The notes under the pieces are model-generated. The model was not told where the DNA came from and made no database searches. It was given only the letters and a program-made list of their open reading frames with translations. From positions 62,001-126,000 of the forward strand of contig NZ_BJYT01000006.1 in the NCBI RefSeq assembly GCF_007991655.1: 64,000 nt of DNA, written 5' to 3'. The stretch comes from Segetibacter aerophilus (GTDB lineage: Bacteria; Bacteroidota; Bacteroidia; Chitinophagales; Chitinophagaceae). A program made the position numbers and the translations under genes. The number at the start of each line of letters is the position of its first letter. The first letter of the stretch is position 1. Below, in pieces: positions 1-64,000 of the stretch.

Positions 1-530
1 ACACCTCTAAAAGTCAGCTCCTCAAAAAGAGCGGGCATAAGGGCAATTGAATAAACCATCACGAGCGTGGGATAATTGTACAACCTATAAGCCTGGTAGT
101 AGCTGATGTCGGTATGAAAAAAAGTAACATTCAACTCTCTTACACTAATAGTAACAAGTAAAGAGCCCACTGCGGCAATCAAGATCACCCCAGAAAGGAT
201 ATACCAGTTGAAGTTGTTGAACCTGAGAATGGGTTTTATCATCGGCCAATTAAGCCACGTAAACCTTAACGTAATAGCAGCGAGTACTAACTCAACCCAA
301 AAAAGCTCATCGTAGTTGTTGAACCAGGAGCTGTGTTTTATTAAAAGACAGATAAAGAGGTAAATAAAGTAGAAAGTAAAAACCCTTCTTAAATCTGAGT
401 TATTAAATATGTTGATCGTGACTGCCTCCGCACCCAGGTAGTTGCCGCAGTTGTGACAGTACCGTTGCTCCTCGAGGACCACAATGTCGCACTCTTGGCA
501 AGTTGGAGTTATGGTATATTCTTCTGTCAC
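1..530 (-). CDS. CPBP family intramembrane protease with N-terminal zinc ribbon (partial, 3' end outside window)
   Basis: Translation from a GTG at 530 runs open to the window edge (about 176 residues). It begins with a zinc ribbon, two CxxC-type pairs (CQEC and CHNC) about 15 residues apart, followed by several hydrophobic membrane segments, and ends at the edge with FEELTFRG. That is the EExxxR glutamate motif of CPBP (CAAX/bacteriocin-processing) intramembrane proteases; the later His motifs lie outside the window. The GTG follows the stop of the upstream gene by only 3 nt and lies in the same frame, with no ATG nearby, so translational coupling is likely. Substrate unknown. The family call rests on the motif and membrane pattern; the zinc ribbon is seen directly. 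Confidence 0.72.
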   Translation of the reverse strand, partial: MTEEYTITPTCQECDIVVLEEQRYCHNCGNYLGAEAVTINIFNNSDLRRVFTFYFIYLFICLLIKHSSWFNNYDELFWVELVLAAITLRFTWLNWPMIKPILRFNNFNWYILSGVILIAAVGSLLVTISVRELNVTFFHTDISYYQAYRLYNYPTLVMVYSIALMPALFEELTFRG

Positions 531-533
531 TGA

Positions 534-1142
534 CTACAATTTAAATTCTTCTTCTAAAATATCTGCATGAAATGCTCCCTTAACTCCCCTTAACAAAAAA
601 TGAATTAATATGATCTGTACGATCAACAGGTAAACGCCTGCTGCCGTAGTGAAGGACGACGATAGTTCTGCCCAGGTATTTATGGCAGCAAACGTCAACA
701 TGATAATCAGGCTGATTAGTAATGCTGTAAAAGGTTTTTGTAGAGACCATCGTCCCAACCCTGCATAAATGAATCCTAAAACAACCATCACAAAGCCAGT
801 CATTGCTTTGTGTTTTATTTCTGAAAACATGTAAAAAATGCCAAGCATACTAAAGGCTGCAAGTACATACAAGGCATTGCGGGCATGTTCGATCTTGTTT
901 GTACATACTCTTTGAAGCTCTTTTCGCTTTTGTAACCGAAAGTGATATATGGTCAACCTGTCCTGATTGCGGTAAATGGGGTAACCGCAATTTGTACAAA
1001 AATTATATTCTTTACGGTTGATGAAACTGCAATTGCTACAGGTTAGGGGGTGATCATTTATCTGCGTTCTTACCGGCAACAGCCTACTCTTTTGTATAGC
1101 CGCCGAAGCATTGAAGGCAGAAGAGATATTGGTCAATTGCAT
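534..1142 (-). CDS. Zinc-ribbon membrane protein of unknown function
   Basis: A 202-residue protein. Near residue 35 there is a zinc ribbon (CSNC, then CTNC about 14 residues later), then a basic linker and about four hydrophobic helices, ending in an acidic tail (EEEFKL). The open frame extends 19 residues further upstream, but that extension is encoded by the terminator hairpin of the preceding gene, so the ATG at 1142 is taken as the start. It is followed after 3 nt and in the same frame by a second zinc-ribbon membrane protein of CPBP type, suggesting the two are made and act together. No specific function is recognised. Confidence 0.7.
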   Translation of the reverse strand: MQLTNISSAFNASAAIQKSRLLPVRTQINDHPLTCSNCSFINRKEYNFCTNCGYPIYRNQDRLTIYHFRLQKRKELQRVCTNKIEHARNALYVLAAFSMLGIFYMFSEIKHKAMTGFVMVVLGFIYAGLGRWSLQKPFTALLISLIIMLTFAAINTWAELSSSFTTAAGVYLLIVQIILIHFLLRGVKGAFHADILEEEFKL

Positions 1143-1170
1143 GTATTGCAACTTAAGAAATAATCTACAT

Positions 1171-1195
1171 AAAAAAAGCCTCCCGAAAGGAGGCT
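1171..1195 (-). terminator. Rho-independent terminator after the M28 peptidase gene
   Basis: Read on the minus strand, a 7-bp stem AGCCTCC/GGAGGCT with a 5-base loop is followed by a run of seven T. It lies just past the stop of the M28 peptidase gene (1208) and before the ATG at 1142. Confidence 0.88.
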
Positions 1196-1207
1196 TCACA
1201 AAAGTTT

Positions 1208-2743
1208 CTATAATCTTTGGAGCGGAATATTTCTTTTAACCATGTCATTTCGATTAGCCATTTCCCAGGCAGTATAAAAGACGAGTTTTACCCTTTTCGC
1301 CATCAGATCGAAGTTTATCTTATCCACCGTGTCGGTAGGTCTGTGGTAATCAGCATGTGTTCCATTAAAGTAAAAAATAACCGGAACGCCGCTTTTGGCG
1401 AAGTTGTAATGGTCTGAGCGGTAATAATAGCGATTAGGATCTTTTAGATCATTGAACCTTCTGTCGAGCTGCATCTTCACATATGCGGTATTGACTGAGT
1501 CTGTGATAGGGGCAAGGTCAGAACTCAATTTGTCGTCACCTATAATATAAACGTAGTTCAAGGAGTCGCCCTTATAATTAGGATCAATGCGACCAACCAT
1601 ATCTATGTTTAAATCTACAGACACTTTATTTAAAGGAAAGACAGGATTTTCGCTATAAAACTCAGAACCTAACAACCCTTTTTCTTCCCCGGAAACTGTC
1701 ATAAAAACAATACTTCTCCTTGGGCCATGGCCTTCATTTTTTGCTTTTGCAAAAGCTTCGGCTATTTCAATCACGCTGGTAGTTCCGGAGCCATCGTCAT
1801 CGGCGCCATAAAAAATATCTTTACCGCGCGTGCCAAGGTGGTCGTAGTGTCCGGTAATAAGAACATATTCGTCAGCTTTATCAGTTCCGGGCAAAACCCC
1901 TATCACGTTACTGCTTTGCAGCAAAAGGGTTCTTTTATTGGTGACAAACTGGGCATCAGCACTATACGAACCGACAGGAATGTTTTTGATGCTCTGTAAT
2001 AGTTGTGCGGGATTTAATCCAAGTAGCTGGTGTGCAAGGTTGCTTGATATAGTTATTATCGGTACAGTAGCTGCAGTAGGCTTTTTCAAATACATTGCCC
2101 CTTTAGTTTCCAATGCTCTTTTAGGAAAATCAGAAGACATTATAAAAACCCCTTTAGCGCCAAGTTTAACCGCCTGTTCCACTTTCGCCCGTGATGAGTA
2201 AGGGCTTCTTCTGTCGAAGACTGGTGAAGGCGATGCAGGAGTTCCTTCAAAAATAAGCACCCATTTTCCTTTAACATCCAGGCTCTGGTAGTCGTTGCGG
2301 GCAGAGTCTACAATACCATACGATGCGAAGATTATTTCTTTAATATCAAAAGTTCCGTTAGGAGCAGAAACAATGTTTAGTGAGAAAGAAGAATCAACCC
2401 TTTGGTTCTTTCCGCCAACTTTTAGGCTTGCTTCCAACAAGGTATCCTGGTAGATTGGATATTGCATCTGAAATCCTGTTGCAGTTCCAGGTTGCAGACC
2501 AAGTTTACTGAAATGGCTCTCGATGTAAGCAGCCGCTTTTCTTTGACCTGGTGATGCAGTTTCCCTGCCTTCCATTTCGCGGCTGGCAAGTACAGATAAC
2601 TTTTCCTTCAACTCTATTGCTGTAATAGTTTGCGCATAATTATTTGCATAATTAATAGGTTGCTTTTGTCCTTTCTGACCAATAGCGTTAAAGCCTGCCA
2701 TTAATAGAGCCGTACCGAAAACCGGTAATAATAATTTCTTCAT
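1208..2743 (-). CDS. Secreted M28 family metallopeptidase with PA-domain insert
   Basis: A 511-residue exported zinc aminopeptidase-like protein. It has an N-terminal signal peptide (MKKLLLPVFG, hydrophobic, small residues before GQK). Residues of roughly 130-260 match a protease-associated (PA) lid domain, and the catalytic part follows with the di-zinc motifs GHYDHLG, GADDDGSGT, GEEKGLLGS, NIDMVGR and a late HADYHRPTDT. All expected metal ligands of the M28 family are present, so it should be active, probably trimming peptides in the periplasm or at the cell surface. It lies 9 bp after rpiB on the same strand and is followed by a strong terminator, so it is probably the last gene of the tatC-rpiB-M28 transcript. 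Confidence 0.9.
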   Translation of the reverse strand: MKKLLLPVFGTALLMAGFNAIGQKGQKQPINYANNYAQTITAIELKEKLSVLASREMEGRETASPGQRKAAAYIESHFSKLGLQPGTATGFQMQYPIYQDTLLEASLKVGGKNQRVDSSFSLNIVSAPNGTFDIKEIIFASYGIVDSARNDYQSLDVKGKWVLIFEGTPASPSPVFDRRSPYSSRAKVEQAVKLGAKGVFIMSSDFPKRALETKGAMYLKKPTAATVPIITISSNLAHQLLGLNPAQLLQSIKNIPVGSYSADAQFVTNKRTLLLQSSNVIGVLPGTDKADEYVLITGHYDHLGTRGKDIFYGADDDGSGTTSVIEIAEAFAKAKNEGHGPRRSIVFMTVSGEEKGLLGSEFYSENPVFPLNKVSVDLNIDMVGRIDPNYKGDSLNYVYIIGDDKLSSDLAPITDSVNTAYVKMQLDRRFNDLKDPNRYYYRSDHYNFAKSGVPVIFYFNGTHADYHRPTDTVDKINFDLMAKRVKLVFYTAWEMANRNDMVKRNIPLQRL

Positions 2744-2752
2744 GATTTTTTA

Positions 2753-3205
2753 CTATCTCAATATTTTATTTATTCTTTCCTGGTGTCTTCCCCCGTCGAA
2801 AGGTGTATTTAAAAATGTATCAACTATGTCTATTGCGGTTTGCAGGCTTATAAAGCGTGCAGGAAGGCATAACACGTTTGCATTATTATGTTTTCTTGTA
2901 AGTTCTGCAACGTCTTTCTGCCAACACAAGCCAGCTCTCACTCCTTTGTGTTTATTCGCTGTAATTGCCACGCCATTTGCGCTTCCGCAAATTAAAATGC
3001 CACAGGCTGCCTCATCGTTTTCAACACTAGTTGCCGTGGGATGTGCAAAGTCAGGATAATCAACAGAGTCCGCGGAGTAAGTACCAAAGTCAGAAACCTG
3101 GAAACCCGATTTATTCAAATGTGCAACAACTGCTGTTTTATATTCAAACCCTGCGTGGTCTGCTCCTATAGCAATTGGTTTAGAACGATCAAATTGAAAA
3201 CTCAT
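2753..3205 (-). CDS. rpiB: Ribose-5-phosphate isomerase B
   Basis: A 150-residue RpiB/LacAB-family isomerase that interconverts ribose 5-phosphate and ribulose 5-phosphate in the pentose phosphate pathway. The N-terminus IAIGADHAGFEYK carries the DHAG phosphate/substrate motif; the catalytic cysteine lies in ILICGSANGV, and NKHKGVRAGLCW matches the family. The open frame starts 14 codons earlier, but MSFQFDRSKPIAIG at 3205 fits the family length. It sits between tatC (gap about 45 bp) and the M28 peptidase gene (9 bp). Confidence 0.92.
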   Translation of the reverse strand: MSFQFDRSKPIAIGADHAGFEYKTAVVAHLNKSGFQVSDFGTYSADSVDYPDFAHPTATSVENDEAACGILICGSANGVAITANKHKGVRAGLCWQKDVAELTRKHNNANVLCLPARFISLQTAIDIVDTFLNTPFDGGRHQERINKILR

Positions 3206-3250
3206 GATATTTTTTGAAAAAATAACTCGCGCTAAATTACACCACATCGA

Positions 3251-4108
3251 CTAACTCCAGTCCTCATTGTCGTGCTTTATCATTTCTTTGTATGCTCTCT
3301 TAGAGACCACAATACTTAGCTGGTAAAGCAAAAAAAGCGGCACAAAAACCAGCATCTGACTAGACCAGTCGGGGCTAGGAGTAATAACGGCTGCTACCAC
3401 CAAAATAACAACTATCGCATATTTTCTCGACGATGCAAGTATCTGCGGCGTTACAAGCCCAATTTTCGTAAGCACATACGCAAGTACAGGTAACTCGAAT
3501 GCAAGACCGCAACCAATTATGATATTGACCAAATTGTCAAGATAATCGTTTAAAGTAGGCTTGGTTTCTAACAGGTGCGTGGTGCCAAGACTATAGTTCG
3601 AAAGAAAGTTAAAAGTAAAAGGACCGAGTAAGAAATAGCCAAAGGCGGCACCGGTAAAAAAGAAGAACGAAACAAAAAATATGCTGCCCCTCGTGCTCTT
3701 AAGTTCTGAAGGTTTTAGTGCGGGCTTTATAAATCGCCAGAACTCCCAAAAAATATAAGGAAATGCAGCAATAAAACCCCCAACAAAGGCGATGGTAATG
3801 CTGCTCATAAACTGGCTGCTAAATTCAATAGCCTGCAATTTCACGTTAATAGCAGGCATACAAAGCGTATCTCCTAAATGAATAAAATGACTAAACCGAC
3901 ACAATAAAATATAACTAATAAAATCGTTTTGGAGTGGTCCGGCGATTACCCGTTCGAACACCCAATCCATTTTAATGAATATAAAAATGCCAAAAACTAC
4001 TACAGCAAGCAGGGAACGAACAATATGCCACCGTAGTGCTTCGAGGTGGTCAACAAAAGTCATTTCTTCTCCTTCGGGTCCGGTTCTGTTTAATAAACTT
4101 AAGGCCAT
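3251..4108 (-). CDS. tatC: Sec-independent protein translocase TatC
   Basis: A 285-residue, six-helix inner-membrane protein: the core of the twin-arginine translocase, which binds RR signal peptides of folded proteins. The N-terminal MTFVDHLEALRWHIVRSL contains the conserved HLEALR-type motif, and the region FEFWRFIKPAL/LKPSE corresponds to the conserved F-W-F-I-P-L stretch. The first periplasmic loop is long, as usual in Bacteroidota. No tatA/tatB is adjacent, so partner subunits must be elsewhere. A plausible client in this window is the Gfo/Idh protein at 20844, which begins with SRRSFIS. Confidence 0.93.
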   Translation of the reverse strand: MALSLLNRTGPEGEEMTFVDHLEALRWHIVRSLLAVVVFGIFIFIKMDWVFERVIAGPLQNDFISYILLCRFSHFIHLGDTLCMPAINVKLQAIEFSSQFMSSITIAFVGGFIAAFPYIFWEFWRFIKPALKPSELKSTRGSIFFVSFFFFTGAAFGYFLLGPFTFNFLSNYSLGTTHLLETKPTLNDYLDNLVNIIIGCGLAFELPVLAYVLTKIGLVTPQILASSRKYAIVVILVVAAVITPSPDWSSQMLVFVPLFLLYQLSIVVSKRAYKEMIKHDNEDWS

Positions 4109-4140
4109 TGATAATTTAAATGCGATTTTTTAGAATGCGG

Positions 4141-4148
4141 CAAAGGTA
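4141..4148 (-). promoter_or_regulatory. Probable -7 element of the tatC promoter
   Basis: Minus-strand TACCTTTG matches the Bacteroidota -7 consensus TAnnTTTG and lies 33-40 nt upstream of the tatC ATG. No TTG -33 element is seen at the usual 19-20 nt spacing, so confidence is moderate. Confidence 0.4.
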
Positions 4149-4269
4149 ACTGTAAAGACCAATAATGAAGTTAATATTCATTTAATCGACAACAGGTTTT
4201 GCAAATTATATACTGGTTATTAATGCGTTTAGTTTTTTGTTTCCGACTATAAATTCTTTGGGCAACATA

Positions 4270-4401
4270 GTTGCGTCGCACACTTGTGCTTAAGAATAAT
4301 TAGAAGCTTGAGTTGGCCATAGCTTTAGATGAATTTGCGGCTTTTTCCTATTAACCGCAAAAGTTCAATTGTAATGAAAAAGTTCAAGAGTGCCACGCAA
4401 C
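4270..4401. repeat. Dispersed repeat, inverted pair (locus 1)
   Basis: Arm 4270-4291 (GTTGCGTCGCAC followed by ACTTGTGCTT) and arm 4380-4401 (ending GTGCCACGCAAC) are near-perfect reverse complements about 88 bp apart. The interior holds a smaller inverted repeat (TTTGCGG ... CCGCAAA, about 4334-4370). The element fills much of the 412-bp gap between tatC and the receiver gene. The same arm sequence recurs at eight other intergenic loci in this window. Confidence 0.8.
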
Positions 4402-4473
4402 AATGCGGCATGTAGATCTGGAGTCGGTATCAAAAAAAGTAAGAAAAGCAATACTGCCGGTAACTATAGCTAC

Positions 4474-4496
4474 AAAAAAAGCCGCTACTAGGCGGC
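4474..4496 (-). terminator. Rho-independent terminator of the receiver/kinase operon
   Basis: On the minus strand, GCCGC/GCGGC stem with a 6-nt loop followed by seven T, 25 nt beyond the stop of the receiver-ATPase gene. Confidence 0.85.
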
Positions 4497-4520
4497 TACA
4501 ACTATTTCGTTTTAAGATAA

Positions 4521-5675
4521 CTATTCGAAAGCGACAGCTGCGAGGTTTGAAACATTTAATGCCTGGTTTTCTGCAGACAATAAATTCACTTCCACCTGCG
4601 TACCTTCTCCCTCTGAAGTAATAATCTTTAGATCGCCGTTATTTAATTCGGTCAATCGTTTCACCAGGAACAAGCCTATTCCAAGGCCCTGTTGTTCGAA
4701 CCTTTTGCGGTTGAATTGTTTAAAGGGAGCAATATCAGCGAGGCTTAAAAGCTCGAACCCTCTTCCGCTGTCTTTTACTTCCAATCGATACTCTTCGCCG
4801 TTAAGCGCGCCTGTTACATAAACTTTTTCTCCGCGTTTTGAAAACTTGAGCGCGTTGTCCACCAGTTCTAGTATAATTCTTTGCAGGTATTCGCCACCCA
4901 TTCTAACTTCGGCAACTTCAAGATCGATTATTATGTCGCCTGCGCGGTTGTAAATTTCTTTTGACATGGTTTGCAATTCGGTCTTAACCTTTTGCACCCA
5001 ATTTGTTTTTGCTATGCCTTCAGTAAACATGCTGATTAATTCCGGGTACACTTCCGCCCTCCTGATTTCTTCGAACAGCATCAGATTCGCCAGCGAATGA
5101 TTTAAACGAAGCCCGGACTTTAATATCGAAGTAAGCAACTCCTGAACCTGCTGCTCATTGAATGAGTCTCTTGCATTCAACATCAGGTTCAACCCACCCA
5201 AAATTCCGTGAAGAGGAGTATTGAACTCATGATAATAGGTAGCAAACACGGTTGTATCCAGGTCGTGTTTTACTTTGGCGTATTCGCCGATAATTTTCTG
5301 CTGCCTTTTGAGTCGTGACTCAATGGCTTTTAGCAATTCTTTGTAAGTAAAGGGCTTCGTAAGATAATCGTCGGCACCCAAGTCCATTCCTTGCCTGATG
5401 TCATTCTTATCAACCCTGGCAGTCAAAAATATAAATGGAGTATTTTGAATCACCGAAGTTTTTCTAACGTACTCTAAAACTTTATAGCCATCCATTTTAG
5501 GCATCATCACATCGCAAACAATCAGGTGCGGTTTAAAATCAATCGCGTCTAGTACTCCTTGCTTGCCATTTGCTGACACCCTTACCAGGTATCCTTTAGC
5601 CTCGAGCAGCTCCTGTATGTTTTCGCGAATGTTTATTTCGTCTTCAATAACCTGTATTCTTGTTTGCTGCTCCAT
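4521..5675 (-). CDS. Response regulator receiver fused to histidine-kinase-like ATPase (hybrid)
   Basis: A 384-residue cytoplasmic protein. Residues 1-125 form a receiver domain with acidic pocket E11/D12, phospho-acceptor D55 (VCDVMMPKMDG), T85 and K107 (TKPF). It then has a dimerisation-type helix with H149 in YYHEFNTPLHG, and a GHKL ATPase domain with N-box ELVDNALKF, G1 DSGRGF and G2 GLGIGL. There is no DNA-binding output domain, so it probably acts as a relay or phosphorylation-controlled kinase and not as a transcription factor. It starts 13 nt after the stop of the multi-PAS kinase, its likely upstream phosphodonor, and is followed by a terminator. The true output is not visible here. 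Confidence 0.85.
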   Translation of the reverse strand: MEQQTRIQVIEDEINIRENIQELLEAKGYLVRVSANGKQGVLDAIDFKPHLIVCDVMMPKMDGYKVLEYVRKTSVIQNTPFIFLTARVDKNDIRQGMDLGADDYLTKPFTYKELLKAIESRLKRQQKIIGEYAKVKHDLDTTVFATYYHEFNTPLHGILGGLNLMLNARDSFNEQQVQELLTSILKSGLRLNHSLANLMLFEEIRRAEVYPELISMFTEGIAKTNWVQKVKTELQTMSKEIYNRAGDIIIDLEVAEVRMGGEYLQRIILELVDNALKFSKRGEKVYVTGALNGEEYRLEVKDSGRGFELLSLADIAPFKQFNRKRFEQQGLGIGLFLVKRLTELNNGDLKIITSEGEGTQVEVNLLSAENQALNVSNLAAVAFE

Positions 5676-5688
5676 GTAATAATTTTGT

Positions 5689-8600
5689 TTATGCTATAGG
5701 TAGTATAACGCTAACAGTCGTGCCTTTATTTAATTTGCTGTTAAGAAATATTTCTCCGCCATGTATTTCAATAAATTCTTTTACGATCGATAGCCCTAAA
5801 CCCGTTCCGTCAATTTCACTCGTATTCGTAGCACGATAAAACGGTTGAAATAGATTCTTTATATCCTCCTCAGGTATTCCTACGCCAGTGTCTTTTATAT
5901 TTATAATGACCCTATTGGGTTCATAGATTAAGTCCAGATAAATATTTCCCTCGCTTGAGTATTTATAGGCATTGCTGATAATATTTTCGATTGCATGACT
6001 TACCAGCTTTTCATCAAAACTTACTGGTACTTCAACGCCTGTAATTGATAGCAGTATTTGCCTTTCGGGCAAATACGAGGCGTTGTATTTATTGTCGATA
6101 ATGGCAGTGCAAAAATCAACAAGGCTTCTTTCTTCCGGGTTGTAGGGAGTACGAACAGCGTTTGCCCGTCCCAGGACCAACACGTCATTCATGAGGTTTT
6201 CTAACCTGCTGACTTCTTCCTGTATTTTTTTGAATTGGTTTTGAAACTTTGCCTGTTTTGCCTCGGGCAAATCTTCGAGATACATGTCCATAATCTCGAC
6301 CCCGGATTGAATAACAGTTAGCGGAGTTCTGAACTGGTGCGAGGCAGTTGAAACAAACTTTTCACGCAACTCGTTTAGCTCTCTTTCTTTTGCAAGTGAA
6401 TTTTCAAGTTCGCTTAATAGCTTTTCTCTTTCCGTAACGTCGCGACTAGCAGATTGTAAACCTACCAGCACGTCCGCTTTAAAAAGTGGTTTAAGCCAGA
6501 CTTCAAGCACTTTTTCTTCGCCGCTTTTTGTTATTATGTTACTTAGAAACTTTCTCTCCTTCTTTTCTTCAATTGCCTTAGCAGGCTCAGTCACAGACAA
6601 TGCAGAAGCATCGCTCGATGAATAAATGTCCTGCGGTCGCTTACCCATTAACTCTGACGGCTCGTATCCTAAAATCTGTTTGCACGAAGGAGAAATATAT
6701 AAAAATTCGGTTTGTAGATTATGGATGCCAATGATATCATTACTGTTTTCAGAAAGGAGACGGTATTGTTCCTCGCTTTCGCGCAATTTGTTTTCACTAG
6801 TTACCTGGTCGGTTACGTCGCGGGTGGAGGAAATGATAGATGAAATTTCGCCTTTCGAATCAATCACCGGTTTAGCATACGTTTCAACCCATTTGAAGGT
6901 ATCGTCTTTGGAAAGCATCCTGTACCTGAATTGTGTTTCCTTTTTATAAAGCACAATAGGTTGAACACAATCATTCAAGGTTTTTAACAAGTCATCAGGA
7001 TGAACAAGATCAAAGCCGCCCATTCCTAATACTTCACCAGGTTCGTAACCGAGAATATTTTTTATGGATGGAGATGCGTAAGTGAAATTCCAGTCAACAT
7101 CGTGTATCGAAATAAAATCGCTCAAATTCTCAGAGATAAAACGGAATTTTCTTTCGGTCTCCATCAACGATTGCTCTGCATTTTCAATGTTGGTGTAGTC
7201 GCTTTTGACGATGTATAATTTATCTGCGTCACCATTATTGTCTTTGCCGACAACGAGCTTTTCAAGCACCATTTTTCTTTCGCCGGTACTTGTTTGTATC
7301 CGGTAAAAAATTTCTCCTTTTGATTTATTTAATATGATTTGTTCGACTTCTTTTTCAACACCGGGCAAGTCTTCTTTATGTATGCGCTCCAGCCAAAACC
7401 TGGTATTATTAAAATACAATTGCTTATCGCAGTGATATAAATTTTCAATGTTATCACTTACGAAATCATATTTGCCAGTCTTAATATTGAAGATGGCGTA
7501 TACGTCGTCAATGTTATTTAGCAGGTGAGTCAACTGGGTTGAAATAAGGGAGATGTTTTCTTCATACTTCAGCCTTTCGCGAACGTCGCGAAGAACACAA
7601 AGGAGGTAACGCGAATTTTTGAAGTAGAAGATAGAAGTTGAAAATTCGAAAGGAATACGTTCTGTATTTGTCTTATTGGTGAAAGTGATTTGTTGGTTCT
7701 TTACCTGCAACTCACTCTGCACTGCCAGCCGCATCAGTTCATGAAACTGTTGGCGCTGTTCGTCATTCCAGGATTTGTACGATTTGTCGATCCATTCTTC
7801 GGGCTTGTAACCAAGAATTCCAACGGCATCATTTACCGAGGCAATAATGTTTTTTTCAAGGTTAAGGGTTAGAATAATTTCCTTGCTGTTATTGAGAATT
7901 GTATTAATTCGTTCATTGCTATCCTGCAGGAAAAGAGAGTCGTTATAGGAGCTATTGATATTTTCAATTGTTCCAAAAACTCCGTCGATAGTATTGTTAT
8001 AATCAAAAGTTGTTTTTGCAAGTATACGCACCCAAACATTTTCGTTCGCTGCATTTACCAATTGCATTCGAAGATCAATGTTGGTCTTTCTTCCAGCAAG
8101 CAAACTCCCAAACTCCTCCCAGAACAATTGCACATGTTCATCATGTAGATATTCTATAAAGGCCTTACCAATACTTTGCTCAGGTTTGTAGCCTAATATT
8201 TCTTTCCATGCAGGGCTGGCAAAGGAAAGCGTTGCATTTTTGTTTAAAGTAAAAACGACCTGCCCAAGACTTTGTACCAAAAACTGGTACTGCTCGCGCT
8301 GGCGCGAAAACTCGTGCTCAACTTCTTTTGTGTCCGAAATATCAACAGAAGTTCCGGTTAGAAAAACAGGGTCTCCGTATATGTTTCGCTTAAGGTGATA
8401 CCTGCTGTGCATCCAGAAGTACTCGCCCGTTTTTTCGTTATAAATTCTAAACACATCCTCATTAACCGATGCGTCTTTTTCCTCGAAAAACTGTTTAAAC
8501 TTCTGTGACACCCTCTCCTTGTCATCCTCGTGAGTAGAGGTAAGCACCCAATCGATAAAGTTGTTACTCAGGCTTCTTCTTTTTAAGCTTTCAATAAAAA

Positions 8601-9228
8601 TAGAAGAGCCGGCAATCTTAGTAGTTTCATTAACGAGGTCTACTTCCCAGATAATTTCATTTAGTGTAGAAAGAGTAGTATTAATTACTTCATTGCTCTG
8701 CTGAATTTCTTGCTTGATCCTTTTGCTTTCGATAGCGGAGCCAATGGCTGAAGCAAGGGACTGCAGTTGTATCTCACTACTGTGCCATGTTCGGTTATTT
8801 TTCGCATCGCCAAAACCAATGCATCCCCAAAAGCGGGTACCTCTAAAAACCGGCATCAGCAAAAGCGACCGAACGTTAGATGCTCTCAGCCATTCATGCA
8901 ACTTCTGTGAAACGCGGTTGTTTCTCGAAACTTTGTAACAGAGGTTGTTGTGCAAGATGTCAAGTATTTCGGGGAAATCATTGATGTGTAAGATGGAGTT
9001 GTTTGAGTCGCCCAGGTTTTCTGCCATGCGTTCGCTACTGAAAATAGCAAGGTTAGCGGCCTTATTTCCATCCTCGGAAATATAACAGCAATCGATGTCA
9101 AGGGAATTTGCAAGCCAGTCTACTATTTTCTGGAGCGCGTCGTTGAGGTCATTGTTTACAATGATTTCATTGAGACATTTTGCAATTGTGTAGATAGGTT
9201 TTTCCAACGAGTCCGTATATGCTGTCAT
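5689..9228 (-). CDS. Multi-PAS sensor histidine kinase with N-terminal GAF domain
   Basis: A 1179-residue protein without obvious membrane helices. Approximate order: GAF-like domain (10-170); a series of about six PAS/PAC modules (190-930), several recognisable by the repeated GYEPxE/LGYKPEE and RDVTE PAC motifs; HisKA with H964 in STASHQFRTPL; and HATPase with N-box IENIISNAYKYS, G1 DTGVGIPEED and G2 GTGLGLSIVKEF. All catalytic motifs are intact. The lack of transmembrane segments and many PAS units suggest integration of several cytosolic signals (redox, small ligands); the ligands are unknown. It is cotranscribed with the receiver-ATPase hybrid 13 nt downstream. Confidence 0.9.
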   Translation of the reverse strand: MTAYTDSLEKPIYTIAKCLNEIIVNNDLNDALQKIVDWLANSLDIDCCYISEDGNKAANLAIFSSERMAENLGDSNNSILHINDFPEILDILHNNLCYKVSRNNRVSQKLHEWLRASNVRSLLLMPVFRGTRFWGCIGFGDAKNNRTWHSSEIQLQSLASAIGSAIESKRIKQEIQQSNEVINTTLSTLNEIIWEVDLVNETTKIAGSSIFIESLKRRSLSNNFIDWVLTSTHEDDKERVSQKFKQFFEEKDASVNEDVFRIYNEKTGEYFWMHSRYHLKRNIYGDPVFLTGTSVDISDTKEVEHEFSRQREQYQFLVQSLGQVVFTLNKNATLSFASPAWKEILGYKPEQSIGKAFIEYLHDEHVQLFWEEFGSLLAGRKTNIDLRMQLVNAANENVWVRILAKTTFDYNNTIDGVFGTIENINSSYNDSLFLQDSNERINTILNNSKEIILTLNLEKNIIASVNDAVGILGYKPEEWIDKSYKSWNDEQRQQFHELMRLAVQSELQVKNQQITFTNKTNTERIPFEFSTSIFYFKNSRYLLCVLRDVRERLKYEENISLISTQLTHLLNNIDDVYAIFNIKTGKYDFVSDNIENLYHCDKQLYFNNTRFWLERIHKEDLPGVEKEVEQIILNKSKGEIFYRIQTSTGERKMVLEKLVVGKDNNGDADKLYIVKSDYTNIENAEQSLMETERKFRFISENLSDFISIHDVDWNFTYASPSIKNILGYEPGEVLGMGGFDLVHPDDLLKTLNDCVQPIVLYKKETQFRYRMLSKDDTFKWVETYAKPVIDSKGEISSIISSTRDVTDQVTSENKLRESEEQYRLLSENSNDIIGIHNLQTEFLYISPSCKQILGYEPSELMGKRPQDIYSSSDASALSVTEPAKAIEEKKERKFLSNIITKSGEEKVLEVWLKPLFKADVLVGLQSASRDVTEREKLLSELENSLAKERELNELREKFVSTASHQFRTPLTVIQSGVEIMDMYLEDLPEAKQAKFQNQFKKIQEEVSRLENLMNDVLVLGRANAVRTPYNPEERSLVDFCTAIIDNKYNASYLPERQILLSITGVEVPVSFDEKLVSHAIENIISNAYKYSSEGNIYLDLIYEPNRVIINIKDTGVGIPEEDIKNLFQPFYRATNTSEIDGTGLGLSIVKEFIEIHGGEIFLNSKLNKGTTVSVILPIA

Positions 9229-9318
9229 ATGGTATCAGTGACTGCATTTTTTTTTTGCAGCTCTCGCGCCGGCGGCACTGCCAATTGAACGAACTTTAGG
9301 GGAGTTTAGTATAGTATG

Positions 9319-10578
9319 CTACCGCAGTACTTTCATTTTGACCATTTCTATCCTGGTATCGCTTACGCTTAGGATTTCAAATTCAAACCGGTCAATTATA
9401 ATCCTTTCCTTATTACGGGGAATCGCTTCGTGGTTAGAGATGATGAACCCTGACAGTGTTTCGGATTCTGACACCGAAACGTCGAGGTCATACTTTTCAT
9501 TTAAATAATCAATTTCGAGGCGCCCGCTGAAAATATATTCATCTTCGCCCACCTCTTTTTCTACAAATTCTTCCACATCATACTCATCTTTTATTTCGCC
9601 GAAAATTTCTTCGAGCACATCTTCCATCGTTACGATGCCTGCTGTACCGCCAAACTCATCTACCACCCAGGCAATACTTTTTCGTTCTTTTGTGAATTTG
9701 TTAATCAGATCCGTTGCACTCATACTCTCAGGAACTGCGGGTATCGGTAGTAGTATAGATTGAAGGTCTGCAGGGTTTTTAAAAAGATCCAGCTGGTGAA
9801 TATAGCCGAGAATATTATCGATGTTATCGTTATAAATCACCAGTTTACTAAGCCGTGTATCGATCATATGTTGCCGCGCCTCTGCAACGCTTGTTTTTAT
9901 ATCAAAGCCTTCTACCTCAGTTCTTGGTACAAGGCACTGCCTGATCTTAACCATTGGTAAAGACAAGGCATTTTCGAAAAGCTCCGTATTTAGTTCCTGG
10001 TTTTCTTCGTCCTGGTCTTTATTCTGCTGGTAGAAGTGTTCGAGGTCGCCTTTTCCGAATGCTTCATTTCTATCATGCACTCTTACGTTAAAAACATATT
10101 TTAAAATCCATTCTGCAATGGTGACGAGGATAGAGGCAACCGGGAAAAAAATCCCGTAAAAAAACTTCGCTACCGGCGCAAAGAAGCTAAGCAAGGCATC
10201 GTTTCTTGCCCGAAAAATTGCTTTAGGAATAAATTCGCCGAAGAACAGGACTAGCAGGGTAGAAAGGACAGTATCGACAACAAGAATTACATAACTGTTA
10301 GTAATATGAAAATAGTCCCACAGGGGGCGAAGCAGGCTGCTTACGAGCAAACCATAAATAACTAGGAAGAAGTTGATACCAATCAGGCAAGTGCCGATAA
10401 ATCTTGCAGGCTCTTCCATGAACCGAGATAAAATAATTCCACTGAGTTTGCCTTGTTTCTTTTTTAGTTCAATGCTTAACTTATTGGCCGTAACAAAGGC
10501 TATTTCCATTCCTGCAAAAAAGCCTATGAAAATGATGGTAATGACAATGAGAAAAACAGTCAAATAAATGTTGTCCAT
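9319..10578 (-). CDS. CNNM/CorC (hemolysin-family) transporter-like membrane protein
   Basis: A 419-residue protein with the three-part layout of the family. There is an N-terminal DUF21 membrane domain (residues 1-185, four helices, FFAGMEIAFV signature), a pair of CBS domains (about 205-330, including VPRTEVEGFD and WVVDEFGGTAGIVTMEDVLEEIFGEI), and a C-terminal CorC_HlyC domain. Family members are linked to Mg2+/Co2+ efflux; in Bacteroidota a relative, GldE, is tied to gliding lipoproteins, so that alternative cannot be excluded. Stands alone, flanked by short gaps. Confidence 0.85.
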   Translation of the reverse strand: MDNIYLTVFLIVITIIFIGFFAGMEIAFVTANKLSIELKKKQGKLSGIILSRFMEEPARFIGTCLIGINFFLVIYGLLVSSLLRPLWDYFHITNSYVILVVDTVLSTLLVLFFGEFIPKAIFRARNDALLSFFAPVAKFFYGIFFPVASILVTIAEWILKYVFNVRVHDRNEAFGKGDLEHFYQQNKDQDEENQELNTELFENALSLPMVKIRQCLVPRTEVEGFDIKTSVAEARQHMIDTRLSKLVIYNDNIDNILGYIHQLDLFKNPADLQSILLPIPAVPESMSATDLINKFTKERKSIAWVVDEFGGTAGIVTMEDVLEEIFGEIKDEYDVEEFVEKEVGEDEYIFSGRLEIDYLNEKYDLDVSVSESETLSGFIISNHEAIPRNKERIIIDRFEFEILSVSDTRIEMVKMKVLR

Positions 10579-10750
10579 ATATTGAATTTACAGGAAACGG
10601 CTAGCAAAACGTTTGAAGCTGTAATAAAAAATATAGTGTTTCCGGTTCCAGCTATACCCTCCTAAATGTTTAAAGTTAGAAGAGTTTTATTTATTGCAAT
10701 ATAAGGAAGAAGATTTTTTGAGCCGGGCGGGGTAGCTACATCCATCTGTT

Positions 10751-10846
10751 GTTGCGTCGCACACTTGTACTTTCAATCTTTTAGCGGCAATAATACAATT
10801 TGAGGAAAGATGAACATAATACTTCAGTTGAACGGAGCGTCGCAAC
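10751..10846. repeat. Dispersed repeat, inverted pair (locus 2)
   Basis: Arm 10751-10772 (GTTGCGTCGCAC then ACTTGTACTT) and an inverted, partly decayed arm 10821-10846 (ending GGAGCGTCGCAAC) are separated by about 48 bp. This occupies the middle of the 326-bp gap (10579-10904) between the CNNM protein and proC. The rest of that gap is AT-rich with nothing else recognised. Confidence 0.75.
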
Positions 10847-10904
10847 AAATGCTGCTAATAGTTTATCCGTTAGTTTTAACATTTTTCGACCTGTTTTGCC
10901 TGAA

Positions 10905-11705
10905 CTACATATCTGTAGTAATCTTCTTATAACTCGCCGTTAACCCTTTTATTAGAGATGAACTAAAGCCCTGGTGTTCCATCTCATTCAGGCCTGCAAT
11001 CGTACAGCCTTTAGGCGTAGTTACTTTATCTATTTCCTGCTCGGGATGCGAGTTATTTCTTAGCAGTAATTCAGCGGCACCCTTTACTGTTTGAGCGGCA
11101 ATCAGTGAAGCGACGGAGGCACTAAAGCCAATCTCGATTCCGCCTTGAATGTTCGCCCGGATGTAGCGCATGGCATAGGCAGTACCGCAGGCGCCGAGCA
11201 CCGTCGCAGCGTCCATAAGCTTTTCATCAATGGTGATGGTTTTTCCCATTTGATCAAAAGTCTGCTCGAGGTACCTGATCTGTTCGGGAGTACCGTTTTG
11301 ATTGCAGAGGCAAGTCATGCTTTCACTGATTGCAATAGCGGTATTGGGCATGGCCCGAAAAACAGGCAATTGCTTTTCAATAATCGAATAGATATCTTTT
11401 ATATAAATACCTGTTACCACGGACACCAGCACATGCCTGCTTTCATCGAGTGTAGCTTTTATGCTGAGCAAAACTTCTTGCACCTGGAAAGGTTTTACCG
11501 CAATAATTATTATATCACCAAAAGCGGCGGCTTCATTGTTATCGTTGCTGATATTTACACCCCTTTCTTTAAGTGGTTGCAAGGTGTGAACATTGCGTTT
11601 GGTAATCATGACATTTGCAGGAGAGATGAACCCGTTTTTAATTAGTCCTTCTGCTATTGCAGTGCCTAAATTGCCTCCGCCAATAATGGAAATTTTATTA
11701 CTCAT
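10905..11705 (-). CDS. proC: Pyrroline-5-carboxylate reductase
   Basis: A 266-residue enzyme that performs the last step of proline synthesis, NAD(P)H-dependent reduction of 1-pyrroline-5-carboxylate. N-terminal Rossmann motif IIGGGNLGTAIAEGL; conserved AVKPFQVQEVL; FRAMPNTAIAISESMTCL; and the C-terminal dimer/active-site stretch DKVTTPKGCTIAGLNEMEHQG. The start is the ATG at 11705 (MSNKISIIGG), because the frame upstream only offers a TTG. The length fits the family. Confidence 0.94.
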   Translation of the reverse strand: MSNKISIIGGGNLGTAIAEGLIKNGFISPANVMITKRNVHTLQPLKERGVNISNDNNEAAAFGDIIIIAVKPFQVQEVLLSIKATLDESRHVLVSVVTGIYIKDIYSIIEKQLPVFRAMPNTAIAISESMTCLCNQNGTPEQIRYLEQTFDQMGKTITIDEKLMDAATVLGACGTAYAMRYIRANIQGGIEIGFSASVASLIAAQTVKGAAELLLRNNSHPEQEIDKVTTPKGCTIAGLNEMEHQGFSSSLIKGLTASYKKITTDM

Positions 11706-11810
11706 GCACAAAATTTTATGGGATGGTTACTCATTCAAGTTGCAATATCAGGAAAAGATTTTTTAGGGAGGCAAAGAAAACCAAGATGGATAAAGCCGGG
11801 AGAGTTGGGC

Positions 11811-12848
11811 CTAATAAATTTTATTCTTAGCCAAATAGTTCCTCACGTAATCATCTACACCTTCTTCAAGAGAATAAAAATCATTTTGATAACCTGCTTG
11901 TCTCAACTTGTGCATGGTCGCTTCGGTGTAATACTGGTATTTATCGCGGATGTCTTCGGGCATGTCGATGTACTGGATATTTGGTGAAAGGTCTAAACCG
12001 GCAAAAGTTGCTTTTACCAAATCATCAAAAGTTCGGGCATGGCCGGTGCCAAGATTGTAAATGCCAGATGACAGATCATGATTGACAGTTGAAGAATGCT
12101 TGCGCTCATCTGTCATCTGTGAGCTGGCAACCGCCAACTTGCATTCCCTCATCATCCAGCCAATTACTTTCACTACATCTTTTACATAAATGAAATCACG
12201 AAGTTGTTTTCCATTTTCAAAACCTTCCTTATGGCTTTTAAACAGTTTTACAAATCCCTCTTTTTTTATTTGATTGTATGCATGGAAAATTACGCTTGCC
12301 ATACGGCCTTTATGATATTCGTTGGGCCCGTACACGTTAAAGAATTTCAGCCCTGCCCAAAAAGGAGGCGTGCTTTCCTGCTGCAGCGCCCATTTATCAA
12401 ATTCATTTTTGCTAATGCCATAAGGGTTTAAGGGATGCAGATCCTCTAACTCTTTGTTATCGTCGTAGCCCGATTCGCCTGCACCATAAGTAGCTGCGGA
12501 CGAAGCATAAATTAAAGGAATTTGCTTTTCGGTGCAGTAATTCCAAACCTGTTGAGAATATTCGACATTCAATTCCTGGTGAATAGCGTAATCAAACTCT
12601 GTAGTATCAGTTCTCGCGCCTAAGTGGATAACGAAATCAATGGAAGGATTGTGCAGTTCGAGCCAATTGAATAAATTGTAGCGTTCAACAATCGCCTCAA
12701 ACCTTTTGTCTTCCCAATTTCTTCTCTTTTCCTCTACCCCAAAGTCGTCCACCAAAACCAGCTTTTCATAGCCTTGCTCGTTCAGATACTGAACCATACA
12801 ACTACCAATAAACCCAGCCGCGCCGGTAACGACAATACTCCCTTTCAT
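11811..12848 (-). CDS. rfaD: ADP-L-glycero-D-manno-heptose 6-epimerase
   Basis: A short-chain-dehydrogenase-type epimerase for the heptose of the LPS inner core. NAD site VTGAAGFIG, catalytic YGISK (YxxxK), KFFNVYGPNEYHKGRMAS and the ending region SGIYNLGTGHARTF are family-typical. The start MKGSIVVTG at 12848 (345 aa) matches where the family begins; an in-frame ATG at 12920 would add 24 residues encoded largely by repeat-like DNA. Odd: about 27 codons (12064-12144) between WMMREC and SGIYNLG have no counterpart in the family and contain a perfect 12-bp inverted repeat. The insert keeps the frame and sits in a surface loop region, so the enzyme may still work. It follows purL on the same strand. 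Confidence 0.9.
   Translation of the reverse strand: MKGSIVVTGAAGFIGSCMVQYLNEQGYEKLVLVDDFGVEEKRRNWEDKRFEAIVERYNLFNWLELHNPSIDFVIHLGARTDTTEFDYAIHQELNVEYSQQVWNYCTEKQIPLIYASSAATYGAGESGYDDNKELEDLHPLNPYGISKNEFDKWALQQESTPPFWAGLKFFNVYGPNEYHKGRMASVIFHAYNQIKKEGFVKLFKSHKEGFENGKQLRDFIYVKDVVKVIGWMMRECKLAVASSQMTDERKHSSTVNHDLSSGIYNLGTGHARTFDDLVKATFAGLDLSPNIQYIDMPEDIRDKYQYYTEATMHKLRQAGYQNDFYSLEEGVDDYVRNYLAKNKIY
12064..12144. repeat. Palindromic repeat inserted in frame within rfaD
   Basis: CAGATGACAGAT (12065-12076) and its exact reverse complement ATCTGTCATCTG (12108-12119) flank a 31-bp loop, followed by a tail TGAGCTGGCAACCGCC. It is in the coding frame and has no stop. The encoded stretch (around KLAVASSQMTDERK) is extra relative to known RfaD proteins, pointing to insertion of a mobile palindrome. 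Confidence 0.65.
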
Positions 12849-12849
12849 G

Positions 12850-12905
12850 CTTTCATCATCCAACTCCTCTAACTCTAAAGGGGAGCTAAGAAGCTCTTCC
12901 ATATT
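12850..12905. repeat. CTCCCCTTTAGAG-type repeat at the rfaD 5' end
   Basis: Minus strand reads AGCTCCCCTTTAGAG then TTAGAGGAGTTGG: an imperfect palindrome of the CTCCCC-TTT-GGGG kind that I recognise as common between genes in this phylum. It lies just before the family-typical rfaD start and is open in frame with it, so it either forms part of the leader or encodes an N-terminal extension. Confidence 0.45.
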
Positions 12906-12960
12906 TTTTTTATCGATCATTTTTTACTTTAAAGCTTTCTTCTCCCTTTATTGCTGAAGC

Positions 12961-15264
12961 CTATATTCCTTTTACTTCTCCTTTTAAAGTAATGCCTTGC
13001 TTTACAGCCTCCTCTTTTGAAGATTTCGGTTCGCTGCTTTCGCCTCCTTTTTCGACAGAGGTTAACTTTTTTTCAATTGCTGTATCATACAACTCCTTCC
13101 AATCATCAATGTGTCCCCAATATTCGCCTTCCATGTCGATGTTGTTTTCAGTGACAATACCTAAATACTCATAAGCAACATTGAGGGATTTCAACTGAGT
13201 CAAAAGCTCTTCCGCATTCTTAAGTGTGCAACTAACAACTACCCGGCTTTGCGCTTCACCAAACCAATAAGCATCCTTGCGGATGGTTGTTGCACTTTGC
13301 TGAACATCGAAACCTAAACGACGAGGAAAACCGCATTCAAGAAGCGTTGTTATCAAACCGCCCTCACTTATGTCATGCGCACTCTGCAATAATTTTTTCT
13401 TGATTAACTGCCTTACAGCTTGCTGTACTTCAAATTCTTCTTCAATATTAAAGTGCGGTGCGGGCGAATATTCTACTCCCTTTAGTTTATGTAAATACTC
13501 GGAGCAATTGATATCGTTTCGACTTTCACCAATCAGGTAGATCACGTCGCCTTGTTGCTTGAAGTCCATCGTCATCTTATCTTCAAGATCATCAATCACG
13601 CCGACCATTCCGATGGTAGGAGTAGGGTAGACTGCACCATCAGGATTTTGATTATAGAAACTTACGTTTCCACCGGTAACAGGTGTGTCAAAGCGGGTAC
13701 AAGCTTCACCCATTCCCTTCACTGCATAAACAAACTGGTAATAGACTTCAGGATCAAACGGATTACCAAAGTTGAGACAGTTGGTTACACCTATTGGCTC
13801 GGCACCTGAACAAACAATGTTGCGAGCTGCTTCCGCTACGGCAATCATTCCCCCCTTGTAAGGATCGGCGAAGACGTATCGGCTGTTACAATCAACCGTC
13901 ATTGCCAATGCTTTTCCGGTGCCTTTTGCTAATACAACAGATGCATCGCTAGGCGAATTAGTGCTAAGGTTAGCGGCACCTACCATGCTGTCATACTGGG
14001 TAGAAATCCATCTTTTGCTGGCAATATTTGGAATTTGAATAAGTTTTTTGGCAACAGACTTTAGATCTTCAGATAGAGTAATGCTGCCAGGGTCAAAAGC
14101 TTTTATTTTCTCAAAATATGCCGGCTCTTTGTATTCACGATCGTTTTGAGGAGCACCTCCGCCAAGCACCAGGCTCTCTGCATTTATTGAAGCCTCTAAC
14201 TGTCCATTCATATAAAACTGCAGCAGGCCGTTATCAGTAACTCTTCCTATTTGCTCGCATGGAAGATCCCATTTTTCGAATATTTTCAACACGCTTTCTT
14301 CCTTGCCTTTCTGTATAACTATCAGCATTCTTTCCTGGCTCTCACTTAGCAACAGCTCCCATGCCTTCATATTCTTTTGACGGGTAGGAACGCGGCTTAG
14401 ATCTATTTCCATACCCACGCCGCCCTTTGCACTCATCTCTGCGGTTGAGCAGATGATACCCGCCGCACCCATGTCCTGCATACCCACAACAGCACCTGTT
14501 TTAATTATTTCGAGGCAGGCCTCTAATAATTTCTTCTCCTGGAAAGGATCGCCCACTTGAACTGCTGGTAGTTCTTCCACGCTTTCGGCTGTAATGTCTG
14601 CACTGGCAAAGGATGCTCCGCCCATTCCATCTTTGCCCGTCGCACTTCCAACAATAAACACAGGATTATCCAAACCTTCGGCAGTAGCGCTAATTGTTTC
14701 ACCGTTTCTGACGATGCCAACGCTCATTGCATTTACTAGAGGATTGGTGTGATATCGCTCTTCAAAATAAACTTCTCCTCCAACTGTTGGTACACCAAAA
14801 CAGTTACCATAATGACCGATACCATGTACAACGCCTGCAACCAGGTGTTGTGTTTTTGCTTCGTTGAGGTTTCCAAATCTTAAACTATTTAAAGATGCAA
14901 TTGGTCTTGCACCCATTGTAAAAATATCGCGATGTATTCCACCAACTCCCGTTGCTGCACCCTGGAAGGGTTCGATAGCACTCGGGTGATTATGACTTTC
15001 AATTTTAAAAACAACACCAAAGCCATTTCCAATATCCATTAAGCCTGCATTTTCTTCACCGGCTTTCACCAACATTCTCTTACCGTCTCTTGGAAGTGTT
15101 TTTAACCATTTAATAGAATTTTTATAACTGCAATGTTCACTCCACATTACGCTGTAAGCGCAGAGTTCTGTAAAGTTGGGAGTGCGTCCCATCACTTTTT
15201 TTATAAGTTCAAATTCTTCGTCTGTCAGGCGAAGTTGACGTGCTGTCTGTACGTTTATTTCCAT
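12961..15264 (-). CDS. purL: Phosphoribosylformylglycinamidine synthase subunit PurL
   Basis: A 767-residue small-type PurL, the ATP-dependent amidotransferase synthase step that makes FGAM in purine synthesis; it would work with separate PurQ and PurS. Conserved stretches: NFTELCAYSVMWSEHCSYKNS, KIESHNHPSAIEPFQGAATG with GGIHRD, GGGAPQNDREY, and VTGGNVSFYNQNP. The open frame extends 38 codons upstream through a terminator hairpin, so the ATG at 15264 is preferred. A TTG-N19-TACCTTCG promoter ends only about 8 nt before it. The C-terminus carries an unusual charged tail of about 25 residues rich in E, K and S after the expected end. Confidence 0.95.
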   Translation of the reverse strand: MEINVQTARQLRLTDEEFELIKKVMGRTPNFTELCAYSVMWSEHCSYKNSIKWLKTLPRDGKRMLVKAGEENAGLMDIGNGFGVVFKIESHNHPSAIEPFQGAATGVGGIHRDIFTMGARPIASLNSLRFGNLNEAKTQHLVAGVVHGIGHYGNCFGVPTVGGEVYFEERYHTNPLVNAMSVGIVRNGETISATAEGLDNPVFIVGSATGKDGMGGASFASADITAESVEELPAVQVGDPFQEKKLLEACLEIIKTGAVVGMQDMGAAGIICSTAEMSAKGGVGMEIDLSRVPTRQKNMKAWELLLSESQERMLIVIQKGKEESVLKIFEKWDLPCEQIGRVTDNGLLQFYMNGQLEASINAESLVLGGGAPQNDREYKEPAYFEKIKAFDPGSITLSEDLKSVAKKLIQIPNIASKRWISTQYDSMVGAANLSTNSPSDASVVLAKGTGKALAMTVDCNSRYVFADPYKGGMIAVAEAARNIVCSGAEPIGVTNCLNFGNPFDPEVYYQFVYAVKGMGEACTRFDTPVTGGNVSFYNQNPDGAVYPTPTIGMVGVIDDLEDKMTMDFKQQGDVIYLIGESRNDINCSEYLHKLKGVEYSPAPHFNIEEEFEVQQAVRQLIKKKLLQSAHDISEGGLITTLLECGFPRRLGFDVQQSATTIRKDAYWFGEAQSRVVVSCTLKNAEELLTQLKSLNVAYEYLGIVTENNIDMEGEYWGHIDDWKELYDTAIEKKLTSVEKGGESSEPKSSKEEAVKQGITLKGEVKGI

Positions 15265-15271
15265 AGCTGTG

Positions 15272-15301
15272 CGAAGGTAAGAAAGTGGGGCAAGCAGGCA
15301 A
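15272..15301 (-). promoter_or_regulatory. purL: purL promoter, nearly leaderless
   Basis: Minus-strand TTG (15299-15301), 19-nt spacer, then TACCTTCG (15272-15279), one base off the TAnnTTTG -7 consensus. Predicted transcription start falls within about 5 nt of the purL ATG at 15264. Confidence 0.55.
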
Positions 15302-15321
15302 GAGTAGATTTTTTTGAAAAG

Positions 15322-15357
15322 AAAAAGCCCTTTCAAAAGGAATTTGAAAGGGCTTTG
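15322..15357 (-). terminator. Terminator after the M56 protease gene
   Basis: Long inverted repeat AAAGCCCTTTCAAA/TTTGAAAGGGCTTT with a short loop, followed on the minus strand by TTTTTC. It separates the BlaI-M56 operon from purL. Confidence 0.85.
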
Positions 15358-15397
15358 TTTATTAACTAGGGAGGGCATTTTGTATCTACCTCCGGCT

Positions 15398-17374
15398 TCA
15401 TTCCGAAACTCTAAAAGTAATTGTTTGTCGTACTGTAGAAGCTACAAACGAACCGTTCTTTTTTGCCGGCACCCACTTTGGACCTTTTTTTATCAATTTT
15501 ATCGCTTCGTCCTCTGTTCCATACCCATTCTTCGAGGTTGAGTGAATGTTAGAAATGCTGCCATTGCTGTCTACATCAAATTCTAACACTACGGAGTAGT
15601 CTCCGTGGGGTGCACCATTTTTCTTGGGAATATTTGCGTCTAAATTTCTTTCAAGATATCTTCTCCATGCATCGGCTCCACCCGGGAACTGCGCTTCAGC
15701 CTCGCTCTGGTTTGATACATCCTGGTTGCCTAGTTTGAAATAAATTTCTTGAATTACTTGAAATGTGACTTTTCTTCCATTTTGAATTGCAGGAGTCCAT
15801 GGAGATGAGCTTTTAATCAAACGTATTGCTTCTTCTTCAAGGCCGTTTCCCAAAGAGCTTACAGCCTTAAAATTGGTCAAATTACCTTCTTGATCTACGA
15901 TGAATTTTATAATAGCCTTACCTTCTTTTTTCTTAGCTATGGCATTAGATGGATAGCGAAGATTTGCTTTTACATATTCTGCAAAAGGCACTTCGCCTTT
16001 ATAAGCCGGTGGATTTTCAACTTTGGTAAATACTTTATCAAATTTGTTCTGCTCTTCCTGGTATGTTTCTGTGATCTCACCGCCCTGCACTTTAATGTCG
16101 CTTTGCTCGGCTTGCACACCCGATCTTATTTCAACAGCACCATGCTTTCCTTTTTCTCCATACTTCTTGAAGCCATTTTCGGCATTTAAGATTGTTATTT
16201 CCCTGATGTTTTCCGGCTTTATTATTTTTTCCAATTCTTCTTCACGTATAGACTTGCCATCAAGCACAATTAGCGCTTCATGTAGTTTTTCAGTTGCTAA
16301 AAACACCTTCGAACCTTCAACTGTAACTGCTTTATTCCCCGAATTGTTTAAGGTAATATTGCTAAAGGATACTGTTTTTCCTTTCTTTTTAGTTGTGTCC
16401 TCTACTCCAATATTTGTTTTTTCTTCCAACACTTTGTTAGCTGGTTCAATCGTTATTCTGTTTCCTGAAACCATCTCGTTTCCATCTGAATTGCTTTTTC
16501 CTTTCTTTAAGGTAAAAGCAAAAAGGACGCAGGTAAACATTAATAATGGCAGGATAGCAATTCGGCGCACATAAGTAAAGCTTGTTTTTTTAGATGAGGT
16601 AAGCATAAGTAATCTTCGTTTAACAGGTGAATAAAAAAATGAATTCGCAAGCGGAAATGAATATTGGGGATAAGCGCTTTTTAAAAGCATTGCAGCAAAA
16701 GATGCTGTATCTCCCTGTGCTACTGTTTTTTTGTCGGCGATAAATTCGTGTATCATGTTTAGCTCTTTGCGAATAAGCCAAATAAAGGGATTATACCATC
16801 CAACAATAAGTACAATGCTTAGGAATATTTTGTCTACTGTATGCGCTTCGCGAACATGAGTTAACTCATGCTTCAGTATTTGTTCGCCCTGGCTAGAATG
16901 CAAATCAATTTCAGTATTCCAGAAAATGTTTTTAAAAAATGAAAAAGGTGTGCCTTTAACATTGGTAAAAACAAAATTTATATCCTTCCATTTGCTTGAA
17001 GGGTTTTTAAGGATAAGCATCCTGATTTTTACAATAGCTCGTACAAAGCGTATTAAGAATAGTACCGAGACAAAGGCACAAACAAATAATATTGCACCGT
17101 TCCAGGTCCATGTATAATTGCTTTTTTCTTCAACAAACCTGTTACCATTGGCTACAACAGATAACAGCGTTATCACCTGCGGCTTACTCGTCGCCCCTTC
17201 CCAAAAATTAATTTTCAGCAATGGTATTATCCACGATAATAAGATCGACGAGAGCAAATAGAACCGGTTGTATAAATGAAACTTTTTGTTACGCAATGCA
17301 AGCAGGTAATAGCCGAATAATATGCCGCTGCATAACATTACTTTCAACAGGTACCAGGCAATGGTTAGCATCAT
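15398..17374 (-). CDS. BlaR1/MecR1-type M56 metallopeptidase with two TonB C-terminal domains
   Basis: A 658-residue membrane sensor protease. The N-terminal third has about four transmembrane helices and the zinc motif HELTHVREAH (HExxH) facing the cytoplasm, as in BlaR1. After a fourth helix (ILPLLMFTCVLFAF) come a carboxypeptidase-regulatory/plug-like segment (about 350-400, VEIRSG) and two TonB_C-like domains (about 445-545 and 560-655, each with a YP or IP and ...EAIxLIK...W.PA motif). The start directly abuts the TAA of the BlaI repressor gene (TAAATG), indicating translational coupling. In BlaR1 systems, signal binding triggers cleavage of the cognate repressor; here the sensing half is replaced by TonB-type domains, so the signal is unlikely to be a beta-lactam. 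Confidence 0.88.
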   Translation of the reverse strand: MMLTIAWYLLKVMLCSGILFGYYLLALRNKKFHLYNRFYLLSSILLSWIIPLLKINFWEGATSKPQVITLLSVVANGNRFVEEKSNYTWTWNGAILFVCAFVSVLFLIRFVRAIVKIRMLILKNPSSKWKDINFVFTNVKGTPFSFFKNIFWNTEIDLHSSQGEQILKHELTHVREAHTVDKIFLSIVLIVGWYNPFIWLIRKELNMIHEFIADKKTVAQGDTASFAAMLLKSAYPQYSFPLANSFFYSPVKRRLLMLTSSKKTSFTYVRRIAILPLLMFTCVLFAFTLKKGKSNSDGNEMVSGNRITIEPANKVLEEKTNIGVEDTTKKKGKTVSFSNITLNNSGNKAVTVEGSKVFLATEKLHEALIVLDGKSIREEELEKIIKPENIREITILNAENGFKKYGEKGKHGAVEIRSGVQAEQSDIKVQGGEITETYQEEQNKFDKVFTKVENPPAYKGEVPFAEYVKANLRYPSNAIAKKKEGKAIIKFIVDQEGNLTNFKAVSSLGNGLEEEAIRLIKSSSPWTPAIQNGRKVTFQVIQEIYFKLGNQDVSNQSEAEAQFPGGADAWRRYLERNLDANIPKKNGAPHGDYSVVLEFDVDSNGSISNIHSTSKNGYGTEDEAIKLIKKGPKWVPAKKNGSFVASTVRQTITFRVSE

Positions 17375-17740
17375 TTACTTTTTTTGTTTTTTAATTTGTT
17401 TCAACAGTAATTCAAGGTCTTCGACACTTAATTTGTTCTTATCGACCATAAAAGAAACAGCATCGCTAAATGAACCGTCAAAGTATCCTTCTACTAAAGT
17501 TTTAATCGAGCTGCTGGTGTATTCGTCCTTTGCCACTAAAGCTGAATATTGGTTTTGGCGGCCGAATGTTTCTATACCTACAAATTTTTTATCTACCAGT
17601 ATTTTCAAAATGGTAGCTACTGTGTTGGAGTGCGGCTTTGGATCTGGTAGTGCATCTATGATTTCTTTGAGAAAACCTTTTTCAATTTTCCATAGCGCCT
17701 GCATAATCTGTTCTTCCGCCTTTGTTAAACTCTTCTTCAT
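17375..17740 (-). CDS. BlaI/MecI/CopY family transcriptional repressor
   Basis: A 121-residue winged-helix dimeric repressor. Starts KSLTKAEEQIMQALWKIEKGFLKEIIDAL and continues with PKPHSNTVATILKILVDKKFVG, the typical recognition-helix region of the BlaI family (T-v-xT-L-rLxxKG), followed by a dimerisation helix bundle. It sits immediately before the M56 sensor protease gene. Three 16-bp palindromes lie in the 70 bp upstream and are the likely operators, so autoregulation is expected. Confidence 0.93.
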   Translation of the reverse strand: MKKSLTKAEEQIMQALWKIEKGFLKEIIDALPDPKPHSNTVATILKILVDKKFVGIETFGRQNQYSALVAKDEYTSSSIKTLVEGYFDGSFSDAVSFMVDKNKLSVEDLELLLKQIKKQKK

Positions 17741-17744
17741 TTAT

Positions 17745-17760
17745 AACTAAAAGATTAGTT
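17745..17760. promoter_or_regulatory. BlaI operator box 1
   Basis: AACTAAAAGATTAGTT, a 16-bp palindrome with arms AACTAA/TTAGTT, 5 nt upstream of the repressor start codon. Confidence 0.7.
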
Positions 17761-17772
17761 ACATAAAGATGA

Positions 17773-17788
17773 AACTAATTTTTTAGTT
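17773..17788. promoter_or_regulatory. BlaI operator box 2
   Basis: AACTAATTTTTTAGTT, same AACTA-N6-TAGTT pattern and length as box 1, centre-to-centre 28 bp from it. Confidence 0.72.
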
Positions 17789-17792
17789 GTAC

Positions 17793-17808
17793 AACTATTT
17801 TTATAGTT
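17793..17808. promoter_or_regulatory. BlaI operator box 3
   Basis: AACTATTTTTATAGTT, a third 16-bp copy of the palindrome, 20 bp from box 2, i.e. about two helical turns. Confidence 0.7.
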
Positions 17809-17962
17809 ATTCTTCAAAATATTTTTGTTGGAAGGGTTTTAACGTTAAAAAGGGATTTTTTAAAAATGAGGTAAAACTTGACAAAGGAGTATTGAGACCA
17901 CCAGAAGAAAAAAAGGAGACGATGTAGTAATTGAACCTTTTGATTTATAATTTCTGTCAAAC

Positions 17963-17996
17963 AAAAAATCCCCTTACAGAAATTGTAAGGGGATTA
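17963..17996 (-). terminator. Terminator of the GIN-domain protein gene
   Basis: AATCCCCTTACA/TGTAAGGGGATT stem followed on the minus strand by TTTTTTG, 20 nt past the stop at 18016. Confidence 0.88.
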
Positions 17997-18015
17997 AAAA
18001 ATACTGAGCAGCGGC

Positions 18016-18735
18016 TTAAGCCTTTATAATCTTTCCGCTACCCGAAGATTTTAAACTAATATTTGTCGCAGAGCCTTTGTAATAAATGTTTCCGCTGCCG
18101 CTCACTTTTGCATCAATGCTTTTGTTTGCGTAAACTTTTATGTTGCCACTTCCGCTGACATGTGCTAAAACGTCGTTGCAGCTTACCTCGCTACAGTCAA
18201 TGTTACCACTGCCACTTACGCCCGCGTCAATGTTGTTGGTGCTCCTTCCTTTCAGCGTTACATTTCCGCTGCCCGAAATATTTATCTTGGTTTCAGCAAA
18301 TGAATTTATTCCCACGTTAATGTTGCCAGAGCCCGAGACAGCAATGTCAGTCCTGCTGTCGTTGCTAAAATCACCGTTACCCGTAATGTTTCCACTGCCG
18401 GAAACCCTTAGCCTTTTAAGGGTGGTTAACGATGCATGAACAATAATTTTATGCTTGCTACTTATGCTTACTTTATTTCTTGTTTTTATCACAAGGTTTC
18501 CGTTTTCAACTGAAGTTTCTACGTATGGCAATATGTTTTCATCACCCTCTATTGTTATGGTTTTCGAGTCCCCATAATTCAAATCAACGTTTACGCTACC
18601 GGCGACCATTACACCTGTAAAACTGCTTACTTCTCGTGTCTCTTTTTTAAGATTTCCGTCCCCGGTTATTTTCTGAAACTGCGCGAAGCCACCGACGGCA
18701 ATTAGAGTGAATAATGCAAAAAGCGACTTTTTCAT
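18016..18735 (-). CDS. Secreted GIN-domain (DUF2807) protein
   Basis: A 239-residue exported protein with a signal peptide (MKKSLFALFTLIAVGGFAQ). The rest is one putative auto-transporter adhesin head GIN domain: a right-handed beta-helix built of short rungs with the repeated VSGSGNI phrase (at least six copies) characteristic of DUF2807. Common in Bacteroidota at the cell surface or periplasm; molecular role unknown. Monocistronic: it has its own terminator and lies behind the BlaI operator region. Confidence 0.88.
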   Translation of the reverse strand: MKKSLFALFTLIAVGGFAQFQKITGDGNLKKETREVSSFTGVMVAGSVNVDLNYGDSKTITIEGDENILPYVETSVENGNLVIKTRNKVSISSKHKIIVHASLTTLKRLRVSGSGNITGNGDFSNDSRTDIAVSGSGNINVGINSFAETKINISGSGNVTLKGRSTNNIDAGVSGSGNIDCSEVSCNDVLAHVSGSGNIKVYANKSIDAKVSGSGNIYYKGSATNISLKSSGSGKIIKA

Positions 18736-19172
18736 AATAACATAATTTTGAGTTTATAAAAGTATTTGAGGTTGAACGACCCAGTGAAAATTAAGTTACA
18801 AAAGGTAGTGATTTTCGTGATGAAAGGAATAAAGAAAGGATAAATGTAATATTCCGATAGGGCAGCTTGCCAGGTTAGTTTTAGATACATAGCATTTTTT
18901 TTGTGAGTACGCGTACTGCTTCTTTGGTCATCATCGTTGCGTCGCAAGCACTTCAACTCTATATCATTTGGATAATTCAGCTTCTGGTGCTTAGCTTGCT
19001 TGTAGGTGCAATCGCTTTAAAGGATTAAAGGTTTTCTGGCCCTTTTTTTAGGTTTGCCAATGTTTGGTGGTTCTGTCTTTTTGTTAGAAATAATTTTTGT
19101 CCATCCTTGAATCTTATCGGTATTTTAGTTTCCTCAATTAATACAGACCAAACTAATAGAGACCAAACTACT
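18736..19172. other. 437-bp intergenic region with one half-site of the dispersed repeat
   Basis: Divergent gap between the GIN-domain gene and the lipoprotein gene. Contains the repeat half-site at 18936-18957, and a direct repeat AGACCAAACTA (twice within 19145-19170) just before the lipoprotein start. No credible ORF or clear promoter consensus was found; the open frames here are short and lack family resemblance. Confidence 0.5.
18936..18957. repeat. Dispersed repeat, single half-site (locus 3)
   Basis: GTTGCGTCGCA then AGCACTTCAACT, preceded by TCATCATC, which also flanks other copies (38880, 61525) in reverse complement. Confidence 0.65.
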
Positions 19173-19490
19173 ATGCGGCATCTGCTCCTAATTTTGCTTG
19201 TTATACTTCTAGGCTGCGAAAACCATTCGTACGAAAGTGACAAAAGACAGTTGATTGCTAAGGATGAAATCAGGAGAAAGCTGCGTCGCGCACGTTCTTT
19301 CGACATAACCGGTTTCAAGGAAGACACTCTTAAAAATTCGGCTGATACTACTTTTAAAAATCCTCTACAGTATTCACTAGATTTCCAGTATACCGACTCC
19401 GCAGGAACGGTGCAAAAGAAAAAGGGAATTGTATTATTTACACCTGACGGACAGTCAGTCATCAATTCTCGAATTGTTGAGGAGAATTAA
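19173..19490 (+). CDS. Putative lipoprotein, unknown function
   Basis: A 105-residue protein beginning MRHLLLILLVILLGCENHS, a lipobox (LLGC) type II signal peptide, so the mature protein is lipidated at its Cys near residue 15. The rest is small, charged and mostly beta-prone, with no family recognised. The ORF can be read 22 codons further upstream, but that part is not signal-like, so the ATG at 19173 is chosen. It ends 27 nt before the acyltransferase gene on the same strand and may be cotranscribed with it. Confidence 0.65.
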   Translation: MRHLLLILLVILLGCENHSYESDKRQLIAKDEIRRKLRRARSFDITGFKEDTLKNSADTTFKNPLQYSLDFQYTDSAGTVQKKKGIVLFTPDGQSVINSRIVEEN

Positions 19491-19517
19491 TTGCACACAC
19501 ACACTAACTATTGATAT

Positions 19518-20654
19518 ATGAATGGACAAAGCCAGCGGTTTCTTTCTCTCGACGTATTCCGGGGAATGACAATTTGCTTTATGATCATCGTAAATACTCC
19601 CGGAAGTGGCGCTTCGCCTTTTGCTCCCCTTGAGCATGCTCAGTGGCATGGCTTTACTCCAACCGATCTTGTTTTCCCATCGTTTTTATTTGCTGTAGGA
19701 AATGCGATGAGCTTTTCCCTTGGCAGGTACAAAGAGATTAGTAACGCAGCTTTCTTTAAAAAGATAATTAAGCGTACGCTGCTGATTTTTCTGATTGGCT
19801 ATTTAATGTATTGGTTTCCCTTTTTTCGCCTTGACAATTCAGGTCATATCACTGGCGCGCCTATTAGTAACACACGCATCATGGGCGTACTGCAACGCAT
19901 CGCACTTTCTTACTTTTTTGCCTCTTTGTTAATACATTATTTAAGGCCGAAAAAGGTTGTTATTGCCAGCATTCTTTTGTTGCTGGGTTATTGGATCATC
20001 TTACTTCTTTTCGGTGACCGTGACCAGCCGTATAGCATGCTCGGCAATGCAGGCATTTACCTGGATAAATTTCTAATGGGACCAAATCATATGTATCATG
20101 GCGAAGGTGTGGCATTCGATCCCGAAGGCTGGCTGAGTACAATGACCTCGATTGTAAACGTCGTGATCGGGTATTTTGCAGGAAAATTTATACAGGAAAA
20201 AGGCAAAGGCTACGAAACAATTTCTAAACTGATGCTGACAGGTGCGCTCCTTATTTTTATTGCCCTGTGGTGGAACATGGTGTTCCCGATTAATAAAAAA
20301 TTATGGAGTAGCCCATTTGTTCTGCTAACTACAGGAATTGACCTTTTACTGATTTCAGCCCTTGTTTACATTCTAGAGATAAAGAACCAAAATCAGCTAA
20401 AGTGGACGGACTTTTTTCTTATTCTCGGAAGGAACCCGTTGTTTATTTATATCCTTTCAGAGGTACTTGTAATTATTCTTTACATGATACCTACGGGTGG
20501 AGGCGAGAACCTGTTTGGGTCAATAAACAGCACGGTTTTTCAAACTATTGCCCCGGGCGCTATTGGGTCTTTTTTGTTTGCTATCTCATTTATGCTAGTC
20601 TGTTGGGCAGTAGGATGGTGGCTGAATAAGAGACGGATTTATATTAAAGTATAA
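19518..20654 (+). CDS. HGSNAT-like (DUF5009) membrane acyltransferase
   Basis: A 378-residue protein with about ten transmembrane helices. The start RFLSLDVFRGMTICFMIIVN (read with the SLDxxRGxt motif) and the conserved HAQWHGFTPTDLVFPSFLF segment are signatures of the heparan-alpha-glucosaminide N-acetyltransferase/YeiB-like family; the His residues there are candidate acetyl carriers. Such proteins move acetyl groups across the membrane onto sugars. In Bacteroidota they commonly occur with sugar-metabolism genes, consistent with the oxidoreductase and DUF1080 genes downstream. Confidence 0.85.
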   Translation: MNGQSQRFLSLDVFRGMTICFMIIVNTPGSGASPFAPLEHAQWHGFTPTDLVFPSFLFAVGNAMSFSLGRYKEISNAAFFKKIIKRTLLIFLIGYLMYWFPFFRLDNSGHITGAPISNTRIMGVLQRIALSYFFASLLIHYLRPKKVVIASILLLLGYWIILLLFGDRDQPYSMLGNAGIYLDKFLMGPNHMYHGEGVAFDPEGWLSTMTSIVNVVIGYFAGKFIQEKGKGYETISKLMLTGALLIFIALWWNMVFPINKKLWSSPFVLLTTGIDLLLISALVYILEIKNQNQLKWTDFFLILGRNPLFIYILSEVLVIILYMIPTGGGENLFGSINSTVFQTIAPGAIGSFLFAISFMLVCWAVGWWLNKRRIYIKV

Positions 20655-20708
20655 ATGCGGGGTACTGGTTGTGAAGTCATAAGTTGGACCGATCAACAGG
20701 TTTACCTG

Positions 20709-20730
20709 AAGTACAAGAGTGCGACGCAAC
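20709..20730. repeat. Dispersed repeat, single half-site (locus 4)
   Basis: AAGTACAAGAGTGCGACGCAAC, split here as AAGTACAAGAG + TGCGACGCAAC, is the reverse complement of the consensus arm. It sits between the acyltransferase and Gfo/Idh genes; any partner arm upstream (about 20668) is too weak to call. Confidence 0.68.
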
Positions 20731-20843
20731 GATGCAACATCGAGGAAACCTGTGCCGGCTTCAAATAGATTCAACCCCGTTACAAGAAAAATATTTAGTT
20801 TAGTCAGGCATTTTATAGTTCACATAATTTTAAAAAAACGTGC

Positions 20844-22226
20844 ATGTCAAAAATCAATAACGATGATTCAAGACGCTCCTTTATTAGTAAAATGACTAAA
20901 GGAGTTGTCGGTGCTGCCTTACTACCTTCGATTGTTACGGCTAAAGACCGCAAACGGAACCTGGAAGAACTTGTGAGAAGTGGACAGAAATACTCAGCCA
21001 ACGACCAGATACAAGTTGCCCTAATTGGGGCCGGTGGAATGGGAACTGCGGACACAAATACTGCCATCACAGTTCCGGGAATAAAACTGGTGGCAGTGTG
21101 CGATCTCTACGATGGTCGCCTTGCAACTGCAAAAACAAAGTGGGGTAGTGATTTAACCACTACCCGTGAATACAAAGACATTATCAACAGAAAAGATATT
21201 GACGCAGTAATCATTGCAACGCCGGATCATTGGCATAAGGACATTTCTATAGCAGCAATGAATAGTGGTAAGCATGTGTATTGCGAAAAGCCAATGGTGC
21301 ACGACATTACTGAAGGTCCCGCAGTAATAGCCGCGCAGAATAAGAACAAGGTAATTATGCAGGTGGGAAGCCAGGGCATGAGTTCTCTGGGAAATGAAAA
21401 AGGCAGGCAATTGCTTAAAGATGGTGCTATCGGACAACTCAATTATGCCGAAGCATTTTATGCTAGAATGTCCCCAACAGGTGCGTGGCAATATCCAATT
21501 CCGCCCGATGCTTCTCCTGCTAACGTGGGCTGGGATAGGTTTGTAGAGAACACTAATAAAAGACCTTTTGATCCCACCCGCTTCTTCCGTTGGAGAAACT
21601 ACCGCGATTATGGAACAGGTGTTTCAGGCGATTTGTTTGTGCATTTGTTTTCAAGCCTTCATTTTGTTACAGGCTCACTAGGTCCGGACAAGATTATGGC
21701 TACCGGTGGTTTAAGATATTGGAAAGATGGAAGAGAAGTGCCTGACGTAATGCTTGGCATGTTCGACTATCCTGAAACCAAAATTCACCCTGCTTTTAAT
21801 TTATCTCTCCGGGTAAACTTTATAGATGGAACGGGCGGTACCAACTACCTGAGAATGGTTGGAAGTGAAGGCTCGATGACAGTCGAGTGGGATAAAGTGA
21901 CTGTGTTTAGAAATAGCGACCATTCAGACCCAAATGATCCGCTAACACAAACGAAGATTACCGGCGCAGGAAAAGAATATGTGTACGATCGTAAATCTAT
22001 GATGCCTCCTGGAAAGATGGAATATACTGCTGAGCCGGGATATAAAGGTGCCCACTTTGATCACTTTTATAACTGGGCATCTGCCATCAGAAACAAGGGT
22101 AAAGTAACCGAAGATCCGTTGTTTGGATATCGGGCCGCCGCCCCTGCATTGTTGTGCAACGACAGTTATTTCAATAATAAAATTATGCGTTGGGATCCTG
22201 AGAATTTAAAATTACTAAATACATAA
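20844..22226 (+). CDS. Tat-exported Gfo/Idh/MocA family oxidoreductase
   Basis: A 460-residue NAD(P)-dependent sugar or inositol dehydrogenase-like protein. The N-terminus has a twin-arginine motif (SRRSFISKM) followed by a hydrophobic stretch, so export via Tat (tatC at 3251) is expected. The Rossmann part has ALIGAGGMGT; the family motif EKPMVHD (EKP) follows, and the C-terminal alpha/beta domain ends in DSYFNNKIMRWD. It lies 9 nt before a DUF1080 hydrolase gene, a pairing seen in 3-keto-glycoside catabolism, where the oxidoreductase makes or uses a 3-keto sugar. The exact substrate cannot be read from sequence. Confidence 0.9.
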   Translation: MSKINNDDSRRSFISKMTKGVVGAALLPSIVTAKDRKRNLEELVRSGQKYSANDQIQVALIGAGGMGTADTNTAITVPGIKLVAVCDLYDGRLATAKTKWGSDLTTTREYKDIINRKDIDAVIIATPDHWHKDISIAAMNSGKHVYCEKPMVHDITEGPAVIAAQNKNKVIMQVGSQGMSSLGNEKGRQLLKDGAIGQLNYAEAFYARMSPTGAWQYPIPPDASPANVGWDRFVENTNKRPFDPTRFFRWRNYRDYGTGVSGDLFVHLFSSLHFVTGSLGPDKIMATGGLRYWKDGREVPDVMLGMFDYPETKIHPAFNLSLRVNFIDGTGGTNYLRMVGSEGSMTVEWDKVTVFRNSDHSDPNDPLTQTKITGAGKEYVYDRKSMMPPGKMEYTAEPGYKGAHFDHFYNWASAIRNKGKVTEDPLFGYRAAAPALLCNDSYFNNKIMRWDPENLKLLNT

Positions 22227-22235
22227 AACACAATA

Positions 22236-22955
22236 ATGAAGCAGAAGATTTTGGCAGTTAGCGTGGTTGTTTCGGCGATCGTTTTAAGCAGTTATTCTTA
22301 TATGGCAGGCAAGGATAACACGCTCACGCCAAGCGAGAAGAAAACAGGTTGGAAACTATTGTTCGATGGCAAAAGCTTGAATGGTTGGCGCGCCTATCAA
22401 AATAAGGAGACTAACTCATGGTCAGCCAAGGATGGAGTAATGTATTGCAAGGGCAGTTCCACTGATAAAAGCGACTTAAGAGCTGATATGATTACAGACA
22501 AGCAATACGAAAATTTCGACTTGTCGGTAGACTGGAAAATTTCTCCCCAGGGGAACAGCGGAATTTTATACCTGGTAACGGAAGAGTTCAAAGCTGCGTA
22601 TTTAAGCGGCCCTGAATACCAGATCATCGACGATCTAAACTTTCCTCAAAAGCTCGAAGACTGGCAAAAGACAGGGGCAAATTATGCAATGGATCCAGCG
22701 CCGACTGCCGCACCTAACCCCGTTGGTCAATGGAACACCACAAGAATTGTAGTAAATAAAGGGCATGTGCAACATTGGCTTAACGGTAAAAAACTGCTGG
22801 ACTTTCAAATGTGGACCGACGAGTGGAAGAAGAAGAAGACCGAAGGAAAGTGGAAGGATGCGCCGGGCTACGGTATGTCGAAAAAAGGCCACATCGGCTT
22901 ACAGGATCACGGAAGTGAGGCTTGGTTCAAGAATCTAAAAATTAAGGAACTGTAG
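22236..22955 (+). CDS. Secreted DUF1080 protein (3-keto-disaccharide hydrolase-like)
   Basis: A 239-residue exported protein with an N-terminal signal segment (MKQKILAVSVVVSAIVLSSYS), then one concanavalin-like DUF1080 domain with the typical WKLLFDGKSLNGWR opening, NSGILYLV, GPEYQIIDD and a closing GHIGLQDHGSEAWFKNLKIKEL. DUF1080 members cleave 3-keto-glycosides. Placed 9 nt after the Gfo/Idh gene and followed by a terminator, it forms a two-gene periplasmic sugar-processing operon. Confidence 0.9.
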   Translation: MKQKILAVSVVVSAIVLSSYSYMAGKDNTLTPSEKKTGWKLLFDGKSLNGWRAYQNKETNSWSAKDGVMYCKGSSTDKSDLRADMITDKQYENFDLSVDWKISPQGNSGILYLVTEEFKAAYLSGPEYQIIDDLNFPQKLEDWQKTGANYAMDPAPTAAPNPVGQWNTTRIVVNKGHVQHWLNGKKLLDFQMWTDEWKKKKTEGKWKDAPGYGMSKKGHIGLQDHGSEAWFKNLKIKEL

Positions 22956-22980
22956 TAAGAATGTTTTTATGATACTTTTT

Positions 22981-23011
22981 AAAAATCCTTCCAATTGAAG
23001 GATTTTTTTTG
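22981..23011 (+). terminator. Terminator of the Gfo/Idh-DUF1080 operon
   Basis: AAATCCTTC/GAAGGATTT stem followed by a run of T, 25 nt past the DUF1080 stop. Confidence 0.88.
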
Positions 23012-23135
23012 TGAGGTGCCGGGTTGCAAAGCATTGTTATATTTAGCATTATTGCTGTAACGCATTTTAGATCATCCGCATACTTTAAACCATTTTCAGC
23101 CTTCTTTTACAAACTGGCAATATTACAAATACGGT

Positions 23136-23143
23136 TAGTTTTG
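23136..23143 (+). promoter_or_regulatory. mnmE: Probable -7 element of the mnmE promoter
   Basis: TAGTTTTG fits TAnnTTTG and ends 16 nt before the mnmE ATG. No exact TTG at -33 (CTGG instead). Confidence 0.45.
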
Positions 23144-23159
23144 CTAAAATTGAAAAAGG

Positions 23160-24542
23160 ATGTTAGGGAAATTAGCAGATTGGAACGATACAATTGTAGC
23201 TCTTGCAACTCCACAAGGAATAGGGGCAATTGGTGTGGTAAGAGTAAGTGGTAAGTCAGCAATCGAAATAGTTGACCGCCTTTTTCCCGCTAAAGATCTT
23301 TGTGCTTGTAAGTCGCATACGCTGCACGTTGGTCTTCTTGAAGCAGATGGTGTGGCCATTGACCAGGTCGTTGTTTCATTATTTAAAGGGCCTGCTTCTT
23401 ATACTGGAGAAAACGTGGTTGAAATCTCTTCGCACGGGTCACCTTATATTTTAGAAAAAATTATTACCGATATTACAGCCGCCGGAGCCCGTTTGGCTAA
23501 GCCCGGAGAATTTACACAGCGAGCTTTTTTGAATGGCAAGCTTGATCTTACACAAGCAGAGGCCGTAGCTGATCTAATCTATAGCAATACAGAGATTAGC
23601 CGTAAACACGCACTTCAAAACATTAGAGGAGGTTTTTCGTCAGTCCTTAAAACGCTGCGCGACCAGCTTCTATCTTTTTCTGCCCTAATAGAACTTGAGT
23701 TGGATTTTAGCCAGGAAGATGTGGAGTTTGCTGATCGAAGCCAATTGAATAGTATTATCAATAATGCTGAAAAAATGACGGATGAACTGTTATCCTCTTT
23801 TGCTTTAGGTAACGTGATAAAGAACGGGGTACAGGTAGCTATTATCGGGAAACCAAATGCCGGAAAATCAACTTTATTAAATACGCTCCTTAATGAAAAC
23901 CGGGCTATTGTAAGTGAGATAGCCGGAACTACAAGAGACACCATTGAAGAAGTTTTAAATATTGATGGTATCCTATTCCGGCTTATCGATACGGCAGGTA
24001 TCCGCCAACATACAACAGATTTAATTGAAAGCATTGGAGTCGAAAGGAGCCTTGAAAAGATGAGCCAGGCGGATGTAGTTATTTACCTATTTGATGTGAA
24101 TGAAATCAACAAGGAAGAGCTGCAAGTGGTCATCCATGAAATGAATGAGAAGGCCATACACTACTTACTTGTAGGCAATAAAATTGATCTTAGTTCTGAT
24201 AAAGTGCTGGCGGAAAAGTTTGCTAACATTAATGTACTCTACATATCAGCCGGCAATAAAAAGAATGTAGACATTGTTAAGCAAAGGCTGGTCGACGAGG
24301 TACTTGGTGGAAAGCTGCAAACAGAAAGCAGCGTCGTATCTAACGCAAGACATTATGAAGCATTGCGGTTAGTGCACCAGTCTCTCATCGATATCCAGAA
24401 GGGAATGGAAATAAATATTTCAGGTGACTTGCTATCACTTGACATCCGAAGATGCTTACACTACCTCGGCGAGATCACAGGCGAGATCACAAACGAGGAC
24501 CAGTTAGACTACATTTTTAGCAAGTTCTGTATCGGCAAGTAG
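23160..24542 (+). CDS. mnmE: tRNA uridine-5-carboxymethylaminomethyl GTPase MnmE
   Basis: A 460-residue protein that with MnmG modifies wobble U34 of tRNAs. N-terminal tetrahydrofolate-binding domain (TIVALATPQGIGAIGVVRVSG), helical domain, then a G domain with GKPNAGKSTLL (G1), GTTRDT (G2), DTAG (G3) and NKID (G4), and the C-terminal catalytic-Cys motif FCIGK. Complete and of usual length. Transcribed alone. Confidence 0.97.
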   Translation: MLGKLADWNDTIVALATPQGIGAIGVVRVSGKSAIEIVDRLFPAKDLCACKSHTLHVGLLEADGVAIDQVVVSLFKGPASYTGENVVEISSHGSPYILEKIITDITAAGARLAKPGEFTQRAFLNGKLDLTQAEAVADLIYSNTEISRKHALQNIRGGFSSVLKTLRDQLLSFSALIELELDFSQEDVEFADRSQLNSIINNAEKMTDELLSSFALGNVIKNGVQVAIIGKPNAGKSTLLNTLLNENRAIVSEIAGTTRDTIEEVLNIDGILFRLIDTAGIRQHTTDLIESIGVERSLEKMSQADVVIYLFDVNEINKEELQVVIHEMNEKAIHYLLVGNKIDLSSDKVLAEKFANINVLYISAGNKKNVDIVKQRLVDEVLGGKLQTESSVVSNARHYEALRLVHQSLIDIQKGMEINISGDLLSLDIRRCLHYLGEITGEITNEDQLDYIFSKFCIGK

Positions 24543-24640
24543 TCTGTAAAGATTAATAAATAAACCGGCCTTGTTTATAGGAAACTGGTTGTGACTAAAG
24601 AACTTTTCGGGCACTAAGCGGAAGCATTTTAATCAACATT

Positions 24641-24700
24641 CTTGTGTCACTCTCTTGTACGGTAAATCACTATTCCACGAACTATACAAGAGTCCCATAG
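24641..24700. repeat. Dispersed repeat, degenerate inverted pair (locus 5)
   Basis: Arm 24642-24660 (TTGTGTCACTCTCTTGTAC) and inverted arm 24682-24698 (ATACAAGAGTCCCA core) within a compact 60-bp element in the 294-bp gap after mnmE. Confidence 0.6.
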
Positions 24701-24836
24701 CTTTTTATTTCGTCATTTTAGCCACTGAAAGTACCCTTATCTATGATCCCGAAATTGTGTAAATCAAATCAGGAATTCTGTAATAGTCGACAGAAAGGTT
24801 GTAACTAATTTTACATAACGAAATAAACAAAAGGTC

Positions 24837-25049
24837 ATGAAAACAATAGAAGTAAAAACGAATATTATGTGCGGCGCTTGTGTGGCGAAAGTTACCCCTA
24901 CCTTAAACAAGACAGTAGGAGAAACGAACTGGAAAGTTGATACCGTTAACCCAAAGAAAGTCCTTACGGTAACATCAGAAAACCTTGACGAAGAACAAAT
25001 TATTAAGGCAGTCGAAAAAGCGGGTTACAAGGCTGAAAAGCTGTCATAA
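24837..25049 (+). CDS. Heavy-metal-associated (HMA) domain copper chaperone-like protein
   Basis: A 70-residue single HMA domain with the metal-binding CGAC (CxxC) at residues 12-15 in a MCGACVAKV loop, and a ferredoxin-like fold pattern. Expected to bind Cu(I) in the cytoplasm and hand it to a membrane ATPase or other partner. It heads a copper-related cluster (DUF3347, heavy-metal-binding-domain protein, multicopper oxidase), 48 bp before the next gene. Confidence 0.85.
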   Translation: MKTIEVKTNIMCGACVAKVTPTLNKTVGETNWKVDTVNPKKVLTVTSENLDEEQIIKAVEKAGYKAEKLS

Positions 25050-25097
25050 GAAACCAGGGCTTGCAGCCGGGCTCGAGTCAAGTATTGATATCGTAGA

Positions 25098-25679
25098 ATG
25101 TTCAATTTTTTTAAAACATCAAATCATTTACAAGTGAAAAAGTTAATCTTAATAGCAACTATTCTTGGCTATACATCTATTGCTGCAATTACACAGAACG
25201 ATCATGCTGGCCACGAGCAGAAGTCAACAACATCAAATAAAGAAAACACTACCAAGGCAACGGTAGTTGATGCGAACACACAACAACAGTTTTCACGGCT
25301 GTTGTCCTCATACCTCAATATAAAAAATGCCTTGGTAGCAGGTGATGCAACTTCTGCTGCGTCTAATGCTAACCAATTTTTACGAACAGCTAACACCGTT
25401 GACTATAAAGTAATTTCAGAAGGCAATGTTCATATCCTTTCTAATGATGCTGGTAAAATTTCAGCAACAAAAGATCTGAAAAAGCAACGGGAAATTTTTG
25501 CCTCTCTTTCATCTAACATGGCATCTGTTGCTAAGGCTTTTAAGTTAAGCGATAAGCCACTTTATTTGCAGTATTGTCCGATGAAAAAAGCCTCTTGGCT
25601 TAGTCTTGAAAAACAAATTAAGAACCCCTACTACGGTACTACTATGCTAACATGTGGCGAGGTGCAAGAAACATTATAG
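25098..25679 (+). CDS. Exported DUF3347 domain protein
   Basis: A 193-residue protein with a hydrophobic signal segment (KKLILIATILGYTSIAAI). The body matches DUF3347: a helical region after ASNANQFL and a conserved YCPMKKASWLS, with KNPYYGTTMLTCGEV at the end. DUF3347 often accompanies copper or heavy-metal efflux genes, as part of CusB-like proteins or alone; it may bind metal through the Cys/Met residues. An in-frame GTG at 25134 would place the KKLILIA signal right at the N-terminus and may be the real start. Confidence 0.82.
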   Translation: MFNFFKTSNHLQVKKLILIATILGYTSIAAITQNDHAGHEQKSTTSNKENTTKATVVDANTQQQFSRLLSSYLNIKNALVAGDATSAASNANQFLRTANTVDYKVISEGNVHILSNDAGKISATKDLKKQREIFASLSSNMASVAKAFKLSDKPLYLQYCPMKKASWLSLEKQIKNPYYGTTMLTCGEVQETL

Positions 25680-25733
25680 TCAATCTTTCCCCTGATTTGA
25701 TTACATGCTTTCAAGCAATGCAAATAATATTTC

Positions 25734-26285
25734 ATGAAAAGAATATTCTTATTATTAATGCAGGCTTTATTGTTCGTAGCGGCGGCAACTGCACAAACAA
25801 CGAAAGTGATGTACACTTGTCCCATGCACCCGGAAGTGGAAATGTCTAAGCCGGGTAATTGTCCAAAGTGTGGGATGACTTTAAAGAAAAAAACAATTAA
25901 GGTCAATACACCAAAAAAGACAGTAAAGACAACTACTTTAAAATCGCCAGCAACTAAAAAGTCAGTAATTACAACTGAATCTTCTGCAGTTAACAAGGAG
26001 GCGCAGGAAGTTGTAAAGGATGAAACGATTGAGGCGCATAACCATAGTGAGATGAACATGAGCAATAGCGATGCTTCTAAGGCTGAACAGAAGGTAATGT
26101 ACTCTTGTCCTATGCACCCTGAAGTTCAATCAGGCAAACCAGGCAAATGTCCAAAGTGTGGTATGACTTTGATCAAAAAAACAATACAGGATACTAAGCC
26201 GGAAAGTTCAAGCAGCAACGGAACAAAGCAAGAAGGTAGCACTGATCTTGCGGATGAAAAGGTAAGCGGCAAATTAAATCTGTAA
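25734..26285 (+). CDS. Heavy-metal-binding-domain protein, possibly the detached N-terminus of the multicopper oxidase
   Basis: A 183-residue exported protein (signal peptide MKRIFLLLMQALLFVAAATAQ). Two copies of the heavy-metal-binding domain (HMBD) carry CPMHPEV then CPKCGMTL at about 30-50 and 123-145, joined by a Lys/Thr-rich linker with an HNHSEMNMS metal-binding patch. The TAA at 26283 ends it, but the reading frame continues: the next codons AGKT then VVYHLFVRDTTVNF belong to the first cupredoxin domain of the downstream oxidase. Thus this may be the N-terminal module of a single gene split by one nonsense codon. Alternatively a genuine separate small metal-binding protein. Confidence 0.78.
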   Translation: MKRIFLLLMQALLFVAAATAQTTKVMYTCPMHPEVEMSKPGNCPKCGMTLKKKTIKVNTPKKTVKTTTLKSPATKKSVITTESSAVNKEAQEVVKDETIEAHNHSEMNMSNSDASKAEQKVMYSCPMHPEVQSGKPGKCPKCGMTLIKKTIQDTKPESSSSNGTKQEGSTDLADEKVSGKLNL

Positions 26286-26297
26286 GCAGGTAAAACT

Positions 26298-28490
26298 GTG
26301 GTTTACCATTTATTTGTTAGAGATACGACCGTAAACTTTTCAGGAAAAAACAAGAAAGCTGTTGCAATCAATGGCTCTATACCTGGTCCGACCCTAACTT
26401 TTACTGAAGGCGATACAGCCGAGATTCATTTACACAATCAACTTAAAGAAGAAACTTCATTGCACTGGCACGGTATCATTTTGCCAAACCGCTTTGATGG
26501 TGTTCCCTTCTTAACAACCAAGCCTATTCATCCCGGTGACACTTATGTATACAAATTCAAAGTAGTTCAGAACGGTACTTATTGGTATCATTCTCACAGT
26601 GCACTACAAGAACAGGTAGGCATGTATGGCGCATTGATCTTGAATAAAAGAGAAGAGGCGCAACCTCTCTCTTCTAAAAGAGAGAGCTGGGGCGAGGTGA
26701 ATGTAGTTTTAAGTGAGTGGGCGGATGAAAACCCCATGCAAACACAACGGAGACTACGAACAGCGAATGATTGGTTTGCTATAAAGAAGGGTAGTACTCA
26801 AAGTTATTCGGTGGCTATTAGAGAAGGCCACCTAAAAACGAAGCTGGTCAACGAATGGAAGCGAATGAAAGCAATGGATGTTAGCGATGACTGGTACCAG
26901 AAATTTTTAGTGAATGGCAAACCTGAAACACAGGAACAACAATTTAAAGCGGGTGATAAAGTACTACTTCATATTGTTAACGCAGGTGCGTCAACCTACT
27001 TCTGGTTAACATTTGGAGGTGGTAAAATGAGTGTAGTAGGTAACGATGGAAATGAGGTAACGCCGGTAGAAGTAGACCGACTAATTATTGCCCCGGCAGA
27101 AACGTATGATATAGTTGTGACGATACGGGAGAACATGAGTTACGAGTTTAGGGCAACGTCAGAAGACCGTACAGGTGCATCTTCACTTTGGTTAGGAACA
27201 GGCATGAAAATGCCGGCCTTCAAACTGCCTCGTCTCAAATATTTCGAAGGCATGAAGATGATGAACGATATGATGAATGTCGACGGCACCATGAAAGACA
27301 TGGGAATGAATATGAGCCTTCAAAAGATGGACATGAACACTGTAATGTATCCCGAGATCACAGGGGGTGTGGGAGACACGGCGGCTTCAGGGAACAATAA
27401 TCCCGAAACGAAAAATCAAAGCATGGGTAACATGCAGCACGACATGAGCAACATGCGTACTCCTGTCAGTGGTAACATTGTTACACTCAATTATGATATG
27501 CTTCGCTCGCCTATTAAAACATCTTTACCGGAGGGAAATACACGAACCCTTCACTTCAACCTTAGCGGTAACATGAACCGCTACGTCTGGACTTTAGATA
27601 ACAAGACAGTTACAGAAGCCGACAGGATAATAATCAACAAAGGTAAAAACCTTCGCCTTGTTCTTACCAACAATTCAATGATGCGTCACCCAATGCACCT
27701 GCATGGTCACGACTTTAGAGTAGTAAATAGCCAGAGAGAATATTCGCCCCTAAAGAATGTGATTGACATTATGCCAATGGAAACAGATACCATCGAATTT
27801 GCCGCAAACCAGGATGGCAACTGGTTCTTTCACTGTCACATTTTGTTTCACATGATGGCGGGCATGGGCAGAGTATTTACCTATGCTAATTCACCTGTCA
27901 ATCCGGATTTGCCAGATGCCGAAAAAGCGTATAAAAAGTTTAAAAGGCATCCAGACAATATTATGAAGCATTTGATGGCAAGAATTGGTTTAGAGACTAA
28001 TGGCAGTGATGGGGAGGCAATGCTTTCCTCAAACCGTTATGCAATAATTACTGAATGGCGTTTAGGATCACATCCAGAGCATGGTTATGAAAGCGAAACA
28101 ATGTTTGGAAAATACATAGGGGTCAATCAATGGCTGTTTCCTTATGTCGGTTTTGATTATCACAAGAATAATAAAGAGAACGAAAGCGAGAAAAACTTCT
28201 TCGGTCAATATAGCAACCAGAACAACAGAAGAACATTTACTGCTGGTGTACAATACATGACACCTGGTTTATTTATAGCCGATGCAAGAGTTGATGGTAA
28301 AGGCAAGTTTCGTTTTGAATTAAGCAGGGAAGATATCCCCGTCACTCCACGTCTTCGTTTAGGAGTAATGGCTAATACGGATAAGGAATACATGGCCGGC
28401 TTTCGGTATGTACTTTCTAAATGGCTAACTGCTTCAACTCACTACGACAGCGACATGGGATACGGAGCAGGTATAACGATCACTTATTAA
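26298..28490 (+). CDS. Multicopper oxidase (CopA-like) with C-terminal CopB-like outer-membrane part
   Basis: From a GTG at 26298, 730 residues: three cupredoxin domains with complete copper ligands LHWHG, YWYHSHS, HPMHLHGHDF and FHCHILFHM, a Met/His-rich loop (about 315-390) typical of copper-oxidising CopA/PcoA/CueO types, and a C-terminal 160-residue region starting ITEWRLG resembling the beta-barrel of CopB. Likely oxidises Cu(I) in the periplasm as a copper-tolerance enzyme. As called, it has no signal peptide and its first beta strand begins before the start; the missing part is in frame just upstream, after a single TAA at 26283. It also has an in-frame insertion of repeat-like DNA at about 26655-26700. 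Confidence is high for the family, moderate for gene integrity. Confidence 0.87.
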   Translation: MVYHLFVRDTTVNFSGKNKKAVAINGSIPGPTLTFTEGDTAEIHLHNQLKEETSLHWHGIILPNRFDGVPFLTTKPIHPGDTYVYKFKVVQNGTYWYHSHSALQEQVGMYGALILNKREEAQPLSSKRESWGEVNVVLSEWADENPMQTQRRLRTANDWFAIKKGSTQSYSVAIREGHLKTKLVNEWKRMKAMDVSDDWYQKFLVNGKPETQEQQFKAGDKVLLHIVNAGASTYFWLTFGGGKMSVVGNDGNEVTPVEVDRLIIAPAETYDIVVTIRENMSYEFRATSEDRTGASSLWLGTGMKMPAFKLPRLKYFEGMKMMNDMMNVDGTMKDMGMNMSLQKMDMNTVMYPEITGGVGDTAASGNNNPETKNQSMGNMQHDMSNMRTPVSGNIVTLNYDMLRSPIKTSLPEGNTRTLHFNLSGNMNRYVWTLDNKTVTEADRIIINKGKNLRLVLTNNSMMRHPMHLHGHDFRVVNSQREYSPLKNVIDIMPMETDTIEFAANQDGNWFFHCHILFHMMAGMGRVFTYANSPVNPDLPDAEKAYKKFKRHPDNIMKHLMARIGLETNGSDGEAMLSSNRYAIITEWRLGSHPEHGYESETMFGKYIGVNQWLFPYVGFDYHKNNKENESEKNFFGQYSNQNNRRTFTAGVQYMTPGLFIADARVDGKGKFRFELSREDIPVTPRLRLGVMANTDKEYMAGFRYVLSKWLTASTHYDSDMGYGAGITITY
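26655..26700. repeat. Palindromic repeat inserted in frame within the multicopper oxidase gene
   Basis: CTCTCTCTT (26665-26673) and AAGAGAGAG (26678-26686) form a hairpin, followed by CTGGGGCGAGGT, the tail of a repeat type I know from Bacteroidota intergenic DNA. It encodes QPLSSKRESWGE between LILNKRE and VNVVLSEW, where family members have only a short turn. Confidence 0.6.
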
Positions 28491-28541
28491 TCAAGCAAAT
28501 AATTAGTAGTATTATTTACAGCCTACTAAGTAATGCCTCTG

Positions 28542-30980
28542 TTAGCTTAACTCTGAAGTGCCTTCTGTTATTTTCCATGGGGTTATAGTTTTGGGTATGT
28601 ATGGTTCTATAAGAGGACTTTTATAAACAGGGTATTGGACACCGTTAGCAGCTAGCAAATTATAAATTTCTATCATTGCGTTGCTGCGGATTGCTCCTGC
28701 CTCGGTCAAGTCTTGTACCCAAAACAAGATTTTCAGCTTGATCGCCAGGTCGCCAAAATGTTGTAATACTACGGCTGGTGGGTGATCTTTAATTATTTTT
28801 TCATTATTCGCCAGCATTTCCTGTATTAGCGATGTAATCTTTTTAATATCTGCCTGGTATGGAATGTCAATCAAAAATTCTATCTGTTTGTTACGATCCT
28901 GCATTGTCCAGTTAATCAGATGCTGGCTCAACAGGTCGCCGTTTGGCACAATAATATCAGCTCCTTCATTGTTATTTATCTTACTACTTCTTACGCCGAT
29001 TTCTTTTACAACGCCTGTTTTGCCTCCCACTTCTATAAGATCGCCCACTTGTATGGGTCTCTCAAATGCAAGTATTACCCCCGAAACCAGGTTGTTCACG
29101 ATGTTCTGCAAGCCAAAGCCAATGCCTACGCCCAGTGCACCTAACATCAACGACAGTTTATCTAATGGAACGCCGGCAGCAGCGACTGCGATACAAAAAC
29201 CGAGTGTCCAAATGGTTAAGCGTATCAGCAACATCATTGAGCCTACCCGACTGCGGCTGTTCGAGTTCTTTGTTTTTTCGTTTCCAAAGAAAAAGTTGAT
29301 GGCACCCGATATCACTGAAGAAAGCCAAATGATACAAATGAAAATAGCTACGCTTTTAAATGAAAATACCATGCTGCCAATTGTTCTTGTTTCGTTGAAG
29401 AAAGAAGCAAGCACTTCAAGCATTGCATCATAAAGAGTAAAGTTGCGAGCTAGCGAGACTGTCCATGCTATTGTTGACAACACCCAAAGGATTCTCAAAA
29501 ATTGGTTTTCAAGAATTTTATAATTAATAAACTTGGCGAAGCGGCTATCACGGTAAGCTTCGGAGTGAACATAAATAGCTTCAAGTACCATCGTGCAAAA
29601 TACTTTGAAACTAACGCCGAGTAAGAGGCATTGAACGGCGCTCACGCCAAATATTTTTGCCAGCGATACCCTTCCTGTAAGGTTGAAAATAATTGATAAT
29701 ACTACTTGTGACAGTGAGAAAATTGCAAGAGCCCGGGTTGCCGGAGATTCAGCCAGCCTGGTAAAGCCGGGCTTTTTGTTAATAACTATTTTCACGCAAA
29801 TAGCGGCCAGTAAGACGCCTGCGAAGAACAGCCCCCAGCGTTCCCCAAATGCCGATTCAAGTAGTATATTATCCAGTGCATAGTATAGCCACAAAAAGCT
29901 CAACGAGAACCATATTATTTTGGACTGTTTTGATAAATAGGGTAATATCAGGTAGGTAAGAGTTGCTAAACGCAGCACCTCGCACGAATGCAGAAATGAC
30001 ATTGGCGGATTGGCAAAAAAGAATGGTAGATACGTAAAGAAACCCATCAGGCATCCAATGAAAATACTTCTACTTAGAAAGTGCATTGGTGCTACGACTG
30101 CAGCTACATTTTGTTGTTTTCTTATCCGCGTCATATTCAATAACATCCACGAAAAAGTAAAAATAAAAAGCATTAGTCCAACGGTTATTACACTCCATTT
30201 CCCCTTTAAATAAATCAGTATGATCAGCCACGACCTTTGCAGACCCAAGCTAGTTATTTCGACAAGGTCGTTTTTGTATTCCTCTTTCTTTGAACTGAAC
30301 AGGGGAGACTCTTCCTGGTCCCACATCGCCATCTTAAACGAAAGAGCCAGGTAGTGCATGTCTGATATAATATCAGTGGCTTGAAGTAGGTTAACCGATA
30401 CTTTATTTCTTAACAAGTTTACCTTCGTCAAGGTCTTCTGCTGCATCGAGTCGAGCTCGTGTCCCTCAACGCGTATATCCTGTAACTGCTCAAGCAAAAC
30501 CGAATCTGATACATTGAAATTTAGAACAGGATCACGCAATATTTTCTTAACCTCTGTGTTACTCTGCGTTAATTCATTGCTGAAGTTGTTTAAAACCTTG
30601 TGGTATGAATCCAGCTTCCCTGAAATTTCATGCAACATGATTATTCCGCTATTTAAACTACGAAGGTTCATCTGGTTACCCTTCTTCTCCAGTCTTGACT
30701 TAAACCCTTTTACCCGTCTTTCAATGTCTGGTAGATTGAACGAAATAGGGGTAATATTGAATTTACGCCTAATCAAAAAATCGGTATGGTCAATAGTAGC
30801 CGTATAGGAAGCCACTTTCATCATTAATCCGGGTAGCATACTATCACTAACCATCGTCTTTCGCGGACCCGCTTTTATTGCCTGCAGTGGTTGCGAAAGA
30901 ACCGCCTGGAAGGATGACAACATTACTGCTAGAGCTATAGAGAATAAATGAACCTTTTTATTTAAAGTGTAAAGCGTCAT
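28542..30980 (-). CDS. MscS-type mechanosensitive channel, large multi-helix form
   Basis: An 812-residue membrane protein with a signal peptide (MTLYTLNKKVHLFSIALAVML ... VLSQ), a periplasmic helical N-terminal region (about 40-220), some eight to ten membrane helices, and a C-terminal MscS domain containing LGVGIGFGLQNIVNNLVSGVIL (pore helix), ERPIQVGDLIEVG and IIVPNGDLLSQHLINWT. Size and layout resemble MscK/YbdG-type channels, which release solutes upon hypo-osmotic shock. Convergent with the multicopper oxidase gene; not obviously linked to copper. Confidence 0.88.
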   Translation of the reverse strand: MTLYTLNKKVHLFSIALAVMLSSFQAVLSQPLQAIKAGPRKTMVSDSMLPGLMMKVASYTATIDHTDFLIRRKFNITPISFNLPDIERRVKGFKSRLEKKGNQMNLRSLNSGIIMLHEISGKLDSYHKVLNNFSNELTQSNTEVKKILRDPVLNFNVSDSVLLEQLQDIRVEGHELDSMQQKTLTKVNLLRNKVSVNLLQATDIISDMHYLALSFKMAMWDQEESPLFSSKKEEYKNDLVEITSLGLQRSWLIILIYLKGKWSVITVGLMLFIFTFSWMLLNMTRIRKQQNVAAVVAPMHFLSRSIFIGCLMGFFTYLPFFFANPPMSFLHSCEVLRLATLTYLILPYLSKQSKIIWFSLSFLWLYYALDNILLESAFGERWGLFFAGVLLAAICVKIVINKKPGFTRLAESPATRALAIFSLSQVVLSIIFNLTGRVSLAKIFGVSAVQCLLLGVSFKVFCTMVLEAIYVHSEAYRDSRFAKFINYKILENQFLRILWVLSTIAWTVSLARNFTLYDAMLEVLASFFNETRTIGSMVFSFKSVAIFICIIWLSSVISGAINFFFGNEKTKNSNSRSRVGSMMLLIRLTIWTLGFCIAVAAAGVPLDKLSLMLGALGVGIGFGLQNIVNNLVSGVILAFERPIQVGDLIEVGGKTGVVKEIGVRSSKINNNEGADIIVPNGDLLSQHLINWTMQDRNKQIEFLIDIPYQADIKKITSLIQEMLANNEKIIKDHPPAVVLQHFGDLAIKLKILFWVQDLTEAGAIRSNAMIEIYNLLAANGVQYPVYKSPLIEPYIPKTITPWKITEGTSELS

Positions 30981-31264
30981 GAATTGATTTTAATCAGGTT
31001 CCTCGAATAACAGATACAGGAATACCTGGTTTGTAAGCAGTCAAACGAAAATTAGTTGAAGTGGGATCGTAAAAAACTTCTAACGAATCTAATCCCTATT
31101 GCTTCAGCTAATATTCCTCAATCAGTCTTCTGCATTAAATAAAGAACAGCACCCGAGCTTGGAAGCTTTCCAGGCCCGATACGTGTAATCCATATAATTA
31201 ATTGACTAATCAGGATATAACGAATTGAAAACGTTTATAGTATTGTTACTCACCCGTCCTGGGC

Positions 31265-31453
31265 ATGGGTGTGCACAAACGTCTTAAAGAGTTTGTGATT
31301 AAGCATGTAAGCCCTAATGCTTACTTAAAAGATTATAAAGCCATACTAGAAGAAGTGGCTGTTGGTAAAGCCGGAACATGGAGTTATTGCGATTTTTTCA
31401 GTGATCATAAAGAAACCGCAACACAGGTGAGGGATACTTGGGATATACGCTAA
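31265..31453 (+). CDS. Doubtful small ORF, 62 aa
   Basis: An ATG-started ORF of 62 residues, charged and aromatic (contains NAYLKDYKAILEEVA and GTWSYCDFFSDH), with protein-like composition but no recognised family, no signal peptide and no clear promoter or ribosome site. It may be a fragment of a decayed gene. Listed because it is the only credible ORF in this stretch. Confidence 0.2.
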   Translation: MGVHKRLKEFVIKHVSPNAYLKDYKAILEEVAVGKAGTWSYCDFFSDHKETATQVRDTWDIR

Positions 31454-31687
31454 CAATACATCTCACAGGGAACACTTAAACACGCCAAAATAGTAAAGTC
31501 ATTAAGGTTAGTAGATATGGTCGCAATAGATCCAGTGACAATAGCCTTAATATTAAAAAATTAAAAAAATAATTTCCAACACAAAAACATTCGTTACTCT
31601 TTAAAACGAACCCACGGAAATAGTAAACCCGGTTTGGATAACTAAAAAAGCTTTAACCTCATTGTAATAAGAGTTAGACATCAAAAC

Positions 31688-31722
31688 AAAGGCTTATCAA
31701 TTAATAAAATTGATAAGCCTTT
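31688..31722 (-). terminator. Terminator of the YtxH gene
   Basis: AAAGGCTTATCAAT/ATTGATAAGCCTTT palindrome followed on the minus strand by a T-rich TTTGTTTTG, 16 nt past the stop at 31738. Confidence 0.8.
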
Positions 31723-31737
31723 CGTTTTGTTCAATTC

Positions 31738-32025
31738 CTATTTTGCTTTAGCTGCATCATCCGCGCTACTTACAATACCTGAAACTTTTTCGATTCCCTG
31801 GTCTACAATGTCGCTGGCCGCCTGCTTCACGTTTTCGTATTTCCGGCGGGTACTTACTTTAAGTTCACCAACCTGTTGTAAAGTTTTATTTCTCAATTTC
31901 CTGGTTTTTTTAGCCAGCTGTTTTCTTGTCTTTCTGCCCTCATCGGTGGCAAATAATCCTGCTACAACACTGCCTAAAGCAGCAACTGCTAAAGCGCCTA
32001 TGATTACTTTTGTTTTCGAGTTCAT
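31738..32025 (-). CDS. YtxH domain-containing protein
   Basis: A 95-residue protein: one N-terminal membrane helix with glycine motifs (IIGALAVAALGSVVAGLFA), then TDEGRKTRKQL, the hallmark of YtxH/gas-vesicle-like stress proteins, and a long basic amphipathic helix. Family members are often induced by general stress in bacteria; function is unknown. Monocistronic with its own terminator. Confidence 0.82.
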   Translation of the reverse strand: MNSKTKVIIGALAVAALGSVVAGLFATDEGRKTRKQLAKKTRKLRNKTLQQVGELKVSTRRKYENVKQAASDIVDQGIEKVSGIVSSADDAAKAK

Positions 32026-32236
32026 AATGTTTGTTTTTTGTGATAGTTAGATCAGGTAAAAAACAATGCCAACAGCCTCAATTGTGGGGAGTACTTGCTA
32101 CGATACAACCAGCCGTATTTCATCCTTTTGTACCGATATCCGTCTAATTAAAGAAGGGAGATTATATTTTAAGGATTGCGAAAGGACGAAGGATCTGTCA
32201 AGGGTCAAGGCCCTGGTTTGCATGAGAGTTTACCAT

Positions 32237-32506
32237 TTACAATTTCAGCCCGCGAAGTATAGGGATGTTCTTTAGCCCTTCTGTAAATTCTTCCGTCTCC
32301 AAATAATCCCCATAAGACCTAAAAGCAGGATGCCTCCACTCCGTATTTTCAAATTCTTTGTTAAGCTTTCTTCTTCCACCTAGTTCAACCAAATGCTCGT
32401 ACCCGATATTGATATGCGGTAAAGAAACGTATAGTTGTTTCCTATTGAAGTACCAGAAGTGATATTTAAGCAAAAGGCCAAGCTTAGGTTCGATACACTT
32501 GACCAA
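32237..32506 (-). pseudogene. DUF488 gene fragment
   Basis: An 89-codon frame whose middle (YFNRKQLYVSLPHINIGYEHL then ELGGRRK ... NTEWRHPAFRSYGDYLETEEFTEGL, described here by key residues) matches the centre of DUF488 proteins, which are normally 120-190 residues. Missing are the N-terminal TIGHS segment and the C-terminal CAE..xCHR motif with its conserved Cys/His. Neither missing part is found in the adjacent DNA. It is therefore read as a truncated, non-functional remnant. Confidence 0.6.
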
Positions 32507-32612
32507 ATTTTATACCCTGCTCCACCGCTATAATTTCTCTTATTATTGGCAGTATGAACATTTTTATTTGCCTTAAATTCGCTTTTAGCGTTTTGACGTT
32601 AAATACAAATAC

Positions 32613-35027
32613 ATGAAGAAAACTCTGCTTCTTTCCATCTTTCTCTTTATATCATTTCTATCCATACATGCCCAGGTAATTGACTCGATGATCAAGGTTT
32701 ACTCGGAGCAGGTGCCGGATGAAAAGGCTTATGTACATTTTGACAAAGACCTTTATAGAGCCGGCGAAACAATCTGGTTTAAGGCCTACCTTTTTTCCGG
32801 TTTCAGTTTGTCTTCGACAAGCAAAAATTTCTATGCGGAGCTGGTAAATGACAAGGGAAATATTGTGCAACGAAAGGTATATCCTATAGCTGAGTCTTCT
32901 TCGTCAGGAAGCTTTGATTTGCCTGACTCAATGCCTGCTGGAAACATGGTCTTTAGGGGCTACACTGTTTGGATGTATAATTTTGATACGGCTTTTATCT
33001 TCCAGAAAAATATTGTCGTCACCGACAAAGCCGGCTTAACAGAAAAAAAGAAGTCGGAGGTAGTTAAAACCTATTCTATACAATTTTTCCCTGAAGGCGG
33101 AAACCTTGTCAATAACCTTCAATCTGTAGTGGCCTTTAAAGCGAACGATGAATTGGGATTGCCCGTTGCTGCAAACGGAAACATTGTGGATAGCAAAGGC
33201 ACCGTCGTTACTTCTTTTTCTTCTAAGCACGATGGCATGGGTGCTTTCAATTTAACTCCCTCTCCGAATGAAACATACCAAGCAGTATGGAATGATCCCT
33301 CCGGAAAAAAGCAAACGATATCCTTGCCTGAAGTAAAAGCCCAGGGGTATGTTTTAAAAATATCAGGCGCATCAGGTAAAAAGGTTTTTATGCTGACGCG
33401 AACAGACGAGGTTCCGGAAAGCTGGAAAAAAGTAAACATTATTGCTCTCCTTGGACAGGAAAGAATATATAAAGCCAAAGCAAACCTTGCTGAAACAAAA
33501 GTTACGAGTGGCACTATCCCTGTTGAAAATTTGCCATCCGGAATAATGCAGATCACCATCTTTAGCGATACCTGGGAGCCTATTGCGGAAAGGATAACAA
33601 TGATAAATAACGGCAATTATACTTTCCAGGCAAAAGTGAACACTCCTGAGTTGAACACAAATTTTAGGGCAAAAAATACGATTGAGATCGAAGTCGACGA
33701 CACTGTCTTATCTAATCTTTCATTGGCCGTTACCGATGCGGCTATTGGAAGGCAGACTTCGGGAGACAATATTATATCAAGGATGTTACTGTCGGGAGAC
33801 ATCAAAGGTTATGTTTATAATCCCACCTATTATTTTGCTAATAACGCCGATAGCACTGCCAATAATCTTGATCTTGTTTTGCTTACACATGGTTGGCGCC
33901 GGTACAATTGGGCTACCCTTGCAAGAGGACGAAAGCCTGTTATCAAGTTTCCTGCTGACAACTATTTGACTCTTGAAGCCAAAGTCTTTGGTGTCACAAC
34001 CGCTTCACCGCTTCGAACTGACGAACAGTTGCTGATCTTTATACAAAGCAAAGATTCTTCATCCCAATTTTTGGAAATGCCTAAAACGGGCGTTGATAAA
34101 TTCACGCTACCCAATGTTATTTTTTATGATACAGCTACTGTTTTCTACCAGTTCATGAAAGATAAAAAAGCGGAAAAGGAAATGAGTTTAGGGTTCTATA
34201 ACAACTTCATAAAGGGAGCAAGACGAATTGATTTTTTAAACAGGCCTTTGAATTTAGAAGTTGATACGGCGGCAATTGCAAGGACAAAATTTTTTGCAGA
34301 TAAGCTATTTCAGCTAGGAAGCAAATTCGATCCAAAAGGTAATGTACTAGAGGCGGTAACGGTAAAAACGCGAACCAAAAGCCCTACTCAACAGTTGGAC
34401 GAGAAATATGCAAGTGGGTTGTTTAGGGGCGACAATGGCTACTCTTTTGATCTGACGAACAACCAGGCGACCTCTTATTTCGATATTTTTTCTTTCTTAC
34501 AGGGAAGGGTTGCGGGCCTGCAAATAACCGGTCAAGGCTCCAATGCATCTCTAACCTGGAGGGGTAGCAGGCCGGCGCTTTTCTTAAATGAAATGCAGAC
34601 AGACGTGTCTCAAATTTCTTCCATATCAGTTAGTGACGTGGCTTATATTAAAGTAATGCGCCCTCCTTTTATTGGAGCAACCGGTGGCGGAGCTGGTGGA
34701 GCGATTGCAGTGTACACTAAAAAAGGCGGTGATGTAAAACAAGAACCAGGAAAAGGTTTAAATAAAAGTTTAGTGGTTGGTTATTCTGCTCCAAAAGAAT
34801 TTTATTCTCCTAATTATAAAGATTTATCAGGATCATCGGAGGTCACGGCCGACTATCGCACAACCCTTTATTGGAACCCTATGATTTTAACTGATGCTAC
34901 CAGAAAGAAAGTTCGTTTTGAGTTTTACAACAATGATATTACGAAAGCTTATAGGGTAATACTTGAAGGTGTAAATGAAATAGGTAAGATGGTGAGGGTG
35001 GAAAAAGTTATCCAACAGCCCAAATAG
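32613..35027 (+). CDS. Exported macroglobulin-like protein with C-terminal TonB-receptor plug domain
   Basis: An 804-residue exported protein (signal peptide MKKTLLLSIFLFISFLSIHAQ). Residues 30-130 resemble an MG2/alpha-2-macroglobulin N-terminal domain (EKAYVHFDKDLYRAGETIWFKAY). Middle regions are beta-rich. Around 630-715 there is a plug-type segment (DIFSFLQGRVAGLQI, WRGSRPALFLNEM, GGAGGAIAVYTKKG), but no 22-strand barrel follows. This layout is frequent in Bacteroidota and is presumed to sit in the periplasm or outer membrane; its partner and cargo are unknown. Confidence 0.78.
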   Translation: MKKTLLLSIFLFISFLSIHAQVIDSMIKVYSEQVPDEKAYVHFDKDLYRAGETIWFKAYLFSGFSLSSTSKNFYAELVNDKGNIVQRKVYPIAESSSSGSFDLPDSMPAGNMVFRGYTVWMYNFDTAFIFQKNIVVTDKAGLTEKKKSEVVKTYSIQFFPEGGNLVNNLQSVVAFKANDELGLPVAANGNIVDSKGTVVTSFSSKHDGMGAFNLTPSPNETYQAVWNDPSGKKQTISLPEVKAQGYVLKISGASGKKVFMLTRTDEVPESWKKVNIIALLGQERIYKAKANLAETKVTSGTIPVENLPSGIMQITIFSDTWEPIAERITMINNGNYTFQAKVNTPELNTNFRAKNTIEIEVDDTVLSNLSLAVTDAAIGRQTSGDNIISRMLLSGDIKGYVYNPTYYFANNADSTANNLDLVLLTHGWRRYNWATLARGRKPVIKFPADNYLTLEAKVFGVTTASPLRTDEQLLIFIQSKDSSSQFLEMPKTGVDKFTLPNVIFYDTATVFYQFMKDKKAEKEMSLGFYNNFIKGARRIDFLNRPLNLEVDTAAIARTKFFADKLFQLGSKFDPKGNVLEAVTVKTRTKSPTQQLDEKYASGLFRGDNGYSFDLTNNQATSYFDIFSFLQGRVAGLQITGQGSNASLTWRGSRPALFLNEMQTDVSQISSISVSDVAYIKVMRPPFIGATGGGAGGAIAVYTKKGGDVKQEPGKGLNKSLVVGYSAPKEFYSPNYKDLSGSSEVTADYRTTLYWNPMILTDATRKKVRFEFYNNDITKAYRVILEGVNEIGKMVRVEKVIQQPK

Positions 35028-35192
35028 AGCCTGTACTTCAGCTGCATTTCCAGACATAGTTTCTTATGTTGTGAACTTGAGACGAATTTCGCTGTTATAG
35101 CAGGAATGAGGTTACTACTAAGAACGTTTTTAGGCAATTTTTCTTAGTATCGAAATATGCTTACAACAAACGTTTCTGCTAAAATATTCTCT

Positions 35193-36125
35193 ATGTCCAC
35201 TATACTTATTACAGGGGGAACCGGTTTACTGGGTTCAGCTCTTACAGAACTACTTACTTCCAAGGGACATGATGTTATTATTTTAACAAGAGAACAAAAG
35301 TCTTCCCACAGTCCAAATATTTCTTACGCTGTTTGGAATGTAAAAGATCAGAATATCGACAAGAACGCGGTAAGCCGCGCCGATTATATTATCCATCTTG
35401 CCGGGGCAGGAGTAGCAGACAAAAGGTGGACAAAAGATAGAAAAAAAGAAATAGTAGAAAGCCGTACAGAGAGTAGTGCACTGTTGGTGAAGGCAATAAA
35501 AGAAATACCAAATAAGGTAAAAGCTGTAATCAGCGCTTCTGCAATCGGCTACTATGGTGACGATGAAAAAAGATCAGCTAAAAAACCGGCTTTTACAGAA
35601 GACATGAGACCGGATAAAGAGTTTCTTGGTGATACGTGCCGGCTGTGGGAGGAAAGTATTGAGCCGGTACAAAAAGAAGGCAAAAGACTTGTAAAGCTTA
35701 GAATAGGCATTGTCTTAAGTAATGATGGAGGTGCTTTACCGGAATTTAAAAAGCCAATTAAATTCGGAATAGCAGGTGTTTTAGGTAGCGGTAAACAAGT
35801 AATTAGTTGGATACATATAGAAGATGTATGTAGAATGTTTCTGTTTGCAATTGAAAATGAAAACATGCATGGCGTTTACAACGCTGTTGCCCCAACTCCT
35901 GTAAGAAACAAAGACCTGACAATTTTGTTAGCTGAAAAAATGAAGGGGCGATTTTTCATTCATGCTCATGTACCGGCAATTGCGCTTAGACTAATGCTGG
36001 GAGAGATGAGCGTTGAAGTATTAAAGAGCGCGACCGTAAGCTCAGACAAAGTAAGAGTTGACGGCTTCACCTTCAAGTACCCAACGATCGAAGGAGCTTT
36101 AGAAAACCTGGTAAACGAAAAGTAA
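35193..36125 (+). CDS. TIGR01777 family NAD-dependent epimerase/oxidoreductase
   Basis: A 310-residue extended SDR protein (SDR39U1/YfcH type). N-terminal MSTILITGGTGLLGS, central SASAIGYYG and the family's FxEDxxPxxxFLGxxCxxWE pattern (FTEDMRPDKEFLGDTCRLWEE), and a C-terminal DUF1731-type tail with LGEMSVEVLKSATVSSDKV. The physiological substrate is not established. The ORF opens 12 codons earlier, but the ATG at 35193 is where the Rossmann fold begins. Confidence 0.88.
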   Translation: MSTILITGGTGLLGSALTELLTSKGHDVIILTREQKSSHSPNISYAVWNVKDQNIDKNAVSRADYIIHLAGAGVADKRWTKDRKKEIVESRTESSALLVKAIKEIPNKVKAVISASAIGYYGDDEKRSAKKPAFTEDMRPDKEFLGDTCRLWEESIEPVQKEGKRLVKLRIGIVLSNDGGALPEFKKPIKFGIAGVLGSGKQVISWIHIEDVCRMFLFAIENENMHGVYNAVAPTPVRNKDLTILLAEKMKGRFFIHAHVPAIALRLMLGEMSVEVLKSATVSSDKVRVDGFTFKYPTIEGALENLVNEK

Positions 36126-36154
36126 CAAGTCTTCAGATCGCGCAAAAAATTCCC

Positions 36155-36943
36155 TTACAAATCATCTGATTGAAATTTCCTAAAGCTGATAAAGTAGTAA
36201 AGGGCAAGATAAACAGCCGTCATCGTTAATAACGCAGGAGTGTTGTAAGATGCCAGGAACTGATTTATGATAGCTTTTCCGAAGGGAATACGGATAAGAT
36301 TGTCGGTTGTTTCAAGTGGAAGATAGCGCCCGAAGTTATCTGTGTAATGGTTAAGAAAAGCTGCAAGCATGTTTTCAAGAATTAGCGTGTACAAGAAAAA
36401 TACGCCAATTGTTATTCCCGCCCTTTTGAATAGAAGACTAAAAAGTAATGCTGCAGAACAGTAGCTGACAGCCTGTATAAAAAAATAGAAGACGTATTCG
36501 ATTTTCTCAAAAGTGAAAGAAGCCGGATTTTCGTACAAACCAAAAAGTAAAGCAGTGATGAAAACTGCGACTGTCGCAACAAGAGCAACGACGATTGTAA
36601 GCGCGATTTTCACTAAAATAAATTCCTTTCGACTCCACCCGTCTATAATGTTTTGCCGGTGTGTTTTATAACTGTACTCGTTGGTGAAAGAAATGATAAT
36701 CAGCAACCCGAGCATAAACATTAAAAAGCTGCTGATGTAACTTACCATGTGCCAGATATCAGGAAAGTCAAAGAGTGCGCCCATAACAGTTTTGGACATT
36801 TCATTATTCTTTGGGGCTAAAGACCAAATCTGGTGAGCGATGTAAATGGCGCCAAAAACGCTGATCAGGTATAAAATGGACAAAACCCAGAAGGTGCGGT
36901 AATTCTTAACCTTCATCCATTCAACTTTTAAAAGCTGGAACAT
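36155..36943 (-). CDS. ABC transporter permease (ABC-2 type)
   Basis: A 262-residue membrane protein with about six helices, an amphipathic start (MFQLLKVEWMKVKNYRTFW) typical of ABC-2 permeases, and a GWSRKEF coupling-helix-like loop. It starts 14 nt after the ATPase gene stop, so the two form a two-gene exporter. Substrate unknown. Confidence 0.85.
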   Translation of the reverse strand: MFQLLKVEWMKVKNYRTFWVLSILYLISVFGAIYIAHQIWSLAPKNNEMSKTVMGALFDFPDIWHMVSYISSFLMFMLGLLIIISFTNEYSYKTHRQNIIDGWSRKEFILVKIALTIVVALVATVAVFITALLFGLYENPASFTFEKIEYVFYFFIQAVSYCSAALLFSLLFKRAGITIGVFFLYTLILENMLAAFLNHYTDNFGRYLPLETTDNLIRIPFGKAIINQFLASYNTPALLTMTAVYLALYYFISFRKFQSDDL

Positions 36944-36957
36944 TTGTATAAAGAGTT

Positions 36958-37851
36958 TTAATTATTAGTAAGCTCAAAAAACTTTGCTTCGAGACTTTTC
37001 TTTTTAAGCAGAAGATGATTAAGAGCAACTCCACTATTAAAGCAATGCCGATTGATTGCTTCAAGATCAGCCGTGCCGGAGGGATAGAGGGCATGAATAC
37101 AATTGCTTTGCTTTTTTATAGTTGTATATCCAGGTAAGCCTGAAGCGACCAGCTCAAGCTGAGAAAGATTATTTGCCGATATTTCTACGATGTCTTCATT
37201 CACCAGTATTTCATCTACCGGCCCTGAAGCCAGCAATTTTCCTCTTTTCATTATGGCTACGTGTGTACACACCTTTTCAACTTCGTCTAGCATATGGCTG
37301 GCCATAATAATCGTTTTGCCTTCCCCGGCAAGTCGTTTAATCAATTCACGGATTTCTGCTATCCCTACGGGATCAAGTCCGTTAGTGGGTTCATCAAAAA
37401 CCAACACGGTGGGATTACCTAACAAAGCAGAGGCAATGGCGAGCCTTTGTTTCATTCCCAAGGAATAGGTGCTAAACTTACTTGTTCTTCTTTCCGTAAG
37501 ATTTACTTTTTCAAGCGCTGCAGGTATATTTTCTCTTCCTTTTCCCTTGATTTCGGCTGCGATAGCAAGGTTTCTTTCGCCTGATAAGTAGTGATAGAAG
37601 TTGGGGGTTTCAAGTAAGGTCCCGATGTCTTTTCTTAGGATTGAAGTGGCAGGCTTTCCAAAAAATTCAAAGCTTCCTGACGTTGGTTTCAAAACATCCA
37701 TCACAATACCAAGCATGGTAGTTTTTCCACTTCCATTAGGGCCCAGTATTCCAAAAACACTTCCTTCCGGAACGTCAAACGAAACATTATTTAAGGCCTG
37801 AATTTTTCCGTAAAATTTAGTGATACCGTTTAAGCTAAGTACAGGTTGCAC
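36958..37851 (-). CDS. ABC transporter ATP-binding protein
   Basis: A 297-residue ATPase: Walker A GPNGSGKT, ABC signature YSLGMKQRLAIASALLG, Walker B VLVFDEPTNGLDP, switch His in IMASHMLDEV, and a C-terminal DUF4162-like extension. Encoded just upstream of its permease on the same strand. Confidence 0.93.
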   Translation of the reverse strand: MQPVLSLNGITKFYGKIQALNNVSFDVPEGSVFGILGPNGSGKTTMLGIVMDVLKPTSGSFEFFGKPATSILRKDIGTLLETPNFYHYLSGERNLAIAAEIKGKGRENIPAALEKVNLTERRTSKFSTYSLGMKQRLAIASALLGNPTVLVFDEPTNGLDPVGIAEIRELIKRLAGEGKTIIMASHMLDEVEKVCTHVAIMKRGKLLASGPVDEILVNEDIVEISANNLSQLELVASGLPGYTTIKKQSNCIHALYPSGTADLEAINRHCFNSGVALNHLLLKKKSLEAKFFELTNN

Positions 37852-37930
37852 AGTTAGTTGCAGTTTATTAAGCAGGTAAAATAGATGCTTTTGGCCGTAT
37901 TGAAAAAACTATTTAAAAGGCATCAAACCT

Positions 37931-38812
37931 TTAGATGCTAAATAGAATAACGTAGAGCCAAACAAAAGGAGTGGCAAGTATTAAACTATCAAAACGGTCA
38001 AGGAAACCGCCATGTCCCGGCATTAGTTGTCCGCTGTCTTTTACGCCCGCCATTCTTTTCAACTTGCTTTCAAGTAGATCACCGCTCGTACCAACAATTG
38101 CAGCGATCAAGGAAATGACAATAAGGGTTGCAATATCTTTTATATTAAAAAGATAATAACCGCCGAGGGTCACTACAGCAACGCAGAGAAGAGCACCGCC
38201 GCCGGTTCCCTCCCAGGTCTTTTTAGGCGAGATTTTTGAAAAAGGGGTTTTTCCGATAAAGGAGCCAACGATGTAAGCCATCGTATCATTTATCCAGATG
38301 GAAGCGATTAGAATAATAGGAATGATCCAACCGGTGTCTAAAAAAACATGAGAACCTTGCGCAACAAGACCGGTACTTCTAATACCAATCATCAAGCCCC
38401 AGCTAACGGAAATGTACAAGAGACCAAGAAGCGAGTAACCTAAAGTTTTCACGGAGAAATCTTTTGTAAGAAAAATGAGCCATATCGGAAGCACAACTCC
38501 CGAGACCAATAGCAATACTTTGCCGATGATGTGCAACGGTAGGTTGCTAATCGTATAGCCACCGCCTGCCATAAAAAGCATAAAAGCCCAACCTGCTATC
38601 ATTACTCCATATTTATGTATGGGAGTTATTTTTTGATATTCGGGATCTATTAAGCCTATTAATTTTTGATATTCTACCCAGCAGCCAAAGTGTACAACAG
38701 AAAACAAAATGAGGAAGCTCCAGTGATTCCAGAGTAGACCGGCCAGCATAATAATCACAAATACTACGGCAGTTGTCGCGCGTGTTTTAAAGGTCTGAAC
38801 GTTAAAGGCCAT
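37931..38812 (-). CDS. cdsA: Phosphatidate cytidylyltransferase (CDP-diacylglycerol synthase)
   Basis: A 293-residue, eight-helix membrane enzyme converting phosphatidic acid and CTP to CDP-diacylglycerol for phospholipid synthesis. The family signature is intact: SKLKRMAGVKDSGQ followed by PGHGGFLDRFDSL, together with SPKKTWEGTGGG. It is followed by the ABC pair and preceded by DUF2007 and CPBP genes on the same strand, a gene neighbourhood common in this phylum. Confidence 0.94.
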   Translation of the reverse strand: MAFNVQTFKTRATTAVVFVIIMLAGLLWNHWSFLILFSVVHFGCWVEYQKLIGLIDPEYQKITPIHKYGVMIAGWAFMLFMAGGGYTISNLPLHIIGKVLLLVSGVVLPIWLIFLTKDFSVKTLGYSLLGLLYISVSWGLMIGIRSTGLVAQGSHVFLDTGWIIPIILIASIWINDTMAYIVGSFIGKTPFSKISPKKTWEGTGGGALLCVAVVTLGGYYLFNIKDIATLIVISLIAAIVGTSGDLLESKLKRMAGVKDSGQLMPGHGGFLDRFDSLILATPFVWLYVILFSI

Positions 38813-38879
38813 GTTTATATAATTGAGCTAATGGGTTGGAAGTATCTAAAACGAGCGTAGCCGGTGAGGTTTGGTTGCG

Positions 38880-38900
38880 GTACAAGTGAGTGACACAACG
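38880..38900. repeat. Dispersed repeat, single half-site (locus 6)
   Basis: GTACAAGTGAGTGACACAAC followed by GATGATG: a degenerate reverse-complement arm with the same GATGATG flank seen at 61546. Lies in the 156-bp gap between DUF2007 and cdsA. Confidence 0.55.
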
Positions 38901-38968
38901 ATGATGAAAAGAGAACTACTGTTAGCAACCAAAAAAATTTCAGAGTTATTTGCAAACACTACGGGTAA

Positions 38969-39178
38969 CTAATTCAGTAATCCTTTGTCTACCAAGTGTC
39001 GGGCTATATCTTTTAATAAAACGGGAACATAAACTTCTATGTCGCCAAAATTAAGGTAGCTGCTATCCTGCTTGTTCACCAGCAAAACAGGTACGCTGTT
39101 TTCCTCGAGCATTCCCTTTATAATACTGGCCTGAGGGAGGTTGCGGGTAGCGTAAAGAAGATGCCATTTATGTGTCAT
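38969..39178 (-). CDS. DUF2007 domain protein (putative signal-transducing protein)
   Basis: A 69-residue protein. The opening LLYATRNLPQASIIKGMLEENSVPVLLVN fits the DUF2007 fold, a small alpha/beta domain related to GlnB-like folds. It begins 20 nt after the CPBP gene stop, so cotranscription is likely. Function unknown. Confidence 0.85.
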   Translation of the reverse strand: MTHKWHLLYATRNLPQASIIKGMLEENSVPVLLVNKQDSSYLNFGDIEVYVPVLLKDIARHLVDKGLLN

Positions 39179-39198
39179 ACTTATTATCGTAAAAGCGA

Positions 39199-40125
39199 TT
39201 ATGCAATATAATCATTATCATCACTGGTTACAATTGAAGGCAATACTTCATCACTTTTCTTCTTAATGAAGTAAATAATGCCAATGCCAATGATGAGACT
39301 CACAAAGGCGCCATACAGGGGGACAGAATAATCATCGCCGGCAAGTTTCTTTATTGTTTCGCTACGGTTCGCATAATAAACAGATAAAACGGCGAAGGCA
39401 TTATTTAGAAAATGAATAAGAATAGTATACCACAGGTTTCGGGTTACATAATAAACAACGCCGAGAATTAGGCCTAGAGTAAAAATGGGTAGTATTTTAA
39501 AGAATGTGCCATGCAGCAAAGCAAACACAACAGACGACACGACTATAGCAAGCCATGGTCGGTGGCTAATGCGGAGCAGCGCCTTTTGCAATGAACCTCT
39601 AAAAAACAATTCTTCACCAATTGCCGGCAGGAGGGCCATAATAAATAGGTTAATCAACAAGTCTCCAAAGTTTTTCATCTGCAGGAAGACTTGTAGTGCA
39701 CGGTTATACATCGCCTCCATTTCTAAAAGCGACTTTTGAAGCCCACCGAAGTTAATCTTGCCATTTATTTCACCCAACCAACCGATAAAGGGCTGAATTG
39801 TACATAACAGCAGGAATGCCGCTCCGAATAAGATGATTGAAGCATCTTTTTGAATACCTATATAAGGAAGCGACTTCGGAGAGGAGTAATAACCAAAGAA
39901 TAATGAAGGCAGTATAAAAGATATTATTGAACCTGCCAATTGAGCCCATTTGAACTTGTCGATGACATCTGGTGAAACAACTGCACTCTTGTTAAGCAGC
40001 ACGCCTGCAATGTCGCCAAAAAAGAAGGTGGAAACAGCAGAATTCAAAATAAGAAATCCACCTGCCAGCCCCAAAAAAGCCAGAAACTGCACTGCCGGAG
40101 GTTGATATTTTAAGTAAGTCTTCAT
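39199..40125 (-). CDS. CPBP family intramembrane glutamic endopeptidase
   Basis: A 308-residue, roughly eight-helix protein with the full CPBP active site: EELFFRG (EExxxR), FALLHG (FxxxH) and HFLNNAF (HxxxN). Family members cleave prenylated or bacteriocin-like substrates within the membrane; the substrate here is unknown. First gene of the CPBP-DUF2007 pair upstream of cdsA. Confidence 0.9.
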   Translation of the reverse strand: MKTYLKYQPPAVQFLAFLGLAGGFLILNSAVSTFFFGDIAGVLLNKSAVVSPDVIDKFKWAQLAGSIISFILPSLFFGYYSSPKSLPYIGIQKDASIILFGAAFLLLCTIQPFIGWLGEINGKINFGGLQKSLLEMEAMYNRALQVFLQMKNFGDLLINLFIMALLPAIGEELFFRGSLQKALLRISHRPWLAIVVSSVVFALLHGTFFKILPIFTLGLILGVVYYVTRNLWYTILIHFLNNAFAVLSVYYANRSETIKKLAGDDYSVPLYGAFVSLIIGIGIIYFIKKKSDEVLPSIVTSDDNDYIA

Positions 40126-40252
40126 AAATCAGCTACGAATAAGAATGTAAGTTTGCGTTTTAAAAAATAGTCGTGCAAGATACAGGATGCAACTTATAAA
40201 CAACAGGTTGCAACGTTGTGTTGGCAGGCTTTAAAGGATTTTTACAAGTATC

Positions 40253-41290
40253 ATGATCACTATCGGCAACATACAATTAACAGGCTTTCCGCTTCTACTT
40301 GCTCCCATGGAAGACGTAAGCGATCCTCCATTTAGGGCAGTGTGTAAAGAAAACGGAGCGGACCTTATGTACACTGAATTTATTAGCAGCGAGGGCCTGA
40401 TAAGAGACGCTATTAAGAGCCGCAAGAAGCTTGATATTTTTGATTATGAAAAGCCGATAGGCATACAAATTTTTGGTGGTGACGAGGACAGCCTTGCCAT
40501 GGCTGCAAAAATTGTTGATGTAACAAATCCTGATTTACTTGATATCAACTTTGGTTGTCCTGTAAAAAAAGTTGCCTGTAAAGGTGCCGGGGCCGGCGTG
40601 CTGAAAGACATAGATTTGATGGTTCGCCTAACCGATGCAGTTGTAAAATCTACTAGCCTGCCTGTTACAGTTAAGACCCGTCTTGGCTGGGATGAACAGA
40701 CAAAGAATATAGAGGAAGTTGCCGAGCGTTTGCAAGACGTAGGGATAAAAGCATTAGCTATCCATGGCCGTACACGTAGCCAGATGTACAAGGGTGAAGC
40801 CGATTGGTCGCTTATCGCGAAAGTTAAAAACAATCCCCGCATTCAAATACCCATTTTTGGTAATGGCGATATAGATAGTCCGCAAAAAACGGTAGAGTAC
40901 AAGAACCGCTACTGCGTGGACGGTATTATGATTGGTCGTGCTGCCATCGGTTATCCTTGGATTTTTCGCGAGATCCATCATTATATGCAAACGGGCGAGC
41001 TACTTCCTTCGCCGACAGTGGAGGAAAGGGTAGAGGTAAGTAAAAATCATTTGCGCAAGTCAGTCGAATGGAAAGGGCCGGTTGTAGGTATCAATGAAAT
41101 GCGCAGGCATTATTCAAATTACCTAAAAGGCTTACCTGGAATCAAAGAATTCAGAAACAAACTCGTGACTTTAAAAGAAGTAGAAGAGGTAGAAGCAGTA
41201 TTGGATGAAGTTCAGGAACACTATCAAGGTTTTGAAGTGGAAAGGGCACCAATTGTGTTAGAGAATTATCATGAGCACTGCGCGGTGTAA
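40253..41290 (+). CDS. dusB: tRNA-dihydrouridine synthase B
   Basis: A 345-residue flavoprotein reducing uridine to dihydrouridine in tRNA. TIM-barrel with LLAPMEDVSDPPFR, the catalytic-loop DINFGCPVKKVACKGAGAG (conserved Cys), AIHGRTRSQMYKG and GIMIGRAAIGYPWIF. Complete. Transcribed away from the CPBP gene across a 127-bp divergent gap. Confidence 0.95.
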   Translation: MITIGNIQLTGFPLLLAPMEDVSDPPFRAVCKENGADLMYTEFISSEGLIRDAIKSRKKLDIFDYEKPIGIQIFGGDEDSLAMAAKIVDVTNPDLLDINFGCPVKKVACKGAGAGVLKDIDLMVRLTDAVVKSTSLPVTVKTRLGWDEQTKNIEEVAERLQDVGIKALAIHGRTRSQMYKGEADWSLIAKVKNNPRIQIPIFGNGDIDSPQKTVEYKNRYCVDGIMIGRAAIGYPWIFREIHHYMQTGELLPSPTVEERVEVSKNHLRKSVEWKGPVVGINEMRRHYSNYLKGLPGIKEFRNKLVTLKEVEEVEAVLDEVQEHYQGFEVERAPIVLENYHEHCAV

Positions 41291-41487
41291 GAACTGGGAT
41301 TAGAAAATTGGATTTAAAGATTGTTTTGATAGTCGGCTTTGGAATACTCCTTTACACTCGTCGCGTCGCCTCGTGTGCTCTTGCCTTTTATTCGTCGCTT
41401 AGTTAAAATCTTCAATACTCTATATGATCTACTCAAACCGCCGGCCTTAGTTCCTGTGAACCCAAAAAGTCCAACCCTTTATACTTT

Positions 41488-41520
41488 CAAAAAAAAGATG
41501 CCTGATTTTATAAAAAGGCA
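41488..41520 (-). terminator. Terminator of the PorU2-like gene
   Basis: TGCCT/AGGCA stem followed on the minus strand by TCTTTTTTTTG, 38 nt past the stop at 41558. Short stem, so moderate confidence. Confidence 0.5.
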
Positions 41521-41557
41521 AAAGATGTAGCAACCAGAACCACAAGACAACACTCTT

Positions 41558-44500
41558 TTACTGCTTCTGAACCTTATAAGTACTTACCACATTTCCTTCG
41601 TTGATCTTTACAACATAAGTACCGCTTGCCCACGTTTTCATGTTAACCTGTACGGTTCCGTTTATTTTCTTCTGCCACAACTGCTGACCAAAAACATTCA
41701 ATATTCTTACATCAGCAACCTTTCCATCCTGCCTGCTTACACTAATGTTTAAAATGTCTTTTACAGGATTAGGGTAAACCTGTATAGTCACTCCACTTGC
41801 CACCGTTACCAGCCTTACACTTGAATATTTTACCAAGCCATCATTATCCAACATTTTTAGCCGGTAGTAGTTCTTACCCAACAATGGGCTCTGGTGCAGG
41901 AATGAGTAATTTTTATCGTTAGCAACAGAAGTTCGTTGTGGCTCAACAATGCCAAAGCTGGCAAAGTTGCTGCCTGTAGTGCTGTACTGAACTTCATACT
42001 GCTTCATATTCGCCTCCGCTGCGACTGACCAAAAAGTCTTTACCACGCTGTTTTGCAAAACTGCATTAAAATCAACAAGCGTTACCGGCATTACTTGGCC
42101 ACGGTCGACGTAGACATATTTATAAAGAAAATTATTAAAGCTGAATTGTTCCGGTTGGTGACCTGTCTCGGGGTTCATCTCGACGTATAAATTGTACCAT
42201 CCACTTAAAGAACTTACGTCTAAAGCAAGGTCTGCATGAAGAGTATCGACGGCAACTAACGGACGTAATTTCTGAGTAGGATAAACAAAAGAGTTATTAG
42301 AAGCATCATATAAAACAACCTTCACACTTAAGCTATCAAAGTTTGCCTTTGAAACATTTTTAAAGGCAAATCCTACATTAAGAATACCATTGTAAGCAGC
42401 CTTATTTAGTGTACCTACTGTATCAGGAATATTGTAGTAAAGGTTTGGAGCAATCGCACCTTCGGGAACCTGCACATATGCTACTCCCCATTTAGCCAGT
42501 TGATAAGGCGTTGCCGTAACAGAATCGGCATTGTTCATTTGCAACCTTATGTAGGGATACTTTGCTGCATCCAAACCGGAAACGTCAAACGAGTGCACGG
42601 AAGAGTCGAGTGTATACAACAACGTGTCGCTGTTGTCTTTCTTAATTCCATACACGTTTACTACGGGAACGTCGTTGTTCGATTCGTCGCGGGATCCTGT
42701 CCAATAAACGTTCTTCCATTCTTTTGCCGGGCCAAAAACGGGCGAATTGATAAAACCTTGTTGGTTAGGTGTAGTACAATTTACCGACAAGGTTATTCGA
42801 TCATAAATACCATTGCTCATTGCATAAGAAGGGGTGAAAGTGGTATCTCCTTTCTTGAAGACAAAGGCCCATGTGCGCGCATAATAAAAGGAGTCAATGG
42901 CTTTAAATCCGTAGCTCTTCAAGCGATGATACAAGGAGTTGCCTTTGCCATACAAGGAAGTATCCGCTGCCCAATTTTTTGCAAACGTATTGTAAGGCTC
43001 ATCAAGAATAAGTCTTACGGCAACATAAGAACCTTTGGGAATAGCATCTAAGAAATCAAGCGCGTTCTTACGAGTTTTGGCAGTCAAGTATTCGTATTCA
43101 AAATTATACTCGCGGCCGGCATCACATACAGCTCCTGCACCAAAGGGATTTGTGAGATTTTTTACAGGCAAAAAAGTAAGCGAGTCGAATACATTGAAAA
43201 TAACAGAATGACCTACGCAAGCGCTTTGAATATAATTTGAACCATCTACCGAAATACTGAAATGTTCATTCTCTGCTCCGCTGTATGGATACACCGAATT
43301 TGTAATGAACAGGTTGTGAGATTTGCTCTTGTAAGAAAATTTACGGGAGGCACTGTCCAACGTCAATCTCGTTAACTGCGATTGTAAGTGTTGGTAAAGA
43401 TGCCCTTGTTCGAAACCTGCTATTGCTTTGCTTCGGTAGGTGAAAGAAGAATTTTTCCAATGGAACTCGGTCACAGATTTCGGTGCAACCCTCCAGTAAT
43501 AAGTCACCCCATTCTGATACAGTATACCCGGATCAAACTCTATCGCTCCCCCTGGAGCTGTAGAGGTTTTAACTATTTTAACAGGAGAATTGAATAAAGC
43601 CGTAGTATCAAGTTCCATCAGATAATCCTTTACTACACTAAACGGGTTTACCGTAGAAGCAGTAAGCTTGATATCAGGCGAGGTAATAACCGAATAGTTA
43701 TAAGGGAAAACCGGTTTTATCTCGTCTTCAGAAATCGACACTTCAATTGTTGCAGAGTTATTATCCTCGCTCAATTCGCTTGTTGTATTATTATAATCTA
43801 CAAAGGCAGTTATTTTGTTCACGCCTTTATCCCGGCTTGCTATTACGGGTACATCTATTTCAACAGAGTCAATGAAATTGATAGAGGAAAATGTTTTAGT
43901 GAGAACAGTAAAAATTTCACCTGTTGGAATTTCGCGATTAATTCTGATCGTGACCGGAGTATTTGTAGCGCGACCAATATTGTTGAGTTTTACTTTCACT
44001 TTGAAACTGCTATCAGCAACCGAAACAAAAGAAGGGTTCACCTGCATCTGTGACTTTTCAACTACATAATCAGGCAAGTTTGAAGCATTAATTATAATTG
44101 CAGGATCACCATGATACGCGTATTGCTCAGAATGAACGCGACTATAATAATCGTTGGGATTTGTAGCATTTAAAGTCGTAGCAATCGCTTCTTTTATAAC
44201 CGTCCCAACGCTTTGATTATACCTTGTTTGTCCAAGCGCTTTATACAAATCAAGCGTGTATAAATTGAGGTAATTCACAACCCCAAAGCCGGTACTCGCG
44301 AGGTAGCCGATAGCACCCCTTTGAGGACTTAAAATAAACTTTTCTGAAATGGTAGATTTGTTCGTCAACCTGGCAGGCTCAAAAAGAAAATGGTCCCCGG
44401 CGCTGCAACCGTTTGCAATAAAAACAGGGTATTTTCCCTGGTTGTTATAATTCTCCGGGTTGTCAAGATTGAAGTCAAGATTGGTGCTGGAAGAATGTCC

Positions 44501-46462
44501 GAAATAACTAATGAGCGAGGCACCGGTTTCATAAATTTGTTTGAAAGAATTAACAGCTTCAGGATATCCTTCCGGGTTGGCTGATTTACTAAACGTTTTT
44601 ACGTTTGCCCCGAAAGCCGTGTCAGCAATAATTTTCTTGTACGACTCGAGGTAACGATCAATTTGGTCACCGGTATTCAGGTCGTTTGCTCCCGCTATCT
44701 GGATGACATTCTTCATCCATCCTTTCGCTTCGATGGTTTGGGTTGGACTACGTTGGGCGGAGTCGTGTTGCTTTACTTTCAACAAATAATCACCTACTTC
44801 CTGCGCAGTCACAGCAGATAACCGTCCTATAGGAATTGCAGGAATTGCCCTAAAATCATTCGAAGCTAGCAGGTTATCAGAGGCAGGGTTTCCATATGTT
44901 GGAACGAGGTTTAATTGATCTGCAAGCGCATTACTTTCATTTCCCCGATAGTCGCTGTACACAACTCCTTTGCCTATAAGAAAGACAAACTTTGGAGCGT
45001 CGGCGAATGTATTTGTAGAATAGCGTAAGAAGTTTTTAACTGACAACGGATGCTTCTTTATTCCCCAGGCGAACTGGTCCACCAACTCGTTGATGTCAAT
45101 CACTTTTGCATTGTATGAGCCTCCTGCCAAAGAAGACCGGTACTCACTATACTGCTGCACATAATTTGAAGCGCCATTGCCGTAAATAAGTGGATTACTT
45201 ATAATGAGGTAATTGCCCTGATTGGCGGGGTCATTAAAATTTGTAAAGTTTCTTTTTTCAGTCGTTGAAATGGTCTTGAAATAATTTCCTGCCTGGGTAG
45301 TAAGCACAAGATCATACGATACAGTTGAAGGATCGAGCACCACCTTTACAGTATCCGGATTAGAGATATCTCCGACGTAGCGTTTGTTATTCGCCAGGTC
45401 GTATATCACAGGAGGAACACCGCCGTGATTAAAATTAGTTATAGCGAGGTAGCGACCGCTAGAAGACGCATCGAGTGGAAACTTCATCATCGAAGAGCCA
45501 CCCATGTTAAATACTCTTGGGTACGTGATCTCCACGGAAGCGACACGCATTTCGTCGCAACCGTTAGGGCTTTGATTAACTACGTACACTGTGGCAATTC
45601 CTGAGCTTAATTTATTTACATCAACAAGTTCCTCAGCCTTTACGTAGTTGATATAGTCCATCTGGAAAGTAGTGATGGAGTCGGCGTTTACATTTATCCT
45701 TACGCTTCGACTGTTTTGCGCATCACCTACAACGTTTACCCGTACAGTTGCCATCGGCCCTTGCAGGTAGGCATTGAGACCCGAAAAACCCTGCGGCAAC
45801 GTAGCAGAGCCACAGCCCGCAACCGGCCTTACTGCCCGGCTTACCCAACCCTCACCTTTGTCGTAAGAAGACGAATACAAGTTTTTACCCAGCGTAGCTG
45901 CAAAACCGTTAGAGATATTATTTCTAAAATACCTCGCGACCGTGTGCATAAAATAGTTCTCCGGCTGCAATGTGTTTTGAATAGTATTATTGCTCGAAGG
46001 CGTCAGTCGCTTATTAGCAGAACTGGTATTGACCGTAAGAAAATAAGCGGCTGTATCCGTTTGAAGGCTCCACTTGTCATTTAGCTGGTAGTCAGGGTTT
46101 CGATAAAGTTCCTTGTCTAGCTTGCCATTGTTGATCTCTCCGAAAAATTCTATATAGTCTGTACTGCCCAACAATCCCGAGGGCTTGGAAACATAGATGG
46201 GAACTTCTTCGCCGTCTCTCCATAACTGAAAATTTTCAGCAGCAGTGGCGGCTAAGCCGGTTGAGGTAAGTGTTGAAAAAGGAATTCTCACCATACCATT
46301 CCTGGTAGGCGATCCCACGTTGTCGCTGCCGAACCCCATTACCTTAAACTTGTAGTAAGTTTTATTGTAATCGATCCATTCGTTGTGAAATAGATAGCCC
46401 TGACCTATGGCAAAAGAGGACATAAAAAGACTAAGAAATAACCAACCCAACTTTCGGCTCAT
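41558..46462 (-). CDS. PorU2-like C25 peptidase with type IX sorting domain
   Basis: A 1634-residue secreted protein. Signal peptide (MSRKLGWLFLSLFMSSFAIGQ), an N-terminal region with LFHNEWIDYN typical of PorU-like proteins, and a gingipain-type C25 domain with the His/Cys dyad in YFGHSSSTN (about H655) and ANGCSAGDH (about C686). Then follow a CARDB-like adhesion domain (about 790-900), several beta-rich regions, and a C-terminal T9SS type A sorting domain (QVYPNPVKDILNIS ... SGTYVVKI). PorU removes sorting domains from T9SS cargo; this larger relative itself carries one, so it is probably a second sortase or a surface protease. Start is the ATG at 46462, since the frame upstream only offers TTG. 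Confidence 0.82.
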   Translation of the reverse strand: MSRKLGWLFLSLFMSSFAIGQGYLFHNEWIDYNKTYYKFKVMGFGSDNVGSPTRNGMVRIPFSTLTSTGLAATAAENFQLWRDGEEVPIYVSKPSGLLGSTDYIEFFGEINNGKLDKELYRNPDYQLNDKWSLQTDTAAYFLTVNTSSANKRLTPSSNNTIQNTLQPENYFMHTVARYFRNNISNGFAATLGKNLYSSSYDKGEGWVSRAVRPVAGCGSATLPQGFSGLNAYLQGPMATVRVNVVGDAQNSRSVRINVNADSITTFQMDYINYVKAEELVDVNKLSSGIATVYVVNQSPNGCDEMRVASVEITYPRVFNMGGSSMMKFPLDASSSGRYLAITNFNHGGVPPVIYDLANNKRYVGDISNPDTVKVVLDPSTVSYDLVLTTQAGNYFKTISTTEKRNFTNFNDPANQGNYLIISNPLIYGNGASNYVQQYSEYRSSLAGGSYNAKVIDINELVDQFAWGIKKHPLSVKNFLRYSTNTFADAPKFVFLIGKGVVYSDYRGNESNALADQLNLVPTYGNPASDNLLASNDFRAIPAIPIGRLSAVTAQEVGDYLLKVKQHDSAQRSPTQTIEAKGWMKNVIQIAGANDLNTGDQIDRYLESYKKIIADTAFGANVKTFSKSANPEGYPEAVNSFKQIYETGASLISYFGHSSSTNLDFNLDNPENYNNQGKYPVFIANGCSAGDHFLFEPARLTNKSTISEKFILSPQRGAIGYLASTGFGVVNYLNLYTLDLYKALGQTRYNQSVGTVIKEAIATTLNATNPNDYYSRVHSEQYAYHGDPAIIINASNLPDYVVEKSQMQVNPSFVSVADSSFKVKVKLNNIGRATNTPVTIRINREIPTGEIFTVLTKTFSSINFIDSVEIDVPVIASRDKGVNKITAFVDYNNTTSELSEDNNSATIEVSISEDEIKPVFPYNYSVITSPDIKLTASTVNPFSVVKDYLMELDTTALFNSPVKIVKTSTAPGGAIEFDPGILYQNGVTYYWRVAPKSVTEFHWKNSSFTYRSKAIAGFEQGHLYQHLQSQLTRLTLDSASRKFSYKSKSHNLFITNSVYPYSGAENEHFSISVDGSNYIQSACVGHSVIFNVFDSLTFLPVKNLTNPFGAGAVCDAGREYNFEYEYLTAKTRKNALDFLDAIPKGSYVAVRLILDEPYNTFAKNWAADTSLYGKGNSLYHRLKSYGFKAIDSFYYARTWAFVFKKGDTTFTPSYAMSNGIYDRITLSVNCTTPNQQGFINSPVFGPAKEWKNVYWTGSRDESNNDVPVVNVYGIKKDNSDTLLYTLDSSVHSFDVSGLDAAKYPYIRLQMNNADSVTATPYQLAKWGVAYVQVPEGAIAPNLYYNIPDTVGTLNKAAYNGILNVGFAFKNVSKANFDSLSVKVVLYDASNNSFVYPTQKLRPLVAVDTLHADLALDVSSLSGWYNLYVEMNPETGHQPEQFSFNNFLYKYVYVDRGQVMPVTLVDFNAVLQNSVVKTFWSVAAEANMKQYEVQYSTTGSNFASFGIVEPQRTSVANDKNYSFLHQSPLLGKNYYRLKMLDNDGLVKYSSVRLVTVASGVTIQVYPNPVKDILNISVSRQDGKVADVRILNVFGQQLWQKKINGTVQVNMKTWASGTYVVKINEGNVVSTYKVQKQ

Positions 46463-46630
46463 GATCAGCAACTTTATAACGCTAACTCTTTAGAACGAAT
46501 AAATCGTGATTCTATTTCAAATCGATCTCTCTATTTCAATCCTGGCGAAGCCGGGTGGCAACCTTGGATTCTTTAGCCATAAGATTTGAAAGATCTATTG
46601 GTAGCCACCAGTAGTCCATGCTTCAGCTCC

Positions 46631-46740
46631 GTTTGTGTCACACTCTTGTACTTTGAACTTTATGGCAGCTTTTTTTAAAAACTCCAAAAGCTGTCGCACC
46701 GCGCCGAATAAAGAACGAACTGCCCAAGAGTGCGACGCAA
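46631..46740. repeat. Dispersed repeat, inverted pair (locus 7)
   Basis: Arm 46631-46653 (GTTTGTGTCACACTCTTGTA + CTT) and inverted arm 46719-46740 (ending GAGTGCGACGCAA), about 65 bp apart, within the 406-bp gap before tyrS. An internal GCTGTCGCACCGCGCC echoes the arm. The rest of the gap holds the tyrS -7 element and nothing else recognised. Confidence 0.75.
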
Positions 46741-46841
46741 GAAAAGTCATATCGAAGCGATTGCCGACTACCAAATTAATCCCAGCAACGGTCCTCCATC
46801 GCCATCGGCTGTTTTTGATAGCATCAATACAGTATCTGCTT

Positions 46842-46849
46842 TACATTTG
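46842..46849 (+). promoter_or_regulatory. tyrS: Probable -7 element of the tyrS promoter
   Basis: TACATTTG matches TAnnTTTG, 20 nt upstream of the chosen tyrS ATG; supports the start at 46869 and argues against a longer upstream frame. Confidence 0.5.
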
Positions 46850-46868
46850 CCGAAGTCAAAAAAATGCC

Positions 46869-48155
46869 ATGAATTTAATTGAAGAGTTACGGTGGAGAGG
46901 TATGATACAGGACATAATGCCTGGAACTGAAGAACAGCTTTTGAAAGAAATGACGACAGGATATATCGGCTTCGACCCGACCGCCGATAGCCTGCATATA
47001 GGAAGCCTCGTGCCGATTTTACTACTCGTCCACCTACAAAAAGCGGGGCATAAACCGGTTGCACTGGTTGGCGGAGCAACAGGAATGGTGGGCGACCCAA
47101 GCGGAAAAAGTGAAGAAAGAAACCTCTTAAGTGAAGACATTTTGCAACGCAATGTTGCGGGCGTAAAAAAGCAGCTGGAACAATACCTCGACTTTGAACC
47201 GTCGAAACCTAATGCTGCTGAGATGGCCAATAACTATGACTGGTTTAGAGACTTTTCGTTCCTGGATTTTATAAGAGATGTTGGCAAGCACATCACCGTT
47301 AATTATATGATGGCGAAAGACAGTGTAAGAAAAAGGCTTGAGGGAGAAACTGGAATGAGCTTCACCGAGTTTACTTACCAACTGGTGCAGGGCTACGATT
47401 TTTACTATCTATACAGCAATAAGAATTGCAAGCTGCAAATGGGCGGAAGCGACCAGTGGGGAAATATCGTAACAGGCACAGAACTCGTTCGGCGTAAAGC
47501 AGGCGGAGAAGCCTTTGCCTTTACCTGTCCGCTAATCACCAAAGCCGATGGAAGCAAGTTTGGCAAAAGCGAAAAAGGAAACGTGTGGCTTGATCCTGCA
47601 AAAACATCTCCTTACGAGTTTTACCAGTTTTGGCTAAATACTACTGATGCTGATGCTGCGCGTTACACAAAGATTTTTACTTTCCTCACTCAGCAGGAAG
47701 TCGACGATGTTCTAGGCGCTCACAGTGGCAACGAGCATCAGCGCGGCCTTCAAAAAAGACTTGCCGAAGAAGTGACTGCTTTTGTACATGGCAAAGAAAA
47801 TTTGGAAAAGGCAGTTCGTGCAACTGAACTTTTATTTAGCAAAGACACGATGCAAATAATTGCTTCACTATCTGCAAAAGAATTGGACGCTACTTTAACA
47901 GGAGTTCCTGCAGTTGAAGTCAGCAAAGAACACCTTACCACTACAAATCCTGACGTAGTTACGTTTTTAGCAGAAACCGGCATTTTACCAAGTAAAGGTG
48001 AAGCCAAGAAAATGATACAAGGCGGCGGAATAAGTTTTAATAAACAAAAAGTTACAGACCTTTCTAAGAAAGTTGATCTATCACAGTTTATAAATGAAAA
48101 ATATTTGTTTGTACAAAAAGGCAAGACAAATTACTATTTGGTAAAAGTGTCCTAG
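46869..48155 (+). CDS. tyrS: Tyrosine--tRNA ligase
   Basis: A 428-residue class I synthetase charging tRNA-Tyr. HIGH-type motif LHIGSLVP near residue 40, substrate motifs [11 protein letters not shown] and [15 protein letters not shown]-type loop KFGKSEKGN, and a C-terminal S4 RNA-binding domain ([14 protein letters not shown]). The frame is open for 78 more codons upstream, but those cross the repeat element and -7 box, so [11 protein letters not shown] at 46869 is the start. Confidence 0.96.
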
Positions 48156-48169
48156 AAAATTAGGTCAAA

Positions 48170-48208
48170 AGAGAAAGCCCGGGACAATGCCCGGGCTTTC
48201 TCTTTTAA
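48170..48208. terminator. Bidirectional terminator between tyrS and the PepSY-like gene
   Basis: Long perfect stem AGAGAAAGCCCGGG/CCCGGGCTTTCTCT with a T-run on both strands; it serves the converging tyrS and the gene ending at 48221. Confidence 0.9.
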
Positions 48209-48220
48209 CGAATAATATTT

Positions 48221-48661
48221 TTAAATTTTGCTTGTTCTGCTGTAGACAGAAATAGATCCATTGGCAACTTTTAAAACAATGCTTTCTTTGTCGTTTTCGG
48301 CTGCAACAAAATAATTTGTTTCAGCATCAGCATTAAATTTAAAAGCTTCTGTTACGTTGTAGTCACTGTACTTTTTTGTGAAAGTTCTTTTTACAAACGT
48401 TGGCAGTTCTTCCATTTTTACTTGTTTAGTAGTAGCAATTAAATCTCCATCAGGATTGTAAAAAACCTCCACTTTTTGTTCGTCCTGTAAAAAGCTTGCT
48501 TTTGTAAAACTTTCTTTTGAGGTCCATTCTACTTTAGAAGCGCCGACAAAAGTCGCTTCGAAGTTTTGTACTGCTTTAGGATCGATTTGATTTACGTCTT
48601 GTGCAAATGCGCTGGTTGAGATGGTAAGAGCTACTAAAGCTGCGATGAATAACTTTTTCAT
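48221..48661 (-). CDS. Secreted PepSY-like protein
   Basis: A 146-residue exported protein with signal peptide MKKLFIAALVALTISTSAFAQ. The mature part is a PepSY-like (BLIP-type beta) domain: KAVQNFEATFVGASKVEWTS ... FYNPDGDLIATTK, then PTFVKRTFTKKYSDYNV, the pattern of DUF2874/PepSY_2 found in abundance in Bacteroidota. Role unknown. Monocistronic. Confidence 0.8.
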   Translation of the reverse strand: MKKLFIAALVALTISTSAFAQDVNQIDPKAVQNFEATFVGASKVEWTSKESFTKASFLQDEQKVEVFYNPDGDLIATTKQVKMEELPTFVKRTFTKKYSDYNVTEAFKFNADAETNYFVAAENDKESIVLKVANGSISVYSRTSKI

Positions 48662-48879
48662 GATTGTTGTTTTTTAGTTTATTTATAATTGTTTTTTTAT
48701 TTCGATAGAGTAAAGCTAACCTTCGTATTTGCCTTGTATATTCATTTGAGGTGAACCTGAAAAACATCGCGACCAACAGACAAAATGATTTTTCCTTGAC
48801 GGAAAAAAGGTCGTAAAAAGGTTTATTCTAAGACGATAGCATCCGGTTTTAAAGGCATAAACATTGCTACTTTAGCCGA

Positions 48880-49524
48880 ATGAAAAAAGTATACTTTATA
48901 GCGGGCTTAGGTGCAGATAGCAGGGCCTTTTCATTTTTGGATCTCAGCTTTTGCCAGCCGGTATTTATTGATTGGGTTACGCCTTCGCTTAAAGAAACGC
49001 TTCCTTCATATGCTGAAAAGTTGTTTGCATGCATACAAGATGAAGAGGCCACGATAGTAGGATTATCTTTCGGAGGTATGCTTGCTACAGAGATAGCCAA
49101 GCGCCATCCTCGCACCAAGGTTATTGTTATCGCCAGCTCAAAAACCTACCTCGAAATACCTAACTACTTAAGGTTCTGGCGTCATTTCCCGATTTATAAA
49201 TTTCATTCCAATAAAATAAAAAATAGTGCAGGCAATTTTGTACTGAGTATACTGGGAGCGAAAGGCACAGAGCAAAAAAAGTTACAGCTTCAGATCATGA
49301 AAGAATCGGACGCTGTCTTTACACGATGGGCAATGGACGCAGTAGTCAACTGGCGCAACACCACGGTTCCTCCAAATGTGGTGCATATTCACGGCACCGC
49401 AGATAAACTCCTCCCTTATAGATATGTAAAAGCAGACTACGCCATTAAAGACGGAGAACACGTAATGGTTATGGATCGGCCGAAAGAAGTGTCAGAATTA
49501 TTAAAGAAACTGATTACTACTTAA
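48880..49524 (+). CDS. Alpha/beta hydrolase
   Basis: A 214-residue cytoplasmic serine hydrolase-like protein. Starts with an oxyanion-type loop IAGLGADSRAF, nucleophile elbow GLSFGGM (Ser about 68), acid in GTADKLLP and His in DGEHVMV. The compact cap lacks extra domains. Substrate unknown. Its end overlaps the convergent SGNH hydrolase gene by 8 bp. Confidence 0.82.
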   Translation: MKKVYFIAGLGADSRAFSFLDLSFCQPVFIDWVTPSLKETLPSYAEKLFACIQDEEATIVGLSFGGMLATEIAKRHPRTKVIVIASSKTYLEIPNYLRFWRHFPIYKFHSNKIKNSAGNFVLSILGAKGTEQKKLQLQIMKESDAVFTRWAMDAVVNWRNTTVPPNVVHIHGTADKLLPYRYVKADYAIKDGEHVMVMDRPKEVSELLKKLITT

Positions 49525-50200
49525 TCTCTTTCAAAACCTCCCACATCTCGGCCGCGACGAGCGCATTGCCTTTGGGGTTCAAATGCACTTTATCAAAAGT
49601 CAAAATGCCCGCGTCCACATTTTCTATATTATGGGCAATGTTGTATGAAGTAGCCGCTTTCCTCAAGTCCACAAGAGCGAGGTCGTATTGAGTTGCAAGC
49701 GATCTTATCAGATCTGAATAGAGGTCTAATTCTTTATCCTCAGGGCGATTGAATGCCGGGTTTTCACCTATCAGCAAAGGGGTACACAACACGACCTTTA
49801 TTTTGGCAGAAAGAAGCTTTTCTATAATAGCAATGTAAAAAGCTTCAAACCTTTTAATGTCAGTTCCGGTAAGTATCGAAAATTTATGACCCACGTCATT
49901 TACGCCAATAAAAATTACTATGATGTCTGCACCTTTTGCAAGCACATCCTCCTCCAGCCTCAGGTACAAATCGTAAATCTTATCTCCTCCAACACCAGCC
50001 CCAACCAGCTCATAATCCTCTTCTACCGCAGCGTCGTGCAATAGGTATTGAAGTTGCTTTATGTAGCCTCCTGGCCTTGCTCCCTGCTCCGTTATGGAGT
50101 CACCAAAAAAGACGATTTTTTTTCGCCGCTTCCTGTAGTTCATCGACATCAGTAACATACAAACTACAAACAGCGCAAATAACAAAAGCTTGGAAGTCAC
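49517..50200 (-). CDS. SGNH/GDSL hydrolase, membrane-anchored
   Basis: A 227-residue lipase/esterase-fold protein with one N-terminal hydrophobic helix (LLLFALFVVCMLLM). Block I FFGDSITEQG (catalytic Ser), block II GAGVGGDKIYD (Gly), block III IGVNDVG (Asn) and block V DKVHLNPKGN (Asp/His) are all present, so it should be an active esterase, perhaps on acetylated surface sugars or lipids. Overlaps the alpha/beta hydrolase 3' end by 8 bp tail to tail. Confidence 0.9.
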   Translation of the reverse strand: MTSKLLLFALFVVCMLLMSMNYRKRRKKIVFFGDSITEQGARPGGYIKQLQYLLHDAAVEEDYELVGAGVGGDKIYDLYLRLEEDVLAKGADIIVIFIGVNDVGHKFSILTGTDIKRFEAFYIAIIEKLLSAKIKVVLCTPLLIGENPAFNRPEDKELDLYSDLIRSLATQYDLALVDLRKAATSYNIAHNIENVDAGILTFDKVHLNPKGNALVAAEMWEVLKEIK

Positions 50201-50255
50201 AGGTTCGTTTTAAAATATTTTTATAAGCCCGGCAATATAAATCTATTAAAATTTT

Positions 50256-50275
50256 GTTGCGTCGCACACTTCTAC
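50256..50275. repeat. Dispersed repeat, single half-site (locus 8)
   Basis: GTTGCGTCGCAC followed by ACTTCTAC, between divergent SGNH hydrolase and glutathionylspermidine-synthase-like genes. No partner arm was found. Confidence 0.65.
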
Positions 50276-50423
50276 AGCAACAATACCCGGAGCAGTGAAA
50301 GCGGTAATAAAACCCAAGAAAACAGTTTAGCCCCAACCTGGAATTGCAATGATTATCATTTAAAGTATTGTCGGATTTAATTGCGTGTTTCCTCTAATTT
50401 TATACACGCTTATAACACACAAA

Positions 50424-51557
50424 ATGATTAGAAAAACAATCGATCCTCGTAATAACTGGCAGGCAGAAGTAGAAAAGCTTGGGTTTGGTTTTCATACTAC
50501 CAACGTACCTTATTGGGATGAGAGTGCATACTACGAATTCAGCATGGATGAGGTATTGAAAATCGAAACGGCAACCGCTGAATTGTGGGATCTGTGCCTT
50601 GGCACAGTTCAGCATGTAATTGATAATAGATTGTACAACAAGTTCGGCATAGCAGATTGGCTCGTCCCTTATATAGAAAAGACCTGGGCAGAGGACCATC
50701 CAGCTATTTATGGTCGTTTTGACTTTTGCGTTAAAAACGGCGAGATCAAGTTGCTGGAGTTCAACGCCGATACACCTACCAGCCTATACGAAGCCGGAAT
50801 AGTTCAATGGTTTTGGCTGCAGGATTTTGATAAAAGCAAAGATCAATTCAACAGTATTCACGAAAAGCTAATTGCTTACTGGAAACATTTAAAGACGTAT
50901 CTCTATCCTGCACCTGTACATTTTACCTGTCTCAAAGAAACGCTTGAAGACCTTACAAATACTGAGTACATCCGCGACTGCGCAATTCAAGCCGGACTGG
51001 AAACTAAACTAATTTTTATAGACGATATCGGTTGGGACGATCATTCAAGAATGTTTGTGGATATGGAGGACGAGCCGATGAAAAACATTTTCAAATTATA
51101 CCCGTGGGAATGGATCGTAGCGGATGATTTCGGAAAAAGCATTTTGCTCGATGTTAATCGCCCCTTCTGGATCGAACCTGCGTGGAAGATGCTTTTATCA
51201 AACAAAGCAATTCTTTCGATTCTATGGGAATTGTACCCGGAACATCCAAACCTCTTACCTGCTTTTTTCGAGCCTGGGAAACTAACCAATTTCGTTAAAA
51301 AGCCGATACTTAGCCGCGAAGGAGCCAATATAAACATTGTACAAGCAGGTGAAACCCTTCAATCGTCAGAAGGTGAATATGGTAAAGAAGGCTTCATTTT
51401 CCAGGAGCTATTTTCACTTCCGAACTTTGACGGAAATCATCCTGTCGTAGGAAGCTGGGTAATAGGACAAGAGCCTGCGGGCATGGGCATAAGGGAATCA
51501 AAAACTTTAATTACAGATAATCAAAGCCGGTTTATTCCTCACCTCATCACTACTTAG
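50424..51557 (+). CDS. Glutathionylspermidine synthase-like ATP-grasp ligase
   Basis: A 377-residue protein covering only the synthetase domain of GspS (E. coli GspSA is about 619 residues with an amidase half). Typical stretches: CVKNGEIKLLEFNADTPTSLYEAG, GWDDHSRMFVD, and KPILSREGANINIV, the ATP-grasp nucleotide and Mg sites. May join a peptide or amino acid to a polyamine; true substrate unknown. Starts at the ATG at 50424 (MIRKTIDPRNNW); the frame upstream is a spurious hydrophobic extension. Confidence 0.85.
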   Translation: MIRKTIDPRNNWQAEVEKLGFGFHTTNVPYWDESAYYEFSMDEVLKIETATAELWDLCLGTVQHVIDNRLYNKFGIADWLVPYIEKTWAEDHPAIYGRFDFCVKNGEIKLLEFNADTPTSLYEAGIVQWFWLQDFDKSKDQFNSIHEKLIAYWKHLKTYLYPAPVHFTCLKETLEDLTNTEYIRDCAIQAGLETKLIFIDDIGWDDHSRMFVDMEDEPMKNIFKLYPWEWIVADDFGKSILLDVNRPFWIEPAWKMLLSNKAILSILWELYPEHPNLLPAFFEPGKLTNFVKKPILSREGANINIVQAGETLQSSEGEYGKEGFIFQELFSLPNFDGNHPVVGSWVIGQEPAGMGIRESKTLITDNQSRFIPHLITT

Positions 51558-51681
51558 TCAAGACATATTTCGGGTCGCCTCGCTTTAAATGTTTTTAAGG
51601 CAATATTTCGTACAAGCAAAATCTCCTCATGCATGTACCTTTTGCTGCGCGCGGCAATAACGGTGACAAACAAACTATAGC

Positions 51682-51689
51682 TATATTTG
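51682..51689 (+). promoter_or_regulatory. aspS: Candidate -7 element for aspS
   Basis: TATATTTG fits TAnnTTTG about 100 nt upstream of aspS; no TTG at the expected -33 position. Confidence 0.35.
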
Positions 51690-51747
51690 CCGCTCTAAAA
51701 ATAAATTACATAATCTCCCTGGGAATTATCACACAAAAAACCTAGTT

Positions 51748-51776
51748 CATTTTCTCCCTTTTGGGAGTCAGGGCTT
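51748..51776. repeat. CTCCCTTTTGGGAG hairpin repeat upstream of aspS
   Basis: CTCCC-TTTT-GGGAG followed by TCAGGGC; same general pattern as the palindromes at the rfaD start and in the multicopper oxidase gene. Lies 11 nt before aspS, where it could affect translation initiation. Confidence 0.45.
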
Positions 51777-51787
51777 AATCATACAAT

Positions 51788-53626
51788 ATGTACAGAACAC
51801 ATACCTGCGGACAACTCAGACTAACAGATGCAGGAACAACAGTTACCCTCGCAGGATGGGTGCAAACTGTCCGCAAATTCGGTAGCATCACTTTCGTTGA
51901 CCTTCGTGACCGGTATGGAATTACCCAACTTTTATTCAACGAAAGCCTCAACCAGCAATTGGACGAACAGCCTTTAGGTCGTGAGTTTGTGCTGCAGGCC
52001 ACGGGCAAGGTAAACGAACGCAGTAACAAGAACACCAATATTGCTACAGGTGAAATTGAGCTGATAGTGTCCGAGTTTAAAATTCTCAATAAATCAGCGG
52101 TTCCTCCATTTACCATACAAGACGACACCGATGGAGGAGATGACCTTAGAATGAAGTACCGCTATCTCGATCTTCGTCGCAATGCTGTAAAACGCAATCT
52201 TGAACTTCGGTACGCTGTTAATCGCGCTGCAAGAAATTACCTGCACGAAAAAGGTTTCATGGATATTGAAACACCTTTTTTAATTAAGTCAACTCCGGAA
52301 GGTGCGAGGGATTTTGTAGTTCCCTCCAGAATGAATGCAGGGCAATTTTACGCTTTGCCACAGTCGCCACAAACCTTCAAGCAATTGCTAATGGTGAGTG
52401 GATATGACCGTTACTACCAGGTAGTAAAATGTTTTAGAGATGAAGACTTGCGTGCAGATCGCCAGCCAGAGTTTACGCAGATAGATTGCGAGATGGCTTT
52501 CGTAGAGCAGGAAGATATCCTAAACATGTTTGAAGGATTGATCAAATCGATCTTCAAAGAGGTAAAAGGAATAGACTACACAGAAACAGTTGAACGTACG
52601 ACCTGGGAGGATGCCATGTGGACATATGGAAACGATAAGCCCGACATCCGTTTTAAAATGAAAATAGGGAACTTAAAAGTTCCTGCAACAGCTTATCCTT
52701 CTCACCAGCAAGAACTTCAAAACTCCCCTTTTGCCTCAGGCGCTACGGGCTTTGCTGTTTTTGACAATGCAGAAACTGTATTAGCAATTGCTGTTCCCGG
52801 TTGTGCCGATTACACGCGTAAGCAAACGGACGAATTAACCGAATGGGTAAAGCGTCCGCAAATAGGAATGCAAGGTTTGGTATTTATAAAGCTAAATGCT
52901 GATGGAACTGTAAAAAGCAGCGTAGACAAATTCTTTAACGAAGAGCAACTGAAAACCATTGCTGCTACCTGTGATGGCAAGCCGGGAGACCTGGTGCTGG
53001 TATTAGCGGGACGTGAACAAAAAACCCGGAAAGCAACGAGCGACCTTCGGATGGAATTGGGCAAACGGCTTGGCCTTAGAAAAGACAATGAGTTTAAGTT
53101 GTTATGGGTGCTTGACTTTCCGTTGTTTGAATATGCGGAAGAAGATAACCGCTGGGTAGCGCGTCACCATCCGTTTACTTCTCCAAAGCCTGACCAAATC
53201 GCTACAATGATCGATAACAATCCTGTGATTGAAAATGCTGCAGATTATTTGAATCATCCCTATTCCAATATTAAAGCCAATGCATACGATATGGTTTTAA
53301 ATGGCAATGAAATTGGTGGCGGATCGATTAGGATTTTTCAACGCGATTTACAGGAAAAAATGTTTGCCGCCCTAGGTATGGACGAAGCGGAGCAACAACA
53401 CAAATTCGGATTTCTTCTTGGTGCCTTTGAGTACGGCGCGCCACCTCATGGTGGAATTGCATTTGGATTTGACAGGCTATGTGCAATCCTGGGAGGAAGT
53501 GAAAGCATTCGTGATTTCATTGCCTTCCCTAAAAACAACAGTGGCCGCGATGTAATGTTAGATGCCCCAAGCGCCATTGATACAAAGCAGTTTGATGAAC
53601 TGCAGATAAAGCTGGATCTGAAATAA
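51788..53626 (+). CDS. aspS: Aspartate--tRNA ligase
   Basis: A 612-residue bacterial-type class IIb synthetase: OB-fold anticodon domain ([19 protein letters not shown]), catalytic core with motif 2 [18 protein letters not shown], an inserted GAD domain (about 290-420), and motif 3 GIAFGFDRL near the end. Complete; 61-bp downstream gap contains nothing recognised. Confidence 0.96.
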
Positions 53627-53777
53627 TTATTATGATCCCAGACTATCAAAAATTAATGCTTCCAGTTCTTCAGTCGGTTAGTGATTGTAAAGAGCATAAG
53701 ATTAGCGATTTAGTTATTCTACTATCTTAAGAGTTTAATCTTTCGGACGATGAGAAGCATGAATCAAAAAAACATAC

Positions 53778-54236
53778 ATGACAATAATATATCGAATTCT
53801 AAGTCTCATTATAAATACAGTTGCGCTAATGCTTACTATCTCACTCTTAGGAAGCATTCCAATGTTAATTTCTTCTGCCCAAACAATGCTGTCCGGATTT
53901 ATGATGGTAGCAGTGATCTTGTATTCGTGGTTTAGTTTTAAGTTTAGAAGAGAAGTCTTACAACAACAAAAAATAGTTAGTCATAGTCTGCGTGATTGGG
54001 TTAGGGTAAACGGCATTGTTACACTTATTTTCTGCTTCATTTCTATTATTGGCATAACTCCTCTGTTAGCAAATCCACAACCTTTTGTAGACGCAGTTAA
54101 AAACTTTGGTATCACGATGCCTTTAAAAACCATCATTACTTTTTGTTACGTGATGCTTGTATATGCAGTTGTTTTGCTGGCGCACATTCTATGGACTTTT
54201 GCCCTAATTAAAAAACACAAAGAATTTTTTCAATAG
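53778..54236 (+). CDS. Four-helix membrane protein, unknown function
   Basis: A 152-residue protein of about four transmembrane helices with a basic cytoplasmic loop (KFRREVLQQQKIVSHSLRDWVRVNG) between helices 2 and 3. No family recognised. It is followed by a terminator at 54252 and precedes rarA. Real gene judged from its length, membrane pattern and terminator. Confidence 0.6.
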   Translation: MTIIYRILSLIINTVALMLTISLLGSIPMLISSAQTMLSGFMMVAVILYSWFSFKFRREVLQQQKIVSHSLRDWVRVNGIVTLIFCFISIIGITPLLANPQPFVDAVKNFGITMPLKTIITFCYVMLVYAVVLLAHILWTFALIKKHKEFFQ

Positions 54237-54251
54237 CTAAGCCTATTTTCA

Positions 54252-54276
54252 AAGCACCTTCAGGGTGCTTTTTTTG
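54252..54276 (+). terminator. Terminator of the four-helix membrane protein gene
   Basis: AAGCACC/GGTGCTT stem with loop TTCAG followed by a T run, 16 nt past the stop; it ends 13 nt before the rarA ATG. Confidence 0.85.
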
Positions 54277-54288
54277 TTACTTTATAAT

Positions 54289-55554
54289 ATGAACCAGCCT
54301 TCTATACCTCTTGCAGAAAGAATGCGTCCGCGTTCTCTTGATGAATTGGCAGGACAACAACACCTCACCGGAAAAGGGAGCATATTGAGAACAGCCATAG
54401 AAAACGGAAACGTTCCATCTATGATTTTGTGGGGACCACCGGGAGTTGGAAAAACAACCATTGCGAATATTATCGCTCACACATTAGAAGTCTCTTTTTA
54501 TCAACTAAGTGCTATCAGCAGTGGGGTGAAAGATGTACGCGAAGTAATAGAGCAAGCCAGGGAAAAGGAAAAAGCCATTTTATTTATTGATGAAATACAC
54601 CGCTTTAACAAAGGTCAACAAGATGCGCTGCTTGGAGCCGTAGAGAAAGGCATTATTACACTTATTGGCGCTACCACGGAAAATCCTTCTTTTGAAGTCA
54701 ATTCGGCTTTGCTTAGCCGTTGCCAGGTGTACGTGCTAAAACCGTTAAGAAACGAAGAATTAATTGCCCTACTAAGAGAAGTAATGCTAAAAGACGATTG
54801 GCTAAAGAGCAAATCAATAGAGCTGAAAGAAACTGAAGCATTGATAAATATTTCGGGAGGTGATGCCAGGAAACTGCTAAACCTTTTTGAATTGGTAGCA
54901 AACGCTGCAGGCGAAAAAGTGACCATTACAGATGAATTTGTAATGCAGGTTGCGCAAAAGAAAATTGCATTGTATGACAAACAGGGCGAGCAGCATTATG
55001 ATATTATTTCGGCCTTTATTAAAAGTATGAGAGGAAGTGATCCTAATGGAGCTGTTTATTGGTTAGCCCGAATGATTGAGGGTGGGGAAGACGTAAAATT
55101 CATCGCAAGACGGATGCTGATATTTGCAAGCGAAGATGTCGGTAACGCTAATCCAAATGCTTTGCTACTGGCTAATGCAACGTTTGAAGCAGTTGCCAAA
55201 ATAGGCTATCCTGAAAGCCGCATCATTCTATCGCAGTGCGCTACTTATCTTGCTTCGTGTGTAAAAAGCAATGCGTCATATGAGGCGATAGGAATGGCGC
55301 AGGAAGCAGTCACTAAACACGGTGATCTCCCGGTTCCGTTGCATATTCGCAATGCTCCAACCAAGTTGATGAAGAATATGGACTATGGCAAAGGCTATAA
55401 GTACGCACATTCTTACCACGGAAATTTCGCTGACCAGGAGTATTTACCCGAACCGCTTTCCAACACTACGTTTTATAATCCCGGTGCTAACGCAAGGGAG
55501 AATGAACTTAGAAAGTACCTGAAAGAAAAGTGGGGCGACAAATACAATTACTAG
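54289..55554 (+). CDS. rarA: Replication-associated recombination protein A (RarA/MgsA)
   Basis: A 421-residue AAA+ ATPase acting at stalled replication forks. LAERMRPRSLDELAGQQHL opening, Walker A GPPGVGKTT, Walker B LFIDEIHRFNKGQQD, sensor ATTENPSFE, arginine finger SRCQVY, and the C-terminal MgsA domain (ARMIEGGEDVKFIARRMLIFASEDVG). The ATG at 54289 is preferred because the frame upstream overlaps the preceding terminator. Confidence 0.94.
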   Translation: MNQPSIPLAERMRPRSLDELAGQQHLTGKGSILRTAIENGNVPSMILWGPPGVGKTTIANIIAHTLEVSFYQLSAISSGVKDVREVIEQAREKEKAILFIDEIHRFNKGQQDALLGAVEKGIITLIGATTENPSFEVNSALLSRCQVYVLKPLRNEELIALLREVMLKDDWLKSKSIELKETEALINISGGDARKLLNLFELVANAAGEKVTITDEFVMQVAQKKIALYDKQGEQHYDIISAFIKSMRGSDPNGAVYWLARMIEGGEDVKFIARRMLIFASEDVGNANPNALLLANATFEAVAKIGYPESRIILSQCATYLASCVKSNASYEAIGMAQEAVTKHGDLPVPLHIRNAPTKLMKNMDYGKGYKYAHSYHGNFADQEYLPEPLSNTTFYNPGANARENELRKYLKEKWGDKYNY

Positions 55555-55673
55555 CCGGTCGCCCACTCCACATTTTTTTAAGTTGACCTTCGTTGATAAT
55601 ATTAGTGTTTCTGCAAATGCATCTTGAATTTGTTTAAACTGCTAACTCTAACCCCCCATTTCTTATTGATGAT

Positions 55674-55681
55674 TACCTTCG
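55674..55681 (+). promoter_or_regulatory. Candidate -7 element for the M28 peptidase gene
   Basis: TACCTTCG, identical to the purL -7 box, 10 nt upstream of the ATG at 55692, implying a very short leader. No TTG at -33. Confidence 0.35.
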
Positions 55682-55691
55682 CGAACAATCT

Positions 55692-57044
55692 ATGAAAATG
55701 AAAAAAATATCTATAGCTGTACTGGTTCTTTTCCATTCAACGTTGTTTGCACAAACAACCGTGCAAAGAGATCCTGAAATTGAGCAAATGGTAAAAGAGG
55801 TATCTGCAGACTCAATCCAATCTTACATTAAATCCCTGGTCGCTTTTGGTACCCGAAATACATTAAGCACTCAAAAAGATCCAAAGCGTGGTATTGGTGC
55901 TGCGAGAAACTGGATCCTAAGCAGGTTTAATCAGTTTGCTAAAAATTCAGGTGGAAGGCTAACAGCTATTATCGACACTACGACTTATGCCCCCGATGGC
56001 AAAAGAGTTGACACAGCCATCAATTTAGGAAATGTAGTAGCCACTCTAAAAGGCACCGACCCTAATGATAAACGTATTTTTCTTGTAAGCGGCCACATGG
56101 ATAATATGCGCACAAGTGTAATGGATCGCACGGGGGATGCCCCCGGAGCAAATGACGACGGTAGTGGTACAGCAGCTGTAATGGAATGCGCGAGAATTAT
56201 GAGCGGTCATTCGTTTCCGGCAACTATCATTTTCATTACAGTAGCAGGGGAAGAACAGGGTTTGTTGGGCGCAACATTTATGGCAAATAAAGCCAAAAAA
56301 GAAAATTGGAATATTGAAGCGGTTTTGAACAATGATATCATGGGAAGCAATAATAGCAGCGAAACCAATATTATTGATAACACAAGAATTAGGGTCTTTA
56401 GTGAGGGACTACCTGCATACGAGCTTGACAAAAATGGTAAAATGATCAGGCAGTTGGGATTGGAAAATGACGGTAAGGCGAGACAGTTAGCCCGCTACGT
56501 AAAAGAAGTGGGTGAGCGGTATGTTGATAATCTGAACGTAGTAATGGTCTACCGCAACGACCGTTTCCTTCGTGGCGGTGATCATACTCCTTATGTTGAA
56601 AATGGTTTTGCTGCTGTACGCATTACAGAAATGAATGAGAACTATTATCATCAGCATCAAAATGTAAGAAAGGAAAATGGAATTCAATATGGCGATCTTA
56701 TGGAGTTTATGGATTTTGAATACCTGCGGAAGAACACAGCGATGAACCTTTGTAATCTTGCCAACCTCGCTAAAGGTCCTTCGATGCCGCAAGAGGTAAA
56801 AGTGGATGTAAAGAATTTAACTAACTACACCATTCTAAATTGGAAACAATCAGCCTCCGGAAAGACTAAAGGTTATTATGTGCTTGTCCGCGAAACCACG
56901 TCTCCTACCTGGCAGAAGAAAATATTTACTGCTGATACCAATATCAAATTGCCCTATTCAAAAGACAATTACTTTTTTGCAGTGCAATCCGTATCAGAAA
57001 ACGGAAATGAAAGCTTGCCGGTAGTACCAGCAGTAGGTAGGTAA
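55692..57044 (+). CDS. Secreted M28 family metallopeptidase (second copy)
   Basis: A 450-residue exported zinc peptidase with signal peptide (MKMKKISIAVLVLFHSTLFAQ). Di-zinc ligands in SGHMDNMRT, GANDDGSGT, GEEQGLLGA and NNDIMG, with a late GGDHTPYVENGFAAVRI. After the peptidase core, a C-terminal fibronectin III-like domain (about 365-450, VDVKNLTNYTILNWK) replaces the PA domain found in the M28 protein at 1208. Likely hydrolyses peptides at the cell surface. Confidence 0.9.
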   Translation: MKMKKISIAVLVLFHSTLFAQTTVQRDPEIEQMVKEVSADSIQSYIKSLVAFGTRNTLSTQKDPKRGIGAARNWILSRFNQFAKNSGGRLTAIIDTTTYAPDGKRVDTAINLGNVVATLKGTDPNDKRIFLVSGHMDNMRTSVMDRTGDAPGANDDGSGTAAVMECARIMSGHSFPATIIFITVAGEEQGLLGATFMANKAKKENWNIEAVLNNDIMGSNNSSETNIIDNTRIRVFSEGLPAYELDKNGKMIRQLGLENDGKARQLARYVKEVGERYVDNLNVVMVYRNDRFLRGGDHTPYVENGFAAVRITEMNENYYHQHQNVRKENGIQYGDLMEFMDFEYLRKNTAMNLCNLANLAKGPSMPQEVKVDVKNLTNYTILNWKQSASGKTKGYYVLVRETTSPTWQKKIFTADTNIKLPYSKDNYFFAVQSVSENGNESLPVVPAVGR

Positions 57045-57056
57045 AAAGCAATCTTT

Positions 57057-57103
57057 TAAAGGAGGAAATGCAGCTATTAATAACTGTATTTCCTCCTTTT
57101 TTG
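57057..57103 (+). terminator. Terminator of the M28 peptidase gene
   Basis: AAAGGAGGAAATGCAG/CTGTATTTCCTCCTTT stem (one mismatch) with a 10-nt loop, then TTTGTTT, starting 13 nt past the stop. Confidence 0.85.
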
Positions 57104-57193
57104 TTTATTCGATTTTTAACATCTATAGTTATTAATCCTCATGTAAGCCCTACCTTTTGGCAGTACTTTTGCCGGCTACAGGCAAAAATTAAA

Positions 57194-58072
57194 ATGAATT
57201 TTACTGCTTTTACTTTTCTCATCGTGTTGTCTTATTTTTCAACAATTACTTCTTGTAACAAGGGAAACAAAGCAGGTGAAACAAAAGACTCAGCAGTTGC
57301 CAAGTTAGATATGAAAAATGTTTCTTACGGAACGGATACGGCGCAAAAGCTAGATTTTTATTTACCGGCAGCCAGAGATACAACGAATACAAAAGCGATT
57401 CTTTTTATACACGGTGGAAGTTGGGTCGGAGGTGACAAAAGTGAGTTTAATGACGCGATAGCGGCCATCCATGCAAAACTTCCTGACTATGCTATATTTA
57501 ATATGAATTATCGTTTGGTCAATAAAAGTGCAAGGGGGCTTACAGACCAGATGAGCGACATAAAAAGCGCTTTGAACTTTATTGACAGCCATGCCGATGA
57601 GTATAAAATAAACGCAAATAAGATTTGTCTGATTGGCGCGAGCGCCGGTGCGCACTTGGCCTTGCTTCACGCTTATAAAAATAATAACGAAGGAAAAATT
57701 AAGGCCGTGGTTGATTTGTTCGGTCCAACAGACTTAAAGGACCTTTATAGCAATCATCCTGTTCCTCAACAAGTACGATATGTACTTACAAGTTTATTAG
57801 GAAAGAGCCTTGCATCCGGTGCGAGCATTTACCAGCAGGCAAGTCCCGTAAACTTCGTAAGTGCACAAACAGTTCCTACTTGTATATTTCATGGAACCAA
57901 TGATATAATTGTTCCGATAGCTCAATCAAACGCACTAAAAGCTAAATTGCTGGCAAATAATGTAAAGGTTCAGATGACCTCTTATGCATCTGAAGGACAC
58001 GGCTGGTACGGTAAAAACCTGGCAGATACTTATAGCAAGACGGTTGAATTCATAAAGGAAAATGTCCACTAA
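57194..58072 (+). CDS. Lipoprotein alpha/beta hydrolase (esterase-like)
   Basis: A 292-residue exported hydrolase with a lipobox (TITSC near residue 22), so lipid-anchored. HGGSWVGG oxyanion motif of the hormone-sensitive-lipase type, nucleophile GASAGAH, and the acid/His in GTNDIIVP and EGHGWYG. The open frame starts 42 codons earlier across a terminator, so the ATG at 57194 is chosen. Immediately followed by the ElaA-like gene (TAA then ATG). Confidence 0.86.
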   Translation: MNFTAFTFLIVLSYFSTITSCNKGNKAGETKDSAVAKLDMKNVSYGTDTAQKLDFYLPAARDTTNTKAILFIHGGSWVGGDKSEFNDAIAAIHAKLPDYAIFNMNYRLVNKSARGLTDQMSDIKSALNFIDSHADEYKINANKICLIGASAGAHLALLHAYKNNNEGKIKAVVDLFGPTDLKDLYSNHPVPQQVRYVLTSLLGKSLASGASIYQQASPVNFVSAQTVPTCIFHGTNDIIVPIAQSNALKAKLLANNVKVQMTSYASEGHGWYGKNLADTYSKTVEFIKENVH

Positions 58073-58522
58073 ATGCAGGCAATAACATGGGTGTGCAAAT
58101 TTTTCGATGAATTGAGTCCGCATGAATTATATGCAATTATAAAATTGCGTAACGAAGTGTTTGTCGTCGAGCAAAATTGCGTGTTCCAGGACGCTGATAA
58201 CAAAGATCAGCAATGCTACCACTTAAGTGGAACTATCAATAACGAACTAGTTGCTTATGCCCGATTGGTCCCCGGTGGCGTCTCTTATCCACAAATCTCC
58301 ATTGGACGCGTCATTACTTCGCCTGCTCACCGTAAGACCGGTTTTGGAAAATCTTTGATGACAAAGGCCATAGAAGAATGCGACCGGCTCTTTGGAAAAC
58401 AACCCATCCAAATAGGAGCGCAGTTATACTTGAAAGGTTTTTACCAGTCTTTTGGTTTTAAGCAAATAAGCGATATGTACCTCGAGGATGATATCCCACA
58501 TATAGAAATGCTACGGGAGTAA
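58073..58522 (+). CDS. ElaA-like GNAT acetyltransferase
   Basis: A 149-residue GNAT-fold N-acetyltransferase. Opening ...LRNEVFVVEQNCVFQDADNKDQ and the acetyl-CoA loop ISIGRVITSPAHRKTGFGKSLM are typical of ElaA. The start codon follows the hydrolase stop directly, so the two are translationally coupled. Substrate unknown. Confidence 0.9.
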   Translation: MQAITWVCKFFDELSPHELYAIIKLRNEVFVVEQNCVFQDADNKDQQCYHLSGTINNELVAYARLVPGGVSYPQISIGRVITSPAHRKTGFGKSLMTKAIEECDRLFGKQPIQIGAQLYLKGFYQSFGFKQISDMYLEDDIPHIEMLRE

Positions 58523-58681
58523 CTACTCTTACTTCGAAATAGTAAAACATTAATCTACTATGGACCGATGAGTTATTGTTGCTTATTTAAAGAAAATAAA
58601 AAGGCTTCTTAAAGATCAAAACAAGTTGTAATATTTGGCTTTTTTCACTTCTTCATTTTCCGTTTTTCTCTCTCTTACCCT

Positions 58682-58689
58682 TATCTTTG
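58682..58689 (+). promoter_or_regulatory. atpB: -7 element of the atp operon promoter
   Basis: TATCTTTG matches TAnnTTTG exactly, 13 nt before the atpB ATG; preceded by a pyrimidine-rich stretch with no TTG at the usual spacing. Confidence 0.55.
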
Positions 58690-58702
58690 CGCAAAATTTA
58701 GG

Positions 58703-59857
58703 ATGGGTATGTCAGCAAAATGCGTGAAATCTTTTCTGGTGGCGGCTTTCAGTCTCTCCATATTATTATTATCTAATATGGCCTTTGGTCAGCATGGAGC
58801 TGAGGTGACTGAAAAAGGTACTACAGTACATGACGAGGAAAAGATGGATGCGGCAAAGATTATTATGGAACACGTGCTCGATAACCACGAGTTTCATTTG
58901 GCGGAAATAGGAGGTCATACTGTTTCTATCCCCTTACCTATCATTTTATATTCTCCACAAAGAGGTTTCAATGCCTTTATGTCTTCCAGGTTCGAACATG
59001 GCCACGCGCAATATGGTGGGTATAAAATGGTGAACGATAAGGTCGTTCCAGTAGATGAGAACGGGAACGTTGATGAGTCGGTTAGTGTTATGGACTTCTC
59101 GCTTACTCGGAACGTCGTTCAAATGTTTATAGCCGTTCTTCTTTTATTGCTGGTAATGATTAATGTGGCTAAAAAGTATAAAGCTAATGGTACCTCGAAA
59201 GCACCCTCTGGCTTTCAGAATGCTGTTGAGCCCGTTATTACTTTTGTTAGAGACGAAGTAGGCAAACCTAACCTTGGAAGTAAATACGAGAAGTATATGC
59301 CTTACCTCCTTAGCGTTTTCTTTTTTATACTAATCAATAATTTAATAGGGTTGATCCCTGGGTCTGCAAACGTAACAGGCAACATTGCATTTACCCTTGT
59401 TCTGGCTTTCATTTCAATGATTGTTATTCTTATTAGCACCAATAGTCATTTCTGGGGTCATATATTCTGGCCTCCGGGAGTACCATTTTTTGTAAAAGTT
59501 ATTTTAATACCGGTAGAATTTGCAGGGATATTTATTAAGCCAATTGCTTTAATGATACGTCTTTTTGCAAATATGGTAGCTGGTCACATCGTAATCATTT
59601 GTTTCATTGCACTCATATTTATATTTGGCGCAATGAATATTGGAGCTGGTCTTGGTTTTTCACCACTATCTCTTGCTTTCACGGTGTTCATTTATTTCAT
59701 TGAAATTCTGGTCGCTTTTATCCAGGCGTTCATATTCACCAACCTGACTGCAGTATTTATTGGCCAGGCTTTTGAAACCGGGCATGTGGATCATAATGAG
59801 CAACCTCACGATCCACATCCGACGCATGATCACAGAGAAAAAGAGTACGCTTTATAA
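58703..59857 (+). CDS. atpB: ATP synthase F0 subunit a
   Basis: A 384-residue membrane subunit forming the proton half-channels next to the c-ring. An N-terminal extension with a signal-like hydrophobic start (about 1-30) and a periplasmic region up to about 130, common in Bacteroidota, precedes five to six helices. The essential Arg is in ALMIRLFANMVAGH. The tail is His-rich (GHVDHNEQPHDPHPTHDHRE). First gene of atpB-E-F-H-A. Confidence 0.94.
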   Translation: MGMSAKCVKSFLVAAFSLSILLLSNMAFGQHGAEVTEKGTTVHDEEKMDAAKIIMEHVLDNHEFHLAEIGGHTVSIPLPIILYSPQRGFNAFMSSRFEHGHAQYGGYKMVNDKVVPVDENGNVDESVSVMDFSLTRNVVQMFIAVLLLLLVMINVAKKYKANGTSKAPSGFQNAVEPVITFVRDEVGKPNLGSKYEKYMPYLLSVFFFILINNLIGLIPGSANVTGNIAFTLVLAFISMIVILISTNSHFWGHIFWPPGVPFFVKVILIPVEFAGIFIKPIALMIRLFANMVAGHIVIICFIALIFIFGAMNIGAGLGFSPLSLAFTVFIYFIEILVAFIQAFIFTNLTAVFIGQAFETGHVDHNEQPHDPHPTHDHREKEYAL

Positions 59858-59872
59858 TTTTTTTTATCATAA

Positions 59873-60157
<285 letters not shown>

Positions 60158-60182
60158 TCAGCCGGTTTAAGCACAAACTATT

Positions 60183-60217
60183 TACTGCATCTTAAGCACA
60201 GGGCGGAGGATGCAGTA
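60183..60217 (+). other. Hairpin in the atpE-atpF gap
   Basis: TACTGCATC/GATGCAGTA perfect 9-bp stem around a GC-rich loop. No T-run follows, so it is not a standard terminator; it could slow decay of or stabilise the atpE message, which must be made in excess. The following 80 bp repeat CAAATTT words. Confidence 0.5.
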
Positions 60218-60289
60218 TTTTAAAATTTGAAATCGGCTTTTCTCTGTCCTTTCAAATTCCCAAATTTTCAAATTTTTCAAATTTCTTAA

Positions 60290-60784
60290 ATGGAACTGTT
60301 ATCACCCGGCATCGGTTTAATATTCTGGACGTTCATTGCTTTTTTGATTGTTTTATTTGTTTTAAGAAAGTTTGCCTGGAAACCTATTTTGTCTTCTCTT
60401 AAAGAAAGAGAAACAAGTATTGCAGCTGCTATTTCTTCTGCTGCCGATATGAAGGCAGAAATGGCTGCGATGAAAAGCGAAAATGAAGTATTGTTAGCGC
60501 AAGCCCGCGAGGAAAGAGCTATTATGATAAAGGAGGCAAAAGAGACAGGCACTAAAATGATCAGCGAGGCAAAGGAAAAAGCCAGAGTAGAATATGATCG
60601 TATATTAGCTGAAGCTCAAATTGCAATTCAACAACAAAAAAATGCTGCCCTTACTGATGTAAAAAACCAGGTTGGCAAGCTTGTGATCGAGGTTAGTGAA
60701 AAAGTGCTTCGTCGTGAGTTAGCGAATAGGGCAGAACAGGAAGGATTTATCAGACAACAGGCAGAAGCTGTAAAACTTAATTAA
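60290..60784 (+). CDS. atpF: ATP synthase F0 subunit b
   Basis: A 164-residue peripheral-stalk subunit: one N-terminal helix (IGLIFWTFIAFLIVLFVL) followed by FAWKPIL and a long charged coiled-coil rich in Ala, Glu and Lys. Typical length and layout. Confidence 0.95.
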   Translation: MELLSPGIGLIFWTFIAFLIVLFVLRKFAWKPILSSLKERETSIAAAISSAADMKAEMAAMKSENEVLLAQAREERAIMIKEAKETGTKMISEAKEKARVEYDRILAEAQIAIQQQKNAALTDVKNQVGKLVIEVSEKVLRRELANRAEQEGFIRQQAEAVKLN

Positions 60785-60789
60785 CACAA

Positions 60790-60851
60790 TAGCCGCAAGC
60801 TATAAGCCACAAGCCGCAAGCTTGATGCTTACAGCCGATAGCTTAAAGCTA
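60790..60851. repeat. AGCCGCAAGCT-type repeat in the atpF-atpH gap
   Basis: AGCCGCAAGCT (60791-60801) and AGCCGCAAGCTT (60812-60823), then partly palindromic ACAGCCGATAGCTTAAAGCT. Intergenic palindromic repeat of a kind often seen in this phylum, filling the 75-bp gap inside the operon. Confidence 0.6.
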
Positions 60852-60859
60852 AAAAATAT

Positions 60860-61423
60860 ATGCTTAATCCACGTTTAGCTGGGCGGTATGCAAAAAGTCT
60901 TGTAGACCTTTCAACGGAAAGAAATGAGTTGGAAGCGGTATACAACGACATGCAATATTTGAAGGCAGTTTGTAAAGCAAGCAGACCTTTTGTTGCGTTG
61001 TTGAAAAGTCCTGTTATTCCAATTGATAAAAAAAGTCATGCTCTGACAGCAGTAACAACTGGAAAAATAAGCACGTTAACAGCTGCTTTTAACCAGTTGC
61101 TCATTAACAAAAACAGGGAGTTTTATCTGCCTGAGATCGTTGATGCTTTTATAGATCAGTACAACGTTATTAAAGGTATTAATAAGATAAAGCTGACTAC
61201 AGCTGCTCCTTTAAGTGATGAGGTAAAGAACGAGATTTTAAGTAAGATTAAAACTCAAACTCCTATTGAGAGAATAGAGTTGGAGGCTGTAGTGAACGAA
61301 GATCTGATTGGAGGATTTGTTTTGGAGTATAATAACAATTTGGTTGACGCAAGTATTCAGCGCGAGTTGAGAGACATCAAAAAGCAGTTCGATAAGAACA
61401 TGTATGTGCAACAGATCAGGTAG
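60860..61423 (+). CDS. atpH: ATP synthase F1 subunit delta
   Basis: A 187-residue subunit linking the stalk to F1. N-terminal six-helix domain (NPRLAGRYAKSLVDLS) and C-terminal domain with EDLIGGFVLEYNNNLVDASIQRELRDIKK, the family signature. Complete. Confidence 0.94.
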   Translation: MLNPRLAGRYAKSLVDLSTERNELEAVYNDMQYLKAVCKASRPFVALLKSPVIPIDKKSHALTAVTTGKISTLTAAFNQLLINKNREFYLPEIVDAFIDQYNVIKGINKIKLTTAAPLSDEVKNEILSKIKTQTPIERIELEAVVNEDLIGGFVLEYNNNLVDASIQRELRDIKKQFDKNMYVQQIR

Positions 61424-61524
61424 GTGGTGGAAGGTTTGATTGTTTTAGTGGCTAATTCTGGTTTTCCGAAAGTTGTACTAAAAACAATTAAACAATGCCG
61501 CAAATTGAATAATGTGGCGGATAT

Positions 61525-61545
61525 AGTACAAGGGTGCGACGCAAC
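61525..61545. repeat. Dispersed repeat, single half-site (locus 9) inside the atp operon
   Basis: AGTACAAGGGTGCGACGCAAC (AGTACAAGG + GTGCGACGCAAC) followed by GATGATGAT, in the 209-bp gap between atpH and atpA. A weak partner (AGTTGTACT at about 61471) may exist. Confidence 0.68.
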
Positions 61546-61632
61546 GATGATGATTAGATAACAAAAGTTGGGGACAAAATAAATTTCTAAATTTCCCGGG
61601 CTCGTATGAGTTTGGGGCAAAACGATAGTAAT

Positions 61633-63210
61633 ATGGTTGAAATTAAGCCAGATGAAATATCAGCGATATTAAGGCAGCAACTAAGCAGCTTTAGTACTTC
61701 GGTTGATCTTGAAGAAGTGGGCTCAGTGTTACAGGTAGGTGACGGTATTGCCCGTATATATGGATTGAATAATGTACGTAGTGGAGAGTTGGTTGAGTTT
61801 GAAAGTGGTGTAAAAGCCATTGCACTTAACCTTGAAGAAGATAATGTGGGTGTGGTATTGATGGGTGACCAGGATGAGGTAAAGGAAGGTTCTACTGTAC
61901 GTCGTACAGGTCAGATCGCATCTATTAAAGTAGGTGACGGTATGGCTGGACGCGTTATAAACATGCTTGGTGAACCAATTGATGGTAAAGGGCCTATTAC
62001 GGGACCTCTATATGAAATGCCTTTGGAGCGTAAAGCGCCTGGGGTAATTTTCAGAGAGCCGGTTAAAGAACCTTTGCAAACTGGTATCAAAGCGATTGAT
62101 GCAATGATCCCTATTGGCCGTGGCCAGCGTGAGTTGGTTATCGGTGACCGTCAGACTGGTAAATCTGCGATTTGTATAGACACTATCATTAACCAAAAAG
62201 AATTTTACGATGCCGGTAAACCCGTGTATTGTATTTACGTAGCTATTGGTCAAAAAGCAAGTACAATTGCCGGAGTTATGAAAACTTTGGAAGAACACGG
62301 TGCAATGGTTTACACAACTATTGTTGCTGCTTCTGCAAGTGATCCTGCTCCTCAACAGTTCTACGCACCATTTGCTGGTGCTGCGTTGGGTGAATTCTTT
62401 AGGGATACCGGTCGCCCTGCTCTAATCATTTATGATGATTTGTCAAAGCAGGCTGTGGCTTACCGCGAAGTATCTTTGTTGTTAAGAAGACCTCCAGGAC
62501 GTGAAGCTTACCCAGGTGATGTATTCTATTTGCACAGTCGTTTGCTTGAAAGAGCTGCAAAAGTTATTTCGAAAGATGACATTGCACAAAAAATGAACGA
62601 TTTGCCTGAAAGCATTCGCCATCTTGTAAAAGGTGGTGGTTCTTTGACTGCTTTGCCAATTATTGAAACACAAGCGGGTGACGTATCTGCTTACATTCCA
62701 ACAAATGTAATTTCGATCACTGACGGCCAGATTTTCCTTGAGGGTAACTTGTTTAACGCGGGTATTCGTCCTGCGATTAACGTAGGTATTTCTGTAAGCC
62801 GTGTGGGTGGTAATGCGCAGATTAAGTCGATGAAAAAAGTATCTGGTACTTTGAAACTTGACCAGGCGCTTTACCGTGAAATGGAAGCTTTCTCTAAATT
62901 TGGTGGTGACCTTGATCCCGCAACGAAAGCTGTACTAGACAAAGGTGCTCGTAACGTGGAGATCTTAAAGCAGTTGCAGTATGCTCCTGTTCCGGTTGAG
63001 AAGCAAGTTGCGATTATTTACCTTGGTACGCAGGGCTTGTTGAGAGAAGTGCCTGTTTCGAAGGTTAAGCAATTTGAAGAGCATTTTTTAACTGAACTAG
63101 AGAACAGAATGCCTGAATTACTCGTTGAATTTAAAAAGGGTAATTTGCCACAGGAAGGAATTAATAAGATGACTGATTTGGCAAAAAGCATTATTCCTAC
63201 TTATAAGTAA
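61633..63210 (+). CDS. atpA: ATP synthase F1 subunit alpha
   Basis: A 525-residue non-catalytic nucleotide-binding subunit. [21 protein letters not shown] beta-barrel, Walker [43 protein letters not shown] (Walker B) and [22 protein letters not shown]. The ORF begins 9 codons earlier, but [13 protein letters not shown] is the family start. Followed by a terminator and not by atpG, so gamma, beta and epsilon must be encoded elsewhere. Confidence 0.97.
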
Positions 63211-63228
63211 GAAACCTAAGGATATAAA

Positions 63229-63268
63229 TAAAGAGGTGCCTCTATTAATTTAGAAGCACCTCTTTTTT
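63229..63268 (+). terminator. Terminator of the atp operon
   Basis: AAGAGGTGC/GCACCTCTT stem with a loop including TCTATTAATTTAGAA, followed by a run of T, 19 nt past the atpA stop. Confidence 0.88.
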
Positions 63269-63301
63269 TATAACATAACCTTCACCCAGAATCTCCCGAT
63301 A

Positions 63302-63493
63302 TTAAAAACGGAACAGCATTTCGCCGTGAAGCAAGTCAGCAGAAGCTTCAACCGCTACTGCCGCCTGCTTTTTATTTTCAATCTTAATCTCATTTTTTAA
63401 GGTACAAGGACGAACAATTTTAGCAGGTATAAGCATAAGTGTCATACTCAGAAACAGGATGTATTGATAAGTAAATGTGATAGTAGCTTTCAT
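63302..63493 (-). CDS. Small membrane or exported peptide, 63 aa
   Basis: A 63-residue product with an N-terminal hydrophobic segment (FTYQYILFLSMTLMLIPA) and a charged C-terminal half (TLKNEIKIENKKQ). No family recognised. Credibility comes from a good promoter (TTG-N20-TAAGTTTG) 20 nt upstream and an independent position between other genes. A hairpin overlapping the -33 box suggests regulation. Confidence 0.5.
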   Translation of the reverse strand: MKATITFTYQYILFLSMTLMLIPAKIVRPCTLKNEIKIENKKQAAVAVEASADLLHGEMLFRF

Positions 63494-63513
63494 GACCAGT
63501 TATTTTGATATTG

Positions 63514-63544
63514 CAAACTTACAGTAGCAATGAAGGGATGACAA
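63514..63544 (-). promoter_or_regulatory. Promoter of the 63-aa gene
   Basis: Minus-strand TTG (63542-63544), 20-nt spacer, TAAGTTTG (63514-63521): a full match to the Bacteroidota consensus. Start of transcription expected about 63507, 14 nt before the ATG. Confidence 0.65.
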
Positions 63545-63565
63545 TCGCATAAAAGTGTGATTGTC
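63540..63565. promoter_or_regulatory. Inverted repeat overlapping the -33 element
   Basis: GACAATCGCA (63540-63549) and TGTGATTGTC (63556-63565), 10-bp arms with one mismatch and a 6-bp spacer. It covers the TTG box, has no T-run, and so looks more like an operator than a terminator. Confidence 0.45.
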
Positions 63566-63613
63566 TCTAAAGAAAAAAGGTCATTTACTCAAAATATGTG
63601 ATACCTACTTCTT

Positions 63614-64000
63614 CTATCCGTTCCGCGCTTTTGAAACAGCTTCCTTCCACAAAAGGAGTTCTGGGTAGACCCGCCTTGCATCAACCGGCCGCTTCTGAAT
63701 TATCTCATTTGCAGCAATTTCAAATGATTTTGCCACATCACTTTGCGGCGCTGTTTGTATGGTTCGGCCTAAGGCAGTTTGTACAATAATAGGTGTTGTA
63801 GGAGGCTGTGGCGGATCCCAGGGAATGTTATTTGTAAGTGCTTCCGTTATACTGGCTATTCCCTGTGCAGCACGTTTAGTAACTGTTGCCGAAACAGGTT
63901 TTCCCGGTGCAAATTTTTCCGCTAAAAAATTGAGGACTGAGGTATGATCAAATTGAGAGTGACAAACCGATCCAGCCTTTACTAGTGGAGATGCAATAAT
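63614..64000 (-). CDS. Phosphoesterase/phospholipase C family protein (partial, 5' end outside window)
   Basis: The last 128 residues of a protein entering from beyond the window, in frame up to base 64000 and ending with TAG at 63614-63616. It starts IIASPLVKAGSVCHSQFDHTS, then VLNFLAEKF; this matches the late conserved region (HTSVLxFLExxF with the preceding SP.V and SH..FDH) of the PF04185 phosphoesterase family, covering phospholipase C and acid phosphatases. The C-terminal tail (KRPVDARRVYPELLLWK) is not diagnostic. Catalytic start region lies outside, so substrate cannot be inferred. Confidence 0.7.
   Translation of the reverse strand: MIASPLVKAGSVCHSQFDHTSVLNFLAEKFAPGKPVSATVTKRAAQGIASITEALTNNIPWDPPQPPTTPIIVQTALGRTIQTAPQSDVAKSFEIAANEIIQKRPVDARRVYPELLLWKEAVSKARNG

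Follow-up and report, generated by a model that had tools for sequence, protein, structure and literature searches.

The 64-kb window (the whole stretch of DNA analysed here) carries copies of a dispersed repeat that is specific to Chitinophagaceae, and the 20-bp core of this repeat is held nearly constant between two species at loci where its flanks have drifted. A repeat family at nine loci had been predicted from the window's letters, and it is real: the core GTTGCGTCGCACNCTTGTAC (19 bases, up to three mismatches) has nine matches in the window, against 0.01 expected from shuffles. On the sequence comparisons below, we give about an even chance to the reading that we prefer, namely that a family-specific repeat spread by copying and that its core would be a putative recognition site for a protein, kept intact once inserted. 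The usual view of small dispersed repeats is that they are mobile relics in decay; in this family, the central 20 bp are nearly constant while the surrounding unit is scrambled. If confirmed, the core would offer a defined, testable recognition site for a putative protein, and a route to that protein, in a family for which genetics is scarce.

Core sites in the window and the longer unit

With the A and B alternatives described below allowed for, the degenerate core GTTGYGTCRCWCNCTTGTAC occurs at ten sites in the window (Table 1). All ten are intergenic according to a codon-statistics gene caller, as the original prediction had stated; one site is overlapped by a naive ORF with a GTG start (46635-48155), whose called start lies downstream of the site. 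The thirteen half-sites first proposed correspond to these ten core sites, two diverged variants (10821 and 18936) and, at 24682, only a trace. Three of the four proposed inverted pairs are good, although in one of these the partner has diverged; the fourth is weak, its partner being a trace. The diverged unit at 18897..18968 has counterparts in the gaps of loci L083 and L084. The gap of the 20711 core is filled in L083 and in S. koreensis (L098) and empty in L084 and L085. Separately from this family, the window holds a 116-bp direct repeat (25802-25917 and 26090-26205, 74% identical) within adjacent small ORFs.

Table 1. Core sites, units and diverged copies of the repeat in the window
Position	Strand	Core-site start	Feature	Basis	Setting
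4270..4289	+	4270	Core A form, left arm of inverted pair	Core match	Gap between tatC (3251-4108, -) and response-regulator/histidine-kinase gene (4521-5675, -)
4382..4401	-	4382	Core A form, right arm paired with the 4270 core, 112 bp away	Core match	
10714..10770	+	10751	Unit: T-run, GCCGGGC, exact core A (10751-10770)		Gap between genes 9319-10578 (-) and 10905-11711 (pyrroline-5-carboxylate reductase family, -)
10821..10844 (approximate)	-		Diverged inverted copy of GTTGCGACGCTCCGTTCAAC type, partner of 10751	Direct reading	
18897..18968	+		Diverged unit, core variant GTTGCGTCGCAAGCACTTCAAC	Profile match, E=0.0026 (18936)	
20711..20730	-	20711	Exact core A, single		Gap before GFO/IDH/MocA oxidoreductase gene
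24641..24660	+	24641	Core B, one mismatch	Core match	
near 24682			Degraded inverted-partner trace TATACAAGAG of the 24641 core		
38880..38899	-	38880	Exact core B, single	Core match	
46632..46651	+	46632	B-like core TTTGTGTCACACTCTTGTAC, left arm of inverted pair		Divergent gap
46722..46741	-	46722	Core A, right arm paired with the 46632 core		
50219..50275	+	50256	Unit: T-rich arm, GCCCGGC, core A (50256-50275)		Divergent gap before glutathionylspermidine-synthase family gene
61526..61587	-	61526	Unit with core A (61526-61545), single		About 60 bp before ATP synthase alpha/beta family gene

The core lies within a longer, asymmetric unit that measures about 75 bp. Counted from the first core base, the unit has a T-run at -37 to -30, CC.GC (CCGGC) at -27 to -23, pyrimidines at -15 to -12 and CATC at -4 to -1; the core spans 0 to 19 and is followed by T-rich sequence to +33 and by CAGC near +37. 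Genomes G326 and G014 show the same plan, and so do those in which the repeat occurs just one to four times. The CATC/TCATC flank and the T-rich upstream arm seen in the window are parts of this longer unit. The core does contain the near-palindrome TGCGTCGCA, which has a one-base centre; it is not a hairpin, and covariation of its TGCG/CGCA ends was rejected because the outermost pair is lost in the B form. RNAalifold found no consensus fold on either strand (102 copies from the window's own genome, G000, and 79 from G326), and Rfam gave no match.

In G000 and G326, the information in the upstream arm peaks at intervals of about 10.5 bp (p 0.006 and 0.02 in a crude permutation test), a spacing that would suit a protein bound along one side of the helix; the periodicity was not seen in the 16 copies of G014. 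The core itself carries 31.5 bits, compared with the 14.4 needed to specify 535 sites, and this excess points to an origin as the recognition sequence of a mobile element more than as the site of a host regulator.

Range, placement and arrangement of the copies

The window's genome is that of a Segetibacter-like member of Chitinophagaceae, one of the window's proteins having its nearest match in Segetibacter. The count against chance that the original prediction had proposed as a check gave 535 core matches in G000 and one for the reversed pattern. Across the phylum, the core was detected in 6 of 297 genomes, all of them Chitinophagaceae, and in none of the 286 genomes outside the family. Copy number within the family ranges from 0 to 1249, the highest value belonging to G155 (degenerate core, at most one mismatch); about 78 copies are present in G007, and genomes of the window's own genus have 3 (G008) to 625 at two mismatches. 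This spread within one genus argues against an essential host function and counts against our preferred reading. The core exists in two forms, A (GTTGCGTCGCAC) and B (GTTGTGTCACTC), both of which are found in each of two 3' dialects, CTTGTAC and CTTCARC. The dialect ending in CTTCAAC/CTTCAGC is present in 52 of 120 family genomes, with up to 316 copies in one, and reversed controls gave none. Plasmids and named phages had no core match, and 2.9 million viral contigs yielded 28 stretches, on which grounds a plasmid or phage origin was rejected. A literature search for the core sequence found no relevant paper.

Placement was assessed in a sample of 1.64 Mb of the window's genome (~28%), holding 219 sites, with a simple codon-statistics gene caller. 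As in the window, the sites are dispersed and sometimes in inverted pairs, and 217 of the 219 are intergenic, although non-coding DNA makes up 14.5%. Of these, 152 lie in co-directional, 35 in divergent and 30 in convergent gaps, roughly in proportion to total gap length, and orientation relative to co-directional genes is 80:72. Promoters, operators and terminators would not be distributed in this way, and a promoter or terminator role was rejected on gap type and gene direction. Along contig C1 there is no strand bias.

Close copies in G326 are 82-87% identical over 100-125 bp, which indicates that the repeat spread as a longer segment, by copying. Most units are single; about one-sixth of those in the window's genome lie in inverted pairs of less than 260 bp. 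Such pairs measure 44-250 bp across and combine A with B in 20 of 25 cases below 260 bp (G000 and sister species G006 together). In Segetibacter they are mostly convergent, and 18 of 21 convergent pairs join A with B. Between the paired units of G326 (L213, L208, L209), some spacers contain simple repeats, for example GAACAATGAACAGTGAAC or GTCGACCGTTGACCGTCGAC, which add another layer of repetition. The sampled DNA is nearly free of IS copies, and no autonomous parent sharing the ends of the repeat was found in it; what lies inside convergent pairs up to 3.5 kb apart is ordinary genes, so that composite elements between convergent units were rejected. The longest ORFs in these intervals are not recognisable transposases, with the exception of one Y1 gene in the copy-dense G155. 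The largest repeat cluster in 864 kb of G000 is a group of 290-736 bp repeats with 78-84% identity (C1:456519-463830).

Close neighbours are placed in opposite orientation. Within 2.5 kb, the ratio of opposite to same orientation is 45:0 in the window's genome, 27:0 when pairs below 260 bp are left out, and 50:2 when weaker profile matches are included; it is 29:8 at 2.5-4 kb and about even beyond 4 kb. The sister species G006, many of whose loci are shared with G000, gives 23:1 below 2.5 kb. In G326 the rule holds below 700 bp (25:0) and is weak at 0.7-4 kb (36:24). Duplicative inversion is not supported as the cause, strand switches of the enclosed genes being no commoner near close pairs. 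Same-direction units within about 2.5 kb thus appear to be lost or selected against; recombination between direct copies, with loss of DNA, or the mode of action of a bound protein may be the reason.

Constancy of the core at orthologous loci

The constancy of the core was followed at 18 sampled sites of the window's genome that are syntenic with G006, a single species pair whose aligned DNA is ~79% identical. Fifteen of the 18 sites are common to both species, on the same strand and within three mismatches; of the other three, one is a decayed copy with five mismatches, and at two the gap in G006 is empty (C1:284308 and C1:592025). Over the 15 ortholog pairs the core is 94% identical, with 2 changes in 240 at its 16 hard positions, and the A or B form agrees in 15 of 15. 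The 50-bp flanks of the same orthologs are 71% and 60% identical, compared with 55% and 50% for unrelated copies. A neutral relic would lose core and flanks alike; since the core was held while the flanks drifted, it is probably recognised and kept after insertion, by a putative protein still reading it.

Within the window, the core at 38880..38899 is identical at 20 of 20 positions to that at the orthologous place in G006, the same gap in G009 holds a C-like variant, and the unit at 61526..61587 likewise has an orthologous copy in G006. Between genera, 7 of 20 loci are shared, against 4 of 27 control gaps, these being small numbers. One unit in the araD-araA gap is common to two genera (G299, L319:6515; G000, C1:649392), in the same place and orientation and in the A form. 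The proposed comparison of orthologous gaps revealed presence and absence at the level of whole gaps; no exact empty or filled site with a target duplication was seen in the available species, as their intergenic flanks are too diverged to define boundaries. Two parts of the window, 32531-41419 and 55884-64000, adjoin in contig C3 of G006, the second reversed and ~13 kb of other DNA between them, which reflects a rearrangement or inversion.

Origin of the repeat and known systems

REP/REPIN elements moved by a RAYT (Y1 HUH) transposase were the explanation put forward in the original prediction, and the repeats are indeed short, intergenic, present in many copies and sometimes arranged as inverted dimers, in genomes some of which encode Y1 proteins. 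The search for a Y1 gene flanked by the same arms went against it: none of the three Y1 transposase genes of the window's genome has a good core copy within 1.5 kb, and a scan of 31 Y1 loci in the family gave a core density not above background. In G155, where copies occur every ~4 kb, one Y1 gene lies between two units, as chance predicts. Copies and Y1 genes do not go together either, with ~78 copies and no Y1 gene in G007, 1249 and one in G155, and no copies and four Y1 genes in G322; G299 also carries copies without any Y1 gene. A RAYT-like gene at the start of contig C4 of G000 (L033:1-2100) has around it a ~160-nt direct repeat of its own, unrelated to the present family and present at least five times. 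Because flanked Y1 genes are missing, Y1-less genomes carry the repeat, this RAYT-like gene has a different repeat, no stem-loop is formed and most copies are single, REP/RAYT membership is excluded as far as testable, and we regard the explanation as highly improbable. At a gap that is empty in G000 (C1 ~291750), G006 carries an inserted IS200-like Y1 transposase gene (L225:7100-7620; C42 ~87.1-87.6 kb).

In our preferred reading, a unit would have spread by copying of a longer segment, in the manner of a MITE and through an unseen enzyme, and the core would be the recognition site of a putative DNA-binding protein whose continuing action on copies already inserted holds the core while the flanks drift. 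Neither the mobilising enzyme nor the binding protein was found in this analysis. The two alternatives that had been named beside REP elements, MITEs of an unseen element and a family of protein-binding sites, each contribute a part of this reading. More tentatively, the repeats might form a family recognition system, in which a putative protein would read the 20-bp core and the phased flanks at hundreds of intergenic sites, kept by selection or by an uptake/recombination drive, with close sites required or tolerated only in opposite orientation and with genus-level dialects of the core.

That the repeats are plain MITEs or solo-TIR relics left by a transposon that is extinct or unseen, now functionless and with a core identical through recent spread, seems unlikely to us. 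The inverted pairs, often of A with B, the extended homology among young G326 copies, the patchy copy number and the two loci gained or lost relative to G006 all suit such relics, but old orthologous copies keep their core with flanks near saturation, the sampled genome is nearly IS-free, and among the longest ORFs between convergent units up to 3.5 kb apart only one, a Y1 gene in G155, is recognisably a transposase. A DNA uptake or self-recognition signal, kept by biased uptake and recombination and lost where the system was lost, we consider a decidedly unlikely explanation. Restriction to a family, the dialects, the fixed core with free flanks, the phased upstream T-run and the neutrality to gene orientation speak for it. 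ComEC, encoded in 20 of 22 genomes, does not discriminate, as it is equally present in copy-free genomes; a type IV pilus ATPase (PF00437) stayed below the family cut-off in 22 of 22. The core is also long and almost never within genes, copies spread as longer segments, and in the literature searched no paper dealt with uptake signals of this phylum.

We place at a similarly low level the possibility that a nucleoid-associated or domain-organising protein works on inverted pairs of these sites. Core constraint, the lack of gene-direction bias, helical phasing and the opposite orientation of neighbours at distances that allow looping (2.5-4 kb) agree with it; against it, G008 of the same genus manages with its three copies, isolated single units are common, opposite neighbours are weakly favoured at 0.7-4 kb in G326, and 31.5 bits are far above what a host regulator needs. 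Least probable of all is an RNA-level element (terminator, riboswitch or small RNA): a few units come after the T-tail of an intrinsic terminator (L083, L084), but neither strand has a consensus fold or an Rfam match, and gap type and gene direction are not preferred.

Among described systems, REP/REPIN elements with RAYT include the GTAG and CGTC REP superfamilies, and CGTC REPs also lack a dedicated transposase (PMC3733652). Like REP/REPIN elements, the repeat is short, intergenic, present in hundreds of copies and patchy among species, with inverted dimers favouring heterodimers (PMC3733652). It differs in having no stem-loop and no GTAG- or CGTC-tagged stem, in its asymmetric ~75-bp, mostly single unit, in sharing one core across genera and in the constraint on that core at orthologous loci. 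With MITEs and solo terminal inverted repeats it shares a non-coding, dispersed nature, inverted pairs of a ~75-bp arm and spread by copying; unlike them, most copies are one-armed, no parent was found in the sampled DNA, and the core stays while the rest of old copies drifts.

Chromosome-organising sites such as matS, parS and those of SlmA/Noc are protein sites that occur in many copies and are maintained by selection, as the present core may be, but here copy number swings from 0 to 1249 in one family and close neighbours alternate in orientation. The DNA uptake sequences, DUS of Neisseriaceae and USS of Pasteurellaceae, are restricted to families, come in dialects and have phased T-rich flanks. 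Compared with these, the core is about twice as long and almost absent from coding DNA, shared homology is longer and no type IV pilus machinery was detected; what the repeat has in common with them is its restriction to one family, its dialects, the conservation of a core beside phased T-rich flanks, the occurrence of inverted pairs and neutrality to orientation.
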